The notes under the pieces: model-generated
Database searches by the model: none
What the model was told of the DNA's origin: nothing
Seen by the model: the letters and a program-made list of their open reading frames with translations, nothing else
In this document: one piece after another, positions 1-64,000 of the stretch
Layout of the letters: every line of letters starts with the position of its first letter
Numbering within the stretch: the stretch's first letter is position 1
Made by a program: the position numbers and the translations under genes
Assembly (NCBI GenBank): GCA_946186665.1
Contig: CAMHOE010000003.1
Location: 1 to 64,000, forward strand
Source of the DNA: an uncultured Clostridia bacterium
Lineage (GTDB): Bacteria; Bacillota; Clostridia; Oscillospirales; Acutalibacteraceae
Direction of reading: 5' to 3'
Length of the DNA: 64,000 nucleotides

Positions 1-335
1 ATAAGATACTCGGTGCTGTTCCATACGGCTGTGAAGTCAGGATATCTCGTCAGACCTCAGGCGGCGGCTATTCATGGGGACTCACGACTTACAACGGCAT
101 CAAGGGTTGGATAGCTCTGGACTTTACTAAGAGAGTCGGAACATCCGGAATAAAAGTCGGCAGCACCGTCAGAGTTAAAAGCGGTGCGCTTGTATACGGC
201 ACGAACACGCCCCTCAGCTCTTGGGTGTATGATAAAAGCTTTAAAATGATGGAACTGTCCGGTGACAGGGCGGTCATAGGCATAGACGGTAATGTCACGG
301 CAGCGGTAAACAAAGATGAACTGATACTTGAATAA
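1..335 (+). CDS. 3' part of an SH3b-domain protein (5' end outside window)
   Basis: The frame is open from the window edge (first full codon at base 3) to TAA at 333-335, giving 110 residues. The first ~45 residues contain a bacterial SH3-like segment with the motif GWIALDFTKRV. This is nearly the same as GWIALDYTKKV in the secreted peptidase at 17773-19977. The last ~60 residues look like a small beta-rich domain (VGSTVRVKSGALVYGT). SH3b domains usually bind cell-wall peptides, so an exported wall-associated protein is likely. The signal peptide and any catalytic domain would lie upstream of the window, so the activity cannot be stated. The gene ends six bases before a strong hairpin that it shares with nadC on the other strand. 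Confidence 0.75.
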   Translation, partial: KILGAVPYGCEVRISRQTSGGGYSWGLTTYNGIKGWIALDFTKRVGTSGIKVGSTVRVKSGALVYGTNTPLSSWVYDKSFKMMELSGDRAVIGIDGNVTAAVNKDELILE

Positions 336-340
336 ATATA

Positions 341-377
341 AAAAAGCCGATGCAGAGAATGACCTGCATCGGCTTTT
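341..377. terminator. Bidirectional intrinsic terminator
   Basis: A perfect inverted repeat (AAAAGCCGATGCAG and CTGCATCGGCTTTT) surrounds an 8-base loop at 356-363, with A runs on the left and T runs on the right. It sits between the convergent SH3b gene and nadC, so it can stop transcription from both sides. Confidence 0.85.
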
Positions 378-386
378 CAGCGTTAT

Positions 387-1223
387 TTATTTGATGTACA
401 TTGATATGTCGAACGCCTTGACGGAATGTGTAAGCGCGCCGACAGAAATAATATCCACACCGCTTTCAGCAACGGCTCTGAGCGTCTCGTCGGTTATGCC
501 GCCTGAGGCCTCCAACACAGCTCTGCCGCTTGTTATCTCAACAGCCTGCTTCATAAGCTCAGGACTCATGTTGTCCAGCATGATTATATCAGCTTTTGCA
601 TCAAGCGCTTCTTTAAGCTCTTCAAGATTTCTTGTTTCCACTTCTATCTTTGTCATGTGTCCTATCTTTTTGCGAAGCTGTGTTATTGCTGCGGTTATTC
701 CGCCGGCAGCATCAATGTGATTATCCTTTAGCATAGCTGCGTCCGACAGATTATAGCGGTGGTTTTTTGCGCCGCCTGTCATTACCGCATACTTCTGTAA
801 AGCGCGAAGTCCCGGCAGTGTCTTTCGTGTATCAGCGATAGTTGCATTTGTGCCTTCAACGATCCTTGCATATTTATTAGCGGCAGTAGCAATACCGCTC
901 ATATGCTGTATAAGGTTCAGCGCTGTACGCTCACCCTTAAGGAGAGTTCTTGTGCTGCCCTTCAGGGTCATTATCACATCGCCCTTTTGTACGCTTTCGC
1001 CGTCATTTTTCAGTATCTCATACTCTATGCTGTCATCCAGTATGCGGAACACCCTTGCAGCAGCTTCTGCGCCACATACTATACCATCCGCTTTTGATAC
1101 AAGTCTGCCGCTGCCCTGCTGAGTCTCCGGAATAAGATAGTCTGTTGTGACATCACAGTAGTTGATATCCTCCAGCAATGCCCTCTTTATTATCTCATCA
1201 ACATATATTTTATTCAGCGTCAT
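387..1223 (-). CDS. nadC: Nicotinate-nucleotide pyrophosphorylase (quinolinate phosphoribosyltransferase)
   Basis: The enzyme converts quinolinate and PRPP to nicotinate mononucleotide, CO2 and pyrophosphate in cytosolic de novo NAD synthesis. The 278-residue product starts MTLNKIYVDEIIKRALLEDI. It carries family hallmarks: the TRKTLPGLR segment, the KNHRYNLSD substrate-binding segment, and C-terminal LEASGGI and GVDIISVGALTHS of the TIM-barrel domain. I chose the ATG at 1221-1223 because AGGAGGTC lies 10-16 bases upstream (1234-1240); a longer in-frame start has no such site. The start lies inside the 3' end of nadB (14-base overlap), so the two genes are co-transcribed and probably translationally coupled. 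The length is normal for the family. Confidence 0.95.
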   Translation of the reverse strand: MTLNKIYVDEIIKRALLEDINYCDVTTDYLIPETQQGSGRLVSKADGIVCGAEAAARVFRILDDSIEYEILKNDGESVQKGDVIMTLKGSTRTLLKGERTALNLIQHMSGIATAANKYARIVEGTNATIADTRKTLPGLRALQKYAVMTGGAKNHRYNLSDAAMLKDNHIDAAGGITAAITQLRKKIGHMTKIEVETRNLEELKEALDAKADIIMLDNMSPELMKQAVEITSGRAVLEASGGITDETLRAVAESGVDIISVGALTHSVKAFDISMYIK

Positions 1224-2685
1224 ATTTCTTTTTGACCTCCTCAAGAACAATGCAGGCAACTGTGGCAAGACTGCGTGCTTCTACATAATCATGATTGATC
1301 TCATAACCGCCGTTAAGCAGGTCGTCAAGTATCTCTTTTACACGTCTCAGACCGTCTCCCACAGCTTCAGGCTTGGGAATAACAAAATAACAATCCTGAA
1401 TGATCTTTCGTATTTCTGTACGGAAGCCATGGGGGAGAGTATTACCGCTGAGATCATCCTGCTCTGCAAAGTCTGCAAACGGGCTGTTGTCCTCTGCTGC
1501 AAGCTTTTTAGTGATATCATCAGCTGCTCTGCGTGAGAAAACGAGAGCTTCAAGCAGCGAATTGCTTGCAAGTCTGTTTGCGCCGTGAACACCTGTATGG
1601 CTGCATTCACCTGCGGCATACAGTCTGTCAACATTTGTACGCGCAAAAAGGTCAACATCAATTCCGCCCATGAGATAATGCTGACACGGGAAAACGGGTA
1701 TCCACTGTTTTGTTATATCAATGTTTTCTTCAAGACATTTTTCATAGATCATCGGGAAACGCTTCTTTACAAATTCAGGGTCCTTATGTGTTATGTCAAG
1801 GAAGAACTTCTCATTTCCCTTAGCCTGCGATTCAAGCATTATAGCATTAGACACCACATCTCTTGGTGCAAGCTCGCCTCTTTCGTCGTACTTAAAGGCA
1901 AAGCGTTCACCGTCACAATTCAGAAGCACCGCGCCTTCTCCGCGAACGGCCTCACTGATAAGGAACCTTTCACGGTCAGCTTCTGCTGCAAACGCAGTAG
2001 GATGGAACTGTATGCGGCTGAGATGCTTGATCCTTGCTCCCAGCATATGCGCCAGAGTAATGCCGTCGCCTGTAGCGATAGCTGAATTTGTAGTGTACTG
2101 ATATACTCTGCCTATACCGCCTGATGCAAGAATGCAGTAATGCGCAGCAATGACCTTTGATGAACCGTCATTCAGCAGCAGACCTGCATAAAAGCCCTTA
2201 TCATTTTTTTCAAGCTTATAAAGCATAGTATTGTCATGGATCTCTATATTAGGATGAGTGCTGACCTGTTCAATAAGTACATCTACGATCGCACGTCCGG
2301 TAGAGTCCTTATGATGAACTATCCTGTGTCTTGAATGACCGGCTTCGAGAGTCATCTGCAATTTTCCGTTATTATCCAGATCAAAGGCTACTCCCATTTC
2401 CTTAAGCTTGAGAACATCCTTCGGCCCCTCAGAAACAAGCACTTCTATAGCTTCAAGATTGTTTTTATATTTTCCTGCGATAAGCGTATCGGCAATGTGA
2501 AGCTTGAAATTGTCGTTGCTTTTATCAAGCACTGCGGCAACACCGCCCTGAGCAAGCGAGGAATTGGAAAGTGTCAGTTCCCTTTTGGAGATAAGCAGGA
2601 CCTTTACATTTTCGGGGAACTGCAAAGCAGCGTACAGACCGGCTGCACCCGAACCTACGATCAAAACATCATATTCTTTATTCAT
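1210..2685 (-). CDS. nadB: L-aspartate oxidase
   Basis: This FAD enzyme oxidises L-aspartate to iminoaspartate, the first step of de novo NAD synthesis. The 491-residue product opens with the dinucleotide-binding motif VGSGAAGLYAAL. It has the active-site region SRHRIVHHKDSTGRAI, the EAVRGEGAVLLN segment and GVHGANRLASNSLLEAL, all typical of NadB and fumarate-reductase flavoproteins. The ATG at 2683-2685 is preceded by AGAGG at a normal distance; a longer in-frame start at 2724 lacks a ribosome site. nadC follows with overlapping ends. The usual third gene, nadA (quinolinate synthase), is not in this window, so iminoaspartate must be used by an enzyme encoded elsewhere. An extended -10 promoter lies about 145 bases upstream. 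Confidence 0.95.
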   Translation of the reverse strand: MNKEYDVLIVGSGAAGLYAALQFPENVKVLLISKRELTLSNSSLAQGGVAAVLDKSNDNFKLHIADTLIAGKYKNNLEAIEVLVSEGPKDVLKLKEMGVAFDLDNNGKLQMTLEAGHSRHRIVHHKDSTGRAIVDVLIEQVSTHPNIEIHDNTMLYKLEKNDKGFYAGLLLNDGSSKVIAAHYCILASGGIGRVYQYTTNSAIATGDGITLAHMLGARIKHLSRIQFHPTAFAAEADRERFLISEAVRGEGAVLLNCDGERFAFKYDERGELAPRDVVSNAIMLESQAKGNEKFFLDITHKDPEFVKKRFPMIYEKCLEENIDITKQWIPVFPCQHYLMGGIDVDLFARTNVDRLYAAGECSHTGVHGANRLASNSLLEALVFSRRAADDITKKLAAEDNSPFADFAEQDDLSGNTLPHGFRTEIRKIIQDCYFVIPKPEAVGDGLRRVKEILDDLLNGGYEINHDYVEARSLATVACIVLEEVKKKYDAE

Positions 2686-2830
2686 AAGGACGTTACCTCT
2701 TTTATAATGGAGTAAAGTATACATTACAGCAAACTACAAATATTCATTTCCTGAGTCCTTCGCTGTTCACTGACCGTCATTAAGCACTGTGGAAAAAACT
2801 GTATGCTGTAAAAGACAATATACTTATTCC

Positions 2831-2839
2831 ATTATAGCA
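2831..2839 (-). promoter_or_regulatory. Extended -10 promoter for nadBC
   Basis: On the minus strand the sequence TGCTATAAT is a perfect extended -10 element (TGn plus TATAAT). No good -35 is present at 17 bases, as is common for extended -10 promoters. Transcription would begin near 2824 and leave a leader of about 140 bases before nadB, in which I recognise no riboswitch. Confidence 0.55.
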
Positions 2840-2902
2840 TAACTTTCATAGAAATAAAATATAATTTTTCAATATTCGATAAATATTTTTTTGTCAATAA
2901 AA

Positions 2903-2935
2903 ATCCGTGTATCAGCACATGACCGACACACGGAT
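2903..2935 (-). terminator. Terminator of the Ser/Thr-tailed lipoprotein gene
   Basis: ATCCGTGT (2903-2910) pairs with ACACGGAT (2928-2935). On the minus strand the stem is followed by TTTTATTGACA. It lies about 20 bases past the stop of the lipoprotein gene. Confidence 0.65.
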
Positions 2936-2957
2936 AGTTTTTTTAAAAACCTGATCA

Positions 2958-4508
2958 TTATTCCTCTTCTGATGTTTCGGAAGTGGTTTCAGAAGTAGTC
3001 TCTGAAGTGGTTTCTGAAGCGTCCTCTGATGCTTCGGAGGAAGCCTTTGAAGCTTCGGAAGAAGTCTTTGAAGCGGCTGATGTATCGCCGGATGTATCAG
3101 ATGAAGCTTTTGAAGTATCTGCTGATGTTTCAGAAGCAGCCTTTGAGGTGTCTGATGTATCTTTTGAAGACTCAGAAGTAGTCTTTGAAGTCTCTGATGT
3201 TTCCTTAGAAGCTTCAGAAGTAGTCTTTGAAGTCTCGGAAGTCTCCTTGGATGACTCAGCGGGCTTTGAAGCCTCAGAGCTTTCTTCAGCGGAGCTTTCC
3301 TCTACAGTATCCTCAGCGACAAACATATCGATGACATTATAATCTGTCTTTTGTTTAGTTACCCAGTTGTCATATACCTCCTCATAGGTTTTCTCGCCTA
3401 TATCATAGGTATAATAGCTGTAATCATTCAGATAGTCTGTGGGGATATTGCCGTCAGCGTCCACAGGGATATTATCTATATATGCAACAAAGTAGCTGTT
3501 AAAGCTTACCTTAGCACCTTCCTTGTATTTGCTGCCGTATGAAGGATCTGAAATAACGCCGTCTACTTTTATATCCCACACGCAGATATATCTGTTGTTT
3601 GTGCCGTAGCTTGACATATCTTTCTTAAGAAGGTAAGTCTGGAGTTTAACGTTCGGAACCACTTTAGTGATCTTCATATAGTCGTAGCTGCCGGTCGCAT
3701 AATAGGTGTCTATCTCCTTGCCAACTGTCAGATCACTGAGTGCCTTTGATTCAAGCATATCGTTGAACTGTTCTTCAACCTTAGTCAGGTTTACATCGTC
3801 AAGCTTATCGGGATAGCCGAGCGCACCTTCAACTGTATAGGTGTTGCTGTCTCTGGAGAAGGAGACATAATCATTATTTGCGTCATATTCAGAGTAGGAC
3901 GCAATGACCGTTATCTCATCGCCGTTAGAATGGTCATAGCTGCTGCCGTCAACGTAGAAGTATACATTATCCCTCACGTACTGCTCACAGCCGGACTTAT
4001 CTATATTGACATATACATCAGGCTCAATTCCGCTGTATGTTACCTTCAGACCTTCAAAAGGATCATAAACAGTACCATCCGGAAGTCCCTCAACGGTATA
4101 CTTGAAGGTAGTATCCACGAGCTTTACATTCAGTTTTTTTGCATATTTTTCGTTGTATGTAGCCTCGATCTCTATCTCGTCACCGTTTACAAAGTCCGTC
4201 TTTTTATCAGACTTTATTCTGTATTCAATTGAATAGCAGAGGTCATCGAGATTATTTCTGACTGTACGGCGAACCGCATTGCTTTCAGGGTCATCACCCT
4301 CGTTGCGCTCCAATATACTCTGAGCCAGTTTTTGTTTTGCATCGTAGTTTATCTTAGGGTATATATCAGCGTTGCCGCTGAAGCCGGATTTTTCACAGTC
4401 AAACAATTCCTTTGCAGAAATTGTATTTTCAGAGCTTGAACATCCGGCAAGAATCAATGTTCCGGCAACTCCTGCCAGAGCCAGCATTACAATTCTTGAA
4501 CCTTTCAT
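2958..4508 (-). CDS. Lipoprotein with two beta-type modules and a long Ser/Glu/Thr/Lys tail
   Basis: The 516-residue product starts MKGSRIVMLALAGVAGTLILAGCSSS, a lipoprotein signal with lipobox LAGC, so it should be anchored outside the membrane. Two related stretches follow, each with the phrase NGDEIEIEATY or NGDEITVIASY and then YTVEG, which suggests duplicated beta-sandwich domains. A globular part runs to about residue 405. The last ~110 residues are built almost only of S, E, T, K, A and D in repeats such as SSETSKTTSEASKETS. Such a tail is probably disordered and extended, and could be a glycosylation target. ATG at 4506-4508 was chosen because GGGAG lies 7 bases upstream; the GTG two codons earlier is too close to it. 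I do not recognise a named family and assign no function. Confidence 0.8.
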   Translation of the reverse strand: MKGSRIVMLALAGVAGTLILAGCSSSENTISAKELFDCEKSGFSGNADIYPKINYDAKQKLAQSILERNEGDDPESNAVRRTVRNNLDDLCYSIEYRIKSDKKTDFVNGDEIEIEATYNEKYAKKLNVKLVDTTFKYTVEGLPDGTVYDPFEGLKVTYSGIEPDVYVNIDKSGCEQYVRDNVYFYVDGSSYDHSNGDEITVIASYSEYDANNDYVSFSRDSNTYTVEGALGYPDKLDDVNLTKVEEQFNDMLESKALSDLTVGKEIDTYYATGSYDYMKITKVVPNVKLQTYLLKKDMSSYGTNNRYICVWDIKVDGVISDPSYGSKYKEGAKVSFNSYFVAYIDNIPVDADGNIPTDYLNDYSYYTYDIGEKTYEEVYDNWVTKQKTDYNVIDMFVAEDTVEESSAEESSEASKPAESSKETSETSKTTSEASKETSETSKTTSESSKDTSDTSKAASETSADTSKASSDTSGDTSAASKTSSEASKASSEASEDASETTSETTSETTSETSEEE

Positions 4509-4566
4509 AAACACACTCCCTTTTTATTTTATACCCCTATTCTACAATATCTATCCCCAAAAGTCA

Positions 4567-5031
4567 AGGTGGCAAGCTGCCACACCCGATTCGCGCTGGC
4601 GTTCGTACCCCAATGGCACTTCCTTCGGGCGCTAACGCTCACTCTGATATCCAGACCTCAACTCTTCCTGCCCGCGATTGACGGCGCAGATTTGTCAGAC
4701 AACAATCCCCATCCGCCGGCGCAGCCCTGAGGGGCTGCTGTTTCGGCTGTTTTATCAGGATATATAGTTCCTTTCCCTCTATAACTTCATGCGCCTGTAT
4801 AGTTTGAAGTTAAAGTTTTATTATACTTACTATGATTGTTTTCGCTGTGCGAAAACATACCACTATTATTCATTTTTCAGTCTTAAGTTTTCAGTATTCA
4901 TTAACTCTTGTTATGCGCCTGTACAGTTTGAAGTTAAAGTTTTATTATACTTACTATAATCCATTTTCGCTGCGAGAAAATGCGCCACAACTATTCACTA
5001 TTCGTTATTCGTTATTCACTATTCACTTTTT
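4567..5031 (-). repeat. Composite intergenic repeat, copy A (with a second partial hairpin unit)
   Basis: Read on the minus strand, this block has two heptad-periodic stretches (4990-5030 and 4862-4906). Each is followed by a GTTTTCGC...GCGAAAAC-type hairpin and the core ATAGTAAGTATAATAAAAAC (about 4938-4958 and 4813-4835). After the second unit comes the GC-rich hairpin module at about 4567-4755. A 26-bp insert lies at 4606-4631. The first hairpin, GTTTTCGCACAGCGAAAAC, is an empty insertion site. Small open frames across the block have no ribosome sites and match frames in the other copies, so I treat the block as non-coding. It fills most of the gap 4509-5322. Confidence 0.8.
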
Positions 5032-5061
5032 CCGCCTGAGGGGTTTTCATCCGGCAGTCGC

Positions 5062-5144
5062 AGACGTGTACAGCAATAGCCAAAGTGCCCCCATAGGGGC
5101 ACGACGCGGACGGGTCAAGTAAAAGTATATGCGTTCTAAGTCGT
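5062..5144 (+). repeat. 83-bp structured repeat, copy 1
   Basis: This sequence runs from AGACGTGTACAGCAATAGCC through the hairpin GTGCCCCCATAGGGGCAC to GCGTTCTAAGTCGT. It recurs in reverse orientation at 25731-25813. The hairpin arms differ between copies but remain complementary. It lies between composite repeat A and hflX. Confidence 0.7.
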
Positions 5145-5150
5145 CCAGTG

Positions 5151-5183
5151 CGGTCACGCACCGGTCACGCACCGGTCACGCAC
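5151..5183 (+). repeat. Tandem repeat, three units of CGGTCACGCAC
   Basis: Three exact 11-bp units lie head to tail at 5151-5161, 5162-5172 and 5173-5183, about 140 bases upstream of hflX. The unit is much richer in GC than the surrounding spacer. No function can be read from it; it could be a binding-site array or a slippage product. Confidence 0.85.
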
Positions 5184-5322
5184 AAGTTGTTAATAATCTT
5201 TGTTTTTCAGCATAATGTATGGTATTATATATTGTAGGGGGATAGCCGGAAGTAATTATAAATTAAGTCATGAACGGCTGTCAGAATTTTTTGTGATATA
5301 AAAAAGGGAGTGTTGCAGGAAT

Positions 5323-6570
5323 ATGTACGAGAATATTGAGAGAATACAGAGAGCGCTGCTTGTCGGAATAGATACGGGAGAATATGATGCTGAGGGTTCT
5401 ATGGATGAGCTTTTTGAGCTTGTGAAAAGTGCAGGGGCAGAACCTGTTGCAAGTATGATGCAAAAGAGAGATAAGCCTGATGGAGCTACGTGTATAGGCT
5501 CAGGCAGACTTGAAGAGATAACGGATTTTTGTGCGCAGAATGAAATTGATTTTATTGTGTTCGATGTGGAGCTTACACCTACTCAGATACGCAATATTGA
5601 AAATGCCACTGATGTACGTACTATCGACCGCACAATGCTCATTCTGGATATATTTGCTATACGTGCAAAAACAAATGAAGGAAAGCTTCAGGTAGAGCTT
5701 GCACAGCTGAAATATCTTATGCCGCGCCTTTCGGGAAAGGGCAAAGAGATGTCAAGACTCGGCGGCGGAGTCGGTACAAGAGGTCCCGGTGAAACAAAGC
5801 TTGAAACAGACAAAAGACACATCAGACGAAAGATAGAGTTTCTAAAAGAACAGCTGAGCGATATGACAAACAGGCGTGACCGGCTTCGTGAAAGGCGCAA
5901 AAAGGACGGCATCATAACAGTTGCGATAGTCGGCTATACAAACGCAGGCAAATCAACTCTGATGAATACTCTTACACAGGCAGGAGTGCTTTCCGAAAAT
6001 AAGCTTTTTGCTACCCTCGACCCGACATCAAGAGCGCTGAAGCTTCCAAACGGAGTGTCAGTCATGATGATAGACACAGTCGGACTTGTGCGAAGGCTCC
6101 CGCATCATCTTGTAGAAGCTTTCAAATCCACGCTTGAAGAGGCGTCTACGGCGGATATTATCCTCAATGTCTGTGATGCGTCCAGCGAAGAATACAAGCT
6201 TCATCTTGATGTTACGAATAATCTTCTCAGAGAACTGGGCTGTGAGGACAGACCGATAATTTCAGTTTTTAATAAATGTGACCTTGTCAGCAACCCTGAT
6301 GAGCTTCCTTCAGAAAAGGGAAGTGTTCGTATCTGCGCAAAGAGCGGAATAGGCATAGATGAGTTATTAAGAGCTGTTGAAAATAATCTGCCCGTGCGTC
6401 TTATGAAGTTTGAGCTGCTTGTACCGTTTGATAAAGCATCTATACTTGCAGTACTCAGAAAAGCAGGTGCGCTTCAATCAGAAGAATATACAGCAGAGGG
6501 CATAAAGGCGACCGCTGTTGTTGAGGAACCCCTCTGGCACCTTGTCGAAGAATACAAAGCCGCTTTCTGA
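5323..6570 (+). CDS. hflX: GTPase HflX (ribosome-associated)
   Basis: HflX is a ribosome-binding GTPase that in other bacteria splits stalled or stressed 70S ribosomes. The 415-residue product has the N-terminal HflX domain (GATCIGSGRLEEI, DVELTPTQIRN), the Gly-rich linker LGGGVGTRGPGETKLETD, and then the G domain: GYTNAGKS at residues 204-211 (G1), DTVGLVRRLPH near 251 (G3) and NKCDL near 316 (G4). Length and domain order are normal. The start ATG has GGGAG 12 bases upstream and AGGA closer by. A weak promoter (TTGTTA at 5187-5192, CATAAT at 5211-5216, spacing 18) may drive it. The gene stands alone and converges with a lipoprotein gene. Confidence 0.95.
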   Translation: MYENIERIQRALLVGIDTGEYDAEGSMDELFELVKSAGAEPVASMMQKRDKPDGATCIGSGRLEEITDFCAQNEIDFIVFDVELTPTQIRNIENATDVRTIDRTMLILDIFAIRAKTNEGKLQVELAQLKYLMPRLSGKGKEMSRLGGGVGTRGPGETKLETDKRHIRRKIEFLKEQLSDMTNRRDRLRERRKKDGIITVAIVGYTNAGKSTLMNTLTQAGVLSENKLFATLDPTSRALKLPNGVSVMMIDTVGLVRRLPHHLVEAFKSTLEEASTADIILNVCDASSEEYKLHLDVTNNLLRELGCEDRPIISVFNKCDLVSNPDELPSEKGSVRICAKSGIGIDELLRAVENNLPVRLMKFELLVPFDKASILAVLRKAGALQSEEYTAEGIKATAVVEEPLWHLVEEYKAAF

Positions 6571-6586
6571 AAGGAAGCATAACAAA

Positions 6587-6631
6587 ATGGAGTGTAAAAA
6601 TCAGGAGCTTACTCCGGTCTTTACACTCCAT
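6587..6631. terminator. Hairpin between convergent hflX and lipoprotein gene
   Basis: ATGGAGTGTAAA (6587-6598) pairs perfectly with TTTACACTCCAT (6620-6631). Short A-rich and T-rich flanks lie on both sides, which suits a bidirectional terminator, although the T run is weak. Confidence 0.65.
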
Positions 6632-6645
6632 ATTTTCAGATGTTT

Positions 6646-7443
6646 TTATCCTTCTCTGATCATTCTGTGATTGCCGTTCTTGCTGACGAGAGCACCGTCC
6701 TTGTATGTAAAAAGCTCTTCGTTGCCTTCAAGGATAATGCTGACATTATCGCCCTCCGAGCTCCATGTTCCGTTAAGCTCTTTGCCGGAAGATACTCCCA
6801 GTGCAACACCGCCCTTATAAAGGTCAACATACAGTGATGATGCGGTGATCTCGCTTGCGTCCTCGTCGATAGAGTTTTCATAAAGCAGTACCCAAAGACC
6901 TTCATACTTCTGGTCGGCAAAGGAATACGTCTGTATCTGTTCCTCGCTGCCTTCATCTACTGAAAGACCTTTGGAAAAATACACGGTATCGTTTGTCTCG
7001 TAATAAAGCCTTTTGTCTTTATAAATGAAAACCGTGTCCTCGCCAGAATTATGGACAGTAAGCTTATCGCCGTCTGCCTTCCATGTACCTTCCTGAGTAA
7101 CTCCGTCACGGCTCAGAATAACCGTTCCGTCCTCGCCCAGCGCCATCATAAGAACATAATCATCAGTAACAATGCTCCATGTTCCTGCAAATTTTTTTAC
7201 CGACTCATCATCAGGCTTTTCCGCAGACGAAGCTGTGCTGTTTTCATCCTGAGCCGAGACCGCCGAAGAAGTTTTTTCCACATCTTCAGCTTTGTCGTCT
7301 GATAAAGCATGACTTACGTTTTCATCAGAGCTTTGAACTGCCTGTGATGGTTCGCTTTCATCTGCTTTTGTTTCCGAGCATCCTGCCGCAAAAAGCGCAA
7401 TTGCTCCGCACATAAGGAGTGCGGCTATTGATTTAATTTTCAT
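6646..7443 (-). CDS. Lipoprotein with lipocalin-like repeats
   Basis: The 265-residue product begins MKIKSIAALLMCGAIALFAAGCSE, a lipoprotein signal with lipobox FAAGC. An acidic Ser-rich linker (to about residue 80) leads into two related units containing GTW...DG/EGD...G.W and YKDKRLYYE or YKDGALVSK. This pattern (a repeated G-x-W strand followed by a lysine-tyrosine hairpin) resembles the small beta-barrel repeats found in many clostridial lipoproteins (DUF5640 or lipocalin-like). It is probably held on the outer face of the membrane and may bind a small ligand. GGAAG lies about 10 bases before the ATG. No operon partner is evident. Confidence 0.8.
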   Translation of the reverse strand: MKIKSIAALLMCGAIALFAAGCSETKADESEPSQAVQSSDENVSHALSDDKAEDVEKTSSAVSAQDENSTASSAEKPDDESVKKFAGTWSIVTDDYVLMMALGEDGTVILSRDGVTQEGTWKADGDKLTVHNSGEDTVFIYKDKRLYYETNDTVYFSKGLSVDEGSEEQIQTYSFADQKYEGLWVLLYENSIDEDASEITASSLYVDLYKGGVALGVSSGKELNGTWSSEGDNVSIILEGNEELFTYKDGALVSKNGNHRMIREG

Positions 7444-7554
7444 ATAATTCTCACTTCCGGATCATTTATTTTTTTCACAGATATCTCCGTGTTATTATCT
7501 GCAAACAAAATTTACTTACTATAGCATTTCATAATAATAGCAAAAATGCGTATC

Positions 7555-7625
7555 AAAGTCAGCGAATTTAGGAAGGGGGTTCGGGGGAAACCATTTTTTC
7601 GCCAGAAAATGGTTTCCCCTGAGGA
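7555..7625. repeat. Hairpin repeat, copy 1 (related to 36070-36165)
   Basis: A 14-bp perfect stem (GGGGAAACCATTTT at 7584-7597 and AAAATGGTTTCCCC at 7606-7619) has a short TTCGCCAG loop. It is preceded by TCAGCGAATTTAGGAAGGGG. The same lead-in and a stem of changed sequence occur at 36070-36165. It lies between the lipoprotein and the LURP-like gene and could act as a terminator for the latter. Confidence 0.65.
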
Positions 7626-7663
7626 ACTCACCTGATGTGCTTATATAATTATATTGCTGCAAG

Positions 7664-8155
7664 TCAGCAGAGGTCAGAAAAAACAGGGTCCTCATTGAGA
7701 ACAGACATATAAACATCCGCGCATATTGCGCAGGATATTGCGAATAATTCCTGTGCGGACTTGTATATTTTCAGCTCATATCCGCTGCCGAATTTTCCCC
7801 AGCATTTCTTTTGCGTCATTACCGGACTTTTATCCACGTCATACAGCGAAAATCTGCCGGTTTCTATATTTCCTGCAAACCTGAGGGAGCTTCCGAATAT
7901 CGTGAAATAAAAATATTCCTTTATATGCGGTGTAAGAGCGTACATCCTTCCTCCGCAGCGTATAGTAAAATACGACAGCACTATTTCTGAATGTGTGATC
8001 TCAGAAACGACTGTTCCTGCCGGATCTTCCATAAGCATTTTTTGTCTTATCGCATCGGTTGATATGCTTATATTGTATCTTGGATTTGCCGATTCATCAT
8101 ATACTGTAAAGCTGACGCTGTCGTCTGTATCGTTTCGTTTAAGGAACAGCTTCAT
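7664..8155 (-). CDS. LURP-one-related (tubby-like) family protein
   Basis: The 163-residue product starts MKLFLKRNDTDDSVSFTVYDESANPRYNI. It fits the LOR/DUF567 fold: short strands with FTVYDE, SLRFAGNIETGRFSLYDVD and WGKFGSGYELKIY. These proteins form a 12-stranded beta barrel around a central helix. Their biochemical role in bacteria is not established, though phospholipid-related roles have been proposed for relatives. AGAGGTG lies at a good distance before the ATG. It is the last gene of a three-gene unit with the XRE regulator and the ImmA-like peptidase, 42 bases after the latter, so it may act with them. Confidence 0.65.
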   Translation of the reverse strand: MKLFLKRNDTDDSVSFTVYDESANPRYNISISTDAIRQKMLMEDPAGTVVSEITHSEIVLSYFTIRCGGRMYALTPHIKEYFYFTIFGSSLRFAGNIETGRFSLYDVDKSPVMTQKKCWGKFGSGYELKIYKSAQELFAISCAICADVYMSVLNEDPVFSDLC

Positions 8156-8197
8156 AATTAATTCACCTCTTTACAGAAAAGCGGCTGTTTCAACACT

Positions 8198-8635
8198 TCA
8201 TATCATCAAAGCCCTGTCCACTATTTCCTGTGGTATATGCGTTAGTCTTGAAACAGTTTCCGCAGTTACACTATCCAGCCCTTCAAGCTCTGACATTTCT
8301 GACTGTATCAGAAGCATAGCCGCAAAGCAGTCTGCTTCCTTTTCATATTTTGTCACACAGAAGCTTGTATTACAGCTGAGATTGAGGGTATTTGTACCGT
8401 TATGCAAAACTATATGTCCCAGCTCGTGTGCCTTTGTCAGACGCTTTTCGTAAAAACTCAGCGCCTTGTTCAGAACGATGAATGATATCTCATACATTTT
8501 CACGGTAAAGCCGTTGACACGCTCAGGCAACTCCTGATCTATAGTTATTATGCCCATTTTCTCGCAAAGCTCATCAAGCTCGCAGGTGCCGTACTGACGT
8601 GTAAGCTCCTGTATCTTTTTCCTTATTTTTTCCAT
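8198..8635 (-). CDS. ImmA/IrrE-type zinc metallopeptidase
   Basis: The 145-residue product carries the zinc motif HELGH inside KAHELGHIVLHNG, and a downstream glutamate region EKEADCFAAMLLI that supplies the third ligand. This is the ImmA/IrrE (Peptidase_M78) pattern. Such proteins usually cleave or inactivate the XRE-type repressor encoded next to them, and the XRE gene lies 17 bases upstream here. ATG at 8633-8635 was chosen because AGAGG lies 5 bases upstream; the GTG two codons earlier is part of that ribosome site. The peptidase probably relieves repression at the divergent promoter region near 9118-9254 after an unknown signal. Confidence 0.85.
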   Translation of the reverse strand: MEKIRKKIQELTRQYGTCELDELCEKMGIITIDQELPERVNGFTVKMYEISFIVLNKALSFYEKRLTKAHELGHIVLHNGTNTLNLSCNTSFCVTKYEKEADCFAAMLLIQSEMSELEGLDSVTAETVSRLTHIPQEIVDRALMI

Positions 8636-8652
8636 AAGCACCTCTCATTTGT

Positions 8653-9051
8653 TCAGCCCTTGTCAAGCGCGGCCTTATGCTGCTGTCTTGCAAGTGCCGC
8701 AACCACCTTTATAGCTTCAATTATCTTTATCCTGTCCTCACGGTCAAGCGGCACTCCGTCAAACATAAGCCCCTCCTGCTGTGTAAGACGTTTTGTAAAC
8801 TCGTCAAACACCTCAGCGACTTCCACATTTCCTTTAGTATCCGAGGTTTCCGGATCCCCTATAAGATAATCTACCGACACTCCGAACACACTGCACAGTT
8901 TTCTCAATGTATTATTATCCGGCTCTCTGCGTCCCTGTTCGTACATTCCTACTGCCGAAGCCGAAATGCCCAATTCTGATGCAAGCTCTGACTGTGTCAT
9001 CCCCGCATTTTTCCTGAGCTGTTTTATCCTTCCGCCTAACTGACTTTTCAT
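8653..9051 (-). CDS. XRE-family helix-turn-helix repressor
   Basis: The 132-residue product begins MKSQLGGRIKQLRKNAGMTQ. It has a Cro/CI-type HTH in its first ~65 residues (MTQSELASELGISASAVGMYEQGRREPDN) and ends in a helical tail. It is cytoplasmic and DNA-binding. ATG at 9049-9051 is preceded by AGAGG with 8 bases spacing; the upstream GTG overlaps this ribosome site. It leads the operon XRE - ImmA-like peptidase - LURP-like gene. Its own promoter (9118-9146) contains an inverted repeat between -35 and -10 that could be its autoregulatory operator. Confidence 0.9.
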   Translation of the reverse strand: MKSQLGGRIKQLRKNAGMTQSELASELGISASAVGMYEQGRREPDNNTLRKLCSVFGVSVDYLIGDPETSDTKGNVEVAEVFDEFTKRLTQQEGLMFDGVPLDREDRIKIIEAIKVVAALARQQHKAALDKG

Positions 9052-9117
9052 TTCTGACACCTCTTATTATACTTTTTCTGTTTTCAAGTCATCTGTTTAT
9101 CTGTATTGTTTTCCTGC

Positions 9118-9146
9118 ATTATACCACACGTTATGTGTAATTGCAA
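9118..9146 (-). promoter_or_regulatory. Promoter and possible operator of the XRE operon
   Basis: On the minus strand TTGCAA (9141-9146) and TATAAT (9118-9123) are separated by exactly 17 bases. The spacer holds the inverted repeat ACAC-N5-GTGT (9126-9138), a likely repressor site that would be covered when RNA polymerase is blocked. The start would be near 9111. Confidence 0.7.
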
Positions 9147-9226
9147 GAGGTTTTTTGGATTATTGAACGTAAAGCGAAAATTTGTTCTCTTTTTGGTACA
9201 ACCGAACAATTTTTCGAAAATATGTA

Positions 9227-9254
9227 TTGAAATTCAAAAAAACTCGGATATAAT
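9227..9254 (+). promoter_or_regulatory. Promoter of the 68-aa / sigma-like gene pair
   Basis: TTGAAA (9227-9232) and TATAAT (9249-9254) are 16 bases apart. They point away from the XRE operon, so the two units are divergent and about 80 bases apart at their -35 elements. The ~110-base leader has a weak AAGGGC/GCCTT hairpin near 9303-9333. Confidence 0.6.
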
Positions 9255-9373
9255 AATAATTACAAAAGGTTTAATCCTCTTTTATAAAGTAATGAAGTCC
9301 TTAAGGGCGAAGGGGAGAGCCTTTATATTTTTTATTATTAAAGTACACGAACCGTGTAGAAAGTGAGGTCAAA

Positions 9374-9580
9374 ATGACATACAAGGAATGGGCAGAGGAA
9401 TACATAGAGAGCGCCGAAACACTGAAACGCAAAATATCACTTTTAAAAAACGAAGCCGAATTTGCGCCCGCTGCAAAGCTGCGCGATTTAAACAACAGGA
9501 TATCCATAATGTACGGTATGTATCTTGACTGCATGAAAACGGCAGATATACTTGTCAAAAGGGAGGGCACAGCATATTGA
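9374..9580 (+). CDS. Small hypothetical protein, 68 aa
   Basis: The product, MTYKEWAEEYIESAETLKRK..., is predicted to be almost wholly helical (two amphipathic helices, 3-30 and 35-62), with no signal peptide or membrane segment. GTGAGGTC precedes the ATG. Its stop codon overlaps the TTG start of the sigma-like gene, so the two are translated together. The small helical protein may be a partner or anti-factor of the downstream protein, by position only. I do not recognise a named family. Confidence 0.7.
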   Translation: MTYKEWAEEYIESAETLKRKISLLKNEAEFAPAAKLRDLNNRISIMYGMYLDCMKTADILVKREGTAY

Positions 9581-9873
9581 AGCATCAGAAGTTTTCGCTG
9601 AACGATGAGCATGACAGAAATTATTCAATGAAAATGTTTTTGTCACAGCAATATGATACCGGAGATCCCAGACACCGGCGCATGAAAGAGCTGCTCAAAG
9701 CCGCCATACGTCTGGAGCTTACAGAAAGGCAGAAAGCCTGTATACGTATGTATTATTTTGAAAAAATACCCGTTGCAGAAATAGCAGAGCTTTTAGGGAT
9801 AAGACCTACCACAGTTTACAAGCATCTCAATGTCGCAAGAAGATCTCTGAAAAAGTGCAGGGAATATTTGTAG
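9577..9873 (+). CDS. Sigma-70 region-4-like DNA-binding protein
   Basis: The 98-residue product has a C-terminal helix-turn-helix of the sigma-70 region 4 kind (LTERQKACIRMYYFEKIPVAEIAELLGIRPTTVYKHL, from residue ~49). It lacks region 2, so it cannot act as a normal sigma factor alone. Similar short proteins occur in prophages and integrative elements of Clostridia, where they activate late or transfer genes. Translation most likely begins at TTG 9577-9579 inside the overlap TTGA with the preceding gene; GGGAGG lies about 10 bases upstream. Together with the XRE/ImmA pair it resembles the control module of a mobile element, but no integrase or structural gene is near. Confidence 0.75.
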   Translation: MKHQKFSLNDEHDRNYSMKMFLSQQYDTGDPRHRRMKELLKAAIRLELTERQKACIRMYYFEKIPVAEIAELLGIRPTTVYKHLNVARRSLKKCREYL

Positions 9874-9936
9874 CCGCTGAATAATTTTTTATGCTTTGTC
9901 AAGAATAGTATTATCCGATCATTTCGCATATGCAAA

Positions 9937-9966
9937 TTGACCGGTCGTGCATCTGCACAGTAATAC
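9937..9966 (+). promoter_or_regulatory. Possible promoter of the DUF378 gene
   Basis: TTGACC (9937-9942) and TAATAC (9961-9966) have 18-base spacing. The -10 match is modest. The spacer contains TCGTGCATCTGCACAG with a short inverted repeat. Confidence 0.35.
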
Positions 9967-9992
9967 TATTGTATGAGATCGGAGGTATATTT

Positions 9993-10205
9993 ATGCTTGA
10001 CAGAATTGCTTTGATATTGCTTATCATCGGCGGACTGAACTGGGGCGCTGTTGGCATTTTCCAGTTTGACCTTGTTGCATGGATCTGCGGAGGTCAGACG
10101 GGCATCATAAGCAGAATAATCTACACTCTTGTAGCACTTTCAGCTATCTGGTGCATCACACTTCTTTTCAAAGAGCGTGACGCAACACCAAGTCTGGCAT
10201 CATAA
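9993..10205 (+). CDS. DUF378 family small membrane protein
   Basis: The 70-residue product (MLDRIALILLIIGGLNWGAVGIFQFDLVAWI...) has two membrane helices and the family signature GGLNWG near residue 13 and YTLVALSAIW in the second helix. This is the DUF378/YuzA family, whose function is unknown. ATG at 9993 was chosen because GGAGG sits 8 bases upstream; the longer frame from 9930 has no ribosome site. It appears to be a single-gene unit. Confidence 0.85.
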   Translation: MLDRIALILLIIGGLNWGAVGIFQFDLVAWICGGQTGIISRIIYTLVALSAIWCITLLFKERDATPSLAS

Positions 10206-10276
10206 CAAAGTGTATACACACAAAGCTTCTTTACAATAACAAACAAGAGATCCTGATCCATGAGCTTTTAAAAAAT

Positions 10277-10350
10277 GTGGAATGTGAAAAGTGGAAAGTG
10301 GAATAGAGGTATGTTTTCACACGGTGAAAACAATTAATATAGGTTTTATT
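10277..10350 (+). repeat. Degenerate composite-repeat fragment (heptad stretch plus hairpin)
   Basis: Four 7-base units (GTGGAAT GTGAAAA GTGGAAA GTGGAAT) at 10277-10304 are followed by the hairpin GTTTTCACACGGTGAAAAC and a decayed AT-rich core. It is the same order of modules as in the full repeats but lacks the GC-rich part. The rest of the gap 10206-10548 holds the terminator at 10457-10507 and nothing else I recognise. Confidence 0.6.
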
Positions 10351-10456
10351 GTGGAAGTCACTTCTGCTTGGAATTTGACCTATCCACCGCCTGCCACTTT
10401 TTGCTGACAGCCACTATAAGCTATACGGGAAATTGAGATCATGTTTACTGTAAAGC

Positions 10457-10507
10457 AAAAAGCCGGTCCCACGCCTGCTGTATCAAGCAAGCTGAGACCG
10501 GCTTTTT
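10457..10507. terminator. Terminator of the GH13 gene
   Basis: AAAAAGCCGGTC (10457-10468) pairs with GACCGGCTTTTT (10496-10507). A and T runs on the two sides let it work in both directions. It is 40 bases past the stop codon of the glycosidase gene. Confidence 0.85.
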
Positions 10508-10548
10508 ATTTATTTTATACAGTTGCCTGACAGGAAAATCATTTTCTG

Positions 10549-12531
10549 TCAATCGGTAAAGAGCATATCTGAGATCTCAGGGTCGGGATCTATTTCTGCT
10601 ATTACAGGTTCATTTACATTTGCTGAGGCTTCTTCTACAGCTTCATCCTTCGGCTCGGGCTTCGGGATGTTTTTCACCTTTACAAAGGCACATGAGTCTC
10701 TGGGGATAGTGAGAATATCACCGTCAAGCTGAGTATCCATATAGGTCTTGCCGCCGATAAACTCCTCAGGAACTTTAAATTCTATTGTGTAGTCAGCCGC
10801 ATTGAAAACGCAAAGCAGAAGCTCATTCTCATCCTTGCGGATGTATCCCATAGTTCTGCCTGTAGAACCATAGTTGATAAGATCGCCGTCATAAAGACAT
10901 GAACAGTCCTTGCGCATTTTTCCAAGCTCTGTATACCACTTAAGAAGCTGTTTATCTTCATTGCCCCACGGAAAAGTCGCACGGTTGAAGGGGTCTTTGT
11001 ATCCTTCAACGCCTACCTCGTCACCATAGTATACACAGGGAACTCCCGGAAGTGTATAAAGTATTCCGCTTGCAATACGCATACGTCTGAGTCCGTATTC
11101 TCTCTGTTCCGGAGAAAGCTTAGTTGCCGCCTGCCACTCTCTGCCTCTGCCGTGCTGTCTCTCACCTGCAAGAAGTGTTATGACACGTTCGGTATCGTGT
11201 GTTCCGAGAAGGTTCATCAGTGAGCGGATGACCGGACGGGGATAGTTTTCCAGTACATTAAGAACTATTTCCAGCATATCTCTGCCGTCGCCGCAGTCAA
11301 GGAAACCGAGTATCGCATCCCTGAAAGGATAGTTCATTACGCTGTCAAGCTCCTTACCGTAAAGGAAACGTCTGCGTGAACCATAGCTTTCCTTGTTGGA
11401 AGCATCCTCCCAGACCTCGCCCAGAAGCAGAGCTTCGGGATCCTCAGCCTTTACAGCCTCACGGATATATTCTATGAATTCGTCAGGCAATTCGTCAGCC
11501 ACATCAAGTCTCCAGCCGCTGTTGCCGCACTTTATCCATTTACGGATAATACCGTTTTCGCCATTGATGTATTCATTGAAGGAATGTGAAAGCTCCTCCA
11601 CCTCAGGCAGGGTATTGAAGCCCCACCAGGAGTTATATATGTTCGGCCATTCAATAAACTTATACCATGTATAGTAAGGTGACTCCTTAGAATTATAAGC
11701 TCCGTTGCCCTCATAACGGTTTTCACGGTTAAAGTATTTGCTGTCACTTCCGGTATGGCTGAACACGCCGTCATTTATAATTCTTATCCCAAGCTTTTTA
11801 GCCTCACTGCACAGCTCACGGAAATCCTCTTCGGTACCGAGAACGGGGTCTATTTTTTCATAGTCACCCGTATCATAGCGATGATTTGAATATGCTTCAA
11901 AGATAGGGTTGAGATAGATACAAGTCACCCCAAGCTCATTGAGATAAGGAAGCTTTTCAGTGATACCCTTAAGGTCGCCCTGAAAGAAATCTGAATTGGT
12001 TATCATACCGAATTCATTAGGACGCCAATCGGGAATAACGTTCCAGTCCGTCTGAAGCTTTTTATCAGGGTAGATACCCTTCTTTTTCTCACCCGAAAAA
12101 TAAAATCTGTCGGGAAATATCTGATACATGATACCGCCCGGAAGCCAGTCGGGAGTTTTGAAGTCATTTTCATAGCAGGTGAGCTGAAAGCGGGGTTCAT
12201 TCTCGCTCATTGAAAGATAGCCCTCACCGCCGTAGCCCTTCATGATATATCTTCGTCCATAGCGTGTCTCCAGTGCAAAGTGATACCAATACAGTCCCAC
12301 ACGTTCAGCCTTCGCATCACATTCCCACATCTCATGGTCGTCGCCCACCATACCTGCCCAGAACATACCATTAACGAGGGTATCACCATATAGGTCATCC
12401 TTCAGCAGAAGCACTGCGCCGGAACAGGCAAGGTCTCTGGGCAGTATTATTTTGAAATGGATATTAGTTCCGAACGGCACCGCACCCGTCGGATTTCTGT
12501 ACTCATTTTCACGAGAGTTAAAAAGTGTCAT
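10549..12531 (-). CDS. GH13 alpha-glycosidase (neopullulanase / cyclomaltodextrinase type)
   Basis: The 660-residue protein has an N-terminal starch-related beta domain, a GH13 barrel and a C-terminal beta domain. The GH13 motifs are visible: IINDGVFSHTG (region I), GWRLDVADE with the nucleophile aspartate (region II), LLGEVWED with the acid glutamate (region III) and LLGTHDTER (region IV). MYQIFPDRF and the N-terminal domain fit the neopullulanase/maltogenic amylase group, which hydrolyses alpha-1,4 (and some alpha-1,6) linkages in maltooligosaccharides or pullulan. No signal peptide is present, so it should act in the cytoplasm on imported oligosaccharides. ATG at 12531 has AAGGGG 10 bases upstream. 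An acidic tail of about 40 residues rich in E, D and P follows the barrel domains; its role is unknown. Confidence 0.9.
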   Translation of the reverse strand: MTLFNSRENEYRNPTGAVPFGTNIHFKIILPRDLACSGAVLLLKDDLYGDTLVNGMFWAGMVGDDHEMWECDAKAERVGLYWYHFALETRYGRRYIMKGYGGEGYLSMSENEPRFQLTCYENDFKTPDWLPGGIMYQIFPDRFYFSGEKKKGIYPDKKLQTDWNVIPDWRPNEFGMITNSDFFQGDLKGITEKLPYLNELGVTCIYLNPIFEAYSNHRYDTGDYEKIDPVLGTEEDFRELCSEAKKLGIRIINDGVFSHTGSDSKYFNRENRYEGNGAYNSKESPYYTWYKFIEWPNIYNSWWGFNTLPEVEELSHSFNEYINGENGIIRKWIKCGNSGWRLDVADELPDEFIEYIREAVKAEDPEALLLGEVWEDASNKESYGSRRRFLYGKELDSVMNYPFRDAILGFLDCGDGRDMLEIVLNVLENYPRPVIRSLMNLLGTHDTERVITLLAGERQHGRGREWQAATKLSPEQREYGLRRMRIASGILYTLPGVPCVYYGDEVGVEGYKDPFNRATFPWGNEDKQLLKWYTELGKMRKDCSCLYDGDLINYGSTGRTMGYIRKDENELLLCVFNAADYTIEFKVPEEFIGGKTYMDTQLDGDILTIPRDSCAFVKVKNIPKPEPKDEAVEEASANVNEPVIAEIDPDPEISDMLFTD

Positions 12532-12564
12532 ACAAACGAACCCCTTATCCTGATTAATTATAGT

Positions 12565-12593
12565 ATAATAGCAAACGGCATAGCTCCGGTCAT
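12565..12593 (-). promoter_or_regulatory. Possible promoter of the GH13 gene
   Basis: On the minus strand an extended -10, TGCTATTAT (TATTAT at 12565-12570), lies 17 bases after ATGACC (12588-12593). The -35 is poor. The stretch 12604-12880 upstream shows no gene or repeat that I recognise. Confidence 0.35.
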
Positions 12594-12886
12594 TTTTGAT
12601 CAAAGCTCATATTCCGGCACTCCTTCATGGGGCATCGGATAATCACTGTACTATTAAAAATTTCCTGTGCCGCTCACTAAAAAAATAAAAATCTGTAAGC
12701 AGTATAGCCACAATTATCGAAAACACAAACGGCATTTTGAAATAATCTGAACGAGCAGATGACCAAGTGTAACAAAAAAACCTGATCCGACATTATAGTT
12801 CTATCAAAAGCCAACAAATCCCCATAATGAACTATACCTGCATACTTTAGTATTATACCCTCATCTTCCTCCCTTGTCAACCGGCG

Positions 12887-13253
12887 CAGAGCCTGCGCTC
12901 CCAATTCGCGGCGGCAAGCTGCCGCACCCGATTCGCGTTGGCGTTCGCTAAAGCTCACTCTGATATAATGACCGAAACTCTTCCTGCCCGCGATTAACGG
13001 CGCGGAACCGGCAGACACTCATCCCCGTCCGCCGGCGCAGCCTTAGGGCTGCTGTTTCGGCTGCACTCTCCGAGCAGACAGTTTCTCCACCTCCTCAAAT
13101 ATGTGCGCCTGTACAGTATAAAGCTATAGTTTTTTATTACACTTACTATATTTCGTTTTCGTACCCCAAGGGCACTTCCTACGGGCGCCCCAGCGAAAAC
13201 GTACCACTATTATTCATTTTTAAGTTTTAAGTTTTCAGTATTCATTTATTCAC
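12887..13253 (-). repeat. Composite intergenic repeat, copy B
   Basis: Read on the minus strand, the block has a heptad stretch (13204-13252), a GTTTTCGC...GCGAAAAC hairpin with a 26-bp insert at 13162-13187, the AT palindrome core (13134-13155) and then the GC-rich module (about 12887-13060). Removing the insert leaves GTTTTCGCCCCAGCGAAAAC. The 113-codon open frame across 12677-13018 lacks a ribosome site and follows repeat sequence, so I do not call it a gene. Confidence 0.8.
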
Positions 13254-13277
13254 GGGGGAAGTCAAATTATAAAAACA

Positions 13278-13308
13278 GGACAGCCTTCCTTTTCGGGATA
13301 GGCTGTCC
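13278..13308 (-). terminator. Terminator of the OB-fold lipoprotein gene
   Basis: GGACAGCCT (13278-13286) pairs with AGGCTGTCC (13300-13308). On the minus strand TGTTTTTATAATTT follows. It lies about 30 bases beyond the stop codon. Confidence 0.85.
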
Positions 13309-13338
13309 GATTAACTATTGATTGCTAAAAACTAAAAA

Positions 13339-13911
13339 TCATTCAGCGACATTTTCAATGACAGTTACCTTGTCAGCGGGCACCGTAAGGGCGCGGACGT
13401 CATATTCACCGATAGTCACAACGCCGCAAATCTCTACCTTTGCATCCTCAGCCGGATACTCGCTCAACTCAGGCTGACCTTCAAGATAGTATGTCATGCC
13501 ATATCCGGTGCCTGTTGATTCGTCTCTCTCTATAATAGTACAGTTGGTCATTCTCTTCTGACTGATACCTGTTACTTTTATTACCTGACCATCATACTTT
13601 CCTGACTGCATATCCTCTGTGACCTGCTTGATTGTCTCAAAGTCGCCGAACTCGATAGTGACCGCAGGATTGCTGTAATCAGCGGCAGCGATATCAACAG
13701 ATGCTGTAGAGCTTTCATCTGCGGCGCTGTTTTCTGCGCTTGTGTCGTCTGCGGCGCTGTTTTCTGTGGTTGAGTTGTCTGCGGTGCTTTCTGCGGCTGT
13801 TGAGCTTTCGGCAGCAGTATCAGAGCCGGAATTGCCAGAGCACGCTGTCATACAGCCAAGTGCCATTACAGCTGCAAGGGAAAGTACAAGTGCTTTTGTT
13901 AAGTTTTTCAT
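13339..13911 (-). CDS. Lipoprotein with OB-fold-like C-terminal domain
   Basis: The 190-residue product starts with a lipoprotein signal (MKNLTKALVLSLAAVMALGCMTACSG, lipobox MTAC). A linker of about 50 residues rich in S, T, A, D, E and N follows. The C-terminal ~110 residues (YDGQVIKVTGISQKR..., VEICGVVTIGEYDVRALTVPADKV) match the strand pattern of the tRNA_anti-like/OB-fold lipoproteins of clostridia. It is probably surface-exposed; the ligand is unknown. It stands alone between repeat copy B and the divergent small Cys-rich gene. Confidence 0.8.
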   Translation of the reverse strand: MKNLTKALVLSLAAVMALGCMTACSGNSGSDTAAESSTAAESTADNSTTENSAADDTSAENSAADESSTASVDIAAADYSNPAVTIEFGDFETIKQVTEDMQSGKYDGQVIKVTGISQKRMTNCTIIERDESTGTGYGMTYYLEGQPELSEYPAEDAKVEICGVVTIGEYDVRALTVPADKVTVIENVAE

Positions 13912-13996
13912 TTTCGTATCCTCCGGAATTCTATGATATTGTTTCTGATAAATATTTGGTGCCCCTTCGATTTGTGTTTAGCTTTAAGTATAATAA

Positions 13997-14017
13997 TTCC
14001 ACTTTCCACATTCCAAA
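13997..14017 (-). repeat. Short heptad-periodic stretch
   Basis: TTCCACT TTCCACA TTCCAAA are three 7-base units. Read on the minus strand they are the same GTGGAA-type heptads seen at 10277 and 20002. No hairpin module accompanies them. Confidence 0.5.
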
Positions 14018-14089
14018 TTTTATCAGCGTTTGTATAAAACAGGAATAAAAGAGCAACCTATAAGTATCAAAAACAAAAAGGTGATAAAC

Positions 14090-14269
14090 ATGACATTGAT
14101 ACCATGCAGTGAAAGATGTATCTATCAGACAGAGGGCTACTGTACACTCGAGACCTGTGCAAGTGTAACAGACAGCAGCGCAAGGGGCTGTATCCATAAG
14201 GTCATGCCCGAAAGCTCCTTTTCACCTCTCAGCCGCCAAGAGCCGACACAGCATCCCGGATATTTCTGA
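14090..14269 (+). CDS. Small Cys-rich protein, 59 aa
   Basis: The product MTLIPCSERCIYQTEGYCTLETCASVTDSS... has six cysteines in its first 45 residues (C6, C10, C18, C23 and a later C in ARGCIHK), with the pattern CxxxC...GYCTLE. Small proteins of this kind are common in Clostridia. They are often annotated only as hypothetical (or, wrongly, as dehydratases) and may bind a metal. AAAGGTG lies before the ATG, 6-12 bases away. Its last 41 bases overlap the 3' end of radA on the opposite strand, so the final ~13 residues are read antisense to the RadA C-terminus. The function is unknown. Confidence 0.75.
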   Translation: MTLIPCSERCIYQTEGYCTLETCASVTDSSARGCIHKVMPESSFSPLSRQEPTQHPGYF

Positions 14270-15605
14270 CGCCTATTATTTCAGGCTTGCAGTCCGCAGG
14301 CAGTTTAAGTCCCTTTATGTTATGGTAGGGCATTATGCACCGCCTGAAGCCTAACCTTGCAGCTTCTGTTACTCTGAGGGCTGCATGGTTTACAGAGCGT
14401 ATCTCTCCTGTAAGACCAACCTCTCCGAAGGCTATGACATCCTCTGAAACAACAATGTCCTTAAGACTGCTGACCAGTGCCAGAGCAACAGCAAGGTCGG
14501 TGGCAGGTTCATCGAGTCTCAGACCGCCTATTACGTTTATGTAGGCGTCCAGACTTGAAAAGAAGTATCCGCATCGTTTTTCAAGGACAGCCAAAAGCAT
14601 TGACATTCTGTTGTAGTCAAAGCCTGTAGACATACGCCGCGCGTTACCGTAGCCGGAGTTAGTTACAAGTCCCTGTATCTCGGCAAGTATGGGGCGGGAG
14701 CCTTCCATAGTGCAGGCAACGCAAGTCCCTGAAACATTCTTGGGTCTGCCGGACAGGAGCATAAGTGACGGGTTCTCAACCTCAGACAATCCGTCATCGC
14801 CCATACGGAAAACACCTATTTCATTTGTGGAGCCGTAACGGTTTTTTACAGCCCTGAGTATCCTGTAGGACATTTGCTTGTCGCCCTCAAAATACAGTAC
14901 AGCGTCCACAATGTGTTCAAGCACCTTCGGCCCTGCGATAGCGCCGTCCTTGTTGACATGACCCACAACGATACATGGTATATCCAGCATCTTTGAGGTA
15001 CGCATAAGGATGTTGGTACATTCCCTGACCTGCGTCACACTTCCGGGCGAAGAGGAAAGTTCACGGTAGTTCATTGTCTGAATTGAATCCACCATTACCA
15101 GGTCGGGATTTTCTGTCTGAATATGGTCTGCAATGACCTCTACATCAGTTTCTGTCATCACAAGAAGATTATCGCTGTTCACGCCCAGACGTTCTGCCCG
15201 GAGCTTTATCTGTCGTTTGGACTCCTCTCCGGAGATATACAGTATTTTCAGCAGCTTGCCTAAATGACTGCATATCTGTAGCAGGATAGTAGATTTTCCG
15301 ATACCGGGGTCGCCGCCCAGAAGTACAAGAGAACCCTTGACTATACCTCCGCCCAACACTCTGTCAAGCTCCTTGAAGCCGGTATAATACCTTTGTTCGT
15401 CCTCTGTTGTTATCTGTGTTATAGGCACAGGAACAGACGAGGGCTTTTTTCTTTGCTGTACAGAAGCAATTCCGGGCTTTACCGTTTCACGAAGCTCCTC
15501 CGTGAAGGTATTCCATTCGCCGCATGAAGGACACTTTCCATACCATTTGGCACTTTCATGTCCGCACTGTGAACAAACAAATAAGCTTTTTATTTTTCCT
15601 GCCAT
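14229..15605 (-). CDS. radA: DNA repair protein RadA/Sms
   Basis: RadA is a RecA-like hexameric helicase that promotes branch migration in recombination and repair. The 458-residue product has a C4 zinc finger at residues 11-28 (CSQCGHES...CPSC), Walker A GGDPGIGKST near 97-106, Walker B LVMVDSIQT, the RadA-specific KNRYGST near 256, and a C-terminal Lon-protease-like domain (GGLRLDEPATDLAVALALVSS). The length is normal. AGGATGA precedes the ATG. It is followed by no obvious partner; cwlD lies 150 bases upstream in the same orientation. Confidence 0.95.
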   Translation of the reverse strand: MAGKIKSLFVCSQCGHESAKWYGKCPSCGEWNTFTEELRETVKPGIASVQQRKKPSSVPVPITQITTEDEQRYYTGFKELDRVLGGGIVKGSLVLLGGDPGIGKSTILLQICSHLGKLLKILYISGEESKRQIKLRAERLGVNSDNLLVMTETDVEVIADHIQTENPDLVMVDSIQTMNYRELSSSPGSVTQVRECTNILMRTSKMLDIPCIVVGHVNKDGAIAGPKVLEHIVDAVLYFEGDKQMSYRILRAVKNRYGSTNEIGVFRMGDDGLSEVENPSLMLLSGRPKNVSGTCVACTMEGSRPILAEIQGLVTNSGYGNARRMSTGFDYNRMSMLLAVLEKRCGYFFSSLDAYINVIGGLRLDEPATDLAVALALVSSLKDIVVSEDVIAFGEVGLTGEIRSVNHAALRVTEAARLGFRRCIMPYHNIKGLKLPADCKPEIIGVRNIRDAVSALGG

Positions 15606-15757
15606 ATTTTATCATCCTCAATCTCTAATTGTAACATAATGGTATGACCATTTAATTCTTATTCAGAAATATTTATTCTGTGTATCACCATATAACATTC
15701 TGTCTATGCGGAAGAATTGGTGAAATTGCTGATATCGGAACAGAACATTGCAAATTG

Positions 15758-16471
15758 CTATTGTCCCAAATATCCGGTAATGCCGCAGAATATGGCGAAT
15801 GCCATTTGCTGTTGGTATTCTTCAGAAGCAAGCTTTTGCGCTTCCTGTGGGTTTGAAAGAAATCCACATTCAACTATCACCGCAGGCACCTCAGCCTTTT
15901 TGAGTATATATATGCTGTCTGTAGAGGGCTTCAATTCCCTTTTGTTATCGGGCTGGAGCATACTTGTGACAGAGCGTCTGAGCTCTTCGGCAAGGTGTTC
16001 GCTTTCAGGAGAATTTACAGAGTAGAACATCTGAGTACCGTAGTACTGTGACTGTTCGAATTTGTTCTGATGTATGCTGACAAGAATATTGTCCTCACTT
16101 CCGTTTATGATATCTGTACGGTTTTTCAGGTCAGATACTTTTTTTTCACGTGTAGTACCGGCAGTGCTGTCGTATATAGACTTGTCGGTGTCTCTTGTCA
16201 TGACTACGTTATATCCGCAGGCCTCCAGCATATCCCGAAGCTTTAGTGAAATACTCAGGTTGATATCCTTTTCAAGTATGCCGTTTGCCACAGCACCGCT
16301 GTCCTCGCCGCCGTGTCCGGCGTCTATCACAATTGTTTTTTTCTTTGTCTGAGCCTGTACATCAGCCTGTACAGCGGTGTCGTCGATAAATGACGTGCTC
16401 AGCAGTCCTCCGAACAGAAACAGACAAAAAACTGCCGCAGAACATATCAGATACGCTTTAAGCTTTTCCAT
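15758..16471 (-). CDS. cwlD: N-acetylmuramoyl-L-alanine amidase, CwlD type
   Basis: The 237-residue product has one N-terminal membrane anchor (residues 5-25) and an Amidase_3 domain. Zinc ligands are visible as DAGHGGEDSG (H53), LEKDIN (E67) and SIHQNKF (H near 134). The catalytic glutamate is in VIVECGFLSN. CwlD-type amidases remove the peptide from muramic acid in the spore cortex as the first step of muramic delta-lactam formation, which germination enzymes need. The size and single anchor fit CwlD rather than the larger wall-binding amidases. The presence of spoIIIA and sigG nearby supports a sporulation role, but other Amidase_3 roles cannot be excluded. Confidence 0.8.
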   Translation of the reverse strand: MEKLKAYLICSAAVFCLFLFGGLLSTSFIDDTAVQADVQAQTKKKTIVIDAGHGGEDSGAVANGILEKDINLSISLKLRDMLEACGYNVVMTRDTDKSIYDSTAGTTREKKVSDLKNRTDIINGSEDNILVSIHQNKFEQSQYYGTQMFYSVNSPESEHLAEELRRSVTSMLQPDNKRELKPSTDSIYILKKAEVPAVIVECGFLSNPQEAQKLASEEYQQQMAFAIFCGITGYLGQ

Positions 16472-16530
16472 ATTATCACCCCGATATAATTATATGGAGT
16501 TTTCAGGAGAAGCATAACGGAAATATATAA

Positions 16531-16696
16531 AGGGAACCTCTAAAAACCTCCCTCACGGCGATTTTGCTATGTTTTTTTCCGTATACTTCGAAGGCACGCA
16601 TTTTAATACATAAAGTATTAATGCGGCTTTCCGCCTCGTCTACGAAAAAATCCATATACGCAAACTCGCTCGTGTTCCGGTTTTTAGAGAACCCCT
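16531..16696. mobile_element. MITE-like palindromic element, about 166 bp
   Basis: The ends are inverted repeats: AGGGAACCTCTAAAAACCTC (16531-16550) and, on the other strand, AGGGGTTCTCTAAAAACCGG (16696-16677). Interior arms are also roughly complementary (16556-16582 against 16642-16672), around a central hairpin GCATTTTAATAC/GTATTAATGC (16598-16624). There is no open frame of note. This is the layout of a miniature inverted-repeat element moved by a transposase in trans. Only one copy is in the window. Confidence 0.6.
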
Positions 16697-16733
16697 AAAA
16701 TGGGGGAGGAGCCAAAACAAAAAACAAAAATAA

Positions 16734-16755
16734 AAGCGGTCAGCACCGACCGCTT
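16734..16755 (-). terminator. Terminator of the coiled-coil gene
   Basis: AAGCGGTC (16734-16741) pairs with GACCGCTT (16748-16755). On the minus strand a T-rich tract (TTTTATTTTTGTTTTTTG) follows. A second hairpin with CCGGCAGG/CCTTGCCGG lies just upstream of it at 16764-16783. Confidence 0.8.
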
Positions 16756-16908
16756 GTCTGTATCCGGCAGGTCATCCTTGCCGGAAAATATTAACATATC
16801 TAATGTACAAAAAATTACTCTTATGTAGTGTATAGTGCTTATTTTCGGGTCAGCCGAAAAAATTCGCGCTGTATCCCGACAGATGAAATTTTGTCATTAA
16901 AGACAGAG

Positions 16909-17643
16909 TCATGACTCATCATTGACTTCCTGAGCATCAGGCTCCTCAGGAAGCTTTTCCATCTCTGAGGGGTAGATGATAGTCGGCGCATTTCCCTCTG
17001 CAACTAATGTCTCAGTCTCATCAAGGGGAAGGGAGTTTTTGATGTAGAATTCTTCCTTTATCTCAGTAAGCCTGTCAAGGTTCTTGCAAAGGCGGAGATA
17101 TATATTATCAAGCCTGTCGTCAAGAGTCACAGTGCCTATTTTGATATCACGGCGAAGAAATGTGATATCCTCACGGAAAAGTCTTATTTCCTTTTCTATA
17201 TCGTCAATAAGCAGAATAGTATCCATTGCTTTTTCCTGAGCCTCATCAATAACACCGTGTGCTCTTATCTCTGCCTTCATCTTTATTCTGATAAGGCTTT
17301 CCTGAAGCTCATCATAGCGTTTGGCTTTGATCATAAGCTCATCGCACTGTTCCTGAAGCGCTCTCTTTTCCTGCATACGCAGGTCAAGCTCCTTGCGGTA
17401 AGCTTCAATGTCATTCTCTCTTTGTCCCATTTCTTCAGCAAGACGCATCTGTGTATCCTGCAAAGACTTGTACAAAGCATTTCTCGAGGCTGTCATTTCA
17501 ATTAGTGCGATATTTTTATCGGTTGCAACAAGCTCAGCCTGTTCAAGCTTTCTTTGTAAAAAATCAAGCTGTTCTTCTGCTGTAAGCTTGTCCTTGGTTT
17601 TTTCTGATAGCTCAGAATGATGTAATATTTTTTCGTCAGCCAT
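16909..17643 (-). CDS. Coiled-coil protein, 244 aa
   Basis: The product is rich in E, K, L, Q and R and is predicted to form a long coiled coil from about residue 20 to 125 (DFLQRKLEQAELVATDK... QEKRALQEQCDELMIKA). A second helical block (residues 130-205) contains EIRAHGVIDEAQEKAMDTI. This heptad pattern resembles the C-terminal half of DivIVA-type scaffold proteins, but the typical N-terminal DivIVA membrane-binding motif is not clear. No signal or membrane segment is present. AGAGGTGG precedes the ATG. It is a single-gene unit with its own terminator. A cytoskeletal or division scaffold role is only a guess. Confidence 0.75.
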   Translation of the reverse strand: MADEKILHHSELSEKTKDKLTAEEQLDFLQRKLEQAELVATDKNIALIEMTASRNALYKSLQDTQMRLAEEMGQRENDIEAYRKELDLRMQEKRALQEQCDELMIKAKRYDELQESLIRIKMKAEIRAHGVIDEAQEKAMDTILLIDDIEKEIRLFREDITFLRRDIKIGTVTLDDRLDNIYLRLCKNLDRLTEIKEEFYIKNSLPLDETETLVAEGNAPTIIYPSEMEKLPEEPDAQEVNDES

Positions 17644-17725
17644 ATAACCACCTCTTTCGTGTGGATAATATTATATCATAAAAGCATATAATAAATCAAT
17701 CATTTTGATAAAAAACAAAAAAATA

Positions 17726-17761
17726 ATCGGAGCATATGAAAAAATAACGATATGCTCCGAT
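17726..17761 (-). terminator. Terminator of the C39-SH3b gene
   Basis: A 12-bp perfect stem (ATCGGAGCATAT at 17726-17737 and ATATGCTCCGAT at 17750-17761) is followed on the minus strand by TATTTTTTTGTTTTT. It lies 12 bases beyond the stop codon. Confidence 0.9.
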
Positions 17762-17772
17762 AATTCACTTTA

Positions 17773-19977
17773 TTAATTTACTGTTAAAGTCAATGTTTTT
17801 CTGTCAACATTCAGTTCTGTGTCCCTTACCTTAATGAATATCTCATATTCACCGGCTTTATTTGGTGTGAATACAGCAGTTGTATCAGAGGTATAGCCTT
17901 GTATCGTATGCCATACAGAGCCTGAAGAGGTTCTGTAAAAATAGGAGTATTCATATGTTTCTGTGCCGCCGGAAGCAGCGCCTTTGATAGTTATGCTTTT
18001 TCCGAGCTTAATGCTGCTTGATGAAATACGTGAAAGATTTTTGAGCGGATCGCTTACACTCAGTGTAAATATTTTATCCGCAGTGTTGTTTTCATCATCT
18101 ATGACCTTTATAAGTATCTCATATTCGGCAGCCGCTTTAGGAGCAAACTGAACTGAAGCTTCTGTGGTATGTGTCTGTATTGGCTTCCATGCGCCTTTGG
18201 TATATTCTGATTTATAGAAATATGAATATACATATGTACCGGTACCGCCCTTTGCAGATGCAGTGAGAGTTACTGCATCATTGGTATATGCACTGCCGGA
18301 TGATATTGCAGACCTGTTGGTTAATGGGTTATATACATAGAACACGAGCTTTTTCTGTGAAACTACGCCTGTCTTTTTATCATGAATTTTAACTCTGATG
18401 TAATACTTGCCTGTGGAAGAGGGGGTGAAAGAAACTATTTTTGAGGAGCAGTAATCCTTTATATTTGTCCATTTGGACTGTGATGCGTGCTTGAAGGAAT
18501 ACGAATATTCAAGTGAGCCTGAGCCGCCTGTTGAAGCCGCCTTTATTGCAATGGAATTTCCGGATATAATACTGTCCTTGCTGAGGTAGGAATCATTTGT
18601 CAGGTCGTTTTCGTAAACAGCGAGCGTGAGCGCCTTCTGAGCAACACCGCCTGCCGATTTATCATGTATCTTTACTCTTACGTAATACGTGCCTGTAGAT
18701 GATGGTGTAAAGTTTACTTGCTTATCAGAGCTGTAGTCCTTGATGTCCGTCCATGCTGACTGTGTTGATTTCCTGTATGAGTAGCAGTATTCAAAGTTTC
18801 CTGTACCGCCTGATGACACTGCCTTTACCACAACGGAATTGCCATTTATCACAGAGCTTTTGCTGAGGACTGAATTGTTTACGAGGGGCTTTGCAGAAAC
18901 GCTGACAGTATGCTTTATCTGAACTACTTCGCCTGTTACCTTGTCGTGTATCTTTACTCTGACGTAGTAGGTTCCTATGGAGGACGGCTTGAAGCTTACG
19001 CTTTTTGTACTGCTGTAACTGCTGATATCCGTCCACGATGACTGGTCAGACTTCCTGTAGGAAAAGCAGTATTCACGTGAACCGGAACCTCCTGAGGGAT
19101 ATGCTTTGACAGTTACGGAGTTTCCGTATATAACGGATGAATTGCTTATAGTGGAGCTGCCGCCGAGAGCATTAAGACTTACCTTCTTTGTATAATCAAG
19201 AGCTATCCAGCCGTTGAGGGAATTAGTGTTTGTATAGCCCCATGTATATCCGTTTGATGTTGTCTTTTTTGTTATCTTGAGTACTTCACCGTATTCGGCA
19301 ATGCTTTTTGTACTGTAATCAGTACCTGCGCCCGAGCGCACATTGACGCCGCCGGATGCCGTGACCTTCCAGTATTCCTTGCAGGAAGTGATGACCGGCG
19401 CATCGGTTGAAAGACTGACTGACGGGCTGTCAACATACCAGTATGCTTCTACGCCGCCAACGCTTATCAGCGCTTCAGATGCTTTTATCCTGCCCGGTGT
19501 GATGCTGTTTGCAGGGTCTGCGCAATAGAATGTGCCGTCTGTGTAGTCAGTAAGCAGTATAGCGTGAGGATGGTCAAAGTCATATGCCACTACCCCCTCA
19601 GGGTGCTTTGCTAAAAGTGATTTAAGCTCTGATACAGCGTCATACTGTATCCTGCCGTAGGACACATCTATATTTTTGTAGCTGTAGTAGTTATATATGC
19701 CGACACCCTCGACCCACATATAAGGTCTGCAAGCGTATTCTGTAATGCTTGCCCAGTCGGAGTCACCTCTCAGCATAGCTGTTCTGCGCAGCATCATGAC
19801 GTTTGCGCAAAGCGTACAGGTGTCATATTCCTGCTGTTTCAGGAATACTTCTGAAGCGTTGATTTCCGAAAAGGTCGCAGCCTCAGCCTGTGTAGAAACT
19901 ACAGCGCCCGTTGTGAACATAAGCGCCGATATACAGCAGGCAAGGACTGCAGCGGTCAGTCTTTTTTTGAAATTCAC
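17773..19977 (-). CDS. Secreted C39-like cysteine peptidase with SH3b and five repeat domains
   Basis: The 734-residue product has a signal peptide (residues 1-33, cleavage after AEA). A peptidase-like domain follows (about 40-190), with C54/C57 in YDTCTLCAN, a histidine in FDHPHAILLTDY and an Asp in YCADP, the order expected for a C39-type (papain-like) fold. An SH3b domain comes next (about 205-265, VTASGGVNVRSGAGTDY... GWIALDYTKKV). Then five ~92-residue modules follow, each with the pattern NGNSVVVKA..GGTGNFEYCY, W..I..Y and YYVRVKIHD; these look like tandem beta-sandwich domains. Start: GTG at 19975-19977 preceded by GGGGG at 8 bases; the upstream ATG frame runs through a heptad repeat and has no ribosome site. 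It is probably a wall-bound peptidase or amidase of unknown target. Confidence 0.8.
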   Translation of the reverse strand: MNFKKRLTAAVLACCISALMFTTGAVVSTQAEAATFSEINASEVFLKQQEYDTCTLCANVMMLRRTAMLRGDSDWASITEYACRPYMWVEGVGIYNYYSYKNIDVSYGRIQYDAVSELKSLLAKHPEGVVAYDFDHPHAILLTDYTDGTFYCADPANSITPGRIKASEALISVGGVEAYWYVDSPSVSLSTDAPVITSCKEYWKVTASGGVNVRSGAGTDYSTKSIAEYGEVLKITKKTTSNGYTWGYTNTNSLNGWIALDYTKKVSLNALGGSSTISNSSVIYGNSVTVKAYPSGGSGSREYCFSYRKSDQSSWTDISSYSSTKSVSFKPSSIGTYYVRVKIHDKVTGEVVQIKHTVSVSAKPLVNNSVLSKSSVINGNSVVVKAVSSGGTGNFEYCYSYRKSTQSAWTDIKDYSSDKQVNFTPSSTGTYYVRVKIHDKSAGGVAQKALTLAVYENDLTNDSYLSKDSIISGNSIAIKAASTGGSGSLEYSYSFKHASQSKWTNIKDYCSSKIVSFTPSSTGKYYIRVKIHDKKTGVVSQKKLVFYVYNPLTNRSAISSGSAYTNDAVTLTASAKGGTGTYVYSYFYKSEYTKGAWKPIQTHTTEASVQFAPKAAAEYEILIKVIDDENNTADKIFTLSVSDPLKNLSRISSSSIKLGKSITIKGAASGGTETYEYSYFYRTSSGSVWHTIQGYTSDTTAVFTPNKAGEYEIFIKVRDTELNVDRKTLTLTVN

Positions 19978-19995
19978 ATTATCTACCCCCGATTT

Positions 19996-20090
19996 AAAAA
20001 TGTGGAATGTGGAAAGTGGAAAGTGGAATTGTTGTACGTTTCCGGAGTCTCCGGTAGGAGACTCCCGCACTTCGTGCTTTGAACTTTGCA
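19996..20090 (+). repeat. Heptad stretch with variant hairpins
   Basis: Four heptads (GTGGAAT GTGGAAA GTGGAAA GTGGAAT) at 20002-20029 are followed by TTGTTGTACGTT. In place of the usual hairpin a different perfect one follows (GGAGTCTCC/GGAGACTCC, 20044-20065), with a small GCAC/GTGC hairpin after it. It sits directly upstream of the peptidase gene's ribosome site. Confidence 0.55.
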
Positions 20091-20168
20091 CCAGCCACAA
20101 TTATAATTCCGCACAGTAAATATTACCATAATGATTTTAAACCCTTTGGCTGTTAATTTCAAGCGTTT

Positions 20169-20237
20169 TTTGTAATTTTTTTGTAATTATTTGTAATTTT
20201 TCTGTTTCATACAGTTTATCAGACTTATCCTGTAATT
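20169..20237 (+). promoter_or_regulatory. Phased TGTAATT boxes and possible sigma-E -10 upstream of spoIIIA
   Basis: TGTAATT occurs at 20171, 20182, 20192 and 20231; the first three are spaced 11 and 10 bases, one helical turn. Within this stretch CATACAGT (20208-20215) matches the sigma-E -10 consensus CATACA-T. The -35 (AATTATTTG, about 20185-20193) is weak. In Bacillus spoIIIA is transcribed by sigma-E in the mother cell, so this placement is reasonable. The transcript would carry a leader of about 120 bases. Confidence 0.35.
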
Positions 20238-20341
20238 AATTGGAAATTATTATTGTTTTGTAAAGTGCCGTTCATGAATAAATCTTCAGTAAGGACAATA
20301 ATAATTGATATCAGAATTTGTTTTTGAAAGGAATGTTTATT

Positions 20342-21307
20342 ATGTCGGATAACAACAGCAGCTTTGAGTCGGCAGCCTGCATACTGTGTGATGAGATACG
20401 CAGTGCCGTATTGTCAGTGCCGGACAGCAAGAAAAACTCCGTGCAGGAGATACGTCTGCGTACAGGAAAGCCTATAGCCCTTACCGATGGAACGACCACG
20501 ATGTTTCTGGACAAAAACGGAAGGATACTTTATTCCCTTAGTGAAAATGCACTTAAAATCACTCAGCGGCAGCTGTACGATACCTTCAGACGATTGTGCA
20601 GCTATTCTGTATACAGCTTTCAGGATGAAATAAGAAACGGCTTCATAACCATAAAGGGCGGTCACAGGGTGGGCTTGTGCGGTACGGCTGTGACTTCCGA
20701 TGGAACTGTCAGCGCAGTAAACGATATATCATCTCTTAACATAAGGATATCACGTGAGATAAAGGGAGTCTCTGAGGAGCTGCTCAGGCTCACGTACCCA
20801 TTTAAAGGCGGTATACTCATAGCCGGCGCGCCTTCAAGCGGAAAGACCACTCTGCTGCGTGACCTTGCCTGCAACCTGTCACTTGGCAGGGGCTGTAAGA
20901 TAATGCGTACTGCGGTAATAGATGAAAGGGGAGAACTGTCCGGCACATACAATGGAAATCCCTACAATGATTTAGGGCTTTGTGATGTCCTTAACGGTTA
21001 CCCGAAGGGTGAGGGAATTATACAGGCTATACGTTCCCTGTCTCCCCAAATAATAATATGCGATGAGCTTGGCGCTGATGAGGATATCAGGCTTGTTTCT
21101 CAGGGACTCAATGCCGGAGTGACCGTAATATCCACAATCCACGCTTCTGACAGGGAAGAGCTTTTCAGACGCAGACAAGCCCGTGAGCTGATACGGACAG
21201 GGGCGTTTGCAAATGCTGTGATACTTGACGGCTCAGACAGACCGTGCAGGATAAAAGAAGTAATCCCTCTGACGTGCAGCGATGTTTTATCGCAGGAGGT
21301 CGTTTAG
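20342..21307 (+). CDS. spoIIIAA: Stage III sporulation protein AA (AAA+ ATPase)
   Basis: SpoIIIAA is a secretion-ATPase-like protein in the mother cell that powers the SpoIIIA-SpoIIQ channel across the two membranes around the forespore. The 321-residue product has Walker A GAPSSGKTT at residues 162-170, Walker B IIICDELG, and the N-terminal VQEIRLRTGKPI and GGHRVGLCG segments typical of SpoIIIAA. ATG at 20342 was chosen because AAAGGA lies about 10 bases upstream; two earlier in-frame ATGs are too close to, or before, that site. Its TAG stop overlaps the GTG start of spoIIIAB by one base. It is the first gene of an eight-gene cluster. Confidence 0.95.
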   Translation: MSDNNSSFESAACILCDEIRSAVLSVPDSKKNSVQEIRLRTGKPIALTDGTTTMFLDKNGRILYSLSENALKITQRQLYDTFRRLCSYSVYSFQDEIRNGFITIKGGHRVGLCGTAVTSDGTVSAVNDISSLNIRISREIKGVSEELLRLTYPFKGGILIAGAPSSGKTTLLRDLACNLSLGRGCKIMRTAVIDERGELSGTYNGNPYNDLGLCDVLNGYPKGEGIIQAIRSLSPQIIICDELGADEDIRLVSQGLNAGVTVISTIHASDREELFRRRQARELIRTGAFANAVILDGSDRPCRIKEVIPLTCSDVLSQEVV

Positions 21308-21807
21308 TGGAGCTTTTTAAGTTAGCGGGCGGTTTGTTCATTATCATTAGCGGAACACTTATCGGACTTTATGCTTCAAGCAAAATCAGGACCCGTGCTG
21401 AGCTTATGGAACAATATCTGATATTTCTCAACAGAACTCACGCCGCAATAAGCTATACAGGCACCGGTGTAAAGGAGCTTCTGAAACCTGAAGGCTCTCT
21501 GCCGCTGATAAGCCCCGTTCTGAGACGTGCGCACAAGGAGCTGCTTTCAGGCAGTCCGATAGAACGAGCTTGGAGAACCGCTGTAGATGAAAACATTCCC
21601 TGCATTGACGACAGAAAGCTCATGTATAGCTTCGGGGATAATTTCGGCACCGGTAATATTGAGGGAGAGCTTTGCAAATTAGAGCTGCATATCAAGCTTG
21701 CAGAGCAGCGTCTGGAGGATATTCGCTCCGAGCTGAAAACAAAACAGCGGCTTTACAGAATCGTTGGAATGTCCGGCGGAATAATGACAGCAGCAGTACT
21801 TATATGA
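21307..21807 (+). CDS. spoIIIAB: Stage III sporulation protein AB
   Basis: The 166-residue product starts MELFKLAGGLFIIISGTLIGLYASSKIRTRAELMEQ. It has one N-terminal membrane helix and a cytoplasmic helical domain similar to GspF-type secretion proteins (RLYRIVGMSGGIMTAAVLI at the end). It is a component of the SpoIIIA-SpoIIQ complex. Translation starts at GTG 21307-21309, which shares its G with the stop of spoIIIAA; GGAGG lies about 8 bases before it. The longer frame from 21244 lies inside spoIIIAA and is not used. After this gene the cluster is interrupted by 328 bases of composite repeat. Confidence 0.92.
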   Translation: MELFKLAGGLFIIISGTLIGLYASSKIRTRAELMEQYLIFLNRTHAAISYTGTGVKELLKPEGSLPLISPVLRRAHKELLSGSPIERAWRTAVDENIPCIDDRKLMYSFGDNFGTGNIEGELCKLELHIKLAEQRLEDIRSELKTKQRLYRIVGMSGGIMTAAVLI

Positions 21808-22131
21808 ATTAATGAATACTGAAGACTTAAGACTTAAAAATGAATAATAGTGGTACGTTTTCGCTGAAGCGAAAACGAATTATAGTAAGTATAATAAAAA
21901 CTACAGTTTTATACTGTATAGGCGCATAAAGTTGAGAAGGATAAAAAAAACAGCAAATCAGTATTAAACAGCCGAAACAGCAGGCTCTTAGCCTGCGCCG
22001 GCGGATGGGGACAAGTGTCTGACAAGTCTGCGCCGTTAATCGCGGACGGTGAAGTTGTGGTTAGTTTGACAGAGTGAGCTTTAGCGAACGCCAACGTGAA
22101 TCGGGAGCGCAGGCTCTGCGCCGTGGGAGGG
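21808..22131 (+). repeat. Composite intergenic repeat, copy C, inside the spoIIIA cluster
   Basis: The block carries a heptad stretch (21805-21853), an empty hairpin GTTTTCGCTGAAGCGAAAAC (21858-21877), the palindrome core with AATTATAGTAAGTATAATA (about 21878-21896), and the GC-rich module (about 21955-22125). The GC-rich hairpin here is GCAGGCT/AGCCTGC, whereas other copies have GCAGCCC/GGGCTGC, a paired change. The repeat fills the whole gap between spoIIIAB and spoIIIAC, and its end GGGAGG serves as the spoIIIAC ribosome site. Confidence 0.85.
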
Positions 22132-22135
22132 GAAG

Positions 22136-22330
22136 ATGAACGTAGATTTTATATTTAAAATTGCTGCTATAGGGATAATCGTTGCCGTGCTGAGTCTGGT
22201 TCTTTCACGGTCGGGACGTGAGGAACAGGCAATGATGACTACACTTGCAGGGCTTATTGTGGTGCTGCTTATGCTTGTACAGCAGATATCATCTCTGTTC
22301 ACCACAATAGAGACTCTTTTCGGGTTCTGA
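22136..22330 (+). CDS. spoIIIAC: Stage III sporulation protein AC
   Basis: The 64-residue product MNVDFIFKIAAIGIIVAVLSLVLSRSGREEQA has two membrane helices joined by a short polar turn, as in SpoIIIAC. It is a small membrane subunit of the mother-cell complex. GGGAGG (22125-22130) precedes the ATG by five bases and belongs to the end of the repeat inserted upstream, so this gene now depends on a repeat-derived ribosome site. spoIIIAD starts two bases after its stop. Confidence 0.95.
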   Translation: MNVDFIFKIAAIGIIVAVLSLVLSRSGREEQAMMTTLAGLIVVLLMLVQQISSLFTTIETLFGF

Positions 22331-22332
22331 AC

Positions 22333-22731
22333 ATGGAGCTTTTCGGAGTATTCGCACTGGCTGTGACTGCGTCATTCTGCGCTGTTTCCTTAAAGAAATA
22401 CGCTCCCGAGATATCCGCAGTGATCGCCGTTTCGGCAGGCGCAGTTATATTGATATCACTGCTTGGCAGGTTCACACCGATAATAGAGGAAATCAATACC
22501 CTCATCTCTTTTGTCGGTATTTCCGCAGAATACGGTACAGTATTGTTAAAGACTGTGGGTATCTGCTTTTTGTGTCAGTTTGTATCGGACGCCTGCCGTG
22601 ACTGCGGACAAAGCTCTTTGGCTTCTAAGGTGGAGCTTGCTTCAAAGCTCTCCATAGTTCTTATCTCTCTTCCATTGTTCAAAACGATACTTGATACCGT
22701 GTCGGCACTGCTTACAAATACCGCCTTATGA
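22333..22731 (+). CDS. spoIIIAD: Stage III sporulation protein AD
   Basis: The 132-residue product MELFGVFALAVTASFCAVSLKKYAPEISAVIAV... has three or four membrane helices and the KKYAPEIS and ISLPLFKTILDTV segments of SpoIIIAD. It is a membrane subunit of the SpoIIIA-SpoIIQ channel. It starts two bases after spoIIIAC and probably relies on translational coupling, because no strong ribosome site is present. Confidence 0.93.
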   Translation: MELFGVFALAVTASFCAVSLKKYAPEISAVIAVSAGAVILISLLGRFTPIIEEINTLISFVGISAEYGTVLLKTVGICFLCQFVSDACRDCGQSSLASKVELASKLSIVLISLPLFKTILDTVSALLTNTAL

Positions 22732-22749
22732 ATGTGATATGTTCGGGAA

Positions 22750-23928
22750 GTGATAAGTATAAGAAAACTGTTTTTATTTATATTCATACCGATAATGTTG
22801 TCCTGCGTATCCTGCTTTTCTGTAAATGTGTTCGCAGCCGGCTCTGTGGAGAACAGTGAGCTTGATATCCTTTACGAGGAACAGCTTGATGATATAAATT
22901 CACAAAGGCTCTTTGACAGCCTGCCGCAAAATACAAAGGACAGTCTTTCAGAGCTTGGGATAACCTCAGCAAATTATCAGCAGCTTTCTTCCCTTGATGT
23001 CAGGGATATGTTTACAGAAATTATTTCCATTGTGGGCAGAACAGCCGGTTCTCCGCTTTGCGGTATGGGAGTGTGTATCGGCATCATACTTCTGTGTACG
23101 CTGACAGAGGGTGTACGCCTTACCTCAGACGGCAAAAAACTCAGCACAGTACAGGGTGCAGTAGCGTCAATGTGCGTGTGTACTGCTATAGTGGTGCCGC
23201 TTTGCAGAACGATATCAGACGCTGCTGATGTTCTTGCAGGAGCTTCCGGCTTTATGCTGTTGTATGTTCCCATACTGGCAGGTCTTGTGATAAGCAGCGG
23301 AAATGAGATAACAGGTACATCCTATTACACCTCGATGATGACTGTGGGCAATATCGTATCCAATGCGGCTTCAAGACTTGTAATGCCGCTGATGAATGTT
23401 TTCCTTGCCTTGTCCGTGACTTCCTCAGTGTCGCCTGGAATACGCATAAACTCCCTCTGTACATCCGTATACAATATTGCAAAATGGGTGCTTACCTTTG
23501 TGATGTCTGTGTTTATCACTGTGATGTCACTCAATACGATGGTCACATCATCAATGGACAATGTAAGCTCAAGGGCATTGAAATTCACAGTCAGCTCCTT
23601 TGTTCCCGTTGTGGGAAATGTGCTTGGTGAAGCCCTTACTACCTTCAGCGGCAGTCTTGAACTGCTGAAAACAGGTGCCGGTGTGTTTGTGATAATAGCT
23701 TCGGCATTTATAATACTGCCGGTACTTATGGAATGTGTTGTCTGGCAATTTTCACTTTTTCTGCTCTCATCGGTGGCGGAGATATCAGGACTTGACAGAA
23801 TGACGGGTTTGTTCAAGGGGATATCAAAGGCTGTGGGAATGGTAACGGCACTTTTGCTTTGTGTTATGACTGTGTTTATAATTTCTACAGTGATGATACT
23901 TCTTGCAGGAAGACAGGGTGTGTATTGA
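22750..23928 (+). CDS. spoIIIAE: Stage III sporulation protein AE
   Basis: The 392-residue product has a signal-like N-terminus (MISIRKLFLFIFIPIMLSCVSCFSVNVFAA), a short extracytoplasmic segment (residues 32-85) and then seven or so membrane helices. SpoIIIAE is the largest membrane subunit of the SpoIIIA-SpoIIQ channel. Translation begins at GTG 22750-22752 with only GGGAA next to it; an in-frame ATG upstream is closed by a stop, so this is the best start despite the weak site. The length matches the family. Confidence 0.93.
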   Translation: MISIRKLFLFIFIPIMLSCVSCFSVNVFAAGSVENSELDILYEEQLDDINSQRLFDSLPQNTKDSLSELGITSANYQQLSSLDVRDMFTEIISIVGRTAGSPLCGMGVCIGIILLCTLTEGVRLTSDGKKLSTVQGAVASMCVCTAIVVPLCRTISDAADVLAGASGFMLLYVPILAGLVISSGNEITGTSYYTSMMTVGNIVSNAASRLVMPLMNVFLALSVTSSVSPGIRINSLCTSVYNIAKWVLTFVMSVFITVMSLNTMVTSSMDNVSSRALKFTVSSFVPVVGNVLGEALTTFSGSLELLKTGAGVFVIIASAFIILPVLMECVVWQFSLFLLSSVAEISGLDRMTGLFKGISKAVGMVTALLLCVMTVFIISTVMILLAGRQGVY

Positions 23929-23940
23929 CGGGGTGAAGAA

Positions 23941-24414
23941 ATGGACAGTGCAGAAAAATGGGCATTGACAGTATCTGTCTGTGCGGTGATATCATGTATC
24001 GTTGAAATGCTCTCATCAGACACACGTCTTGAAAAAAACGTGAGAATGACTCTTGGGCTGTTCATGCTTTGTGCAGTAGTTATCCCACTGGGAGGGGTAG
24101 TCACTGAGCTTTCTACAGATCTTGAAATAAGCGATATATCCTATGAAACAGATATTACAGACGATATGAACAGTCAGCGTATTTCATATCTTGAAAGGGT
24201 GATAAAAAAGCTTGTGACAGAAAGACTTGGTGAAAAGGGGATAGTTCCGCTGAACGTTGAAGTCGCTATGGATATCGGAAGCGATAACAGCATATCTATA
24301 ATAACAGCGGAGATAACCATAGACAAAAAAGACGCTGCAAGTACATCTGAAATAACTGCCCTGCTCAGGGAGGAGCTTGGAATAGAAAGCAAGACGGTGA
24401 TATCACAGCAGTAA
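23941..24414 (+). CDS. spoIIIAF: Stage III sporulation protein AF
   Basis: The 157-residue product has two N-terminal membrane helices (to about residue 60) and a soluble domain of about 90 residues containing YLERVIKKLVTERLGEKGIVP and ALLREELGIESKTV. That domain has the ring-building-motif fold known for SpoIIIAF. GGGGTGAAG lies directly upstream of the ATG. It is 12 bases after spoIIIAE. Confidence 0.93.
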   Translation: MDSAEKWALTVSVCAVISCIVEMLSSDTRLEKNVRMTLGLFMLCAVVIPLGGVVTELSTDLEISDISYETDITDDMNSQRISYLERVIKKLVTERLGEKGIVPLNVEVAMDIGSDNSISIITAEITIDKKDAASTSEITALLREELGIESKTVISQQ

Positions 24415-24431
24415 GGAAAAGAGATGATAAT

Positions 24432-25037
24432 ATGAACGAAGAAGAAGCTGCCGCCAAAAACGAGGATAAGGAAGAAAGCCCTATGCAGCGATTTATGAAC
24501 AAGGAAGGAATACTGAAAATTATAATATTTATTGGTATTGCAGGAATAGCGCTTATCTTTGGCTCGTCGCTTTTTACAAAGAGCAGTACTCAGGACAGTA
24601 CATCGGCAGAAGTATCCTTGCCCGATACAGAAAGCGTAACGGGATATAAACAGGAGCTTTGCGATGAGCTTGGATATATGCTGGCAAGTATTGACGGCGC
24701 AGGCAAAACAAAGGTAATGGTAACACTGGACGGAACAGCAAGAAACATCTACGCAACCGACAACGACATAAAACAAAATGAAAGCTCCCAGAAAAACAGC
24801 TCGGGCGAGAACACTACAAAACAAAACGATGAAAAAAAATCATGTATAGTCGTGCGTATGGGGGACGGCTCAGAGCAGGCGCTTACAATAGGACAGCTCA
24901 TGCCCAGTGTAAAAGGAGTTTTAGTGGTATGTGATGGCGGTGGAGATAAAGAAGTCTGCAACAGGATAAAGCAGGCAGTATCAGCAGCACTTGGTATAAC
25001 AGAGTCGCATATATGTGTATTGAAAATGAATTCATAA
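24432..25037 (+). CDS. spoIIIAG: Stage III sporulation protein AG
   Basis: The 201-residue product has a charged cytoplasmic start (MNEEEAAAKNEDKEESP), one membrane helix (residues 28-45), and an external domain ending in GVLVVCDGGGDKEVCNRIKQAVSAALGI. SpoIIIAG forms the large ring of the channel between mother cell and forespore. A low-complexity insert (QNESSQKNSSGENTTKQND, near residues 115-135) lies within the external domain where the ring's beta insert is expected. It is translated 17 bases after spoIIIAF. Confidence 0.93.
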   Translation: MNEEEAAAKNEDKEESPMQRFMNKEGILKIIIFIGIAGIALIFGSSLFTKSSTQDSTSAEVSLPDTESVTGYKQELCDELGYMLASIDGAGKTKVMVTLDGTARNIYATDNDIKQNESSQKNSSGENTTKQNDEKKSCIVVRMGDGSEQALTIGQLMPSVKGVLVVCDGGGDKEVCNRIKQAVSAALGITESHICVLKMNS

Positions 25038-25052
25038 CAGGAGGAACAGACC

Positions 25053-25721
25053 ATGACCTTTGGAAAAAGACAGCTCTTGATAGGCGCATTGGTAGTTGCA
25101 CTGGGAGCAGCGGTATACCTTAACTGGCAGTTTTCGGGAGTACAGCCCGTATCCACCTCTGCTGCCGAAGAAGCTTCACAGACAAAGCAGCTCGGACAAA
25201 CGGTATATGTCAACACGGAATTATCAAACGAAAGCGCAGAAGTCTCACAAGAAACAAAAGAAGCTTCAAAAGAAAGCTCAGATAAAAGCTCGAAAAAAAG
25301 TGAGAGCACCGAAAGCGAACCATCCGTTATAGAGACAGCGGCGGAGCTTGACTCCGGACTTACAGAAGAACAATACACATTTTTCCAGAATGCAAAGCAA
25401 AGAAGAGCAGAAGCTCACAACACTGCAGTGGAAGCTCTTACAGAGGTAATAGAAGCGGCGGACAGCACAGATACAGACGTTAAAGACGCAGCGGCAGCAG
25501 CGGCTGACCTTGCAAGCACGATAAAATCGGAAGCTGATGCCGAGACAGAAATAAAAACAAAGGGCTTCAAAGAATGTATCGTCACCATAAACAACGGCAG
25601 CTGCACCGTAATAGTCACCGAGAAAGAGCTGAACGATGCAACCGCCGTAACCATCAAAGACATCATCAACCGCCAGACAGGAATAGACTTCGACAAAATA
25701 ACCATCACGGGCGGCGGGTGA
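25053..25721 (+). CDS. spoIIIAH: Stage III sporulation protein AH
   Basis: The 222-residue product begins MTFGKRQLLIGALVVALGAAVYLNWQFSG with one membrane helix, then a Ser/Glu/Lys-rich linker (residues 45-92), and a C-terminal YscJ/FliF-like domain (EQYTFFQNAKQRRAEAHNTA ... INRQTGIDFDKITITGGG). SpoIIIAH binds SpoIIQ in the space between the membranes and anchors the channel. AGGAGGAAC precedes the ATG. It closes the eight-gene cluster. Confidence 0.93.
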   Translation: MTFGKRQLLIGALVVALGAAVYLNWQFSGVQPVSTSAAEEASQTKQLGQTVYVNTELSNESAEVSQETKEASKESSDKSSKKSESTESEPSVIETAAELDSGLTEEQYTFFQNAKQRRAEAHNTAVEALTEVIEAADSTDTDVKDAAAAAADLASTIKSEADAETEIKTKGFKECIVTINNGSCTVIVTEKELNDATAVTIKDIINRQTGIDFDKITITGGG

Positions 25722-25730
25722 CCCCGCTGG

Positions 25731-25813
25731 ACAACTTAGAACGCATCTACATTTGTATGAACCGTCCGCGTCGTGCTCCATAGGGAGCACTTTGGCTATT
25801 ACTGCACACGTCT
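25731..25813 (-). repeat. 83-bp structured repeat, copy 2
   Basis: Read on the minus strand this is the partner of 5062-5144: AGACGTGTGCAGTAATAGCC, hairpin GTGCTCCCTATGGAGCAC, ACGCGGACGG, and GCGTTCTAAG at the end. It begins ten bases after the spoIIIAH stop. Confidence 0.7.
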
Positions 25814-25842
25814 TTAGTTTTAATGTGGAATTGTAACAGTCC

Positions 25843-26468
25843 GGAGTGAGGAATTAGGAGTGAGGAGTTAATAGTGAATAGTTGTGGTATGTTTTCGTAC
25901 CCCAAGGGCACTTCCTACGGGCGCACAGCGAAAATCATTTATTCGATTTAGTCAAGAGCTATATACACGCACTTCCTACGGGTGCACGGCGAAAATGGAT
26001 TATAGTAAGTGCTGTAAAGAATTACAACTGCATCCGCTGAGTGGAAACTCCTCCGTTAAAATTTTACTATGTAAATCTTTGCCACCTCCCCTTTCAGGAG
26101 AGGCAGAAAAAGTGAATAGAGAATAACGAATAACGAACAGTGAATAGTTGTGGTATGTTTTCGTACCCCAAGGGCACTTCCTATGGGCGCACAGCGAAAA
26201 CAATCATAGTAAGTATAATAAAAACTACAGTTTTACACTGTACAGGCGCATGAAGTTATGGAGGGAAAGAAACTGTATATCCGGAAAAAACAGCCGAAAC
26301 AGCAGCCCTCAGGCTGCGCCGGCGGATGGGGACGGATGTCTGTCAGTTCTGCGCCGTCAATCGCGGACAGTGAAGTTGTGGTTAGTTTTTCAGAGTGAGC
26401 TTTAGCGAACGCCGCCGCGAATTGGGAGTGCAGGCTCTGCACCGCGAATTGGGAGCGGCGGCTCGCCG
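25843..26468 (+). repeat. Composite intergenic repeat, copy D (two hairpin units)
   Basis: The first unit has a heptad stretch GTGAGGA ATTAGGA GTGAGGA GTTAATA GTGAATA (25846-25880), a hairpin with a full 26-bp insert at 25898-25923, and a partial second insert near 25969-25984. The second has another heptad stretch (26111-26152), a hairpin with an insert at 26164-26189, the core CATAGTAAGTATAATAAAAAC (about 26203-26223) and the GC-rich module (about 26285-26468). Removing the second insert leaves GTTTTCGCACAGCGAAAAC, identical to the empty site in copy A. A non-repeat stretch (about 26020-26105) lies between the units. Confidence 0.85.
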
Positions 26469-26469
26469 C

Positions 26470-26498
26470 TTGACAGGGGGGGAGGGGGGTGATATAAT
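26470..26498 (+). promoter_or_regulatory. Consensus promoter of the ttcA-like gene
   Basis: TTGACA (26470-26475) and TATAAT (26493-26498) are exactly 17 bases apart. The spacer is almost pure G (G7-A-G6-TGA). The -35 abuts the end of composite repeat D. The predicted start near 26505 is only about 10 bases before the first possible start codon. Confidence 0.85.
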
Positions 26499-26513
26499 CG
26501 GGAAGTCGAAAGG

Positions 26514-27362
26514 TTGGTGGAATGGTTGGAGAAATTTAATGCAATAGAACATAGTATCATCACAAAATATAAAAAGACACTGTTCCATAGATTTGTGGGG
26601 GCTGTGAAAGACTATCGGCTGATATCAAAAGGCGATAAAATAGCTGTGTGTATCTCCGGAGGTAAGGACTCTATGCTCCTTGCAAAATTAATGCAGGAGC
26701 TTTCTCGTCATGGGGATTATCCCTTTGAGATGGAGTTCATCGTTATGGACCCCGGCTACACTGCCCAGAACCGTCAGAAAATTATTGATAACGCAAGGCT
26801 ACTTGATATCCCTGTAACTATATTTGACTCGGATATCTTCGGAGCGGTTGTCAATGTCGAAAAAAATCCCTGCTATCTGTGCGCCCGTATGAGAAGAGGT
26901 CACCTCTATAAACAGGCTCAGACGTTGGGCTGTAATAAAATCGCTCTGGGTCATCATTTCGATGACGTTATCGAAACTATACTTATGGGTATGCTTTACG
27001 GTGCTCAGGTGCAGAGTATGATGCCCCGTATCAAAAGTACGAACTTTCAGGGTATGGAGCTTATCCGACCTATGTACTATATCAGAGAAAAAGATATAAT
27101 CTCATGGAGAAATTATAATAAGTTGGAATTTCTGCAATGCGCCTGCCGATTTACAGAACAGAACGCTTCTATGGACGGTACGGGTACCTCTAAGCGTCAG
27201 GAGGTAAAACGTCTTATAAGCGATATGAAAAAAATAAATCCACAGGTGGATATCAATATCTTCCGGAGCGTGGAACGTGTTAACCTCAGTACTATAATCG
27301 GTTATTACGATGATAAAGAGGAACATAATTTTCTTGAGAGGTTTGACGATGATTTAAAATGA
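26514..27362 (+). CDS. TtcA-like tRNA 2-thiolation ATPase
   Basis: The 282-residue product is a PP-loop ATPase with SGGKDS at residues 48-53, the paired cysteines C120 and C123 in NPCYLCARMRRGH, GHHFDD at 146-151, and C209/C211 in LQCACRF. This is the TtcA arrangement, in which three cysteines hold an Fe-S cluster and the enzyme thiolates cytidine 32 of tRNA. Clostridial members of the family may act on other positions. The start is uncertain: TTG 26514, GTG 26517 or TTG 26526 are the only in-frame choices, with AAAGG or GGTGGA as possible ribosome sites. The mRNA would be nearly leaderless. It overlaps the transporter gene by four bases (ATGA). Confidence 0.85.
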   Translation: MVEWLEKFNAIEHSIITKYKKTLFHRFVGAVKDYRLISKGDKIAVCISGGKDSMLLAKLMQELSRHGDYPFEMEFIVMDPGYTAQNRQKIIDNARLLDIPVTIFDSDIFGAVVNVEKNPCYLCARMRRGHLYKQAQTLGCNKIALGHHFDDVIETILMGMLYGAQVQSMMPRIKSTNFQGMELIRPMYYIREKDIISWRNYNKLEFLQCACRFTEQNASMDGTGTSKRQEVKRLISDMKKINPQVDINIFRSVERVNLSTIIGYYDDKEEHNFLERFDDDLK

Positions 27363-28318
27363 GTGACATAAAAATAACAAATGCTAAAACTAAGAATATA
27401 AAAACAAACATATTTTTTGTGGCTTTGGTCGCAGTGTGCTGTACCCTGCTGTGGGGTACGGCTTTTCCTTGTATAAAAATAGGCTATGAATTATTCGATA
27501 TACAGGCGGAGGATATCCCCTCAAAGCTTCTGTTTGCAGGCGCAAGGTTTTCTATAGCAGGTGTTATAGTTCTCGCAGTGGGATTTTTTCAGAATCGTAA
27601 GGCGATGCACCTGAGAAAAAAGGATATCGTCCCTGTATCTGTTCTCGGCTTTTTCCAGACGTTTCTGCAATACCTTCTGCTTTACATAGGCATTGTTCGG
27701 GTCAGCGGTACAAAGTCAGCTATTTTTACATCGCTTGCGGCTTTCGGCTCTGTTATCCTTTCGGCTGTCTGTTTTAAAAGTGACAGCCTTACTCTTAAAA
27801 AAATTATCGGCTGCTGTATAGGGCTTGTGGGTATTATCGTTATGAATATCAACGGCGACGGCATTTCCGGCTTTACATTTATCGGAGATGGTCTTGTAAT
27901 ACTTTCAAATCTCTCCGGCGCAGTGGGAAATGTGATAAGCAAAATAATATCCGCCGACAGAAGCCCTGTACAGATATCTGCATGGCAGCTTATTTTCGGC
28001 GGATGTGCGCTTGTTATTACGGGTATTATCTTCGGCGGCGGATTGGTATTCTATGACATAAACTGTTTGCTTATGCTTCTCTATCTTGCGGCAATGGCTG
28101 GTATAGCATTCATGTTATGGACAATGCTTCTTTTCCACAACAACGTGAGCAGAGTGGCGGTGTTCAATCTTCTGATACCCGTTTTTGGTACAATGTGGTC
28201 AGGATTATTTCTCGGTGAAAACATCTTTACACTGACGAATATTCTTTCGCTTTTAATGGTATGCTCAGGAATATTCATAGTGAATTTTTCACTCCCGAAA
28301 ATAGTGGTTAGTGGTTAG
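27359..28318 (+). CDS. EamA-family (DMT) transporter
   Basis: The 319-residue product has ten predicted membrane helices in two EamA halves (first half with LLWGTAFPCIKIGYEL, second with VISKIISADRSPVQISAWQLIFGG). These transporters usually export amino acids or other metabolites by proton exchange; the substrate is unknown. The start overlaps the stop of the ttcA-like gene (ATGA). The last residues (IVVSG) and the stop are encoded by the first units of a GTGGTTA heptad repeat, so the repeat has replaced or extended the original C-terminus. Confidence 0.85.
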   Translation: MSDIKITNAKTKNIKTNIFFVALVAVCCTLLWGTAFPCIKIGYELFDIQAEDIPSKLLFAGARFSIAGVIVLAVGFFQNRKAMHLRKKDIVPVSVLGFFQTFLQYLLLYIGIVRVSGTKSAIFTSLAAFGSVILSAVCFKSDSLTLKKIIGCCIGLVGIIVMNINGDGISGFTFIGDGLVILSNLSGAVGNVISKIISADRSPVQISAWQLIFGGCALVITGIIFGGGLVFYDINCLLMLLYLAAMAGIAFMLWTMLLFHNNVSRVAVFNLLIPVFGTMWSGLFLGENIFTLTNILSLLMVCSGIFIVNFSLPKIVVSG

Positions 28319-28331
28319 TGGTTAGTGGTCA
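28304..28331 (+). repeat. Heptad tandem repeat GTGGTTA x4
   Basis: GTGGTTA occurs at 28304, 28311 and 28318, followed by GTGGTCA at 28325. It contains the stop codon of the EamA gene. A further related fragment (TTCCTCA CTCCTCA, 28365-28378, minus orientation) lies just before the TetR gene end. Confidence 0.85.
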
Positions 28332-28375
28332 GCTAAACTGGAGTTCACATCAAACCTACTATAATTCCTCACTCC

Positions 28376-28966
28376 TCACTGTTTATTATTGATCGCTCCG
28401 TTTATGCCGCTTATGCTCAGGGTGCTTATAAGCTCTGATATCTCCTCGATGGACTGTGTTCTGTCTGAATTGAACCAGCTTTGGTAAACAGCTATCATTC
28501 CGTTGAGCATATAGTTGAGGATGATTTCTGCTGTGCTCTCTTCTATGCCCGTCTGAGATATCATCGCGGCTTTTGTTTTTTCTTTCAGTACATCGACTAC
28601 CTTGCTGCTGATGCTGTTGCTGCTGTTAACAGCGAACAGATGACCGTAGAAATCCATGTCGGTGTTGATTATTGAGGTGAGCTTTTCAAATACGTTGTAG
28701 GGGTTTTTGATGGCTTCTGTAAAGTTTATTTCCCCAAGTACTGTTCCGAAGGTCTCTACGATGTCGTTTTCTATTTCGTCTATGACCATGTATATGCCTG
28801 AATAGTAGTTGTAGAAGGTCTTTCTGTTTATGTCTGCAAGCTCCGCTACATCACTCACTGTAATGTCGTTGATGTTTTTTTTCGACAGAAGCTTTGCAAA
28901 AGCCATGCGTATCGCTTTCTTTGTTTTTATCACCCTGCGGTCTGTAGCTTTTTCTTTTTTTTCCAT
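28376..28966 (-). CDS. TetR-family transcriptional regulator
   Basis: The 196-residue product has the TetR HTH in its first ~60 residues (AFAKLLSKKNINDITVSDVAELADINRKTFYNYYSG) and a helical C-terminal domain (with NYMLNGMIAVYQSWFNSD) of the TetR_C_8 kind. AAGGTG lies before the ATG. It is divergent from the glycosyltransferase gene at 29175, and the shared 200-base region holds perfect palindromes, so it may control that gene and itself. The ligand is unknown. Confidence 0.9.
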   Translation of the reverse strand: MEKKEKATDRRVIKTKKAIRMAFAKLLSKKNINDITVSDVAELADINRKTFYNYYSGIYMVIDEIENDIVETFGTVLGEINFTEAIKNPYNVFEKLTSIINTDMDFYGHLFAVNSSNSISSKVVDVLKEKTKAAMISQTGIEESTAEIILNYMLNGMIAVYQSWFNSDRTQSIEEISELISTLSISGINGAINNKQ

Positions 28967-29007
28967 TTTATCACCTTATTATACAAAATCGGACTATGAT
29001 GTGGTGT

Positions 29008-29048
29008 ATTCTACAGAATTCTTTATGATGTGGCATATGTAACATATG
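29008..29048. promoter_or_regulatory. Two palindromes in the TetR divergent region (possible operators)
   Basis: ATTCTACAGAAT (29008-29019) is a perfect inverted repeat with a two-base centre. CATATGTAACATATG (29034-29048) is perfect with a one-base centre. They are flanked by direct repeats of TATGATGTGG (28996 and 29025). TetR proteins bind 15-bp palindromes of this kind, so the second is the better operator candidate. Confidence 0.45.
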
Positions 29049-29064
29049 TGGCAATTTTTTTATG

Positions 29065-29091
29065 TTGAATTTATATCTATAATATTATAAT
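29065..29091 (+). promoter_or_regulatory. Possible promoter of the glycosyltransferase gene
   Basis: TTGAAT (29065-29070) and TATAAT (29086-29091) are 15 bases apart, just downstream of the 29034-29048 palindrome, in an AT-rich stretch that also offers TATAAT at 29078. Confidence 0.4.
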
Positions 29092-29174
29092 ATATATATG
29101 TACGAAAAATCAACAACCGTGTAAAAACATTTGAGACAGAAATTGCATAACAGTTTACGAAAGAGGCGGTGAAG

Positions 29175-30200
29175 GTGAAGATACTTATACTTACAGACAA
29201 GATCAGCAAGCGGCTCAGCAGTGTTTCGGAGGCTGTGGTTTATGCGGCACTTGAAAAACACATCGACTGTGAACCGCTGGATTTATCCGACCTTATGATA
29301 GACCCGATAAGGACATCGTCTCCGGAATATGTAAAAAAAATAAGCGAACATATAAAAGAGGAAATGGCAGAGGCAGTATTATGCACAAGTCCGTACAGTA
29401 TGAAGCTGATGAGCGCGGTGCGTACTCAGGAGCATAATTTTGTATATTGCTGCGGTATAGTATCAGACTATTTCGGTTCACCTGTATTGCCATGCGCTGA
29501 CCTTGATTGTTATTTTGCGGCTCATGATGATATCAAAAAAGCGCTTATCAAAAGGGGGATACCCGAAGGCAAGATATTCGTGACAGGTGTTCCGGTAAAA
29601 AGGAGCTTTCGTGAGCGTATCGGAAAGATGGCTGCAAGGAATTATCTTGTTATTCCGCGCAGCAAGAGGGTGTATCTGCTGATGTCAGACGGACTTTCCG
29701 GTGATTATATCATAAGGCTTTGTGAGGAGCTGAAAAAATCTGAGCAGCATGATTATCTGGTGTACATCCCGACTGTGCGGTACAGCGAGATAAAGGACAA
29801 GCTGATGAAATACTCTGTTAAAGACCCGCATATCAGAGTTATAACATATACCCAGAAGCTCAATCTTTATATTGAAAGTGCGGATGTGATGCTTCTGAAG
29901 CCGGATGCGGTAACAAGCACGGAGGCTGCTGTTTCGGGAGTCCCGATGGTGCATTTGTTTCAGGGCAAGGGAACACAGGGCATGAGCGGTGATTTCTTTG
30001 CGAGTCATGAGATGGCTGTCATAGCGGACAGTATAAGGGATGCAGCCGACAAAGCAAAACGCTTTATTGAAGAAAAAGCTATGGCTGCAAGGGTAATACA
30101 GATGCAGTACAGGAACATCTGTTCAAATGCGGCAGACAGAATAGTGGATATTATCAGCAGGGAATACAGAAATTGGAAAGCGGAATGTTCACAGAGCTGA
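29175..30200 (+). CDS. Lipid-type glycosyltransferase (MGDG synthase / GT28-like)
   Basis: The 341-residue product begins MKILILTDKISKRLSSVSEAVVYAALEKHID, the N-terminal motif of monogalactosyldiacylglycerol-synthase-like proteins. It has VFVTGVPVKRSF in the hinge and a C-terminal nucleotide-sugar site MLLKPDAVTSTEAAVSGVPMVHL. These peripheral membrane enzymes transfer a sugar from UDP-sugar to diacylglycerol or a related lipid. The start is GTG 29175, because AGAGG lies 8 bases upstream; the GTG six bases earlier is too close. fakA follows 45 bases later. The exact acceptor is not known. Confidence 0.75.
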   Translation: MKILILTDKISKRLSSVSEAVVYAALEKHIDCEPLDLSDLMIDPIRTSSPEYVKKISEHIKEEMAEAVLCTSPYSMKLMSAVRTQEHNFVYCCGIVSDYFGSPVLPCADLDCYFAAHDDIKKALIKRGIPEGKIFVTGVPVKRSFRERIGKMAARNYLVIPRSKRVYLLMSDGLSGDYIIRLCEELKKSEQHDYLVYIPTVRYSEIKDKLMKYSVKDPHIRVITYTQKLNLYIESADVMLLKPDAVTSTEAAVSGVPMVHLFQGKGTQGMSGDFFASHEMAVIADSIRDAADKAKRFIEEKAMAARVIQMQYRNICSNAADRIVDIISREYRNWKAECSQS

Positions 30201-30245
30201 ACTCCTCACAGGATATGGAAAAAAGAATAGAGAGGAAAAAATCAG

Positions 30246-31901
30246 ATGAATACAAAGATGATCGACGGCATAATGTTTGCCAATATGATAAGAGGCGGAG
30301 CGGCTACTCTGTCGGCTAACAGACAGATAGTCAATGACCTGAATGTTTTTCCCATACCCGATGGCGATACAGGTGACAATATGTTTATGACCATAGACTC
30401 CGGAGTTGCAGCTTTAGGATGCGATGAAGAGAAGGCTTCACTTGGCACGACAGCTTCTATTGCTGCAAAGGGGATGCTTTTAGGCGCAAGAGGAAATTCC
30501 GGTGTTATATTATCACGTATATTTGCAGGTATCTCCCGTGAGCTTGAGGGAGTGGATACGGCGGATGTAAGGATAATAAGCAAAGCCTTTGAAAGCGGCG
30601 TCAGCGAAGCATACAGTGCGGTGTCTACTCCTGTAGAGGGAACGATACTTACTGTATATAAGGACGCTGTAAGGTATGCAGGTGAGCGCATTGAACGTGA
30701 CAGCTCTCTTGAAAGCTATTTTGCGAACTTCCTGACCGAGCTGAGACATTCTCTTAAAAGAACGCCGGAGCTTCTTGATGTTCTGAGAAAAGCAGGTGTT
30801 GTAGACAGCGGCGGAGCAGGCTTTATATATATAGCTGAGGGTATGAACAGCGCTTTGAAGGGCGAGGAGTTTGACATATCACACAGCGTGGCTTCTGCAA
30901 ACAAGAAGGTGGACTTGTCAGCCTTTGACGAGAACAGCGTGCTCGAGTACGGCTATTGTACGGAGTTTCTTCTCAGATTACAGACTTCAAAGACAGATGT
31001 TGAAAATTTTGATATAGATGCCTTCAAGGATTATCTGAACAGTGTGGGAGACTCAGTGGTTGCTTTCAGGGAGGGTACTATCGTAAAGGTCCATGTTCAC
31101 ACCATGAAGCCCGGTGATATCCTTAACTACTGTCAGCAGTACGGTGAGTTTCTTACCACAAAGATAGAAAATATGACTCTTCAGCATAACGAGATAACCG
31201 AGCATGAAAGCTTTGAGCCGGAGATAAAAAAGCCCCGTAAGTCCTATGGTATAGTAAGTGTTGCTGCGGGCAGCGGAATAAAGGAGATATTCTACTCTCT
31301 CGGATGTGACGTTGTGGTTGACGGCGGTCAGAGTATGAACCCCTCAGCTGAAGACCTGATATCTGCATTCAGGGAGATAAACGCAGAACGCATTTTTGTT
31401 TATCCCAACAACAGCAATATAATTCTTACTGCACAGCAGGCAGCTTCTTTATATGATGAAGCGGAGATATGTATAATTCCGAGCCGCACTGTCGGTGAGG
31501 GCTATGCTGCCATTTCCATGCTTGATACTGAGGGAAAGGGCGCGGAGGATATAATCAGCGAGCAGAAGGAGATAATATCCGGTGTTGTTACAGGTTTTAT
31601 ATCCAAAGCCGTAAGAGATACAGAGCAGGACGGCATAAGCGTCAGAAAAGATAACTATATAGGTTTTGTGGGCGATACAATACATATCGCTTCAAGTGAC
31701 AAAAGCAATGCTCTGACAGAGCTTGCTCGTAAGCTTGACGGCGGGAGCTATGACATCATGCTTGTTGTATGCGGAGACAGCGTTACCCCTGAGGAGAGCG
31801 AAGCTGTATATGATACGCTCAGGTCAGAATACAAGCTTACAGAAGTAATTATGATAGACGGAAAACAGCCTATCTATGATTATATATTGATACTTGAATA
31901 A
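30246..31901 (+). CDS. fakA: Fatty acid kinase ATPase subunit (DAK2-domain YloV/FakA)
   Basis: FakA phosphorylates fatty acids held by a DegV/FakB protein to make acyl-phosphate for phospholipid synthesis. The 551-residue product has an N-terminal DAK2 domain (MIRGGAATLSANRQIVNDLNVFP, PDGDTGDNMFMT binding Mg-ATP, and MLLGARGNSGVILS), a middle region with EYGYCTEFLLRLQ, and a C-terminal DegV-like domain starting near residue 320 (YGIVSVAAGSGIKEIFYSLGCD). GAGAGG lies upstream of the ATG. A DegV-family gene follows 13 bases after it, which supports a complete fatty acid kinase unit. Confidence 0.9.
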   Translation: MNTKMIDGIMFANMIRGGAATLSANRQIVNDLNVFPIPDGDTGDNMFMTIDSGVAALGCDEEKASLGTTASIAAKGMLLGARGNSGVILSRIFAGISRELEGVDTADVRIISKAFESGVSEAYSAVSTPVEGTILTVYKDAVRYAGERIERDSSLESYFANFLTELRHSLKRTPELLDVLRKAGVVDSGGAGFIYIAEGMNSALKGEEFDISHSVASANKKVDLSAFDENSVLEYGYCTEFLLRLQTSKTDVENFDIDAFKDYLNSVGDSVVAFREGTIVKVHVHTMKPGDILNYCQQYGEFLTTKIENMTLQHNEITEHESFEPEIKKPRKSYGIVSVAAGSGIKEIFYSLGCDVVVDGGQSMNPSAEDLISAFREINAERIFVYPNNSNIILTAQQAASLYDEAEICIIPSRTVGEGYAAISMLDTEGKGAEDIISEQKEIISGVVTGFISKAVRDTEQDGISVRKDNYIGFVGDTIHIASSDKSNALTELARKLDGGSYDIMLVVCGDSVTPEESEAVYDTLRSEYKLTEVIMIDGKQPIYDYILILE

Positions 31902-31914
31902 AGGAGCAGAATTT

Positions 31915-32790
31915 ATGTTAGTATTATTTACCGATACCGACACAGATATCACCCCTGAGATAGCAAAGGAATATGGTTATCATCTTATCAGTATGCCATA
32001 CAGTATTGACGGCGAGACGACTTATCCCTATGAGGATTTTGAGAAGTTCGATGCCCATGAGTTCTACGACAGACTCCGCACCGGAATTATCCCGAACACC
32101 AGCGCAATAAGCACACAGCGTTATCTGGATTATTTTGAGCCGCATTTCAAAAACGGTGACGATATCCTTTATGTGCATTTTTCATCCGCTATGTCAGCTA
32201 CGTTTGAAGCCATGAATACTGCTGTAGAGGAATTGAAGCAGAAGTATCCGGAGCGCAAATTCTATACCATAGATACCAAAGCCATAACCATACTCAGCCT
32301 TAACATTGTCGAAGAGATAGGAGAGCTTTACAGAACCGGCAGGACAATAGAAGAGATACTTGAATGGGCAGAAAATGAAGTTGACCACTATGCCGTATAT
32401 TTCTTTGCTGATGACCTGAGGTTCTTCAAGCACAGCGGAAGAGTAAGCGGACTGGCAGGAACAATGGGTACGCTTCTCGGCATCCGTCCCATAATATACA
32501 TAAACGAAGAGGGAAAGATGGTAAGCGTCGGCAAGGAAAAGGGCAGAGCCAAAGCCCTTGCAAAAATCATTGAATATGTAAAAATTCTTGGAGACGAAAT
32601 AGATAAGCACCGTGTTATCGTTGCCCATACGGATGCGCCGGAGCTTGCTCAGGAGCTTATCGATATGCTGAGAGATAATTACGGAGCAGACCTTGAAATC
32701 CAGCTTATAGACGTCAATCCAACAGCCGGCAGTCACTGCGGACCGTCCACCGTTGGTGTAAGCTTCTATGCCCGTTCACGCAGCGTCTGA
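31915..32790 (+). CDS. DegV-family fatty-acid-binding protein (FakB-like)
   Basis: The 291-residue product begins MLVLFTDTDTDITPEIAKEYGYH. It has the DegV fold with TSAISTQRYLDYFEP, ILYVHFSSAMSATF and KHSGRVSGLAGTMG, which line the fatty acid pocket. The DegV/FakB protein delivers fatty acid to FakA. The start ATG at 31915 has AAGGAG 7-12 bases upstream; the longer frame from 31894 overlaps fakA and lacks a site. It is 13 bases after fakA. Confidence 0.9.
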   Translation: MLVLFTDTDTDITPEIAKEYGYHLISMPYSIDGETTYPYEDFEKFDAHEFYDRLRTGIIPNTSAISTQRYLDYFEPHFKNGDDILYVHFSSAMSATFEAMNTAVEELKQKYPERKFYTIDTKAITILSLNIVEEIGELYRTGRTIEEILEWAENEVDHYAVYFFADDLRFFKHSGRVSGLAGTMGTLLGIRPIIYINEEGKMVSVGKEKGRAKALAKIIEYVKILGDEIDKHRVIVAHTDAPELAQELIDMLRDNYGADLEIQLIDVNPTAGSHCGPSTVGVSFYARSRSV

Positions 32791-32833
32791 GTTTGCCGCT
32801 GACCACTAAGCCAGTTTTTGAAAATCAAAAATT

Positions 32834-33652
32834 ATGAATTATAACACATTCAAAAATACATATCTGAACCGCCCTGTGCTTGTTGACTTTCATTTTCTGA
32901 TGAAGGTCATTCTGAGCGCAGCGGTTCTTTTTGCTGTTATCACCTTATCGTCCTGCGGTGAAGCGGAGAATTATTCCGATGACATTTCCGCTGTTACATC
33001 AGATATTTCTGATACGGCTGTGTTTGCCGGTAGTGAATATTCAGACGATGGGGAAGAAGCAGTCACCTTGAAGTACGACAGAAAGGTCATAGATATTCCG
33101 TACATATCCCAGCTGCCGGATTTTCCCACCGGCTGTGAGGGTGTATCTGCCGTGATGGTCCTGCGTACTGCCGGAGTTTATACAACACCCGAGCTGTTCT
33201 TCAAAAAGTACCTTACAATAACAGACTTTCCCTTTGACCCGGACAAAAGCTACTGCGGTGACCCGACAGACGAGTCCGGAATGGGCTGTTATGCTCCTGC
33301 TCTTGCGGAGGGGATGAACAAAGCTCTATCTTCCACATATTACGAAGCGACTGTTGTCAAGGGGCTTTCTATGGACGGGCTTTGCAGTGAATATATAGAC
33401 AGAAATATTCCTGTCATCATATGGGCAAGTGTGGAAATGTCACAACTCCACATTGTCAGGAAATGGGATTACAACGGCAAGCTGATAGAATGGAAGTCGC
33501 CTGAGCATTGTCTGGTACTTGTTGGATACGATAAAGAATACTATATCTTCAACGACCCACTTACCCATAAGTGCAAATACTACCCCCGAAACTCCGTTAG
33601 CTCCTCCTACAACATGATGGGAAGACAGGCGGTAATAGTGAATAATGAATAG
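32834..33652 (+). CDS. C39-family peptidase lipoprotein
   Basis: The 272-residue product has a hydrophobic signal with a lipobox-like LSSCGEAE, an acidic linker (residues 43-78), and a peptidase domain with C in FPTGCEGVSAVMVLR, H in SPEHCLVLVGYD and D in YIFNDPL, the triad order of Peptidase_C39_2. It is probably a membrane-held cysteine peptidase or inactive relative acting outside the cell. Neither the ATG at 32834 nor the one at 32900 (starting MKVILSAAV) has a clear ribosome site, so the start is uncertain. The final residues VNNE and the TAG stop come from the first units of composite repeat E. Confidence 0.8.
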   Translation: MNYNTFKNTYLNRPVLVDFHFLMKVILSAAVLFAVITLSSCGEAENYSDDISAVTSDISDTAVFAGSEYSDDGEEAVTLKYDRKVIDIPYISQLPDFPTGCEGVSAVMVLRTAGVYTTPELFFKKYLTITDFPFDPDKSYCGDPTDESGMGCYAPALAEGMNKALSSTYYEATVVKGLSMDGLCSEYIDRNIPVIIWASVEMSQLHIVRKWDYNGKLIEWKSPEHCLVLVGYDKEYYIFNDPLTHKCKYYPRNSVSSSYNMMGRQAVIVNNE

Positions 33653-34078
33653 TGAATAGTGAATAGTGAATAGTTGTGGTACGTTTTCGCTTATGCGAAA
33701 ACGAAATATTGTAAGTATAATAAAAACTATGACTTCATACCGCACAGGCGCATAATGAATAAATGAATACTGAAAACTTAAGACTTAATAATGAATAATA
33801 GTGGTCTGTTTTCGCGATGCGCAAACAATCATAGTAAGTATAATATAAACTATGACTTCATACCGTACAGGCGCATAAAGTTGTGGAGGGGAAGAAACTA
33901 TATATCCGTAGAAAACAGCCGAAACAGCAGCCCCTTAAGGGCTGCGCCGGCGGATGGTAACAAGAGTCTGACAAATCTGCGCCGTCAATCGCGGGCAGGA
34001 AAAGTATCGGTCCGGATATCAGAGTGAGCGCAAGCGAACGAGGGCGCGAATCGGGAGCGCAAGCCTTGCGCCTTGCGC
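33638..34078 (+). repeat. Composite intergenic repeat, copy E (two hairpin units)
   Basis: Unit 1 has heptads (33638-33674, GTGAATA and GTGAATAAT-type), the empty hairpin GTTTTCGCTTATGCGAAAAC and the core ATTGTAAGTATAATAAAAAC. Unit 2 has heptads of the GAATACT GAAAACT TAAGACT TAATAAT GAATAAT kind (about 33764-33801), a decayed hairpin, the core CATAGTAAGTATAATATAAAC and the GC-rich module (about 33912-34078). No 26-bp insert is present, so this is the empty state for both sites. It directly follows the peptidase gene and overlaps its end. Confidence 0.85.
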
Positions 34079-34082
34079 AAAA

Positions 34083-34107
34083 CACCCACGTCAAGGTGAC
34101 GTGGGTG
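34083..34107. terminator. Bidirectional terminator after htpG
   Basis: CACCCACGTCA (34083-34093) pairs with TGACGTGGGTG (34097-34107) around a 3-base loop, with CATTTTTT on one side and AAAA on the other. It is six bases beyond the htpG stop. Confidence 0.85.
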
Positions 34108-34113
34108 CATTTT

Positions 34114-35955
34114 TTACAGAAGCTCCATGACCTGAACGCTTCTTGCAACAAAGCCTTCAAGCTCTGCGGCGCTGAGCTTGCGCTGACTCATGACTGCAAT
34201 ATCAAAAATGTGTCTGCATAGAAGTCTGCGCTTTTCTTCGGGATATTCCGGGAGCTTTTTGATGATGCTGTTTGCTGTGTTGATGATGAGTGTCTCTGTG
34301 GCGTCTCCGGCTTCACCGAACATATTGCCGTATATCTTGCGGATATCACTCATACGTCTTTCGTATTCGTTGATGGCAAGGATAGCCGGTGTGTCGGTGG
34401 TTTTCAGGTTCTCAGCTTTTATTTCAAGCTTCTCCATATCAAGAGAGTCCTTGAATATGCCTATAAGCTCATCTGTATTTTCTGCTTTTTCGCTTTCGTC
34501 TGATTTAAGAGCCTCGCCTATCTCAGAGTCGATACGAACGAACTTGGTGTCTGTCTCCTTGTATTCAAGGAAGCTTACAAAATGAGTGTCGATATTATGC
34601 TCCAGTATAACAGCGTCAAGACCGTTATCCTTGAACATCTTTATATACTGAGCCTGTACATCTGTGCTGGATACATAGTATACCTTTTCATTGACCTTCG
34701 GAAGCTCGGAGAAGGTCTTGTATTCGCCATTGATGCTCTTGTACAGGATAATGTCCTTTACTCTGTCATAGAACTTCTCGTCCTTGATACAGCCGAACTT
34801 TATAAACGGTGAGATGTCATCCCAGTAGCTTTCATAATCCTTGCGCTCGTTCTTGAATACGGATGTCAGTTTGTCAGCGACCTTCTTTGTGATATGTCTG
34901 GATATCTTTGCGACCTCGCCGTCATTCTGGAGGAAGGAACGGGAAACATTCAGCGGCAGGTCAGGACAGTCGATAACTCCCTTAAGAAGCATAAGGAACT
35001 CAGGAACAACTTCCTTTATGTTGTCTGCGATATACACCTGATTTGCATAAAGCTTGATTTCGCCGGGCATTACCTGAAGCTTGTCTGTCTGCTTCGGGAA
35101 GTAAAGTATACCCTTCAGTCTGAATGGGTAGTCAACATTCAGGTGTATCCAGAAAAGCGGCAGATTCATATCCGTAAAGGTCTCTCTGTAGAAGTCCTCA
35201 TATTCCTCTGTTGTACAGTCTTTTGGAGCTTTCAGCCAGAGGGGAGAGATGTTGTTTACGGGCTTTTCTGTTTTGATGTTTTCAGTACCCTCTGTATTTT
35301 CCTTGTCGTCCTTTTTGTCATCATCCGAAACAGCGGTAAAGAATATTTCATATGGCATAAAGCGGCAGTACTTATTGAGTACTTCCCTTACTTTATATTC
35401 GCTGAGAAACTCTTTTCCGTCCTCAGAGATGTGCATTATAATGCTTGTACCCTTTTCAGCCTTTGTGCCGTCAGAGATCTCGTAGGTATGGCTTCCGTCA
35501 CTTACCCAATGCACGGGCTTAGCGTCTTTCTGATAGGATAGTGTTTCTATCTCAACCTTTTCCGATACCATATAAGCCGAGTAAAAGCCCAGACCGAAAT
35601 GACCTATGATACCTGCGTCTGCGTCAGTCTGGTCCTTGTATTTTTCAAGAAATTCCTGCGCTCCGGAAAAGGCTATCTGTGTGATGTACTTTTCCACCTC
35701 TTCTTCTGTCATACCGATACCGTTGTCAGTAACAGTCAGTGTTTTTGCGTTCTTGTCCAGAACGATATCGATTCTCGGCTTAACGTTGTCGTCGTCAGCT
35801 TCACCGATAAGGCAAAGACTCTGATACTTTTTAATAGCATCACAGCCGTTGGCAACGATTTCCCTGAGGAAGATATCCTTGTCCGAATACAGCCATTTTT
35901 TGATTATCGGAAATAAATTTTCCGAGTCTACTCTTATCTGTCCTTCTCTTTTCAT
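34114..35955 (-). CDS. htpG: Chaperone HtpG (Hsp90)
   Basis: The 613-residue product begins MKREGQIRVDSENLFPIIKKWLYSDKDIFLREIVANGCDAI. It has the GHKL ATPase motifs (REIVANGCDA, TVTDNGIGMT, GHFGLGFYSAYMV), the middle-domain KLYANQVYIADN and NVSRSFLQND, and a C-terminal dimerisation region. It is an ATP-dependent cytosolic chaperone. A charged linker (residues ~217-240, DDKKDDKENTEGTENIKTE) is longer than in E. coli HtpG, as in many clostridial versions. GGAGG precedes the ATG. It is a single-gene unit. Confidence 0.95.
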   Translation of the reverse strand: MKREGQIRVDSENLFPIIKKWLYSDKDIFLREIVANGCDAIKKYQSLCLIGEADDDNVKPRIDIVLDKNAKTLTVTDNGIGMTEEEVEKYITQIAFSGAQEFLEKYKDQTDADAGIIGHFGLGFYSAYMVSEKVEIETLSYQKDAKPVHWVSDGSHTYEISDGTKAEKGTSIIMHISEDGKEFLSEYKVREVLNKYCRFMPYEIFFTAVSDDDKKDDKENTEGTENIKTEKPVNNISPLWLKAPKDCTTEEYEDFYRETFTDMNLPLFWIHLNVDYPFRLKGILYFPKQTDKLQVMPGEIKLYANQVYIADNIKEVVPEFLMLLKGVIDCPDLPLNVSRSFLQNDGEVAKISRHITKKVADKLTSVFKNERKDYESYWDDISPFIKFGCIKDEKFYDRVKDIILYKSINGEYKTFSELPKVNEKVYYVSSTDVQAQYIKMFKDNGLDAVILEHNIDTHFVSFLEYKETDTKFVRIDSEIGEALKSDESEKAENTDELIGIFKDSLDMEKLEIKAENLKTTDTPAILAINEYERRMSDIRKIYGNMFGEAGDATETLIINTANSIIKKLPEYPEEKRRLLCRHIFDIAVMSQRKLSAAELEGFVARSVQVMELL

Positions 35956-36069
35956 CTTAAAAACCTCCGTTTTTTTGCTTAGTGTTTATATTTTGTGATT
36001 TGTTTTTTGTTACGTGTGTTTGTAAACCACCTTCTTAAATATACACATATATTTATAATTCCCATCTGA

Positions 36070-36165
36070 AATAAATTCAGCGGTTTTAGGAAAGGGGTCT
36101 GGGGAATAACCCTTTTTCCGCCGGAAAAGGGTTTTCCCCAGCGGGGTTTGGGGCAGAGCTCCGAT
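36070..36165. repeat. Hairpin repeat, copy 2 (related to 7555-7625)
   Basis: TTCAGCGGTTTTAGGAAAGG leads into a stem GGGGAATAACCCTTTT (36101-36116) / AAAAGGGTTTTCCCC (36125-36139). The lead-in matches 7561-7576, while the stem has changed on both arms. It lies just after the end of ftsK on the minus strand and may terminate it. Confidence 0.65.
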
Positions 36166-36167
36166 TT

Positions 36168-39086
36168 TCATTCTGCCGGCGGGGTGGACATATTGCGTTC
36201 CAACCATTGCTGATAGGTCATAAGGACCTGTCGGGGCTTTGAGCCTTCGTGGGGTCCCACTATGCCCATCTGCTCCATTTCGTCGATAAGCCTGCCGGCA
36301 CGGGCGTAGCCTAAGCGCAGTCTCCTTTGCAGAAGTGAGGTCGAAGCTTGTCCGGCTTCTACGACACATTGGATCGCCTGTTCCATCATCGGGTCGGTGT
36401 CTCCGTCGCTGACGTCAGACTGCTTTCCGCCGTTTTCAGGAATTGCACTGCGCTCTATCTGGTCTATCACATTCGGGTCGTATTCAACTATCTTGTTGCC
36501 TTTTATGAATTCTATTATATTTTCGATTTCATTGTCGTCTACAAAACAGCCCTGTACACGTATGGGCTTTGTTGTGCCGATAGGGGAGAAGAGCATATCG
36601 CCTCTGCCTAAAAGCTTTTCCGCGCCGCCGGAGTCAAGTATCGTTCTGGAGTCTATCTGAGACTTTACGGCAAAGGCAATACGGCTCGGCACGTTTGCCT
36701 TGATAAGTCCCGTGATGACATCAACAGAGGGTCGCTGTGTTGCTATCACAAGGTGCATTCCGGCAGCTCGCGCCATCTGCGCAAGACGGCATATGGACTC
36801 TTCCACCTCGTTGGGGGCTGCCATCATCAGGTCGGCAAGCTCGTCAATGACAATAACTATCTGACACATCTTTTTGAGCTTGTGTATTTCTTTGGGCTGT
36901 TCATCAGAGTTCTTTACCTCAGCCTGTGCCTGCGCAAGCATTTCATCCTCTTCAAAGGTTCTTTCGCTGTCATATGTATATGCTTCCTCAGCTTCGGCGT
37001 TCTGTTTGTCCACAAGTCTGTTGTAGCTGTGCATATCCCTTACATTATATTCCGCAAAGGTCTTGTATCTTTCAAGCATTTCGTTTACCGCCCAGTTCAG
37101 AGCGCCTGCGGCTTTTCTGGGGTCTGTAACGACAGGGACAAGAAGATGAGGTATGCCATTGTATACACCAAGCTCAACGACCTTCGGGTCTATAAGCATA
37201 AGCTTTACCTCATCCGGGTCTGATTTGTACAGCAGACTTACAAGCATGGAGTTTATACATACCGATTTACCGGAGCCGGTAGAACCTGCGATAAGCAGAT
37301 GCGGCATTCTTGCAAGGTCGGCAAGGGTTATCTTTCCGGTTATGTCCATGCCAAGCGCTACAGTAAGCTTGCTTTTGGCATTCTGGAATTCCTTTGACTC
37401 TACTAAGTTGCGCATTTTTACAACAGTCACGTTCCTGTTAGGCACCTCGATTCCGACGGCGTTTTTGCCGGGTATAGGCGCTTCTATTCTCACACCCGTA
37501 GCGGCAAGGTTCATGGCGATATCATCCGAAAGATTTGTTATCTTGCTTATCTTGACACCCGAAGCAGGCTGAAGCTCATATCTTGTTACAGAGGGTCCCC
37601 GGCTTATATTTATTATAGTGGTCTGTACACCGAAGCTTTTCAGTGTATCCACAAGAGTAGTCGCACTCTGATGAAGCTCCTGTGTTATGTTTTCCTGCTC
37701 ATCGTCGGGCTGAGGTTCAAGGAGTGTGAAGGGCGGCTTGAGATAATATCCTTCCACACCGTCCGTACCTATATCCGCAAAGCCGGAAAGCTCTGAGGGA
37801 GCAACTTTGCTGTCATCCTGTTTTGCTTCGGGCTGAGCCGTCTTAGCCGGCGGCGGATTTTTAGCACCTTTTTTCTTTTTATTGTCTGAACCGAAAACGG
37901 CATTGATAACATCATCATATGAACCTGAATCGCTTTCATTGTCGTCAGGCTGTACATTATTATCTGAAGTCTGAGCGTCCTGCCGGACAAGCGCGCTGAT
38001 GTCAATGTTATCCTCTGTAAGGAATACATCGTCATTGATATGTTCCATGTCACCGGTGACTGCCGGCTCATCTTTTTTCTTTGAACGTCTGGGGCTGATA
38101 TCCGGAATAAGCCCTTCTATACCGGTAGAACTATTCTTCTTTGAAGAAACAGACTGTTCAGCATTATCATCAGTTTCCGGTATTGCTTTTGCTTTTTTCT
38201 TTTTGTCAGCCTTTTCTGCCGGCTCAGGCTCATATATGGGAGTTTTGTCTATCCTGCGGTAATCGGAGTCAAAAGCTTCCCTGCGCTTGTCGGCACTGAG
38301 CTTCTGTTCGACCTTTTTGCTGACATATTCTTCCCTTGCCTGACGTCTTTTCTCGGCTTTTATTTTAGTTTCTTCTTCTCTTATCTTGCTCTTTATTTCT
38401 TTATGCTCACTTATACGTTCGTTGACAGGTTCTTTTATCCTCTCGATAATATTCATAAACAGCGCTTCGAAGGACATAAACACAAAGAACGACAGCAGTA
38501 CCAGAGTGATAAGAGCGCTTCCCACAGAGCCAAGAGTTCTCGCAAGTGGTATGCCAAGTACTCCGCCGATAAAGCCTGTGCCGTTACCTTCTGCTGCCTT
38601 GCGGAAGCAGTTCATAAGTTCGGTGCCGTAATCTCCCAGCTCCATTCCGTTCGAACCGAAGCAGAAAATCATCGTCGCAAACAGCACGACCGTTCCGCAG
38701 AAGAAAAACACCTTTAACGGGAAACGGTATGTTGATTTCTCCTTGAACATCTGCACTGCACAGTAAATGTTTATCAGCGGCAATATTATTCCCGTAAAGC
38801 CGAACAATCCCCAGTAACACTGGTGCAGCGACAGCCATATTTTATCTCCTTCAATAAAGTACAACAGAATACACAGTGCAGCAGTACACAACTGGACTAT
38901 GCCTTTTGTCGTTCTGCTCTTTTTTATGTAAAGCTCGGCTTCAGAGCGTGCTCTCTGTTTTTCAGCGGCAGTCTTGCTTTTACTTGTTTTACTCTTACTG
39001 CTCTGACTTTTCTTTGATGCTGCTGCTTTTTTTGTTCCGGTATTCTTTTTTGCGCCTGAGCTGCCATTTGTCTTTTTTTCTGCCAA
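36168..39086 (-). CDS. ftsK: DNA translocase FtsK/SpoIIIE
   Basis: The 972-residue product has four membrane helices (residues ~55-210), a long charged and low-complexity linker (~230-430), and a motor domain with Walker [15 protein letters not shown] and Walker [11 protein letters not shown]. It ends in a gamma winged-helix domain ([29 protein letters not shown]) that reads orienting DNA sites. It pumps chromosome ends across the division or sporulation septum. Translation probably begins at TTG 39084-39086, preceded by GGAGG at 10 bases; the upstream ATG at 39113 has no site. tepA lies nearby, as it does beside spoIIIE in Bacillus, which supports the SpoIIIE assignment. Confidence 0.92.
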
Positions 39087-39170
39087 GCAATTTTCACCTC
39101 CGTAGCAAATCATTTATCAGCATTCAGCTGACAGCTAATACTAATATCGAATAAAGAAGTAGAAAAAATA

Positions 39171-39410
39171 AAGTTTCGCCAGCCTTTTCAAAGGCTGCGA
39201 GGTCCATGGGGCAGAGCCCCTGGTCGCCGTCCGCAGACGCCCATAGGAAGTACCCTTGGGGTACGGCGAAACCCCCTTTTTTAATCCCTCGGAATGGGGT
39301 GAATTCAAAAACAGTCCTGTGGACTGTTTTTGAAGAGGGGAAGCCCTGGAAGAGGGCTTCCCCTTGTAGCGGTCATAACAAAGTACCTCTGCTGCCGCAA
39401 GGCAGCACGA
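39171..39410. repeat. Hairpin-rich intergenic block with a 26-bp insert
   Basis: The block has TTTCGCC/GGCGAAA arms, a full 26-bp insert at 39238-39263 (minus orientation), and three perfect hairpins: AAAAACAGTCC/GGACTGTTTTT (39307-39331), GGGGAAGCCCT/AGGGCTTCCCC (39337-39363) and CTGCTGCC/GGCAGCA-type (39389-39409). It is built like the composite repeats but from different hairpins. It lies between uppP and ftsK. A 104-codon frame through it has no ribosome site. Confidence 0.65.
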
Positions 39411-39559
39411 AAAAACTAACGTTAATGACATCGGGACTATGCCTCGGACATCCATTTCTTCTTATATATTTGTTTATTGGATAATAGTATCAATAAATCT
39501 GACAATAATTATTTTCGGCGGCATATACATACCGCCGATATCCATTCTTTATTATATTC

Positions 39560-40501
39560 TCAGAACGTAAGCGGCTGATGTGTAAAAAAGTTTATCCCTG
39601 TGGAAAGCTCTATGATACTTACCAGTATTACAAGTAATCCTACGGCAGCCGTGTAAATGATGAAGATATACATTCTGTCTGTTGTGAGCAGCCATTTGAA
39701 TATCTTGATGGCAAAAAATCCCACAACCGCTGCAAGCACCATTCCTACTATAACATACAGGAAATTTATGTTTCCGACTCCGCCTTCAGAGAACAGTGCG
39801 TCCTTCGTTTCAAGAAGTGCGGCCGCAACTATGGCAGGAGTACCTAAAAGGAAGGAGTAGTCAAGCGCTACAGACCTGTTTATTCCGCGAAACTGACTTG
39901 CCGCCAGTGTAGAGCCTGACCTTGACAGTCCCGGGAAAATAGCTGCAAAGCACTGTGTGACACCTACTACGACTGCATCAACTGCATTGTATTTTTTACG
40001 TGGCTTTTTCCTGTATTTTTTGCCGTCAATTACTTTTACAGGCATTTTCTTTCTGCCGCTGAAAAACAGCAGTGCGCTTGTTGCGAGCAGTGCTATTCCT
40101 ATACAAATGAAGTATCCGTCATTTGTCAGAACATCTGCCAGGTCTTTTATTTTCATATCCGTTCCGGGTATAGGCAGGAACAGAAGGAAAAGCGGCAGCA
40201 GACCAATTATTATCATCATGGCAAGATTTTCCTCTGCTGTCATCTCGCTCCACTTGAACTGTTTTTTGAAAAGCTTTACGATGATACTTTTCAGGGCGGA
40301 GAAGAGCTTGATAACAAGCTTGATGTATATTGCGATAACGGCAGCCAGTGTACCGATATGCAGCATTACAGAGAAAAACAGATTATTGTCACTCATACCG
40401 GCAATATGCTGACATATTGCTAAATGTCCGCTGCTGGATACGGGAAGGAACTCTGTAAGTCCCTGTACGATGCCCTGAAATATCGCATCAAATAAATTCA
40501 T
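39560..40501 (-). CDS. uppP: Undecaprenyl-diphosphatase (UppP/BacA)
   Basis: UppP removes a phosphate from undecaprenyl diphosphate to recycle the cell-wall lipid carrier, and its loss lowers bacitracin resistance. The 313-residue product has about eight membrane helices and both signature motifs, QGLTEFLPVSSSGHL near residue 14 and FPGLSRSGSTLAA near 190. A cytoplasmic basic loop (KKYRKKPRKKYN) is slightly longer than usual. GGAGG lies before the ATG. It lies between tepA and ftsK on the same strand. Confidence 0.95.
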   Translation of the reverse strand: MNLFDAIFQGIVQGLTEFLPVSSSGHLAICQHIAGMSDNNLFFSVMLHIGTLAAVIAIYIKLVIKLFSALKSIIVKLFKKQFKWSEMTAEENLAMMIIIGLLPLFLLFLPIPGTDMKIKDLADVLTNDGYFICIGIALLATSALLFFSGRKKMPVKVIDGKKYRKKPRKKYNAVDAVVVGVTQCFAAIFPGLSRSGSTLAASQFRGINRSVALDYSFLLGTPAIVAAALLETKDALFSEGGVGNINFLYVIVGMVLAAVVGFFAIKIFKWLLTTDRMYIFIIYTAAVGLLVILVSIIELSTGINFFTHQPLTF

Positions 40502-40601
40502 ATTTTATGTACCTCCGAAAATCATACGGCAGCTTCTACTGCCGCGATAAAAGTAAACGTACTGCAATTCCACATTTTTAAAGGTTATCGGGAATTCTGA
40601 T

Positions 40602-41372
40602 TTATTGTTTACTATAACTGCTTCTTTTTCTGACTGCAACAGTCACAGGCTTATGCTCATGCTTTTCATTGCGGTGACAGTCTATCATTTTGTAAAGGGA
40701 ACAGACGGCACTGCTCAGGTCGCCTATAGAGTCTATCAGACCCTCTTTTACGGCGGCTTCTCCGTCAAGTATCGTTCCGATATCCATAACAAGCTCGTCT
40801 GTGTTCAGTGCAAGCTTTTCATACCTTTCGGCGGATATACCGGAATGTGCAGTCACAAAGTCCGTTATTCTTTTCTGCATCCGTTTGAAATACTCGAACG
40901 CCTGCGGAACGCCCAGCATAAGACCGTTCATTCTTACAGGGTGTATCGTCATGGTCGCAGACCGTGCGATGAACGACTTTTTAGCGGCTACTGCAATGGG
41001 AACACCGATAGAATGTCCGCCTCCAAGCACAAGGGAAACTACAGGCTTTTTCATGCCTGCCACAAGCTCAGCGATAGCAAGTCCTGCTTCCACATCACCG
41101 CCGACAGTATTCAGTATGACCAATAGTCCGTCGATTTCCCTGTCCTGTTCCGCTGCCACAAGCTGTGGTATTATATGCTCATATTTAGTGGTTTTATTCT
41201 GCGGGGAGAGTATATAGTGTCCCTCAATCTGACCTATGATAGTCATACACTGAACGATATACCTTCCGTTATCCGATATCAGCGAGCCTGACGCAATTAT
41301 ACTTTCCCGAGCAAGCTCCTGCATCCCTATTTCTTCGCTGTCATTTTTCGTTTCCTGCGATACCTGTAACAA
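40602..41372 (-). CDS. tepA: ClpP-like serine protease TepA
   Basis: The 256-residue product has a ClpP fold: NTVGGDVEAGLAIAE, the serine S121 in LGGGHSIGVPIAV and the histidine H144 in MTIHPVRMNG. This is the TepA (translocation-enhancing protein) family, which in Bacillus is encoded beside spoIIIE. Proposed roles are signal-peptide or membrane-peptide clearance. It lacks a signal peptide. Translation likely starts at TTG 41370-41372 with GGAGG 10 bases upstream; the intervening ATG is out of frame. The last 20 residues are basic (KPVTVAVRKRSSYSKQ). Confidence 0.85.
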   Translation of the reverse strand: MLQVSQETKNDSEEIGMQELARESIIASGSLISDNGRYIVQCMTIIGQIEGHYILSPQNKTTKYEHIIPQLVAAEQDREIDGLLVILNTVGGDVEAGLAIAELVAGMKKPVVSLVLGGGHSIGVPIAVAAKKSFIARSATMTIHPVRMNGLMLGVPQAFEYFKRMQKRITDFVTAHSGISAERYEKLALNTDELVMDIGTILDGEAAVKEGLIDSIGDLSSAVCSLYKMIDCHRNEKHEHKPVTVAVRKRSSYSKQ

Positions 41373-41435
41373 TCCGCATTCGCCTCCTGCAAATATTATA
41401 TGCAGAAAACAGCCTTTAATGCGAAGCGTAGTGTA

Positions 41436-41825
41436 TCACAGTCGGTATTTTTTATTTACAGTATTGCACAGGGCAGAGACGGGGATAGTAAGAAGTCCCC
41501 ACAAAAAACTGTACAGCGGACATATCTGACCGCAGAAATTAAAGCGCATATCTGAATAATCCCAGACGTCAAGCTTCAGACAGATATTGAATATAAATCC
41601 GGCTATCAGCTCAAAAAAGGTTATGACGCTGCTGCCGATAACGCACTTTACCATAAGTCTGACATCTGATATTTTCTTAAAAATTTTGTACAGCACAGTG
41701 AAGCAAACGCCCCCTGTCAGTACCATTGACCAATGCGTGTATCTTCGCCATAATATTTCGACCAGTCCGTACAGACAGCCGCCTATCACGAAGAGGATAC
41801 AAACGCAGCGGATATTTTTCTTCAT
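41436..41825 (-). CDS. Small membrane protein, putative type IV ABC-transporter-like (CmpB family)
   Basis: The 129-residue product has four membrane helices and the segment FFELIAGFIFNICLKLDVWDYSDM...NFCGQICPLYSFLWGLL. This follows the family pattern seen in putative ABC_trans_CmpB proteins (E in helix 3, W-D-Y-S, N-x-x-G-x-I). Its function is not established. GGGTGAG precedes the ATG. It stands alone between tepA and the SGNH hydrolase, in the same orientation. Confidence 0.65.
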   Translation of the reverse strand: MKKNIRCVCILFVIGGCLYGLVEILWRRYTHWSMVLTGGVCFTVLYKIFKKISDVRLMVKCVIGSSVITFFELIAGFIFNICLKLDVWDYSDMRFNFCGQICPLYSFLWGLLTIPVSALCNTVNKKYRL

Positions 41826-41887
41826 GCAAACTCACCCAAGGTTATTGTCTGCAAAAAGAAGAAAAATATCATAGCATTTTGTAAGTA

Positions 41888-43045
41888 TTATTTTTTCTTA
41901 TATCTCATGATACCGTGTACTATTATGGCACCGGCTGCGGCAATAGCTGCACCCATGAGAATATATACTACTGTATCGCTGAAGGGTGCTTCAGGCTTTT
42001 CAGGCTCCGACACAGAAGAGTCTTTTTTGTCTGAAGAAGTCGTGTCTTTCTTGCCGTCATCCTGTGGTTTTTCCTCAGACTGTTCGTGAGCAGGCTGAGG
42101 GTCCAGTGCTTCGTCCTCAAGCTCGATAAGACGTTCTGCTATAAGGGCGTGTCCGTCCTTGTTCGGGTGAATGTCAAGAGAAGAGATATTTGTAAGCTCC
42201 TGATATTTCCCGTCAAATTCCTTACGCAAGTCTATTGCGTGTACGTTTTCGCTATATTCCTCGCTGTCCGCAAGCTCTGTTATGGTATCGCACAAATCGT
42301 TTATACAGTCGTCCAGAACCTTGGTAAGCTGATTACTTTTCAGCGACAAGCCCAGAACCGGGTCATAGGGAGTGATAAGGTATATCTGCGCATCAGGGTT
42401 ATTCTCTTTGACTGTGTTTATCATGCTTTGCAGTTCAAACTCAACGGATGCAGAGATAAGCTTATATTCTTTCATGCTTGCTTCATCAGTACATTCCAGT
42501 GCCAGAGCTTCCAGAGCCTCTTCCTTTGTGGGGTCAAAGAGTATTCTGATTATAGAAGCTTCAATGGAGTACAGGCTTGTGGAATCGACCTCCAGCTTGT
42601 ATTTCTTTGCAAAATCCTCATTATAGGAAATGCAGTAAAAAAGTCTGTTTGCAAAGGTGTCCATAATATCGTTGGCGCCTGCGGATATGATAACAACGTC
42701 GGAGTTTTTCAGTACAGACTTGTCCACGCTTTTCAGCTTTTCATTTATCGCCATACTTTCAAGTCCCGTATCAGAAAGATTTGTAACATCCTTCTTTATA
42801 TCCAGTCCGTAATGCTTTGCAAAGATATTCACAAAGCATTGTTCGGAAACCGAAAGATCCTTGTAATTAAAATCCTCCAGTCCGTATCCTGCCGGTATGG
42901 AGTCTCCGAAAACACTTATCTTTGATATTTTTGTTTCCTTAGTGCTATCTGTATCATCCTTTTTTTCGCCCTCAGCAGAAGCTCCCACAGAGAGCATTGA
43001 GAAAACTATCATCATCAATATAAGATTACAGACAATTTTTTTCAT
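41888..43045 (-). CDS. Surface-anchored SGNH/GDSL hydrolase
   Basis: The 385-residue product has a signal peptide (MKKIVCNLILMMIVFSMLSVGASAEG), a GDSL-type hydrolase domain with the catalytic serine in VFGDSIPAGYG, the oxyanion Asn in SAGANDIMD, and the Asp-x-x-His pair in SLDIHPNKDGH. An acidic Ser/Lys linker (about 315-350) and a C-terminal membrane helix with basic tail (IVHGIMRYKKK) anchor it at the cell surface. It probably removes acyl groups from wall polymers or lipids, but the substrate is unknown. ATG at 43043-43045 was chosen because AAGGGGG lies 6 bases upstream. It follows sufB by 10 bases, so it may be co-transcribed. Confidence 0.8.
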   Translation of the reverse strand: MKKIVCNLILMMIVFSMLSVGASAEGEKKDDTDSTKETKISKISVFGDSIPAGYGLEDFNYKDLSVSEQCFVNIFAKHYGLDIKKDVTNLSDTGLESMAINEKLKSVDKSVLKNSDVVIISAGANDIMDTFANRLFYCISYNEDFAKKYKLEVDSTSLYSIEASIIRILFDPTKEEALEALALECTDEASMKEYKLISASVEFELQSMINTVKENNPDAQIYLITPYDPVLGLSLKSNQLTKVLDDCINDLCDTITELADSEEYSENVHAIDLRKEFDGKYQELTNISSLDIHPNKDGHALIAERLIELEDEALDPQPAHEQSEEKPQDDGKKDTTSSDKKDSSVSEPEKPEAPFSDTVVYILMGAAIAAAGAIIVHGIMRYKKK

Positions 43046-43055
43046 ATTGTCCCCC

Positions 43056-43973
43056 TTATGCAAGAAAGCCGTCAATAATTGTTGCTTCAGCCTCTTCCTC
43101 CGTCAGCCCCAGTGTGCGAAGCTTGAGTATCTGTTCGCCTGCTATTTTTCCTATAGCCGCTTCATGTATAAGGGCTGCGTCATTGTCCCTTGCGTGAAGC
43201 TCAGGAGCGGCGTCTACCTTGCCGTTTTCAGAGATTATGGCGTCACATTCCGAGTGACCTGTACATGGAGCATTACCGATTATGACCGAATGATATTCCT
43301 GATGGGAGTCGTCTCTTGCAACGGAACGGGATATCAGATCAACACCTGAATCCTTTCCGTTCATTTCCACCTTGAAATCCGTTTTTGCAGTCTGCTGTTT
43401 TTCGGTAAGTATTCTCTCGCGTATCAGGAGCTTTGCGCCCTCGCCGAGCTTTGCAGCCGTAATTCTTGTAGTTCTGTCCACTCCGCCGATCTGTGCGGTG
43501 TCCATTTCAAGTACGGAATTTTCTTCAAGCTCTGCTTCCGTAACAGGGTCGATATAGCGCAGACCCGTGCCGTGTCCTTTTCCTATATGCTTTTCAAGGT
43601 ACTTTACCTTTGAGTCCTTTTTCAGGAAGAAGCGGTGTATGCCGTTATGTCTTGCCGGTTCTCCGGTCTCGGTGTGGATACCGCAGCCTGCAACTATGGT
43701 GACGTCCGCACCCTCGCCTATATAGAAGTCATTGTACACAAGGTCGTCCACATTGCCGTGAGTAACACACGCCGGTATGGATACAGTCTCGTTCTTTGTG
43801 CCGGGAGCCACGAATATTTCAAGTCCGGGCTGGTCTTTTTTTGACTCTATCTTTATGTTCTTGCTTGACATTCTGCCGGCGCACTGACCGTTTTCACGTA
43901 TGTTGTACGCGCCCTTGAATTCTCCGTCCCATTCGGAGATCTCTCTTAAAAGGTCCTTTGTTATCTCGTTCAT
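43056..43973 (-). CDS. sufB: SufB-type Fe-S cluster scaffold protein
   Basis: The 305-residue product is a short SufB/D family protein. It keeps the residues of SufB that hold a nascent cluster: C243 in GHSECDAII (equivalent to C405 of E. coli SufB) and H270-E271 in ALIHEAAIGKI. It is much shorter than classical SufB (~480 residues). Its start overlaps the stop of sufC by one base (TGATG). No sufD, sufS or sufU is nearby. It probably acts with SufC as a minimal SUF-like system in which a SufB homodimer replaces the SufB-SufD pair. Confidence 0.85.
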   Translation of the reverse strand: MNEITKDLLREISEWDGEFKGAYNIRENGQCAGRMSSKNIKIESKKDQPGLEIFVAPGTKNETVSIPACVTHGNVDDLVYNDFYIGEGADVTIVAGCGIHTETGEPARHNGIHRFFLKKDSKVKYLEKHIGKGHGTGLRYIDPVTEAELEENSVLEMDTAQIGGVDRTTRITAAKLGEGAKLLIRERILTEKQQTAKTDFKVEMNGKDSGVDLISRSVARDDSHQEYHSVIIGNAPCTGHSECDAIISENGKVDAAPELHARDNDAALIHEAAIGKIAGEQILKLRTLGLTEEEAEATIIDGFLA

Positions 43974-44707
43974 CAGAACATCGCCTCCTGTTTATAGCAT
44001 TTTCCGGATATGGCATGGTTCTCATTGAGCTTCTGCATCATACTGTCAGCCTTGCCCTGAGCCTTTATGCTGCCGTTTGCAACAATGACTATTTCGTCTG
44101 CGATATTCAGTATTCTTTCCTGATGGGATATTATTATCATTGAACCCTTCAGGCTGCTGCGAATTTCCTCAAAGGTTTTTATAAGGCTTGTGAAGCTCCA
44201 CAGGTCGATACCTGCCTCAGGCTCATCGAATACCGTAAGCGCGGAATGTCTTGCAAGCACCGTAGCTATTTCTATTCTTTTTATTTCTCCTCCGGACAGA
44301 GTGGAATTCACCTCTCTGTTGATGTACTCCTCAGCGCAGAGTCCCACCTTGCTGAGGATATCGCAAAGCTTATCAACAGGCAGCTTTTCACCTGCTGAAA
44401 GCTCTATAAGCTTTCTTACGGTAATGCCCTTGAAGCGCACGGGCTGTTGAAAAGCAAAGCTTATGCCGGCTCCGGCTCTTTCCGTTATATCCATATCGGA
44501 TATATCCTTGTCATCAAGGAATATCCTGCCGCTGTCCTGCTTATACAGTCCTGCGATAATTTTAGCAAGAGTTGTTTTTCCTCCGCCGTTAGGTCCGGTA
44601 ATAACAACAAGCTTTCCGTCCGGCACTGTAAGGCTGATATCCTTCAGCACTCCGACACCGTCAGGCGTTGACCATGATATATTTTCAAGTCTTAGCAATT
44701 TTACCAT
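43973..44707 (-). CDS. sufC: SufC-type Fe-S assembly ATPase
   Basis: The ~244-residue product is an ABC ATPase with Walker A GPNGGGKTT, the Q-loop FAFQQPVRFKG, the signature LSGGEIKRIEIA and Walker B LTVFDEPEAGIDL. SufC drives shape changes in the SufB scaffold. The EPEAGID segment differs from the usual ETDSGLD of classical SufC, as expected for the minimal SUF-like type. The start is uncertain: ATG 44707 has AAAGG directly beside it, while TTG 44698 gives a more family-like N-terminus and better spacing. A promoter lies at 44743-44772. Confidence 0.85.
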   Translation of the reverse strand: MVKLLRLENISWSTPDGVGVLKDISLTVPDGKLVVITGPNGGGKTTLAKIIAGLYKQDSGRIFLDDKDISDMDITERAGAGISFAFQQPVRFKGITVRKLIELSAGEKLPVDKLCDILSKVGLCAEEYINREVNSTLSGGEIKRIEIATVLARHSALTVFDEPEAGIDLWSFTSLIKTFEEIRSSLKGSMIIISHQERILNIADEIVIVANGSIKAQGKADSMMQKLNENHAISGKCYKQEAMF

Positions 44708-44742
44708 CCTTTTCAAAAAAACTTTATAGAATAATCCTATAT

Positions 44743-44772
44743 ATTATACCACATCCCTTCTTGATAATACAA
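44743..44772 (-). promoter_or_regulatory. Promoter of sufCB
   Basis: On the minus strand TTGTAT (44767-44772) and TATAAT (44743-44748) are 18 bases apart, with a TGG extension before the -10. It is divergent from the fhs promoter, whose -35 lies 44 bases away. Confidence 0.65.
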
Positions 44773-44815
44773 TTGTTTTTTATACTTTTATTGGTATTTT
44801 CTTGTTGTAATGATG

Positions 44816-44844
44816 TTGTATAAAATTTATTTTTATGGTAGAAT
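44816..44844 (+). promoter_or_regulatory. Promoter of fhs
   Basis: TTGTAT (44816-44821) and TAGAAT (44839-44844) are 17 bases apart, with an extended TGG before the -10. The leader is about 60 bases, with no recognised riboswitch. Confidence 0.6.
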
Positions 44845-44908
44845 GTAGAGAAGAGGTTTATTCGGGACGTCTTTTGCCCGTAACTACATTAATAAAGGAG
44901 ATAATACC

Positions 44909-46576
44909 ATGCTTACGGATATTGAAATAGCTCAGCAGGCACAGCCACTGCCGATACTGAAGATCGCAGAAAAACTCGGTATTGATGAAGAATACCTCGA
45001 ATACTACGGCAAATACAAGGCTAAGCTGTCTGAGGAGCTTATAGGAAAAATGTCAGCTTCTCAGGACGGAAAGCTCATTCTTGTAACGGCTATCAATCCC
45101 ACTCCTGCCGGCGAGGGAAAGACTACTACCTCTGTAGGCCTTGGAGACGCGCTTTCAAAGCTCGGCAGGAAAACCATTATCGCTCTCAGAGAACCCTCAC
45201 TCGGACCCGTGTTCGGCGTAAAGGGCGGCGCTGCCGGCGGCGGATATGCTCAGGTCATTCCTATGGAGGATATCAACCTTCACTTCACAGGTGATATGCA
45301 CGCTATCACAGCTGCCAATAATCTGCTGTGCGCTATGCTCGATAACCATATCCAGCAGGGCAACAGCCTGAAAATAGATGTGAAGAGAATACTTATCAAA
45401 CGATGTCTTGATATGAACGACCGTGAGCTGAGAAATATCGTTGCAGGTCTTGGCGGCAGAGTAAACGGTGTTCCCCGTGAGGACGGGTTTATCATCACCG
45501 TTGCAAGTGAAGTTATGGCTATTCTTTGCCTGTCTAAGGATATCGACGACCTTAAGGAACGTCTCGGAAAAATTCTTGTCGCTTACACTACAGAGGGTGT
45601 TCCGGTATATGCTTCCGACCTGAAAGCCAACGGTGCAATGACTGCACTTCTGAAGGACGCTATAAAGCCTAACCTTGTCCAGACCTTAGAGGGTACTCCG
45701 GCTATTATGCACGGCGGTCCCTTTGCAAATATCGCTCACGGATGTAACTCTGTCAGGGCAACGAAGCTCGGTCTTAAGCTTGCGGATTACTGCGTCACAG
45801 AAGCAGGCTTCGGCTCTGATCTCGGAGCGGAAAAATTCTTTGATATAAAGTGCAGGAAGGCAGGACTCAAGCCCTCTGCTGTCGTTATAGTGGCTACTGT
45901 ACGTGCGCTCAAATATAACGGCGGTGTTCCGAAAGCAGAGCTTGGCAGCGAGAATATTGAAGCTCTCCAAAAGGGCATTGTAAATCTTGGTGTACATATT
46001 GAAAATATGCACCGCTATGGTGTTCCGGTAGTAGTTGCAATAAACCGTTTCGGCGCTGATACCGACAAAGAGCTTGAGCTTATAGAAAACTACTGCAAGG
46101 AGCTTGGAGCAGACTTTGCGTTGTCCGAGGTCTTTGCAAAAGGCGGTGCCGGCGGAACAGAGCTTGCGCAGAAGGTCATTGACGCTGCTGAGAAGCCGTC
46201 AGACTTCAAACCGCTTTATTCTGCTGAGCTTTCCATAAAGGACAAGGTAAGAGAGATAGCAGCAAAGATATACGGCGCAGACGGAGTTATATACACCACT
46301 GCTGCGGAAAAGGCTATAGCAGAGATAGAAAAGCTTGATGTATCCGGACTTCCGGTATGTATCGCAAAGACGCAGTATTCGCTGTCTGATGACCCTGCTC
46401 TTTTAGGTAAGCCGCAGGGCTTCAATATCACCGTTCGTGATGTCAGACTTTCTAACGGCGCAGGCTTTGTTGTTGTATACACAGGCGATATCATGACTAT
46501 GCCGGGCTTGCCGAAGGTGCCTGCCGCAGAAAAGATAGATGTGGACAGCAGCGGTAAGATAACCGGACTTTTCTGA
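44909..46576 (+). CDS. fhs: Formate--tetrahydrofolate ligase
   Basis: The enzyme joins formate to tetrahydrofolate with ATP and feeds one-carbon units to purine and amino acid synthesis. The 555-residue product has the family P-loop [14 protein letters not shown] near residue 65, the [22 protein letters not shown] segment, [15 protein letters not shown] and the C-terminal [18 protein letters not shown]. The length is normal. AAAGGAG precedes the ATG. tsaE and tsaB follow on the same strand, with the gap to tsaE only 16 bases. Confidence 0.97.
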
Positions 46577-46592
46577 CAGGAGAGATACAGAC

Positions 46593-47015
46593 TTGCAAAA
46601 GCACATAACTACAAGTGAAGCTCAGACTGAACGGCTTGCTGAAAAACTTGCACTTACACTACAGGGTGATGAAGTGCTTGCGCTGCATGGAGGTCTGGGC
46701 GCAGGCAAAACGGCTTTTACCAGAGGTCTTGCAAGGGGACTGGGAATTGATGACGGTGTTTCAAGCCCGACCTTTGCGCTGGTGCATGAATATGACGGCA
46801 AATTCACACTGTACCATTTTGATATGTACAGAATAGGTTCCTACGATGATTTATACTCAACAGGCTTTTTTGATTATGAGGGCTGCGGAGTAATGGTTAT
46901 AGAATGGAGCGAAAATATAGAAGCGTTCCTGCCGGAGAAACGCATAAACATATATATAGAGCGTATATCCGACAATGAACGTGAGATAACTATAGAGGGG
47001 GCAAAGCCCATATGA
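46593..47015 (+). CDS. tsaE: tRNA t6A synthesis ATPase TsaE
   Basis: TsaE works with TsaB and TsaD to make N6-threonylcarbamoyl-adenosine in tRNAs that read ANN codons. The 140-residue product has Walker A GGLGAGKTAF near residue 33, the SSPTFALVHEY motif, LYHFDMYRI, and VMVIEWSENIE (Walker B region). Translation begins at TTG 46593-46595, with AGGAG about 10 bases upstream. It overlaps tsaB by four bases (ATGA). Confidence 0.93.
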   Translation: MQKHITTSEAQTERLAEKLALTLQGDEVLALHGGLGAGKTAFTRGLARGLGIDDGVSSPTFALVHEYDGKFTLYHFDMYRIGSYDDLYSTGFFDYEGCGVMVIEWSENIEAFLPEKRINIYIERISDNEREITIEGAKPI

Positions 47016-47755
47016 AAATACTTGCGATAGACACAACGGCTTCACCGGTGTCAGCGGCACTGCTGAATGACGGCTTTCTGCTGGGAGAGTTTTTTCTCAA
47101 CACGAAAACCACCCACAGCCAGACGCTCATGCCGCTTGTGGACTCTCTTCTGAAAACGACAGATACAGATATAAAGGACATAGATGTATTTGCGGTCAAT
47201 GCAGGACCCGGCTCGTTTACGGGAGTACGCATCGGAGTTGCTTCTGTAAAGGGTATGACCATGCCGCTGGATAAGCCCTGTGCAAGCATTTCAACGCTGG
47301 AGTCGATGGCGTATTCCATGCCTTATACAGACGGTATAGTCTGCGCTGTGATGGACGCACGCTGCTCACAGGTCTATAATGCGCTTTTTATGCTTGACAA
47401 CGGCACGATAGAACGCATTACTGAGGACAGGGCAATAAGCATATCAGAGCTTGAAAATGAATTGAGCTATTATGAAGAGAGCAGCATATATCTTGTAGGG
47501 GACGGCGCACTGCTTTGTTATCAGAGCTTTGAGGGCAGACTTCCTAACGTACAGCTTACACCTATGAACATACGCTATCAGCACGCCTATGGTACAGCTA
47601 TGGCTGCACAGAAGCTTGCGGAGAGCGGAAAGCTTATCACATCAGATGAGCTTATGCCTGTATACTTAAGACTTCCGCAGGCAGAGCGTGAGCTGAAAGC
47701 AAAACAGCAAAAAGAACAGAACGACCAAAACGAACAGAATGCAGATAATAAATGA
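47012..47755 (+). CDS. tsaB: tRNA t6A synthesis protein TsaB
   Basis: TsaB is the non-catalytic partner of TsaD in t6A synthesis. The 247-residue product starts MKILAIDTTASPVSAAL and has NAGPGSFTGVRIGVASVKGM and AVMDARCSQVYNALF, typical of TsaB. The C-terminal end is a Gln/Asn/Glu-rich tail (KQQKEQNDQNEQNADNK), probably disordered. The start overlaps the stop of tsaE. The usual neighbours rimI and tsaD are not present. Confidence 0.93.
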   Translation: MKILAIDTTASPVSAALLNDGFLLGEFFLNTKTTHSQTLMPLVDSLLKTTDTDIKDIDVFAVNAGPGSFTGVRIGVASVKGMTMPLDKPCASISTLESMAYSMPYTDGIVCAVMDARCSQVYNALFMLDNGTIERITEDRAISISELENELSYYEESSIYLVGDGALLCYQSFEGRLPNVQLTPMNIRYQHAYGTAMAAQKLAESGKLITSDELMPVYLRLPQAERELKAKQQKEQNDQNEQNADNK

Positions 47756-47789
47756 ATAAGTGCGTATACAAAAGAAAGAGGGTAACATA

Positions 47790-48239
47790 ATGAAGCTTGC
47801 AATATCCTGTGATCACGGCGCATATGAACTGAAGGAATCCATAAAAAAGCATCTTGACGAAAAGGGGATAGAGTACAAGGATTTTGGCTGCTATTCCAAA
47901 GACTCTGTTGATTATCCCAGATTTGCCTATATTGCGGCGAAGGCGGTTGCTGATAAGGAATACGATTTCGGCATAATATGTTGTACTACCGGACTCGGTG
48001 TTTCTATGGCGGCAAATAAAGTAAAGGGCGTACGTGCCGCAGTATGTACCAATGAAATGTTAGCTGAAATGACAAGGCGTCACAATAATGCAAATGTCAT
48101 TTGTATGGGACAGAACGTAGTCTCTCAGGAGTTGGCTGACAAGATGATAGATATTTTCATCTCAACTGAATTCGAGGGCGGACGTCATCAGCGCAGAGTA
48201 GACCTTCTCACCGACATCGAAAACGGAACGCTTGAATAA
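47790..48239 (+). CDS. rpiB: Ribose-5-phosphate isomerase B
   Basis: RpiB interconverts ribose-5-phosphate and ribulose-5-phosphate in the pentose phosphate pathway. The 149-residue product begins MKLAISCDHGAYELKESI. It has the active-site loop IICCTTGLGVSMAANK (family usually CGTG, here CTTG), AVCTNEMLAEMTRRHNNANV and the phosphate-binding GGRHQRRVD. GAGGG lies before the ATG; the longer frame from 47760 has no site. The CTTG loop is the one unusual residue change and could affect activity or indicate a sugar-phosphate isomerase of slightly different specificity. Confidence 0.88.
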   Translation: MKLAISCDHGAYELKESIKKHLDEKGIEYKDFGCYSKDSVDYPRFAYIAAKAVADKEYDFGIICCTTGLGVSMAANKVKGVRAAVCTNEMLAEMTRRHNNANVICMGQNVVSQELADKMIDIFISTEFEGGRHQRRVDLLTDIENGTLE

Positions 48240-48245
48240 TTGTGT

Positions 48246-48327
48246 TCAGTGGTCAGTGGGAAGTGGTCAGTGGTAAGTGTGCAGCTTTCCACATTTAATT
48301 CCACTTTCCACTTTCCACATTCCACAT
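48246..48327. repeat. Opposed heptad stretches after rpiB
   Basis: CAGTGGT CAGTGGG AAGTGGT CAGTGGT AAGTGTG (48247-48281) is followed by minus-oriented TTCCACT TTCCACT TTCCACA TTCCACA-type heptads (48297-48327). Two different heptad types face each other here, without the hairpin modules. Confidence 0.65.
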
Positions 48328-48371
48328 TAATCAGTAAGCCTTATCAGTTTCCGATTATTTTTGCAGGATGC

Positions 48372-48503
48372 TCAGCAGCCGCAGCCACAGTTGTTGTTGT
48401 CACAGCCGCAGCCGTTGTTGCCGCCGCAGCAGCAGGAGAGGATAACGATGAGGATTATCACCCAAGCACAGCTGTTGTTACCGAAAAAACCATTGTTACA
48501 CAT
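48372..48503 (-). CDS. Gly/Cys/Asn-rich small membrane peptide, 43 aa
   Basis: The product has a start MCNNGFFGNNSC, one membrane helix (WVIILIVILSCCC, residues 13-25) and a Gly/Asn/Cys-rich tail (GGNNGCGCDNNNCGCGC), with ten cysteines in 43 residues. The ribosome site AAGGAGG is one of the strongest in the window. The layout resembles YjcZ/YczM-type small peptides of spore formers (Gly-rich ends around one helix), but that link is only by composition. It lies just upstream of sigG in the same orientation, though 250 bases separate them. Confidence 0.7.
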   Translation of the reverse strand: MCNNGFFGNNSCAWVIILIVILSCCCGGNNGCGCDNNNCGCGC

Positions 48504-48760
48504 AATAATTTCCTCCTTGTAATGTTTCAGCGGCATTGACAGAATGCGGCTTTTGTGTAAAGCTATAATACTTGTCGCGGCATCTATCATAACTTTAGTC
48601 GGCTTTTTTCTGTCTGCTGCCGTTTACATTACATACTACGCACAGCCGCAAAAAACGTTACAATATCCCGGTTTCAGGATAATAAACTTTTTGCGAGGGC
48701 GGATGATATCGTGTAAATAAAACAGCTTTACAGTGCTTGTGTCCTAAATATCACAAACTT

Positions 48761-49552
48761 TCAGTCAGGTGAAAGCTCAGTCCGTATCCTTTTGAGTGCA
48801 CCCTTTTCCAGACGTGAGACCTGCGCCTGACTTATGCCTATCTCATCAGCGACCTCTGTCTGTGTCTTGCCCTTGAAATAACGAAGTGATAGAATGTGTT
48901 TTTCACGCTCTCCCAAGGAGCGTATGGCTTCCTTCAGGGCTATTTCGTCAAGCCAGTTATTGTCATCGTTGCTGTCGCCTATCTGGTCCATTACATAAAT
49001 CGTATCCGAACCGTCAGAAAAAACAGGCTCATAAAGTGAAACAGGTTCTACGATTGATTCAAGAGCTATAACTACATTTTCCTTTGGAAGCTCCAGTCGC
49101 GCAGCTATTTCTTCAATAGACGGTTCACGGTCGTTTTCATTGGTGAGCAGTTCCTTTATCTGCATTGCTTTATATGCGATGTCCCTGAGTGAACGGCTGA
49201 CTCTCAGCGTGTTGTGGTCTCTGAGGTATCGTCTCACCTCGCCGATTATCATTGGCACACCATATGTGGAAAAACGCACGTCTTTTTCACAATCGAAATT
49301 GTCTATTGCCTTGATAAGTCCGATACATCCCACCTGAAACAGGTCGTCAGGGTTTTCACCTCTTCCGGAAAATCGCTGTATCACACTCAGCACAAGCCTG
49401 AGGTTGCCGCTTATCATTTCCTCACGTGCGCATTTTTTCTGGGATGGAGTACCGTTTTTCATTGTTTTAAGGAGCTGTTGTTTTTTATCTTCCGGGAGCA
49501 CCGGCAGCTCAGATGTGTTTACCCCACATATCTCTACCTTATTATACAGCAT
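48761..49552 (-). CDS. sigG: Sporulation sigma factor SigG
   Basis: SigG directs late gene expression in the forespore. The 263-residue product starts MLYNKVEICGVNTSELPVLPE, the SigG-specific N-terminal motif that gyrase/anti-sigma partners recognise. It has region 2 (NLRLVLSVIQRFSGRGENPDDLFQVGCIGLIKAIDNFD, VRFSTYGVPMIIGEVRRYLRD) and region 4 (LGEREKHILSLRYFKGKTQTEVADEIGISQAQVSRLEKGAL). GGAGG precedes the ATG. sigE and spoIIGA, its usual neighbours in Bacillus, are not in the window. Confidence 0.95.
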   Translation of the reverse strand: MLYNKVEICGVNTSELPVLPEDKKQQLLKTMKNGTPSQKKCAREEMISGNLRLVLSVIQRFSGRGENPDDLFQVGCIGLIKAIDNFDCEKDVRFSTYGVPMIIGEVRRYLRDHNTLRVSRSLRDIAYKAMQIKELLTNENDREPSIEEIAARLELPKENVVIALESIVEPVSLYEPVFSDGSDTIYVMDQIGDSNDDNNWLDEIALKEAIRSLGEREKHILSLRYFKGKTQTEVADEIGISQAQVSRLEKGALKRIRTELSPD

Positions 49553-49626
49553 GAATATACCTCCGCTTAGAGATTTATGGTAATAGTATTGACACCTGAC
49601 AGACTAATAATTCAGGGGTGCGGAAA

Positions 49627-50011
49627 TAGTGAATAGTGAATGGTGAATAGTGAATGGTGAATAGTGAATAGTTGTGGTACGTTTTCGCTGGGGCGCCCGA
49701 AGGAAGTGCCCTTGGGGTACGAAAACAATCATAGTAAGTGTAATAAAAACTTCGACTTCAAACTGTACAGGCGCATAAAGTTGAGTAGGGAAAGAGACTG
49801 TATATCCGAATGGAGACAGCCGAAACAGCAGCCCCTAAGGGCTGCGCCGGCGGACGGAGACAAGTGTCTGACAAGTCTGCGCCGTCAATCGCGGACAGGA
49901 AGAGTTTCGGTCAGAATAACAGAGTGAGCGTTAGCGCCCGAAGGAAGTGCCCTTGGGGTACGAACGAGGGCGCGAATCGGGAGCGCAGGCTCTGCGCCCC
50001 GGGCTCTGCGC
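49627..50011 (+). repeat. Composite intergenic repeat, copy F (two 26-bp inserts)
   Basis: Six GTGAATA/GTGAATG heptads (49629-49670) precede a hairpin with an insert at 49694-49719 in minus orientation. Removing it leaves GTTTTCGCTGGGGCGAAAAC, the exact complement of the emptied copy B site. The core CATAGTAAGTGTAATAAAAAC (49731-49751) and the GC-rich module (about 49808-50011) follow, and a second 26-bp insert lies in it at 49935-49960. Copy F therefore carries inserts at both known sites. It lies between sigG and tRNA-Leu. Confidence 0.88.
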
Positions 50012-50030
50012 GAAAACACTTTTAAGGAGG

Positions 50031-50059
50031 TTGACAAAAGGGAAGAGTTGTTGTATAAT
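50031..50059 (+). promoter_or_regulatory. Consensus promoter of tRNA-Leu
   Basis: TTGACA (50031-50036) and TATAAT (50054-50059) are exactly 17 bases apart. The start near 50066 is 15 bases before the mature tRNA 5' end, as expected for a stable RNA gene. It lies 20 bases after the end of composite repeat F. Confidence 0.9.
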
Positions 50060-50080
50060 TTATAGGCAGTAAGTTGATAA

Positions 50081-50164
50081 GCCGGTATGTCGGAATTGGC
50101 AGACGAGACAGACTCAAAATCTGTTATCCGCAAGGGTGTGTGGGTTCAAGTCCCACTACCGGCA
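50081..50164 (+). tRNA. tRNA-Leu (CAA anticodon)
   Basis: The 84-base sequence folds as a class II tRNA. The acceptor stem is GCCGGTA (50081-50087) with TACCGGC (50157-50163) and discriminator A. The anticodon stem ACAGA/TCTGT surrounds the loop CTCAAAA with anticodon CAA (50115-50117). It has a long variable arm, as leucine tRNAs have, and a T arm with GTTCAAG. It reads UUG codons, used as start codons for several genes here. CCA is not encoded. Confidence 0.96.
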
Positions 50165-50170
50165 CTTGTA

Positions 50171-50216
50171 AAAAAACCGCATGAATTCTGAAAACTCAGT
50201 GTTCATGCGGTTTTTT
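50171..50216 (+). terminator. Terminator of tRNA-Leu
   Basis: AAAAAACCGCATGAA (50171-50185) pairs with TTCATGCGGTTTTTT (50202-50216), a strong hairpin and T run seven bases beyond the tRNA end. Confidence 0.92.
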
Positions 50217-50290
50217 GTTGTTTTTTATAATATCGTTCTTGTTATTATATTATCAATACTATCAGTTTTGACGCTGAAATCCCATACGGA

Positions 50291-50327
50291 ATCGTCCTGA
50301 AATCGCGCAGTGAGATATCAGGACGAT
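50291..50327 (+). terminator. Orphan terminator-like hairpin
   Basis: ATCGTCCTGA (50291-50300) pairs perfectly with TCAGGACGAT (50318-50327), followed by ATTTTTAT. No gene ends just before it apart from the tRNA, which has its own terminator. It may be the remnant of a lost gene or a second stop. Confidence 0.55.
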
Positions 50328-50799
50328 ATTTTTATATCCTTGGCTTCTTCAAAACCAATTGGATGTTTTTCTTGTTGATCTTGTTTTGTTATCGTTCCAT
50401 TCAAATCTTATATAATTATAATCTATGACTGATTTATTGCATTTTGTCAACTGATAAATCAAAAAGTTCATCACTCCGTGAACAGCATCATTAACGCAAT
50501 ATCCGTGAATACTTTACACAATTGAGTGTTTTGTGGCTATTCTTTATATAGTGACACAATAGTGCTATTGGAAGGAAATATAAATATGGCAATATAAATA
50601 TTATATAATATTAATGAAAAAAATTATCCAATAAAAATGCCTAATAATTTTTAAAATATTTGTTAATTACTGTTGATATAGTGATGATATTGTGCTAAAC
50701 TCTATGATAAGTACAATATGTGGTACTATGCTTGGATAGTGTTCAGACATAGTACAGTCCAATTTGTTCCACAGCGTTCGTATGTATTTTCTTGTATTA
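50328..50799. other. AT-rich spacer without recognised genes
   Basis: This stretch has no open frame with a ribosome site and no match to the repeats elsewhere in the window. It is visibly richer in A and T than the rest. It lies between the tRNA-Leu gene and the surface-protein locus and could hold regulatory sites for the latter. Confidence 0.5.
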
Positions 50800-50831
50800 T
50801 TGACAGGTCACAATTTTATAACATGTTACAA
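50800..50831 (+). promoter_or_regulatory. -35-like TTGACA and palindrome upstream of the surface locus
   Basis: TTGACA (50800-50805) is a perfect -35, but no -10 lies at the right distance. TTATAACATGTTACAA (50816-50831) is a near-perfect 16-bp palindrome with TAACATGTTA at its centre. It is 53 bases before the first gene of the locus and could be a regulator site that makes the promoter dependent on an activator. Confidence 0.35.
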
Positions 50832-50883
50832 TTGTATTATTTTATTTTAGTATGTTCTGACAAAAAATGATGAAGGGGATGAC

Positions 50884-51522
50884 ATGATGGCTCGTAAGAA
50901 AAGCAGATTGTTTTTGATAGTTTTGATCGTATTAGTGATAGTTGTTTCAGCGTCGGTCGGAGTTACTATGTCTGTTCTGGTTACCAATACAGCCGGCAAG
51001 TCAAATGTCTTTACATTCGGAAATGTCGGAGTGTCCGTTACAGAGGAAAAATGGAGCAAGCTTTCTGATGATGACAAGATCGTGTATCAGGGGAAAACCG
51101 TTCCGAAAGACCCGAAGATCACAAATACCGGCTCTACAGAGCTGTACGCTTATTTTAAAGTAAGGGTGCCTACAGCCAACATAAGACTGGTCAATGATGA
51201 TGAAACGGTAGCCGCTCCTTCAAAGCAGTATCTTTTTTCGTATGATGTCAACAGCAATTGGACTCTGATAGATACCGATGATTCAAACGAGGATTATGAA
51301 GTCCGTCTGTACGCATATACAAAGGGTCCTCTTGCATCAGGCGAAAGCACCAATACACTTTTTGATGAAGTAACATTCGTCAATATGCTTGAGGGCGAGA
51401 TCAACATGGGCACAAAGCTCGAGATACTTACAAGCGCCTATGCAATACAGACAGATCTGGCAGACGGAGCGGAAATGACAGATGAAAAGTTCAAGGAACT
51501 GTTCTATCAGTTCGCTTCATAA
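50884..51522 (+). CDS. TasA/camelysin-like surface protein 1
   Basis: The 212-residue product has a basic start and long hydrophobic segment (MMARKKSRLFLIVLIVLVIVVSASVGVTMSVLVTN), then GKSNVFTFGNVGVSVTEEKW. This is the join typical of SipW-dependent proteins, where the mature chain begins with a short strand after the helix. The rest has the pattern of a camelysin/TasA jelly-roll domain (KDPKITNTGSTELYAYFKVRVP). Such proteins form fibres or pili-like surface structures in biofilms. AAGGGG precedes the ATG at 5 bases. Its processing enzyme is probably the SipW-type peptidase at 63266. Confidence 0.75.
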   Translation: MMARKKSRLFLIVLIVLVIVVSASVGVTMSVLVTNTAGKSNVFTFGNVGVSVTEEKWSKLSDDDKIVYQGKTVPKDPKITNTGSTELYAYFKVRVPTANIRLVNDDETVAAPSKQYLFSYDVNSNWTLIDTDDSNEDYEVRLYAYTKGPLASGESTNTLFDEVTFVNMLEGEINMGTKLEILTSAYAIQTDLADGAEMTDEKFKELFYQFAS

Positions 51523-51569
51523 CAGTTGAATCAGGTTTATCCAAGAATGTAGAAGAGGAGGGAGTCAGG

Positions 51570-52106
51570 TTGAAAAAGAAAATAGCATTATTAACTATAC
51601 TCGGCATCTTTGCGTGCCTGACAAGTTTCGGGACTTCCTATGCTTATCTGACAGCATATAATGAAAGTGTCAATGAATTTACAGTGGGAGCGACGTTGGT
51701 TGAAGTTCAGGAGGAGTTTGCGGCTCCTAAGGAACTTAAACCGGGAATGACATTCAAAAAAAAGCCGAGTGTTTATAATTCCGGCAACCTGCCTTGCTAT
51801 GTCAGGATCAGAGCGGATTTTTCTACCAGCAAGGCTCAGGAATTCTGTACGCTTGATATGAACACTACAGATTGGGAGCTGAGTACTGACGGGTATTACT
51901 ATTATAAAGAGCTTCTTGAACCGGAACAGTCGACTCCTCCGCTGTTTACTACTGTGTCTATAAGCAGCAGCTGTTCTGCTGATGATCTTATAGGATTTGA
52001 TATTTATGTATATTCAGAGGCTGTTCAGCATCCGGATCATGAAGGCGACCATCCCGCAGACGAGTATATGACCGTCTGGGATGACTACCTGAAACCATTG
52101 GTTTAG
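51570..52106 (+). CDS. TasA/camelysin-like surface protein 2
   Basis: The 178-residue product begins MKKKIALLTILGIFACLTSFGTSYAYLTAYNESVNEFTVGA. The SYAYLT...NEFTVG segment is the SipW cleavage-site pattern of TasA relatives, and KKPSVYNSGNLPCYVRIRADFS follows the same strand pattern as protein 1 (KDPKITNTGSTELYAYFKVRV). The start is TTG 51570-51572, with GGAGGG 8 bases upstream. It lies 47 bases after protein 1 and 18 bases before the giant adhesin, so the three are probably one operon. Confidence 0.78.
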   Translation: MKKKIALLTILGIFACLTSFGTSYAYLTAYNESVNEFTVGATLVEVQEEFAAPKELKPGMTFKKKPSVYNSGNLPCYVRIRADFSTSKAQEFCTLDMNTTDWELSTDGYYYYKELLEPEQSTPPLFTTVSISSSCSADDLIGFDIYVYSEAVQHPDHEGDHPADEYMTVWDDYLKPLV

Positions 52107-52124
52107 TAAAGAGAGGTGAGATAT

Positions 52125-55100
52125 ATGTCCGGCAGAAGGATATCATACAAATATAAACAAATATATATGAGGTTCATGTCTGTGCTTCTTGTATTTTCCA
52201 TGTGCTTCGGAATGGTGATCATAGGAGATATGACAGCTTCGGCAGAGGGGGAAGAGGATGACGGAACAGGTGGTTTCTCCTTAAGTCTGAAATGGGTCGG
52301 AGACGCTGCCGATGAACAGTTCTACGATTATGATTCCGATATAGAGGCGACAAGGTACGTTCGTATGAAAGTAATGTACAGTAATGACTCCCTCCCATCT
52401 GACTATGAAGCAAATCAGATAATAATCGTAGTGCCCGGTCTGAATGATGTTGTCAGAGACAGCACCCTGAAACCGGAGGCTATAGCGGCTGATATGGCAA
52501 TTGAAAGTGATAAGGCTTACGACTGGAGCTATACCTATAACTCAGAGAGGAACGAATATACATTCGTAAATAACTCAGAAATGCACAAGGAGTTCGTGTT
52601 TGAGGGTATGTTCGAGATCGTCTGGAAGGTCAATTCCAGAACAAGCAAAGACAACTATTACAAGGATATCTCTGCCACTCTTACAACTGTTAACGGAGAG
52701 ACGGCTGTAAGCAACACCATAACTTACCAACAGAAGCGATACAAGGATACGTACGTGTTTACGGATTATAATCCTGCATCAAGGATAAAATCAAAGGAAG
52801 GCGTAGACGAGCTTGTTGAAAGCGGAAAGACGAGCGGTGATTATTACTTTGTAAAGTATTCGGACTTTCCATATACATATACAAAACGGTCATTGGGTCT
52901 GACAACCTGCTATGAATATAACGAATACTATTATCTGTATTGCGATTGGAACATCTGGGTGCGTGAGGGAGTCAATCTTTGCGGAACCGATGGAAAGGTC
53001 GGTTCGGATGATGCGATGATCAAAAAGACAGGCATTGTACGGACGCTTGAAGACGGCAAGCAGTATGAGTGCTGGACAGCCAAGAACAAATACGCAAGGT
53101 ACAGATACAGCGGACTTACATTCTATGCCGCATATCCAAGAGAGATATACGAGACTGACACGGCACCAATGGTTCGCTTGGAAGCTGTAGGTACCTTCAA
53201 GGGTGAGGGCATCTCCGGTATATTTGCTTCCAAGGATTATTACATAGACGATATTACGTTATTTGAGTTCAACTATGATGGAGCTTCCTTTGGTGCCAGC
53301 AAGATCAGCAGTGGTGTATGGAACTCTTTTACTGAATATCAGTGTACCTATCCCTGCACTACTTATGGCGCGGTAAATGCCACCGATCTCAAAAGCGGAA
53401 ACAGGGAGTACAACTCGACCTTACGCTTGACGATGTTTGATACAAGGGTTTCCGAAGGCGATACTGTCACAATGGAGATTGCTGATGATCTGTTGCAGGT
53501 CAAAACTACGGGCGGCAGTCTCAGAGCACTTGCTGATGACGAATATAATTTTACAGCTATCAGTCTGCCTTCGCTTGAATCCTTTTATAATATCAATTAT
53601 CTGAGGAATAAAGTAAAGAATTACCCGACTGAATTATGGATACGCCCGGCAGGCAGTGCGGATTATGTACTTTATCAGGAATTTGATTTTGGCAGTGAAG
53701 CAAAGAATGTGACATTTGACCGAAATGATGTAGTAGGTGTAAAGCTGAGGATCAAAGATTTTGATCAGACGATCGAATCTTATTATATCGGTGTCAAATA
53801 CAAGTTCCATACTCAGGCGGATGATATCCAGTTCCTTACGGAAACAGGCGAGTTCTACAATAACATGTATATAAGCTTTTATTCCGGAGATGGAACATTG
53901 CTGAACCCGAATGCAGAAGGTATCAACTATCCTGCAAACTTTGACAGCCAGTATGATCTTGATACCTACGGTGAGTATAAGATCAGACGAAGCTTTATGC
54001 TTCATATTCATGTGATCCCAAGTATTATTGATTCTGATGTATATCTGAGCAGGTATAAGCAAACGAAGACTGCAACTATGTTCTATGCAAGTGAGACAGT
54101 TGATTTCCGGCTGCCTGATGGTAACTCGATCGAAAAGTTTTCAGTGTATTTCATGCTTCCGAATGATGTGAAATTACAGAGTCTGTATTCCACACCCGCA
54201 AAGCTTCTTGATCAGATACGTCTTGAAGGTTGGCGGTACGATACAGGAGTAGAGCTTACGAATCGTTTCCTTAAGAATCATATATCAGGGATCTCTATCG
54301 ACGAAGACTACATTGGCAATGGACGGGATCGTATCGCTATCCATTTTGATCTCGGCGAAGATGCAATTCTCAATCAGTCCCCCGGACTGAATGATTTCAG
54401 AATTTCGATAGATAAAATCCCGCTTGTAGTGGATATTGACACTCTGAGAAATCAATCCACAGGTGCTATTGATACAGTGAAAGAGTACACCTACATGATA
54501 AACGCCTACGCAGTAATAGATCAGGATGACTACTGGTCGACGGAAACTTCGCAGGATCTGAGTGACGATGTAAAGCGTTTTTGTGACCTTCCTCTGACAG
54601 GTGATTTCAGCGTTACAAGCGCCAGTGGAAATTTCTGCAAATTCATGATGGCTAATTATGCACAGCTTGAAAGCCTTATGTCTGTTAAGACGGGACTTAC
54701 AAGCGAGTTCAGAGTTCCGAAACTCAACAACGGAGAATTTTCTGATGTGCCGTATACCTACGAAAATTCGGAATATACATACAGAATAAAGTTCCGCTCA
54801 GGTCAGGGTATGTCCGCTAATATCGTGTATGTAAATGCTCTGGAGACAGACGAAAAAGCTGAGTGGCATGGAACGTTTTCCGGTATAGATATTTCAGATG
54901 CAGAAAGCAAGCTGAATGTTAACGGAATTGTTTACTATTCTGATACTGTAGTTGACACAAGTGTTAAGCCCGATTTTTCTGATGCGGAGGTCTGGACTAC
55001 GGACAAAGATTCACTTACTGAAGTCAAGTCCGTTGCAGTGGTGTTCAACAACGGAAGGCTCCAGATAGGAGCCAGTGCGTATCTGGAAATTAAAATGATC

Positions 55101-58100
55101 TCTCCGGAAAATACTGATGAAGCTCTGAATGATTGTATTACTGTAAACAGCGCGATGATCTATTATGACAACGTCAACAGCGATACCGGCGAGATCATTC
55201 CGGACAGTTCTTCCATGATAATGTCCAACAGGACTGCAATTGCAATGACACCTTTTATAGGAAAGATAAATATTTTTAAAACCGACTCCTATGATAACAA
55301 GCCGCTTAAGGGCGTAAAGTTTGAGCTGTATAAGCGTTCGGCAGATCCTGATGTTGCAGATACTTTGGTTAAGAATAATATAACAACGGATGCAGCCGGC
55401 GAGGCTGTTATTCAGAACGTGGTCTATGGAAATTATTATCTTAAGGAGGTTTCAGCCCCTGAGGGATATGAAATACCGGCGGATGAGACCCTTATTGAAC
55501 TTATCGACGATGAACCTGATAAGATAGTTAATGTAAATATCAGCAACGACAGAAAAAAGACAAAGGTCACACTGCTAAAGACTTCGGATAAGTACAGCGG
55601 CAACCACCCACAGGGAGCAAGGTTCAGGCTTTACTATGCTGACGGCACTCCTTACAATACTACCACTTATACAACAAACTGGAGCGGTCAGATAGTTGTA
55701 GAGCTTCCGTGGGACAGCTATTACTTTGAAGAAACTCAGGCACCGTCGGGTTATACTTTAGACACAGAGAATAATAAAACTGCGTTTACGATAAAACCGA
55801 ACGGCAAGCTTGATACCGGTGACGACTACTATTATGAAGAGGAAGAAGAGCAGAGCAATGATATTGTTCTGGAGGTCCAGAATAAACAGAAACCTGCTTC
55901 CATTAAGCTGACGAAATATGAAATGCTTGAGGATGGTACAGAAACAACTACTCCGGTTGCGGGTGCTGTTTATCAGCTGTACAGATCTGCCGATAACACG
56001 ATGCTCGGCACTTATATAACAGACAGCAGCGGCGTTATCAATGTTTCGGATGTTGCGATCGGTTATTACTATTTCATAGAAAAGATACCGGCTCAGGGCT
56101 ATCAGCTGAATACAGAAAAGGTAGAAGTAAATGTCTATGCGTCCAACTATGGCATGAGTATAAGAAGGACGACCTATGATAAGCGTAAGAATGGTACCGT
56201 ATGGTTCGAGAAGAAGGACAATGAAGGACAGCCTGTTGCAAATGCAGAATATGGACTGTTCAGGTCTGATGGTACTCAGGTCGATAATGAGAGAAAGCCC
56301 TCTTCCGTTACCTACAAAACCGACTCCTCAGGATCCATAACTATAAGTGATCTGTGGTGGGGCGACTATTATGTAAAAGAGGTCAAAAGTCCTACAGGAT
56401 ATGAGCTGAATGAAACACATTATAATTTCTCCGTAGGAAAGACCAATGTAAGGACCTACATAAAGCTTTCAGGTGTGGACGACAGGATACTCGGTAAGGC
56501 AAAGCTTATAAAGACTGATGCTGAAACCGGAACCAAAAAGCTTGAGGGCGCTGTATATGATCTTTACAAGGGCGACGGCACCTTATATAAGAAGGATATC
56601 ACAACAAATGCAGATGGCGAGTCCGCTGTTATAGAGGATATTCCGTGGGGCAGCTATTATTTCCTTGAGAAAACGGCGCCTGAAGGTTATGCAGTGTCTG
56701 ATGAGAAGGTAAGATTTTCAGTCAACTATCTCTCGGCAGGAAAGGTTCAGGAGATATTTGCAGAGGATAAGGAGCTTTCCGGAAATATTACCGTTACAAA
56801 GAAGATCAGGATAGATGATGCTGTATTTGCGCACGGCAATCCGACCTTCATATTCAAGGTTGACGGAAAGGACACGGACGGCAACCCGTACACAGCATAC
56901 AGAAGCCTGACATTCTCTGAGGAATATGTAAACTCCTTTAAGGATATCGGAGAGACATATGTATCCCTCGATGCACTGTTTACAGAGATCCCGATAGGAA
57001 CATGGAAGGTATCTGAGCAAAGTACTATACGTTATGACAGCGATAAAAACAGGATCATAACCTCAGGCACAGTAAACGACGACGGAACGGTTACTATTGA
57101 ATTGTCCGGCGATACTGAAGATACATTGTCCGGAAACGTAACCTTCCTGAATGAAAAAACTGTACAGTCCGGTACATCTTCGGCAGGACAGGAACAGAAT
57201 ATAGTAAAGAGAAAGAGCAAAGTGACATCTATATCTGTTATCTGGAAAGGCGACGAGTACCTGCCCGATCCGCATATATATCCAAGTGATCTTGATGTTT
57301 ACGTGGTATATGATGACGGAACGACAGAAAGGCTGAACAGAAGTGATTATGATCTTTACGTTGGTGAAGATAAGATAGACGGAAGCTATCTGGGTGATCT
57401 AACGAACGGTTCATATGTTATTACTATAGAGTACGGCAATAACGATAAGACAAGCAGGCTGTACAAGGACTCTTTCGAAGTAAAGGTCGCTCCGCCTACG
57501 GCGTTCACCTACGAGGTCACTAAAGACAAATTTGAGGAAAACGGCGTTACGTATGACGGTACTGCGGTCATCACAGGATATCTGGGTGATTACGCTGAAG
57601 TAATTCACATTCCTGAAACTGTGGACGGAACAAATGTACTTGTCAATTATTTTGAAGGCGGTGCCAGAAGAGGATATGATAATGATACTTATAAAGTAGT
57701 AGGTATCAAGGGATATTATTACTCTTCCGATCTGACAGCAGAGGGCGCATACGCAAGCTGCGCATATGGCTTCAAGGATGCCACTACGGTTTACCTGCCT
57801 GATTCTGTTACTTTAATAGGAGATGCCGCATTCAAGAATTGTACAAGCCTTGTAAATCTTGACCTTACAAATATCACTGAGATCGGCGACTATGCTTTGT
57901 ATGGATGTACAGCTCTGGATGTAACTGATATTGAAATTCCAAACCTTGTAACAATAGGAGATTATGGTTTTTCAAAGGTTTCACAGATAAGGTCGCTCAA
58001 TCTTCCTGCAATACAATATGTAGGTGATTATGCTTTTGCAGGATGTGAGGGCATTACCAAAGACAACGAGGGCGTTCTCGGTGAGATGGGTGATGATTAC

Positions 58101-61100
58101 TGGACTCTCGAAAACGGCAGAACATATCTTGCTTACTGGACTGATCAGGTAACCTTTGGCGAGTACAAGACTCCTTATTCAGGAAAAGGTGATGTTGTTC
58201 CTCCTATGCTTGGAAGAGATGTATTCTACGATACACCGCTTTATAATGAAGCTAAGGAACACTGTGAAGGATCTGATGATTTTGTACTTATCTATACAGA
58301 TGAAAACTGCAGTATACTCAGCAGTTTCCTGTATGACAAGACAAGGATAAACTATGATGATCTTACTGATGATAATATTTCATATGACAGGGATTATTCC
58401 TTCTATAATATGTATATTGATACGAGAACTCAGAGTATTGCAGCATATACATTTTATAATTGTGATTTTATCACCGCACTATATTGTTCTTTACCGTTTG
58501 CTGCCCCAAATGTTTATGTAATAGGTGATTGTGCATTCAGCGGCTGTTATCGTCTGAGATATATGTTTGAACGAGATTCAACAGATTTTATTCAGGATTC
58601 TTCAACAGGTGAGCTTAATTACTCTGCATATTATGCGTGGGGATCTGTATCAGTAATTCACTACAGGCTTGGCAAAAACGTATTCCATGGCTGTCTGAGC
58701 CTGAGCAGATATGAAAATATACCTGATGGAACTACAAGTGTTTCACGTGTTGACTTTGTGCCATATGTCTATGACACTGATGATGGTTCGTATTATAGTG
58801 TGTATGACGTCGTATCATATAACGGTTATTATTCACTTTATCTTCCGGACAGCGTGACGGATATTGAAGATTATACGTTCTACAAAGCTAACCTTAACTA
58901 CTTCCGACTGCCGGATGGACTTAAAAGGATAGGCGAAGGTGTTTTTAGAGATGCGTCTTTTAACTGGTGGGAAGATGGTGATAACTATATTCCTGACAGT
59001 GTAACAGAAATAGGGGATTATGCTTTTAATGGTGCTTATTTTGCGCTTCCTCTTACTCTTTCAAAGAATCTAAAATATATTGGGGATCATGCCTTTGAAT
59101 ACTCAAATGCGTTTTCTTATGGTGACGGCCTCGTTCTTCCGGATGGCGTGACACATATCGGAGACTACGCTTTTGCTTATTCTTATATAAATGGAGAAAT
59201 GGAACTGCCCGATTCGCTGACTTATATCGGAGAATATGCTTTCCGTGAGAACTCCTTTACTAAATTGACTGTTCCCGGCAGTGTTGCTAATATCGGAGAG
59301 GGTGTCTTTAATTACTGCAGGAACCTTGAAAGCGTAGAGATCTGTGATGGAGTGCAGACTATAGGTCCCTATGCGTTTGCATACTGCACAAATCTTACTA
59401 CTGTAACTATTCCTGACAGCGTTACGTACATTGACCCCACAGCATTTGAGGGTTGTCCAAGATTACGGCTGGATGGCGGTGATACTGTTGTTGTAGATGG
59501 AATTACATACAGTAAAGATATGAAAACGCTTATATCCTGTCCGACTTCGAAAACCGGAACCATTGTTGTTCCTGACAGCGTTACAAAAATAGAAGACCGT
59601 GCTTTCTATTACTGTTCTTGGATAACAGGCGTTACTTTACCGAGCGGTTTGAAAAGTATAGGTGATAATGCGTTCTACCGCTGTGAGCGCCTCACAACAA
59701 TAACACTTCCGAGCGGACTGAAAAGTATAAGTGAACGTGCGTTCGCTTCGTGTACGGGTCTTACAGAACTAACACTTCCGGACGGACTGACAAGCTTAGG
59801 TGATTATGTGTTTAGTTCATGTTCTAATATTACGAGTCTTACAGTTCCGGAAAGTGTAACATCTTTTGGTGACGGTATGTTTTATTATTGCCAGAAGCTT
59901 GAAACAGTGACGCTCCCAAGCAATATGACGAGTATTCCTGCCAGCACATTCTACTGGTGCACAAAGCTCAGCAGCTTTAATATGCCTGATGGTGTAACAA
60001 GTATCGGAAACTCTGCTTTTGTAGCATGCAGAGCTCTTGCAGGTATTACTATACCTGATGGTGTAACAAGTATCGGAAACTCTGCTTTTTCAGGATGCAG
60101 TGCTTTTACAGGTATTACTATTCCCGATGCAGTTACAAGCATAGGTAATAATGCTTTCAGCTCATGCAGCGGTCTTACAAGCATAACGATTCCTGAAAGT
60201 GTTAAGACTATCGGCTATGAAGTATTCCGATCTTGCAGCAAACTGGAAAGTGTTGTACTCCCGAAAAAGGTAGACAGCATGGGATACAGTGCATTTTATA
60301 ACTGCAGTAAGCTTACAAGCGTTAAGGTGACCGGAGGCACGGTAAATACACTTCCTCAGGGTAAGTTATCTGTAAATGAAATGTTCTACAGTTGCACCAG
60401 TCTTACAAACATGGTTCTGCCTGACGGAATAACTACATTGGGACAGAATATGTTCAATAACTGTACGAGCCTTGAAAGCCTTACAATTCCTGACAGCGTT
60501 TCGGAGTACTACTATTATTACAACTCATTGAACAATTGTACTGCTTTGACGGATATCAACATCAGTGCTGAATGTTTGTGCAAGCTTTATGGTCTCTCAT
60601 CGTTTAATATGTTTGACAGCACCGGTCTTTATAGGAATGCACCGAATAACAGCTATGTTTATATCGGTGAAACGCTTTACAAATATAAAGGAACTTTGCC
60701 GGCAGGTACGGAGGTCGTTCTTGATGAAGGCATCAAGGGTATTGCACCGTATGCGTTTAACGGCAGTAAGAATATTGTAAGTGTTTCAGGACCTGATGTT
60801 GAGTATGTCGGAGAAAACGCATTTAATAACTGTTCCAACCTATCTTCGATAGATCTTGGGAAGCTGAAGTATATGGGCAGGTATGCGTTTACTAATGTCA
60901 ATTCCGCAGCAACTCAGGACGGTGAAAACTATATTGGCAAGGTATTCTATAAGTATAAAGGCACTATGCCTGCTGATACAGAGATCACTTTACGTGAAGG
61001 TACAACGCAGATAGCAAATCAGGCTTTCAGTAATTGTTCAAATATGATCTCAATTGACATTCCGGCTTCGGTTGCGGATATAGGTTATTACGCATTCAGT

Positions 61101-63251
61101 CAATGTACAGGTCTGACGGAAGTCAATGTGCCCTCACAGATAACAGTGTTTAATGATGGTGTTTTCTCAGGCTGTTCAAATCTGCAAAGTGTGTCTGTAC
61201 CATCATCATTGACAAAGTTCAGGTCTTATGTGTTCAGAGGCTGTAAAAAGCTTGAAAGTATTACTTTGCCTGAAACAGCAACATACATAGGCGGATATGC
61301 GTTCCAAGATTGTTCATCTCTTACAAGTATTACTTTACCAAGCAAGGTCACATACTTTGGCGGCGGATTGTTTTCCAACTGTTCAGCACTTGCATCCGTA
61401 ACTATTCCGACCGGCTTTAATTCTCTGTCAGGATATACGTTTTCAGGATGTTCCAGTCTTGAAAGTATAGTTATTCCTGAAGGTATTACTTACATACAAT
61501 ATTCGGAATTCAGCGGATGTACAAAGCTTAAGAGCGTATCTCTTCCGAGTAGTATGAGATGGATCTCCTCCTATGCTTTTAGAAATTGCAGCAGTCTGGA
61601 TAATGTTACGCTCCCGGATGCTTTATCCTATATTTCAAATGAGACCTTCCATGGATGCAGCAGTCTTAAGAATATTACAATTCCTGACAGTGTGACCTTG
61701 ATACAGGATGAGGCGTTTGCTGAATGTACAAGTCTTGAGAGTATAACCATTCCGGACGGTGTTACTGAAATAGGTGCACATGCTTTCAGCGGATGCAGCG
61801 CACTTACAAGTATTGAGCTTCCTGCTGCGCTGACAACATTAGGAGCATTTGCGTTCCAGGATTGCAGCTCGCTTACAAGCGTGGAGCTGCCTGACGGTCT
61901 TGTGAGCATGGGTGATTATGCTTTTTCACTCTGTACTTCACTGACGGAATTTACGGTACCTAAGAACATTGTAGAATTAAGTGACTACTTATTAATGGGA
62001 AATACGTCTCTTACAAAGGTTGTTTTACCTGATGACACTGTGAGCATAGGCGCGTATGATTTCTGTGACTGTGTAAGCCTTACGACGATAAATATACCTG
62101 ATACTGTTGTAAGCATCGGCGACTTCGCATTCTATAACTGTAGTTCACTGTCAGAGCTTAATGTCCCTGATACAGTAGAGCATCTTGGAGCCTTGGCTTT
62201 TGACGGAACTGTATGGTTCAATGAAAAATACGCCGGTGAAGATGTTATCTATATCGGAGACACCTTGTATGAATGTGTAAATCTTCCTGAGGACTCCGTA
62301 AGGATAAGAGCCGGCACAAAGAGAATTGCAAGCGGAGCGTTCAAGGACAAGAGAAACCTTGAATACATCTATATTCCTGACAGCGTTACAAGCATTGAAG
62401 ATTACGCCTTTGACGGATGTACAAATCTTCAGAACATATACAATGCTGACGGTACGGTAGGAGTCGGCAAGAATGTGGTTTCCATAGGAGATTACGCATT
62501 CCGCAGCACGGCACTTACTTATGCTATAATGCCGAATGTCAGAACTGTAGGAAGATATGCTTTTGCCGGAATTGGTTCTCTGAGTGTGATCATCATGCCG
62601 AAGGTAGACACCATAGGTACTGTCTGCAAGGTGAACAGTGATGTATATCCGTATTACTCTGATATGGAATATATGCTTGAATCCTTTACCTTCAGCGGAA
62701 GTTACGGCATCACTGTTATAAGTATGCCGAGTGTGCGCCGGATAGGAAACGGAGCGTTTACTGATTCAATTCTTTTAAGGGATCCATCTCTTGAACAGTC
62801 CGGTTACCTGATACTTCCTGAAACACTTAAGGATATGTCGCCAATGACATATTACAATCATCCTTATTCTAACAGTGGCGATATGGCTGCTTTCTATAAT
62901 TTTGATCATCAGGACGGTGCTGTTTATGTTCCGAACTCATGGGTAAAATATTGGTGCAATACCTATAATGATGATACTAATTCATATTGGTATTTCGCTG
63001 ATACAAGCTCGAGAAACTACTGGTATTTCGAAAGATACGAAGGAATGAGAGAGGAGCTTGCAATATGGTATTATGATTTGATGGGTGTTTCAAGTTACTT
63101 CTATGACGAGGATTACTTTAACAAATACACATCTGATTACTATAACTATTTGGGTTATGGAGGGGATTACGGCGATAACTGCGGCGGAGTTTACTACTAC
63201 GACACCCCGCTGGATATCGATGATAACCTTACAAAGCGCTATGCAGCATGA
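52125..63251 (+). CDS. Giant surface adhesin with SpaA/Cna-B domains and BspA-type leucine-rich repeats
   Basis: The 3708-residue product starts at ATG 52125 (GAGAGG upstream; an in-frame GTG nine bases earlier overlaps it). Residues 1-40 are a signal peptide (cleavage after ASA). Residues ~45-1040 are a large beta-rich region I do not recognise. About 1047-1550 holds five SpaA/Cna-B-like domains, each with K in the first strand (INIFKTD, KLTKYE, LIKTDAE) and E in the last (YYLKEVSAPEGY, YYFLEKTAPEGY), the residues that form isopeptide bonds. About 1552-1690 is a pilin-like domain (SGNITVTKKI...GTWKVSEQ). About 1800-3570 is several dozen 23-residue LRR_5/BspA repeats (TSIGNSAFSGCSAFTGITIP). 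The last ~130 residues are Tyr-rich, with no LPXTG anchor or membrane helix. It probably mediates adhesion; attachment to the cell is unexplained. Confidence 0.9.
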   Translation: MSGRRISYKYKQIYMRFMSVLLVFSMCFGMVIIGDMTASAEGEEDDGTGGFSLSLKWVGDAADEQFYDYDSDIEATRYVRMKVMYSNDSLPSDYEANQIIIVVPGLNDVVRDSTLKPEAIAADMAIESDKAYDWSYTYNSERNEYTFVNNSEMHKEFVFEGMFEIVWKVNSRTSKDNYYKDISATLTTVNGETAVSNTITYQQKRYKDTYVFTDYNPASRIKSKEGVDELVESGKTSGDYYFVKYSDFPYTYTKRSLGLTTCYEYNEYYYLYCDWNIWVREGVNLCGTDGKVGSDDAMIKKTGIVRTLEDGKQYECWTAKNKYARYRYSGLTFYAAYPREIYETDTAPMVRLEAVGTFKGEGISGIFASKDYYIDDITLFEFNYDGASFGASKISSGVWNSFTEYQCTYPCTTYGAVNATDLKSGNREYNSTLRLTMFDTRVSEGDTVTMEIADDLLQVKTTGGSLRALADDEYNFTAISLPSLESFYNINYLRNKVKNYPTELWIRPAGSADYVLYQEFDFGSEAKNVTFDRNDVVGVKLRIKDFDQTIESYYIGVKYKFHTQADDIQFLTETGEFYNNMYISFYSGDGTLLNPNAEGINYPANFDSQYDLDTYGEYKIRRSFMLHIHVIPSIIDSDVYLSRYKQTKTATMFYASETVDFRLPDGNSIEKFSVYFMLPNDVKLQSLYSTPAKLLDQIRLEGWRYDTGVELTNRFLKNHISGISIDEDYIGNGRDRIAIHFDLGEDAILNQSPGLNDFRISIDKIPLVVDIDTLRNQSTGAIDTVKEYTYMINAYAVIDQDDYWSTETSQDLSDDVKRFCDLPLTGDFSVTSASGNFCKFMMANYAQLESLMSVKTGLTSEFRVPKLNNGEFSDVPYTYENSEYTYRIKFRSGQGMSANIVYVNALETDEKAEWHGTFSGIDISDAESKLNVNGIVYYSDTVVDTSVKPDFSDAEVWTTDKDSLTEVKSVAVVFNNGRLQIGASAYLEIKMISPENTDEALNDCITVNSAMIYYDNVNSDTGEIIPDSSSMIMSNRTAIAMTPFIGKINIFKTDSYDNKPLKGVKFELYKRSADPDVADTLVKNNITTDAAGEAVIQNVVYGNYYLKEVSAPEGYEIPADETLIELIDDEPDKIVNVNISNDRKKTKVTLLKTSDKYSGNHPQGARFRLYYADGTPYNTTTYTTNWSGQIVVELPWDSYYFEETQAPSGYTLDTENNKTAFTIKPNGKLDTGDDYYYEEEEEQSNDIVLEVQNKQKPASIKLTKYEMLEDGTETTTPVAGAVYQLYRSADNTMLGTYITDSSGVINVSDVAIGYYYFIEKIPAQGYQLNTEKVEVNVYASNYGMSIRRTTYDKRKNGTVWFEKKDNEGQPVANAEYGLFRSDGTQVDNERKPSSVTYKTDSSGSITISDLWWGDYYVKEVKSPTGYELNETHYNFSVGKTNVRTYIKLSGVDDRILGKAKLIKTDAETGTKKLEGAVYDLYKGDGTLYKKDITTNADGESAVIEDIPWGSYYFLEKTAPEGYAVSDEKVRFSVNYLSAGKVQEIFAEDKELSGNITVTKKIRIDDAVFAHGNPTFIFKVDGKDTDGNPYTAYRSLTFSEEYVNSFKDIGETYVSLDALFTEIPIGTWKVSEQSTIRYDSDKNRIITSGTVNDDGTVTIELSGDTEDTLSGNVTFLNEKTVQSGTSSAGQEQNIVKRKSKVTSISVIWKGDEYLPDPHIYPSDLDVYVVYDDGTTERLNRSDYDLYVGEDKIDGSYLGDLTNGSYVITIEYGNNDKTSRLYKDSFEVKVAPPTAFTYEVTKDKFEENGVTYDGTAVITGYLGDYAEVIHIPETVDGTNVLVNYFEGGARRGYDNDTYKVVGIKGYYYSSDLTAEGAYASCAYGFKDATTVYLPDSVTLIGDAAFKNCTSLVNLDLTNITEIGDYALYGCTALDVTDIEIPNLVTIGDYGFSKVSQIRSLNLPAIQYVGDYAFAGCEGITKDNEGVLGEMGDDYWTLENGRTYLAYWTDQVTFGEYKTPYSGKGDVVPPMLGRDVFYDTPLYNEAKEHCEGSDDFVLIYTDENCSILSSFLYDKTRINYDDLTDDNISYDRDYSFYNMYIDTRTQSIAAYTFYNCDFITALYCSLPFAAPNVYVIGDCAFSGCYRLRYMFERDSTDFIQDSSTGELNYSAYYAWGSVSVIHYRLGKNVFHGCLSLSRYENIPDGTTSVSRVDFVPYVYDTDDGSYYSVYDVVSYNGYYSLYLPDSVTDIEDYTFYKANLNYFRLPDGLKRIGEGVFRDASFNWWEDGDNYIPDSVTEIGDYAFNGAYFALPLTLSKNLKYIGDHAFEYSNAFSYGDGLVLPDGVTHIGDYAFAYSYINGEMELPDSLTYIGEYAFRENSFTKLTVPGSVANIGEGVFNYCRNLESVEICDGVQTIGPYAFAYCTNLTTVTIPDSVTYIDPTAFEGCPRLRLDGGDTVVVDGITYSKDMKTLISCPTSKTGTIVVPDSVTKIEDRAFYYCSWITGVTLPSGLKSIGDNAFYRCERLTTITLPSGLKSISERAFASCTGLTELTLPDGLTSLGDYVFSSCSNITSLTVPESVTSFGDGMFYYCQKLETVTLPSNMTSIPASTFYWCTKLSSFNMPDGVTSIGNSAFVACRALAGITIPDGVTSIGNSAFSGCSAFTGITIPDAVTSIGNNAFSSCSGLTSITIPESVKTIGYEVFRSCSKLESVVLPKKVDSMGYSAFYNCSKLTSVKVTGGTVNTLPQGKLSVNEMFYSCTSLTNMVLPDGITTLGQNMFNNCTSLESLTIPDSVSEYYYYYNSLNNCTALTDINISAECLCKLYGLSSFNMFDSTGLYRNAPNNSYVYIGETLYKYKGTLPAGTEVVLDEGIKGIAPYAFNGSKNIVSVSGPDVEYVGENAFNNCSNLSSIDLGKLKYMGRYAFTNVNSAATQDGENYIGKVFYKYKGTMPADTEITLREGTTQIANQAFSNCSNMISIDIPASVADIGYYAFSQCTGLTEVNVPSQITVFNDGVFSGCSNLQSVSVPSSLTKFRSYVFRGCKKLESITLPETATYIGGYAFQDCSSLTSITLPSKVTYFGGGLFSNCSALASVTIPTGFNSLSGYTFSGCSSLESIVIPEGITYIQYSEFSGCTKLKSVSLPSSMRWISSYAFRNCSSLDNVTLPDALSYISNETFHGCSSLKNITIPDSVTLIQDEAFAECTSLESITIPDGVTEIGAHAFSGCSALTSIELPAALTTLGAFAFQDCSSLTSVELPDGLVSMGDYAFSLCTSLTEFTVPKNIVELSDYLLMGNTSLTKVVLPDDTVSIGAYDFCDCVSLTTINIPDTVVSIGDFAFYNCSSLSELNVPDTVEHLGALAFDGTVWFNEKYAGEDVIYIGDTLYECVNLPEDSVRIRAGTKRIASGAFKDKRNLEYIYIPDSVTSIEDYAFDGCTNLQNIYNADGTVGVGKNVVSIGDYAFRSTALTYAIMPNVRTVGRYAFAGIGSLSVIIMPKVDTIGTVCKVNSDVYPYYSDMEYMLESFTFSGSYGITVISMPSVRRIGNGAFTDSILLRDPSLEQSGYLILPETLKDMSPMTYYNHPYSNSGDMAAFYNFDHQDGAVYVPNSWVKYWCNTYNDDTNSYWYFADTSSRNYWYFERYEGMREELAIWYYDLMGVSSYFYDEDYFNKYTSDYYNYLGYGGDYGDNCGGVYYYDTPLDIDDNLTKRYAA

Positions 63252-63265
63252 GGAGGTGTACATGA

Positions 63266-63814
63266 CTGAGTAAAACAAAAGATATTTTATCGACTGTTGT
63301 CATAGTACTGCTCTCAATAATTCTTGTAGGAATGTTGGTGCTTCGTCTGGTGTTCCATACGGAATTCAAGGTGGTACTTACCGGTTCAATGGAGCCGGAG
63401 CTTCATGTCGGCAGCTTACTGGTCATAATGCCGGCAGAGTATGATGATATCGCTATTGGCGATGATATCACCTTTGTGCGTGACGAGGAGCTTAACCTCG
63501 TTACGCACCGGGTGATAGCCAAAGATGATGAAAACATGACCATTACAACAAAGGGTATTGCAAACAATATCCCCGACAAACCCACTATATACGAGAATGT
63601 TCTGGGCAAGGTGAGACTCAGCATACCGCTTATAGGCTACATAGGAGTATGGCTGTCGACACCGAGCGGAATTATAGCCGTTGTAACAATTGCAGCGGTC
63701 ATCGTGTTGGGTATCATACTGCTGAAGGTGTTCCGAAAGCCTTCACCTGAAGAGACAGAGGAAGGTGTTCAGCCTGAACCTGAGAAAGCGGATGCAGATG
63801 AAAAAATCACTTAA
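63266..63814 (+). CDS. SipW-type (ER-type) signal peptidase I, probable CTG start
   Basis: The frame runs from codon CTG 63266 to TAA 63814 (182 residues). From CTG the chain reads (M)SKTKDILSTVVIVLLSIILVGMLVLRLV, which gives the N-terminal membrane helix that signal peptidases need. The catalytic serine is in KVVLTGSMEPELHVGS, and a histidine (NLVTHRVIAKD) replaces the usual lysine, the ER-type/SipW hallmark. A second membrane helix (IIAVVTIAAVIVLGIILLKVF) is followed by an acidic tail. GGAGG (63252-63256) lies 9 bases before CTG. The only in-frame ATG (63332) is inside the first helix, and the closer ATG 63262 runs into a stop after three codons. It likely processes the TasA-like proteins of this locus. 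Confidence 0.78.
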   Translation: MSKTKDILSTVVIVLLSIILVGMLVLRLVFHTEFKVVLTGSMEPELHVGSLLVIMPAEYDDIAIGDDITFVRDEELNLVTHRVIAKDDENMTITTKGIANNIPDKPTIYENVLGKVRLSIPLIGYIGVWLSTPSGIIAVVTIAAVIVLGIILLKVFRKPSPEETEEGVQPEPEKADADEKIT

Positions 63815-63923
63815 ATGCAGATAAGACGTCATACGGCAGTTTTAATTGTCGTAGTATAAGGGGGAATGCCTATGGTAAATGGAAATAAACGGGCGGTGTG
63901 AAAAGTGCATGGAGGTAAAGATC

Positions 63924-64000
63924 ATGAAAATTAAATCAAAAGCAATTACCACTGCCGCCATGTGTGCCTTGTTTGTTGCTGCTGCGGGCATAGGCACAAC
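63924..64000 (+). CDS. Start of an exported protein (3' end outside window)
   Basis: GGAGG (63911-63915) precedes ATG 63924 at 8 bases. The chain MKIKSKAITTAAMCALFVAAAGIGTT is a hydrophobic signal segment, open to the window edge. By position in the SipW locus it is probably a third TasA/camelysin-like or related exported protein, but only 25 codons are visible. Confidence 0.6.
   Translation, partial: MKIKSKAITTAAMCALFVAAAGIGT

What the first reader, a model, noticed from the sequence alone, without database searches (positions are those of the whole stretch)
4606..49960. A 26-bp sequence inserted cleanly into other repeats
Seven near-identical 26-bp sequences (begin TACCCC, end GGGCG) lie at 4606-4631, 13162-13187, 25898-25923, 26164-26189, 39238-39263, 49694-49719 and 49935-49960. 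Six sit in the composite repeats at one of two sites, always after TTCG and before C. Deleting the insert from copy D restores GTTTTCGCACAGCGAAAAC, identical to the empty hairpin of copy A. Deleting it from B and F gives complementary versions of GTTTTCGCCCCAGCGAAAAC. Both orientations occur. This is direct evidence of precise insertion or excision of a very small element, smaller than any transposon I know. It may spread by recombination, by hairpin-targeted strand transfer, or by template switching.
Basis: seen in the sequence. Interest (0 to 1): 0.82.

Follow-up and report, generated by a model that had tools for sequence, protein, structure and literature searches.

The report
A 26-bp sequence that inserts precisely
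A DNA sequence only 26 letters long turns up, cleanly inserted into many different repeats, in Ruminococcus and in distantly related marine, sediment and symbiotic bacteria, so it behaves like one of the smallest mobile DNA elements known, moved by something not yet identified.

Summary
The genome holds 90 copies at up to 3 mismatches, none for the reversed control. The sequence occurs in 14 of 61 genomes of the genus, in 1 of 398 sampled from the phylum (the window's own), and also in Gammaproteobacteria, Thermodesulfobacteriota and Marinithermofilum. Exact 26-bp filled/empty pairs exist in several genomes. At one orthologous Thiodiazotropha locus it is present in one genome and absent from three relatives, the closest included. 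Precise insertion of a discrete unit is thus well supported. The target rule is not TTCG|C: over 66 host contexts the junction is purine|pyrimidine in 60 (background 24%) and G|C in 42 (7%). Hairpin tips are hit in the window's own repeats but not generally. A REP-type transposase is not supported. Much of the copy number comes from amplified host repeats that already carry the insert. The closest known kind is the 21-27 nt small dispersed repeats of Nostoc (Elhai 2008; not held, recalled). The mover is unknown; single-strand cut-and-rejoin is my leading guess.

The parts
4606..4631 (+). 26-bp element in GCGTTCG|CTAACGC hairpin (site class 2), TTCGGG subtype
13162..13187 (+). 26-bp element in GTTTTCG|CCCCAGCGAAAAC hairpin (site class 1)
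25898..25923 (+). 26-bp element in GTTTTCG|CACAGCGAAAAT hairpin (site class 1, host repeat in the other orientation)
26164..26189 (+). 26-bp element in GTTTTCG|CACAGCGAAAAC hairpin (site class 1)
   Evidence: 26-bp gap against an empty paralogue in L043 (28 and 37 of 40 flanking bases)
39238..39263 (-). 26-bp element in a different repeat, TTTCGCCG|TCTGCGGACGGCG (site class 4)
49694..49719 (-). 26-bp element in class 1 hairpin; 26-bp gap against empty paralogue L009 with 38 of 40 flanking bases identical on each side
49935..49960 (-). 26-bp element in class 2 hairpin of the same composite repeat
4838..4856 (-). empty class 1 hairpin GTTTTCGCACAGCGAAAAC
21857..21876 (+). empty class 1 hairpin GTTTTCGCTGAAGCGAAAAC
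33683..33702 (+). empty class 1 hairpin GTTTTCGCTTATGCGAAAAC
12942..12962 (+). empty class 2 site CGTTCGCTAAAGCTCACTCTG
22070..22090 (-). empty class 2 site
26391..26411 (-). empty class 2 site
34020..34040 (-). empty class 2 site, CTTGCGC form

Best explanation
A discrete, non-coding mobile sequence of 26 bp (related units of 24, 25, 27 and 34 bp exist in other genomes) that inserts precisely between a purine and a pyrimidine, mostly G|C, and leaves no target duplication longer than one or two bases. It codes for nothing and must be moved in trans. Shown: exact-unit gain or loss, tandem copies joined at the unit's own boundary, both orientations, and presence in different host repeats of at least three phyla. 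Inferred: the mover is an enzyme that cuts one strand at R|Y at both feet of the unit and rejoins it at another R|Y, preferring exposed single strand such as hairpin loops where the genome offers them. After insertion, copies also multiply passively when the host repeat is amplified.
For: Unit and boundaries: seven copies of exactly 26 bp; site class 5 (CTCTGC|CCCA, L054 and L046) allows only one parse, 26 bp with no duplication; tandem arrays of period exactly 26 in G473, for example C8:6599/6625/6651. Filled/empty: exact 26-bp gaps with 39 of 40 matching bases on each side in L192/L074 and 38 of 40 in window 49694/L009, others. Orthologous locus A: G487 filled, G476, G474 and G484 empty, same host repeat; G476 is the closest to G487 (88-99% in the aligned stretches, most at 93% or more; G474 and G484 75-88%), so one gain in G487 is the simplest reading. 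Loci C and E: two genomes filled at the same locus but on opposite sides of the hairpin loop and in opposite orientation. Target: R|Y in 60 of 66 contexts against 24%, G|C in 42 of 66 against 7%, hardly any information further out. Spread.
Against: No enzyme found: no mobile gene recognised by eye among the 25 cross-group protein clusters read from 111 neighbourhoods (no family search was run on them). The unit's own fold is weak, no better than shuffled sequence (z -0.20, 0.54, -1.25, 0.34), which speaks against hairpin recognition of the HUH/Y1 type. Hairpin sites are not general: neither measure is raised above its control and some lie below it. Most class 2 copies in the window's genome read CTAACGC, whereas the 58 exact empty sites read CTAAAGC (56) or CTAAGGC (2), so they are largely one amplified filled lineage, not separate insertions. 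At locus A the left part of the host repeat in G487 resembles G474 and G484 more than G476, so recombination or gene conversion at that locus cannot be excluded. The 66 contexts were cut at a similarity threshold and some are related to each other.
Confidence: 0.6

Rival explanations
1. No dedicated mover: the unit spreads only by recombination, gene conversion and amplification of host repeats that already carry it.
For: Most class 2 copies in the window's genome look like one amplified filled lineage. All 17 copies fetched from G058, G044 and G048 (10, 4 and 3 of 28, 21 and 9 exact copies) sit in one repeat family. At the L131 locus of Thiodiazotropha the host repeat is missing or rearranged in relatives. 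Two inserts flanking 27 bp (L054, L046) and fused forms (L029, L025) suggest recombination between copies. Mixed affinity of the host repeat at locus A.
Against: The same 26-mer sits in 66 contexts with hardly any shared base beyond the junction, across phyla, and in exact filled/empty pairs. Conversion needs flanking homology, which unlike hosts do not offer.
Confidence: 0.2
2. A RAYT or IS200/IS605-type Y1 transposase moves it as a REP-like hairpin.
For: 18 of 20 other element-bearing genomes have a Y1 hit (5 of 14 control genomes do, but no background for these groups was measured); the size is REP-like; REP dimers are known to sit inside palindromes (PMC3733652, passages).
Against: Genus: Y1 hits in 4 of 14 bearing and 12 of 47 non-bearing genomes; the window genome's best hit has an internal stop. 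None of 20 Y1 genes looked at, of 92 Y1 matches, has a copy nearby (best 9-12 mismatches). No GTAG or CGTC tag. Weak fold. G476 (37 copies) and G472 have no Y1 hit (both MAGs).
Confidence: 0.1
3. Template switching or microhomology-driven copying during replication, helped by hairpins, with the 26-mer as a recurrent donor.
For: One to four bases of homology between left flank and element end in 54 of 66 contexts; symmetric sites on the two arms of one palindrome.
Against: A fixed unit with the same two ends in different contexts and phyla is not expected from chance switches; the shared bases are largely the G of the junction rule.
Confidence: 0.15
4. RNA-templated insertion (as proposed, from recall, for Nostoc SDRs) or an RNA-guided recombinase acting on a core dinucleotide, as in IS110.
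For: A 2-bp core-like junction; IS621 goes into REPs and recombines a 22-bp donor around a core dinucleotide with the bridge RNA supplied in trans (PMC11208160, passages).
Against: A 26-bp double-stranded circle is not plausible; no RNA, reverse transcriptase or IS110 link was tested.
Confidence: 0.12

Closest known systems
Small dispersed repeats (SDR) of Nostoc and relatives (Elhai et al. 2008, Genome Res.; paper not held; content recalled, plus a passage in PMC4390886)
   Same: 21-27 nt units inserted precisely in other repeats and in copies of themselves (recalled); one (SDR5) inserts at a fixed place in a palindrome (HIP1, between nucleotides 3 and 4, per PMC4390886)
   Different: Found in Ruminococcus, Gammaproteobacteria, Thermodesulfobacteriota and a bacillus, where SDRs were (recalled) confined to a group of cyanobacteria; target is only a purine|pyrimidine step; orthologous filled/empty locus shown here. 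Sequences could not be compared
REP/PU sequences and REPINs with RAYT (TnpAREP)
   Same: 20-60 bp, intergenic, many copies, nested in palindromes at times (PMC3116915, PMC3733652, PMC6006769; passages)
   Different: No tag, weak fold, no copy beside 20 Y1 genes looked at, no correlation with Y1 genes in the genus
IS110-family and other insertion sequences that target REPs (IS621; IS1397 recalled)
   Same: Clean insertion into palindromic repeats, short core
   Different: Kilobase elements with a transposase (recalled size); here 26 bp and no gene
MITEs
   Same: Non-autonomous, often intergenic
   Different: 70-300 bp (PMC3733652, passage), with terminal inverted repeats and target duplications (recalled)

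Membership tests
SDR-like very small mobile repeats | Unit of about 21-27 nt at many dispersed places | tested here: met
   26 bp, 90 places in one genome
SDR-like very small mobile repeats | Precise presence/absence of the unit in otherwise matching sequence | tested here: met
SDR-like very small mobile repeats | Nested or tandem insertion in own copies (recalled) | tested here: met
   period-26 tandem arrays; true nesting inside a copy was not shown
SDR-like very small mobile repeats | Common secondary structure with compensatory changes (recalled for SDR4-6) | tested here: inconclusive
   fold weak and not better than shuffles; variants listed, no formal covariation count
SDR-like very small mobile repeats | Sequence homology to a described SDR family | not tested
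   paper and sequences not held
REP / RAYT (TnpAREP) | GTAG or CGTC tag beside the hairpin | tested here: not met
   flanking bases carry hardly any information beyond the junction base
REP / RAYT (TnpAREP) | Stable imperfect palindrome | tested here: not met
   four variants folded
REP / RAYT (TnpAREP) | Y1 transposase gene in the genome, often flanked by the repeat | tested here: not met
   no correlation in genus; none of 20 Y1 genes looked at is flanked by the element; but 18 of 20 other bearing genomes do have a Y1 hit
MITE / insertion sequence | Terminal inverted repeats and target-site duplication of a known transposase | tested here: not met
   class 5 site: 26 bp with no duplication; the ends match as inverted repeats only over CCC/GGG

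The most novel reading that the evidence does not exclude
A DNA unit of 26 bp is a substrate of a still unknown, horizontally shared trans-acting activity that cuts and rejoins one strand at purine|pyrimidine steps. It would be among the smallest transposing units in nature and, unlike the cyanobacterial SDRs, would work with one and the same sequence in at least three phyla.
Probability: 0.35. Interest if true: 0.9.

Novelty: new variant of a known kind. Interest (0 to 1): 0.75.

Why it matters
How sequences far too small to encode or even bracket a transposase become dispersed is an old open question (REPs, SDRs). Here the same 26-mer is found in distant phyla, with a simple junction rule, tandem arrays that fix the unit, and an orthologous filled/empty locus between relatives. 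Together these make it possible to look for the mover by gene presence and absence and to test it directly. It would also mean that such units are not a cyanobacterial curiosity.

Tried and rejected
RAYT/Y1 as the mover: tested by genus correlation, by presence in 20 other genomes and by looking beside 20 of 92 Y1 matches; not supported. Hairpin-tip rule as a general target: rejected by two controls. Rfam family: only a tRNA at gathering threshold in the window. Shared mobile gene beside the copies: none recognised by eye among the 25 cross-group clusters printed. Element under stronger conservation than its flanks: seen, but the copies were chosen by similarity to the element, so I do not use it. 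Carriage on phages, plasmids or E. coli: no match for a 34-base query. Viral contigs: 0 for the strict pattern, 1 for the loose one (L417, the 27-bp form). Orthologous intergenic regions in the window's own genus: relatives too distant (about 65-80% in the long matches listed). First orthologous locus tried (L131): no element in any of 29 stretches from 21 relatives, where the host repeat is missing or rearranged (G476 has an inverted copy without the element), so uninformative. The unit's own hairpin: not better than shuffles. Sequence strings in the paper library: 0 papers; other paper searches (listings; passages read of five papers and of a sixth).

Rows dropped before counts: of the 90 places I fetched 89 (C72:8652 was left out by oversight). 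For some searches, copies with less than 50 bases of flank or with N, and copies more than 2 mismatches from the two patterns used, were dropped before the count of 288; 28 of the 288 with another copy in the flank were dropped, leaving 260 in 66 contexts. The contexts were formed by a similarity cut (20 of 36 junction bases), so some are related to each other. Some sites were fetched twice under two locus ids, which affects member counts, not the number of contexts. Absence of a copy in L397-L416 was judged by a motif search and, at locus A, by alignment.
Full report
The finding. Seven 26-bp copies lie at the stated window coordinates. In the whole genome (2.55 Mb, 101 contigs) there are 54 exact matches to TACCCC-N15-GGGCG (26 forward, 28 reverse) and none for the pattern read backwards, and 90 at up to 3 mismatches of TACCCCAAGGGCACTTCCTWCGGGCG, again against 0. 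In the window six of seven overlap no reading frame of 100 aa; the seventh overlaps a 104-aa frame. Of 89 copies examined genome-wide, 12 lie in a frame of at least 120 aa, while 84% of the window lies in such frames. So the copies are mostly intergenic.

Sites in this genome. I sorted the copies by flank. Class 1 is the hairpin GTTTTCG|C..GCGAAAAC, with the insert after the 5' arm on either strand, so that both orientations of the host occur. Class 2 is GCGTTCG|CTAACGC. Class 3 is GCGCAGAG|CCTGCGC, where the element starts with C. Class 4 is TTTCGCCG|TCTGCGGACGGCG. Class 5 is GGGGCTCTGC|CCC. Class 5 allows only one parse: exactly 26 bp, no target duplication. L054 and L046 carry inserts in classes 4 and 5 of the same repeat, 27 bp apart; L029 (1495) and L025 (6762) carry one insert joining the outer flanks, as a deletion between the two copies would leave.

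How many are separate insertions. Empty class 1 hairpins are common: 53 sites, 47 of them matched on both strands. Empty class 2 sites read CTAAAGC (56) or CTAAGGC (2) in all 58 perfect matches, and CTAACGC in none; one listed near match, C17:12903, reads CGTTTGCTAACGC. Most filled class 2 copies read CTAACGC, so they look like one filled lineage that was amplified with its host. L058 (CTAAAGC), L055 (CTTGCGC) and L015 (CTGCGC) have other flanks and look like separate events or conversions. This weighs against counting each copy as an insertion.

Other genomes. In the genus 14 of 61 genomes have the sequence, with 47 copies in G000 and 38 in G059 by the pattern. In a spread sample of the phylum only the window's own genome of 398 has it. 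FD-1, M. abyssi and Desulfopila sp. IMCC35006 are not labelled MAG, so MAG contamination is not the whole story. Twenty genomes chosen from these hold between 1 and 120 copies at up to 2 mismatches, control 0. G473 has arrays of exact period 26. An Acidiferrobacterales REP (L193) holds one 26-mer and three 34-bp units with the same ends in its interior.

The junction. Grouping 260 non-tandem copies by flank gave 66 host contexts. The base before the element is a purine in 64 of 66 (G in 57), the base after it a pyrimidine in 62 of 66 (C in 51); both hold in 60, against 24% for such steps in the surrounding DNA. G|C holds in 42 of 66 against 7%; beyond the junction no position carries more than 0.2 bits. 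The tandem junction GGGCG|CACCCC obeys the same rule. Some contexts are related to each other, so 66 is an upper figure for independent hosts.

Hairpins. In the window's genome the main classes are hairpin tips. Across all contexts this fails: within 2 nt of a predicted loop in 31 of 66 against 40% at shifted positions (P 0.11), inside a loop in 11 of 66 against 26%, and mean spanning pairs 3.74 against 4.13. Hairpins are thus a feature of some hosts, not a general rule. Within suitable hosts they may matter (loci C and E below).

Filled and empty. Local alignments of the fetched loci gave 64 cases with a gap of 18-40 bases at an element, duplicates included. Clear ones are L192/L074 (39 of 40 and 39 of 40 flanking bases), window 49694/L009 (38 and 38), L247/L251, L189/L177, and L278/L170 for the 27-bp form. 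For orthologous loci I used the genus of G474 (22 genomes) and loci that hold the Thiodiazotropha host repeat. Locus A: G487 (L378) is filled; G476 (L397), G474 (L371) and G484 (L359) have the same host repeat at the same place without the 26 bp. G476 and G487 are the closest pair (88-99% in the aligned stretches, most at 93% or more; G474 and G484 are 75-88% to G487), so a gain in G487 needs one event and the alternative at least two losses. Against this simple story, the left part of the host repeat in G487 resembles G474 and G484 more than G476, so conversion is not excluded. Locus B: G487 filled; G484 has a diverged repeat without the unit; G476 lacks most of the repeat. Locus E: G487 and G474 are filled; no copy was found in G476 by motif search. 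At loci C and E two genomes are both filled, but on opposite sides of the loop and in opposite orientation, which fits insertion after the 5' arm of either strand, or movement across the hairpin. Locus D has a copy in both the G484 and G487 stretches, but my alignment window missed the G487 copy, so it is not used.

The mover. A Y1 (RAYT/IS200) domain is found in 16 of 61 genus genomes: 4 of 14 with the element, 12 of 47 without. The window genome's best hit carries a stop. Of the 20 other genomes 18 have a Y1 hit (5 of 14 control genomes do); I have no background rate for their groups, and none of 20 Y1 genes fetched, of 92 matches, has a copy nearby. The element's fold is no better than that of shuffled sequence. 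No mobile gene was recognised among the 25 shared clusters read beside copies. The agent therefore remains unknown. My leading guess is a single-strand cut-and-rejoin at R|Y on both feet of the unit: it explains the missing duplication, the tandem junction, both orientations and the use of loops where they exist. This step is inferred.

What is known. Nostoc SDRs (Elhai et al. 2008) are the nearest kind; the paper is not held, so its content is recalled. A passage in PMC4390886 states that SDR5 inserts precisely between nucleotides 3 and 4 of HIP1. PMC3733652 (passages) reports REP dimers inside palindromes. PMC11208160 (passages) reports IS621 going into REPs and a 22-bp donor used with the bridge RNA in trans. 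Four fragments of this element's letters were found in no paper of the library. I file it as a new variant of very small dispersed mobile repeats, not as a REP.

Noticed in passing
25969-25984: GCACTTCCTACGGGTG, a 5'-truncated relative of the element in a second hairpin-like context between two full copies
   Followed up: no
57831-62386: Array of repeats often spaced by multiples of 69 bp (repeat finder D1, D2), perhaps a leucine-rich-repeat surface protein (recalled type, not searched)
   Followed up: no
L193 1501-1628: REP of an Acidiferrobacterales MAG with one 26-mer and three 34-bp units sharing both ends (CACCCCAAGGGCACTT..TTCGGGCG) in tandem: a second, longer unit type
   Followed up: partly
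L244, L255, L261, L262 (genome G473): Tandem arrays, some mixing 24-, 25- and 26-bp relatives of the unit, in a genome with 120 copies; looks like unit evolution inside arrays
   Followed up: partly
L417 3077-3103: One viral contig (IMGVR_UViG_3300027851_000111) holds the 27-bp form, a possible vehicle between hosts
   Followed up: partly
L054, L046, L029, L025: Two inserts in one repeat and fused forms that look like deletion between the two 26-bp copies
   Followed up: partly
L362/L380, L372/L381: Same-locus copies in two Thiodiazotropha-genus genomes on opposite sides of the hairpin loop in opposite orientation
   Followed up: partly
50081-50164: tRNA gene, the only Rfam match in the window at gathering threshold
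   Followed up: no
21804-49688 (composite repeats): Host repeats carry runs of GTGAATA heptamer-like units (D4), reminiscent (recalled) of the heptamer arrays around Nostoc SDRs
   Followed up: no
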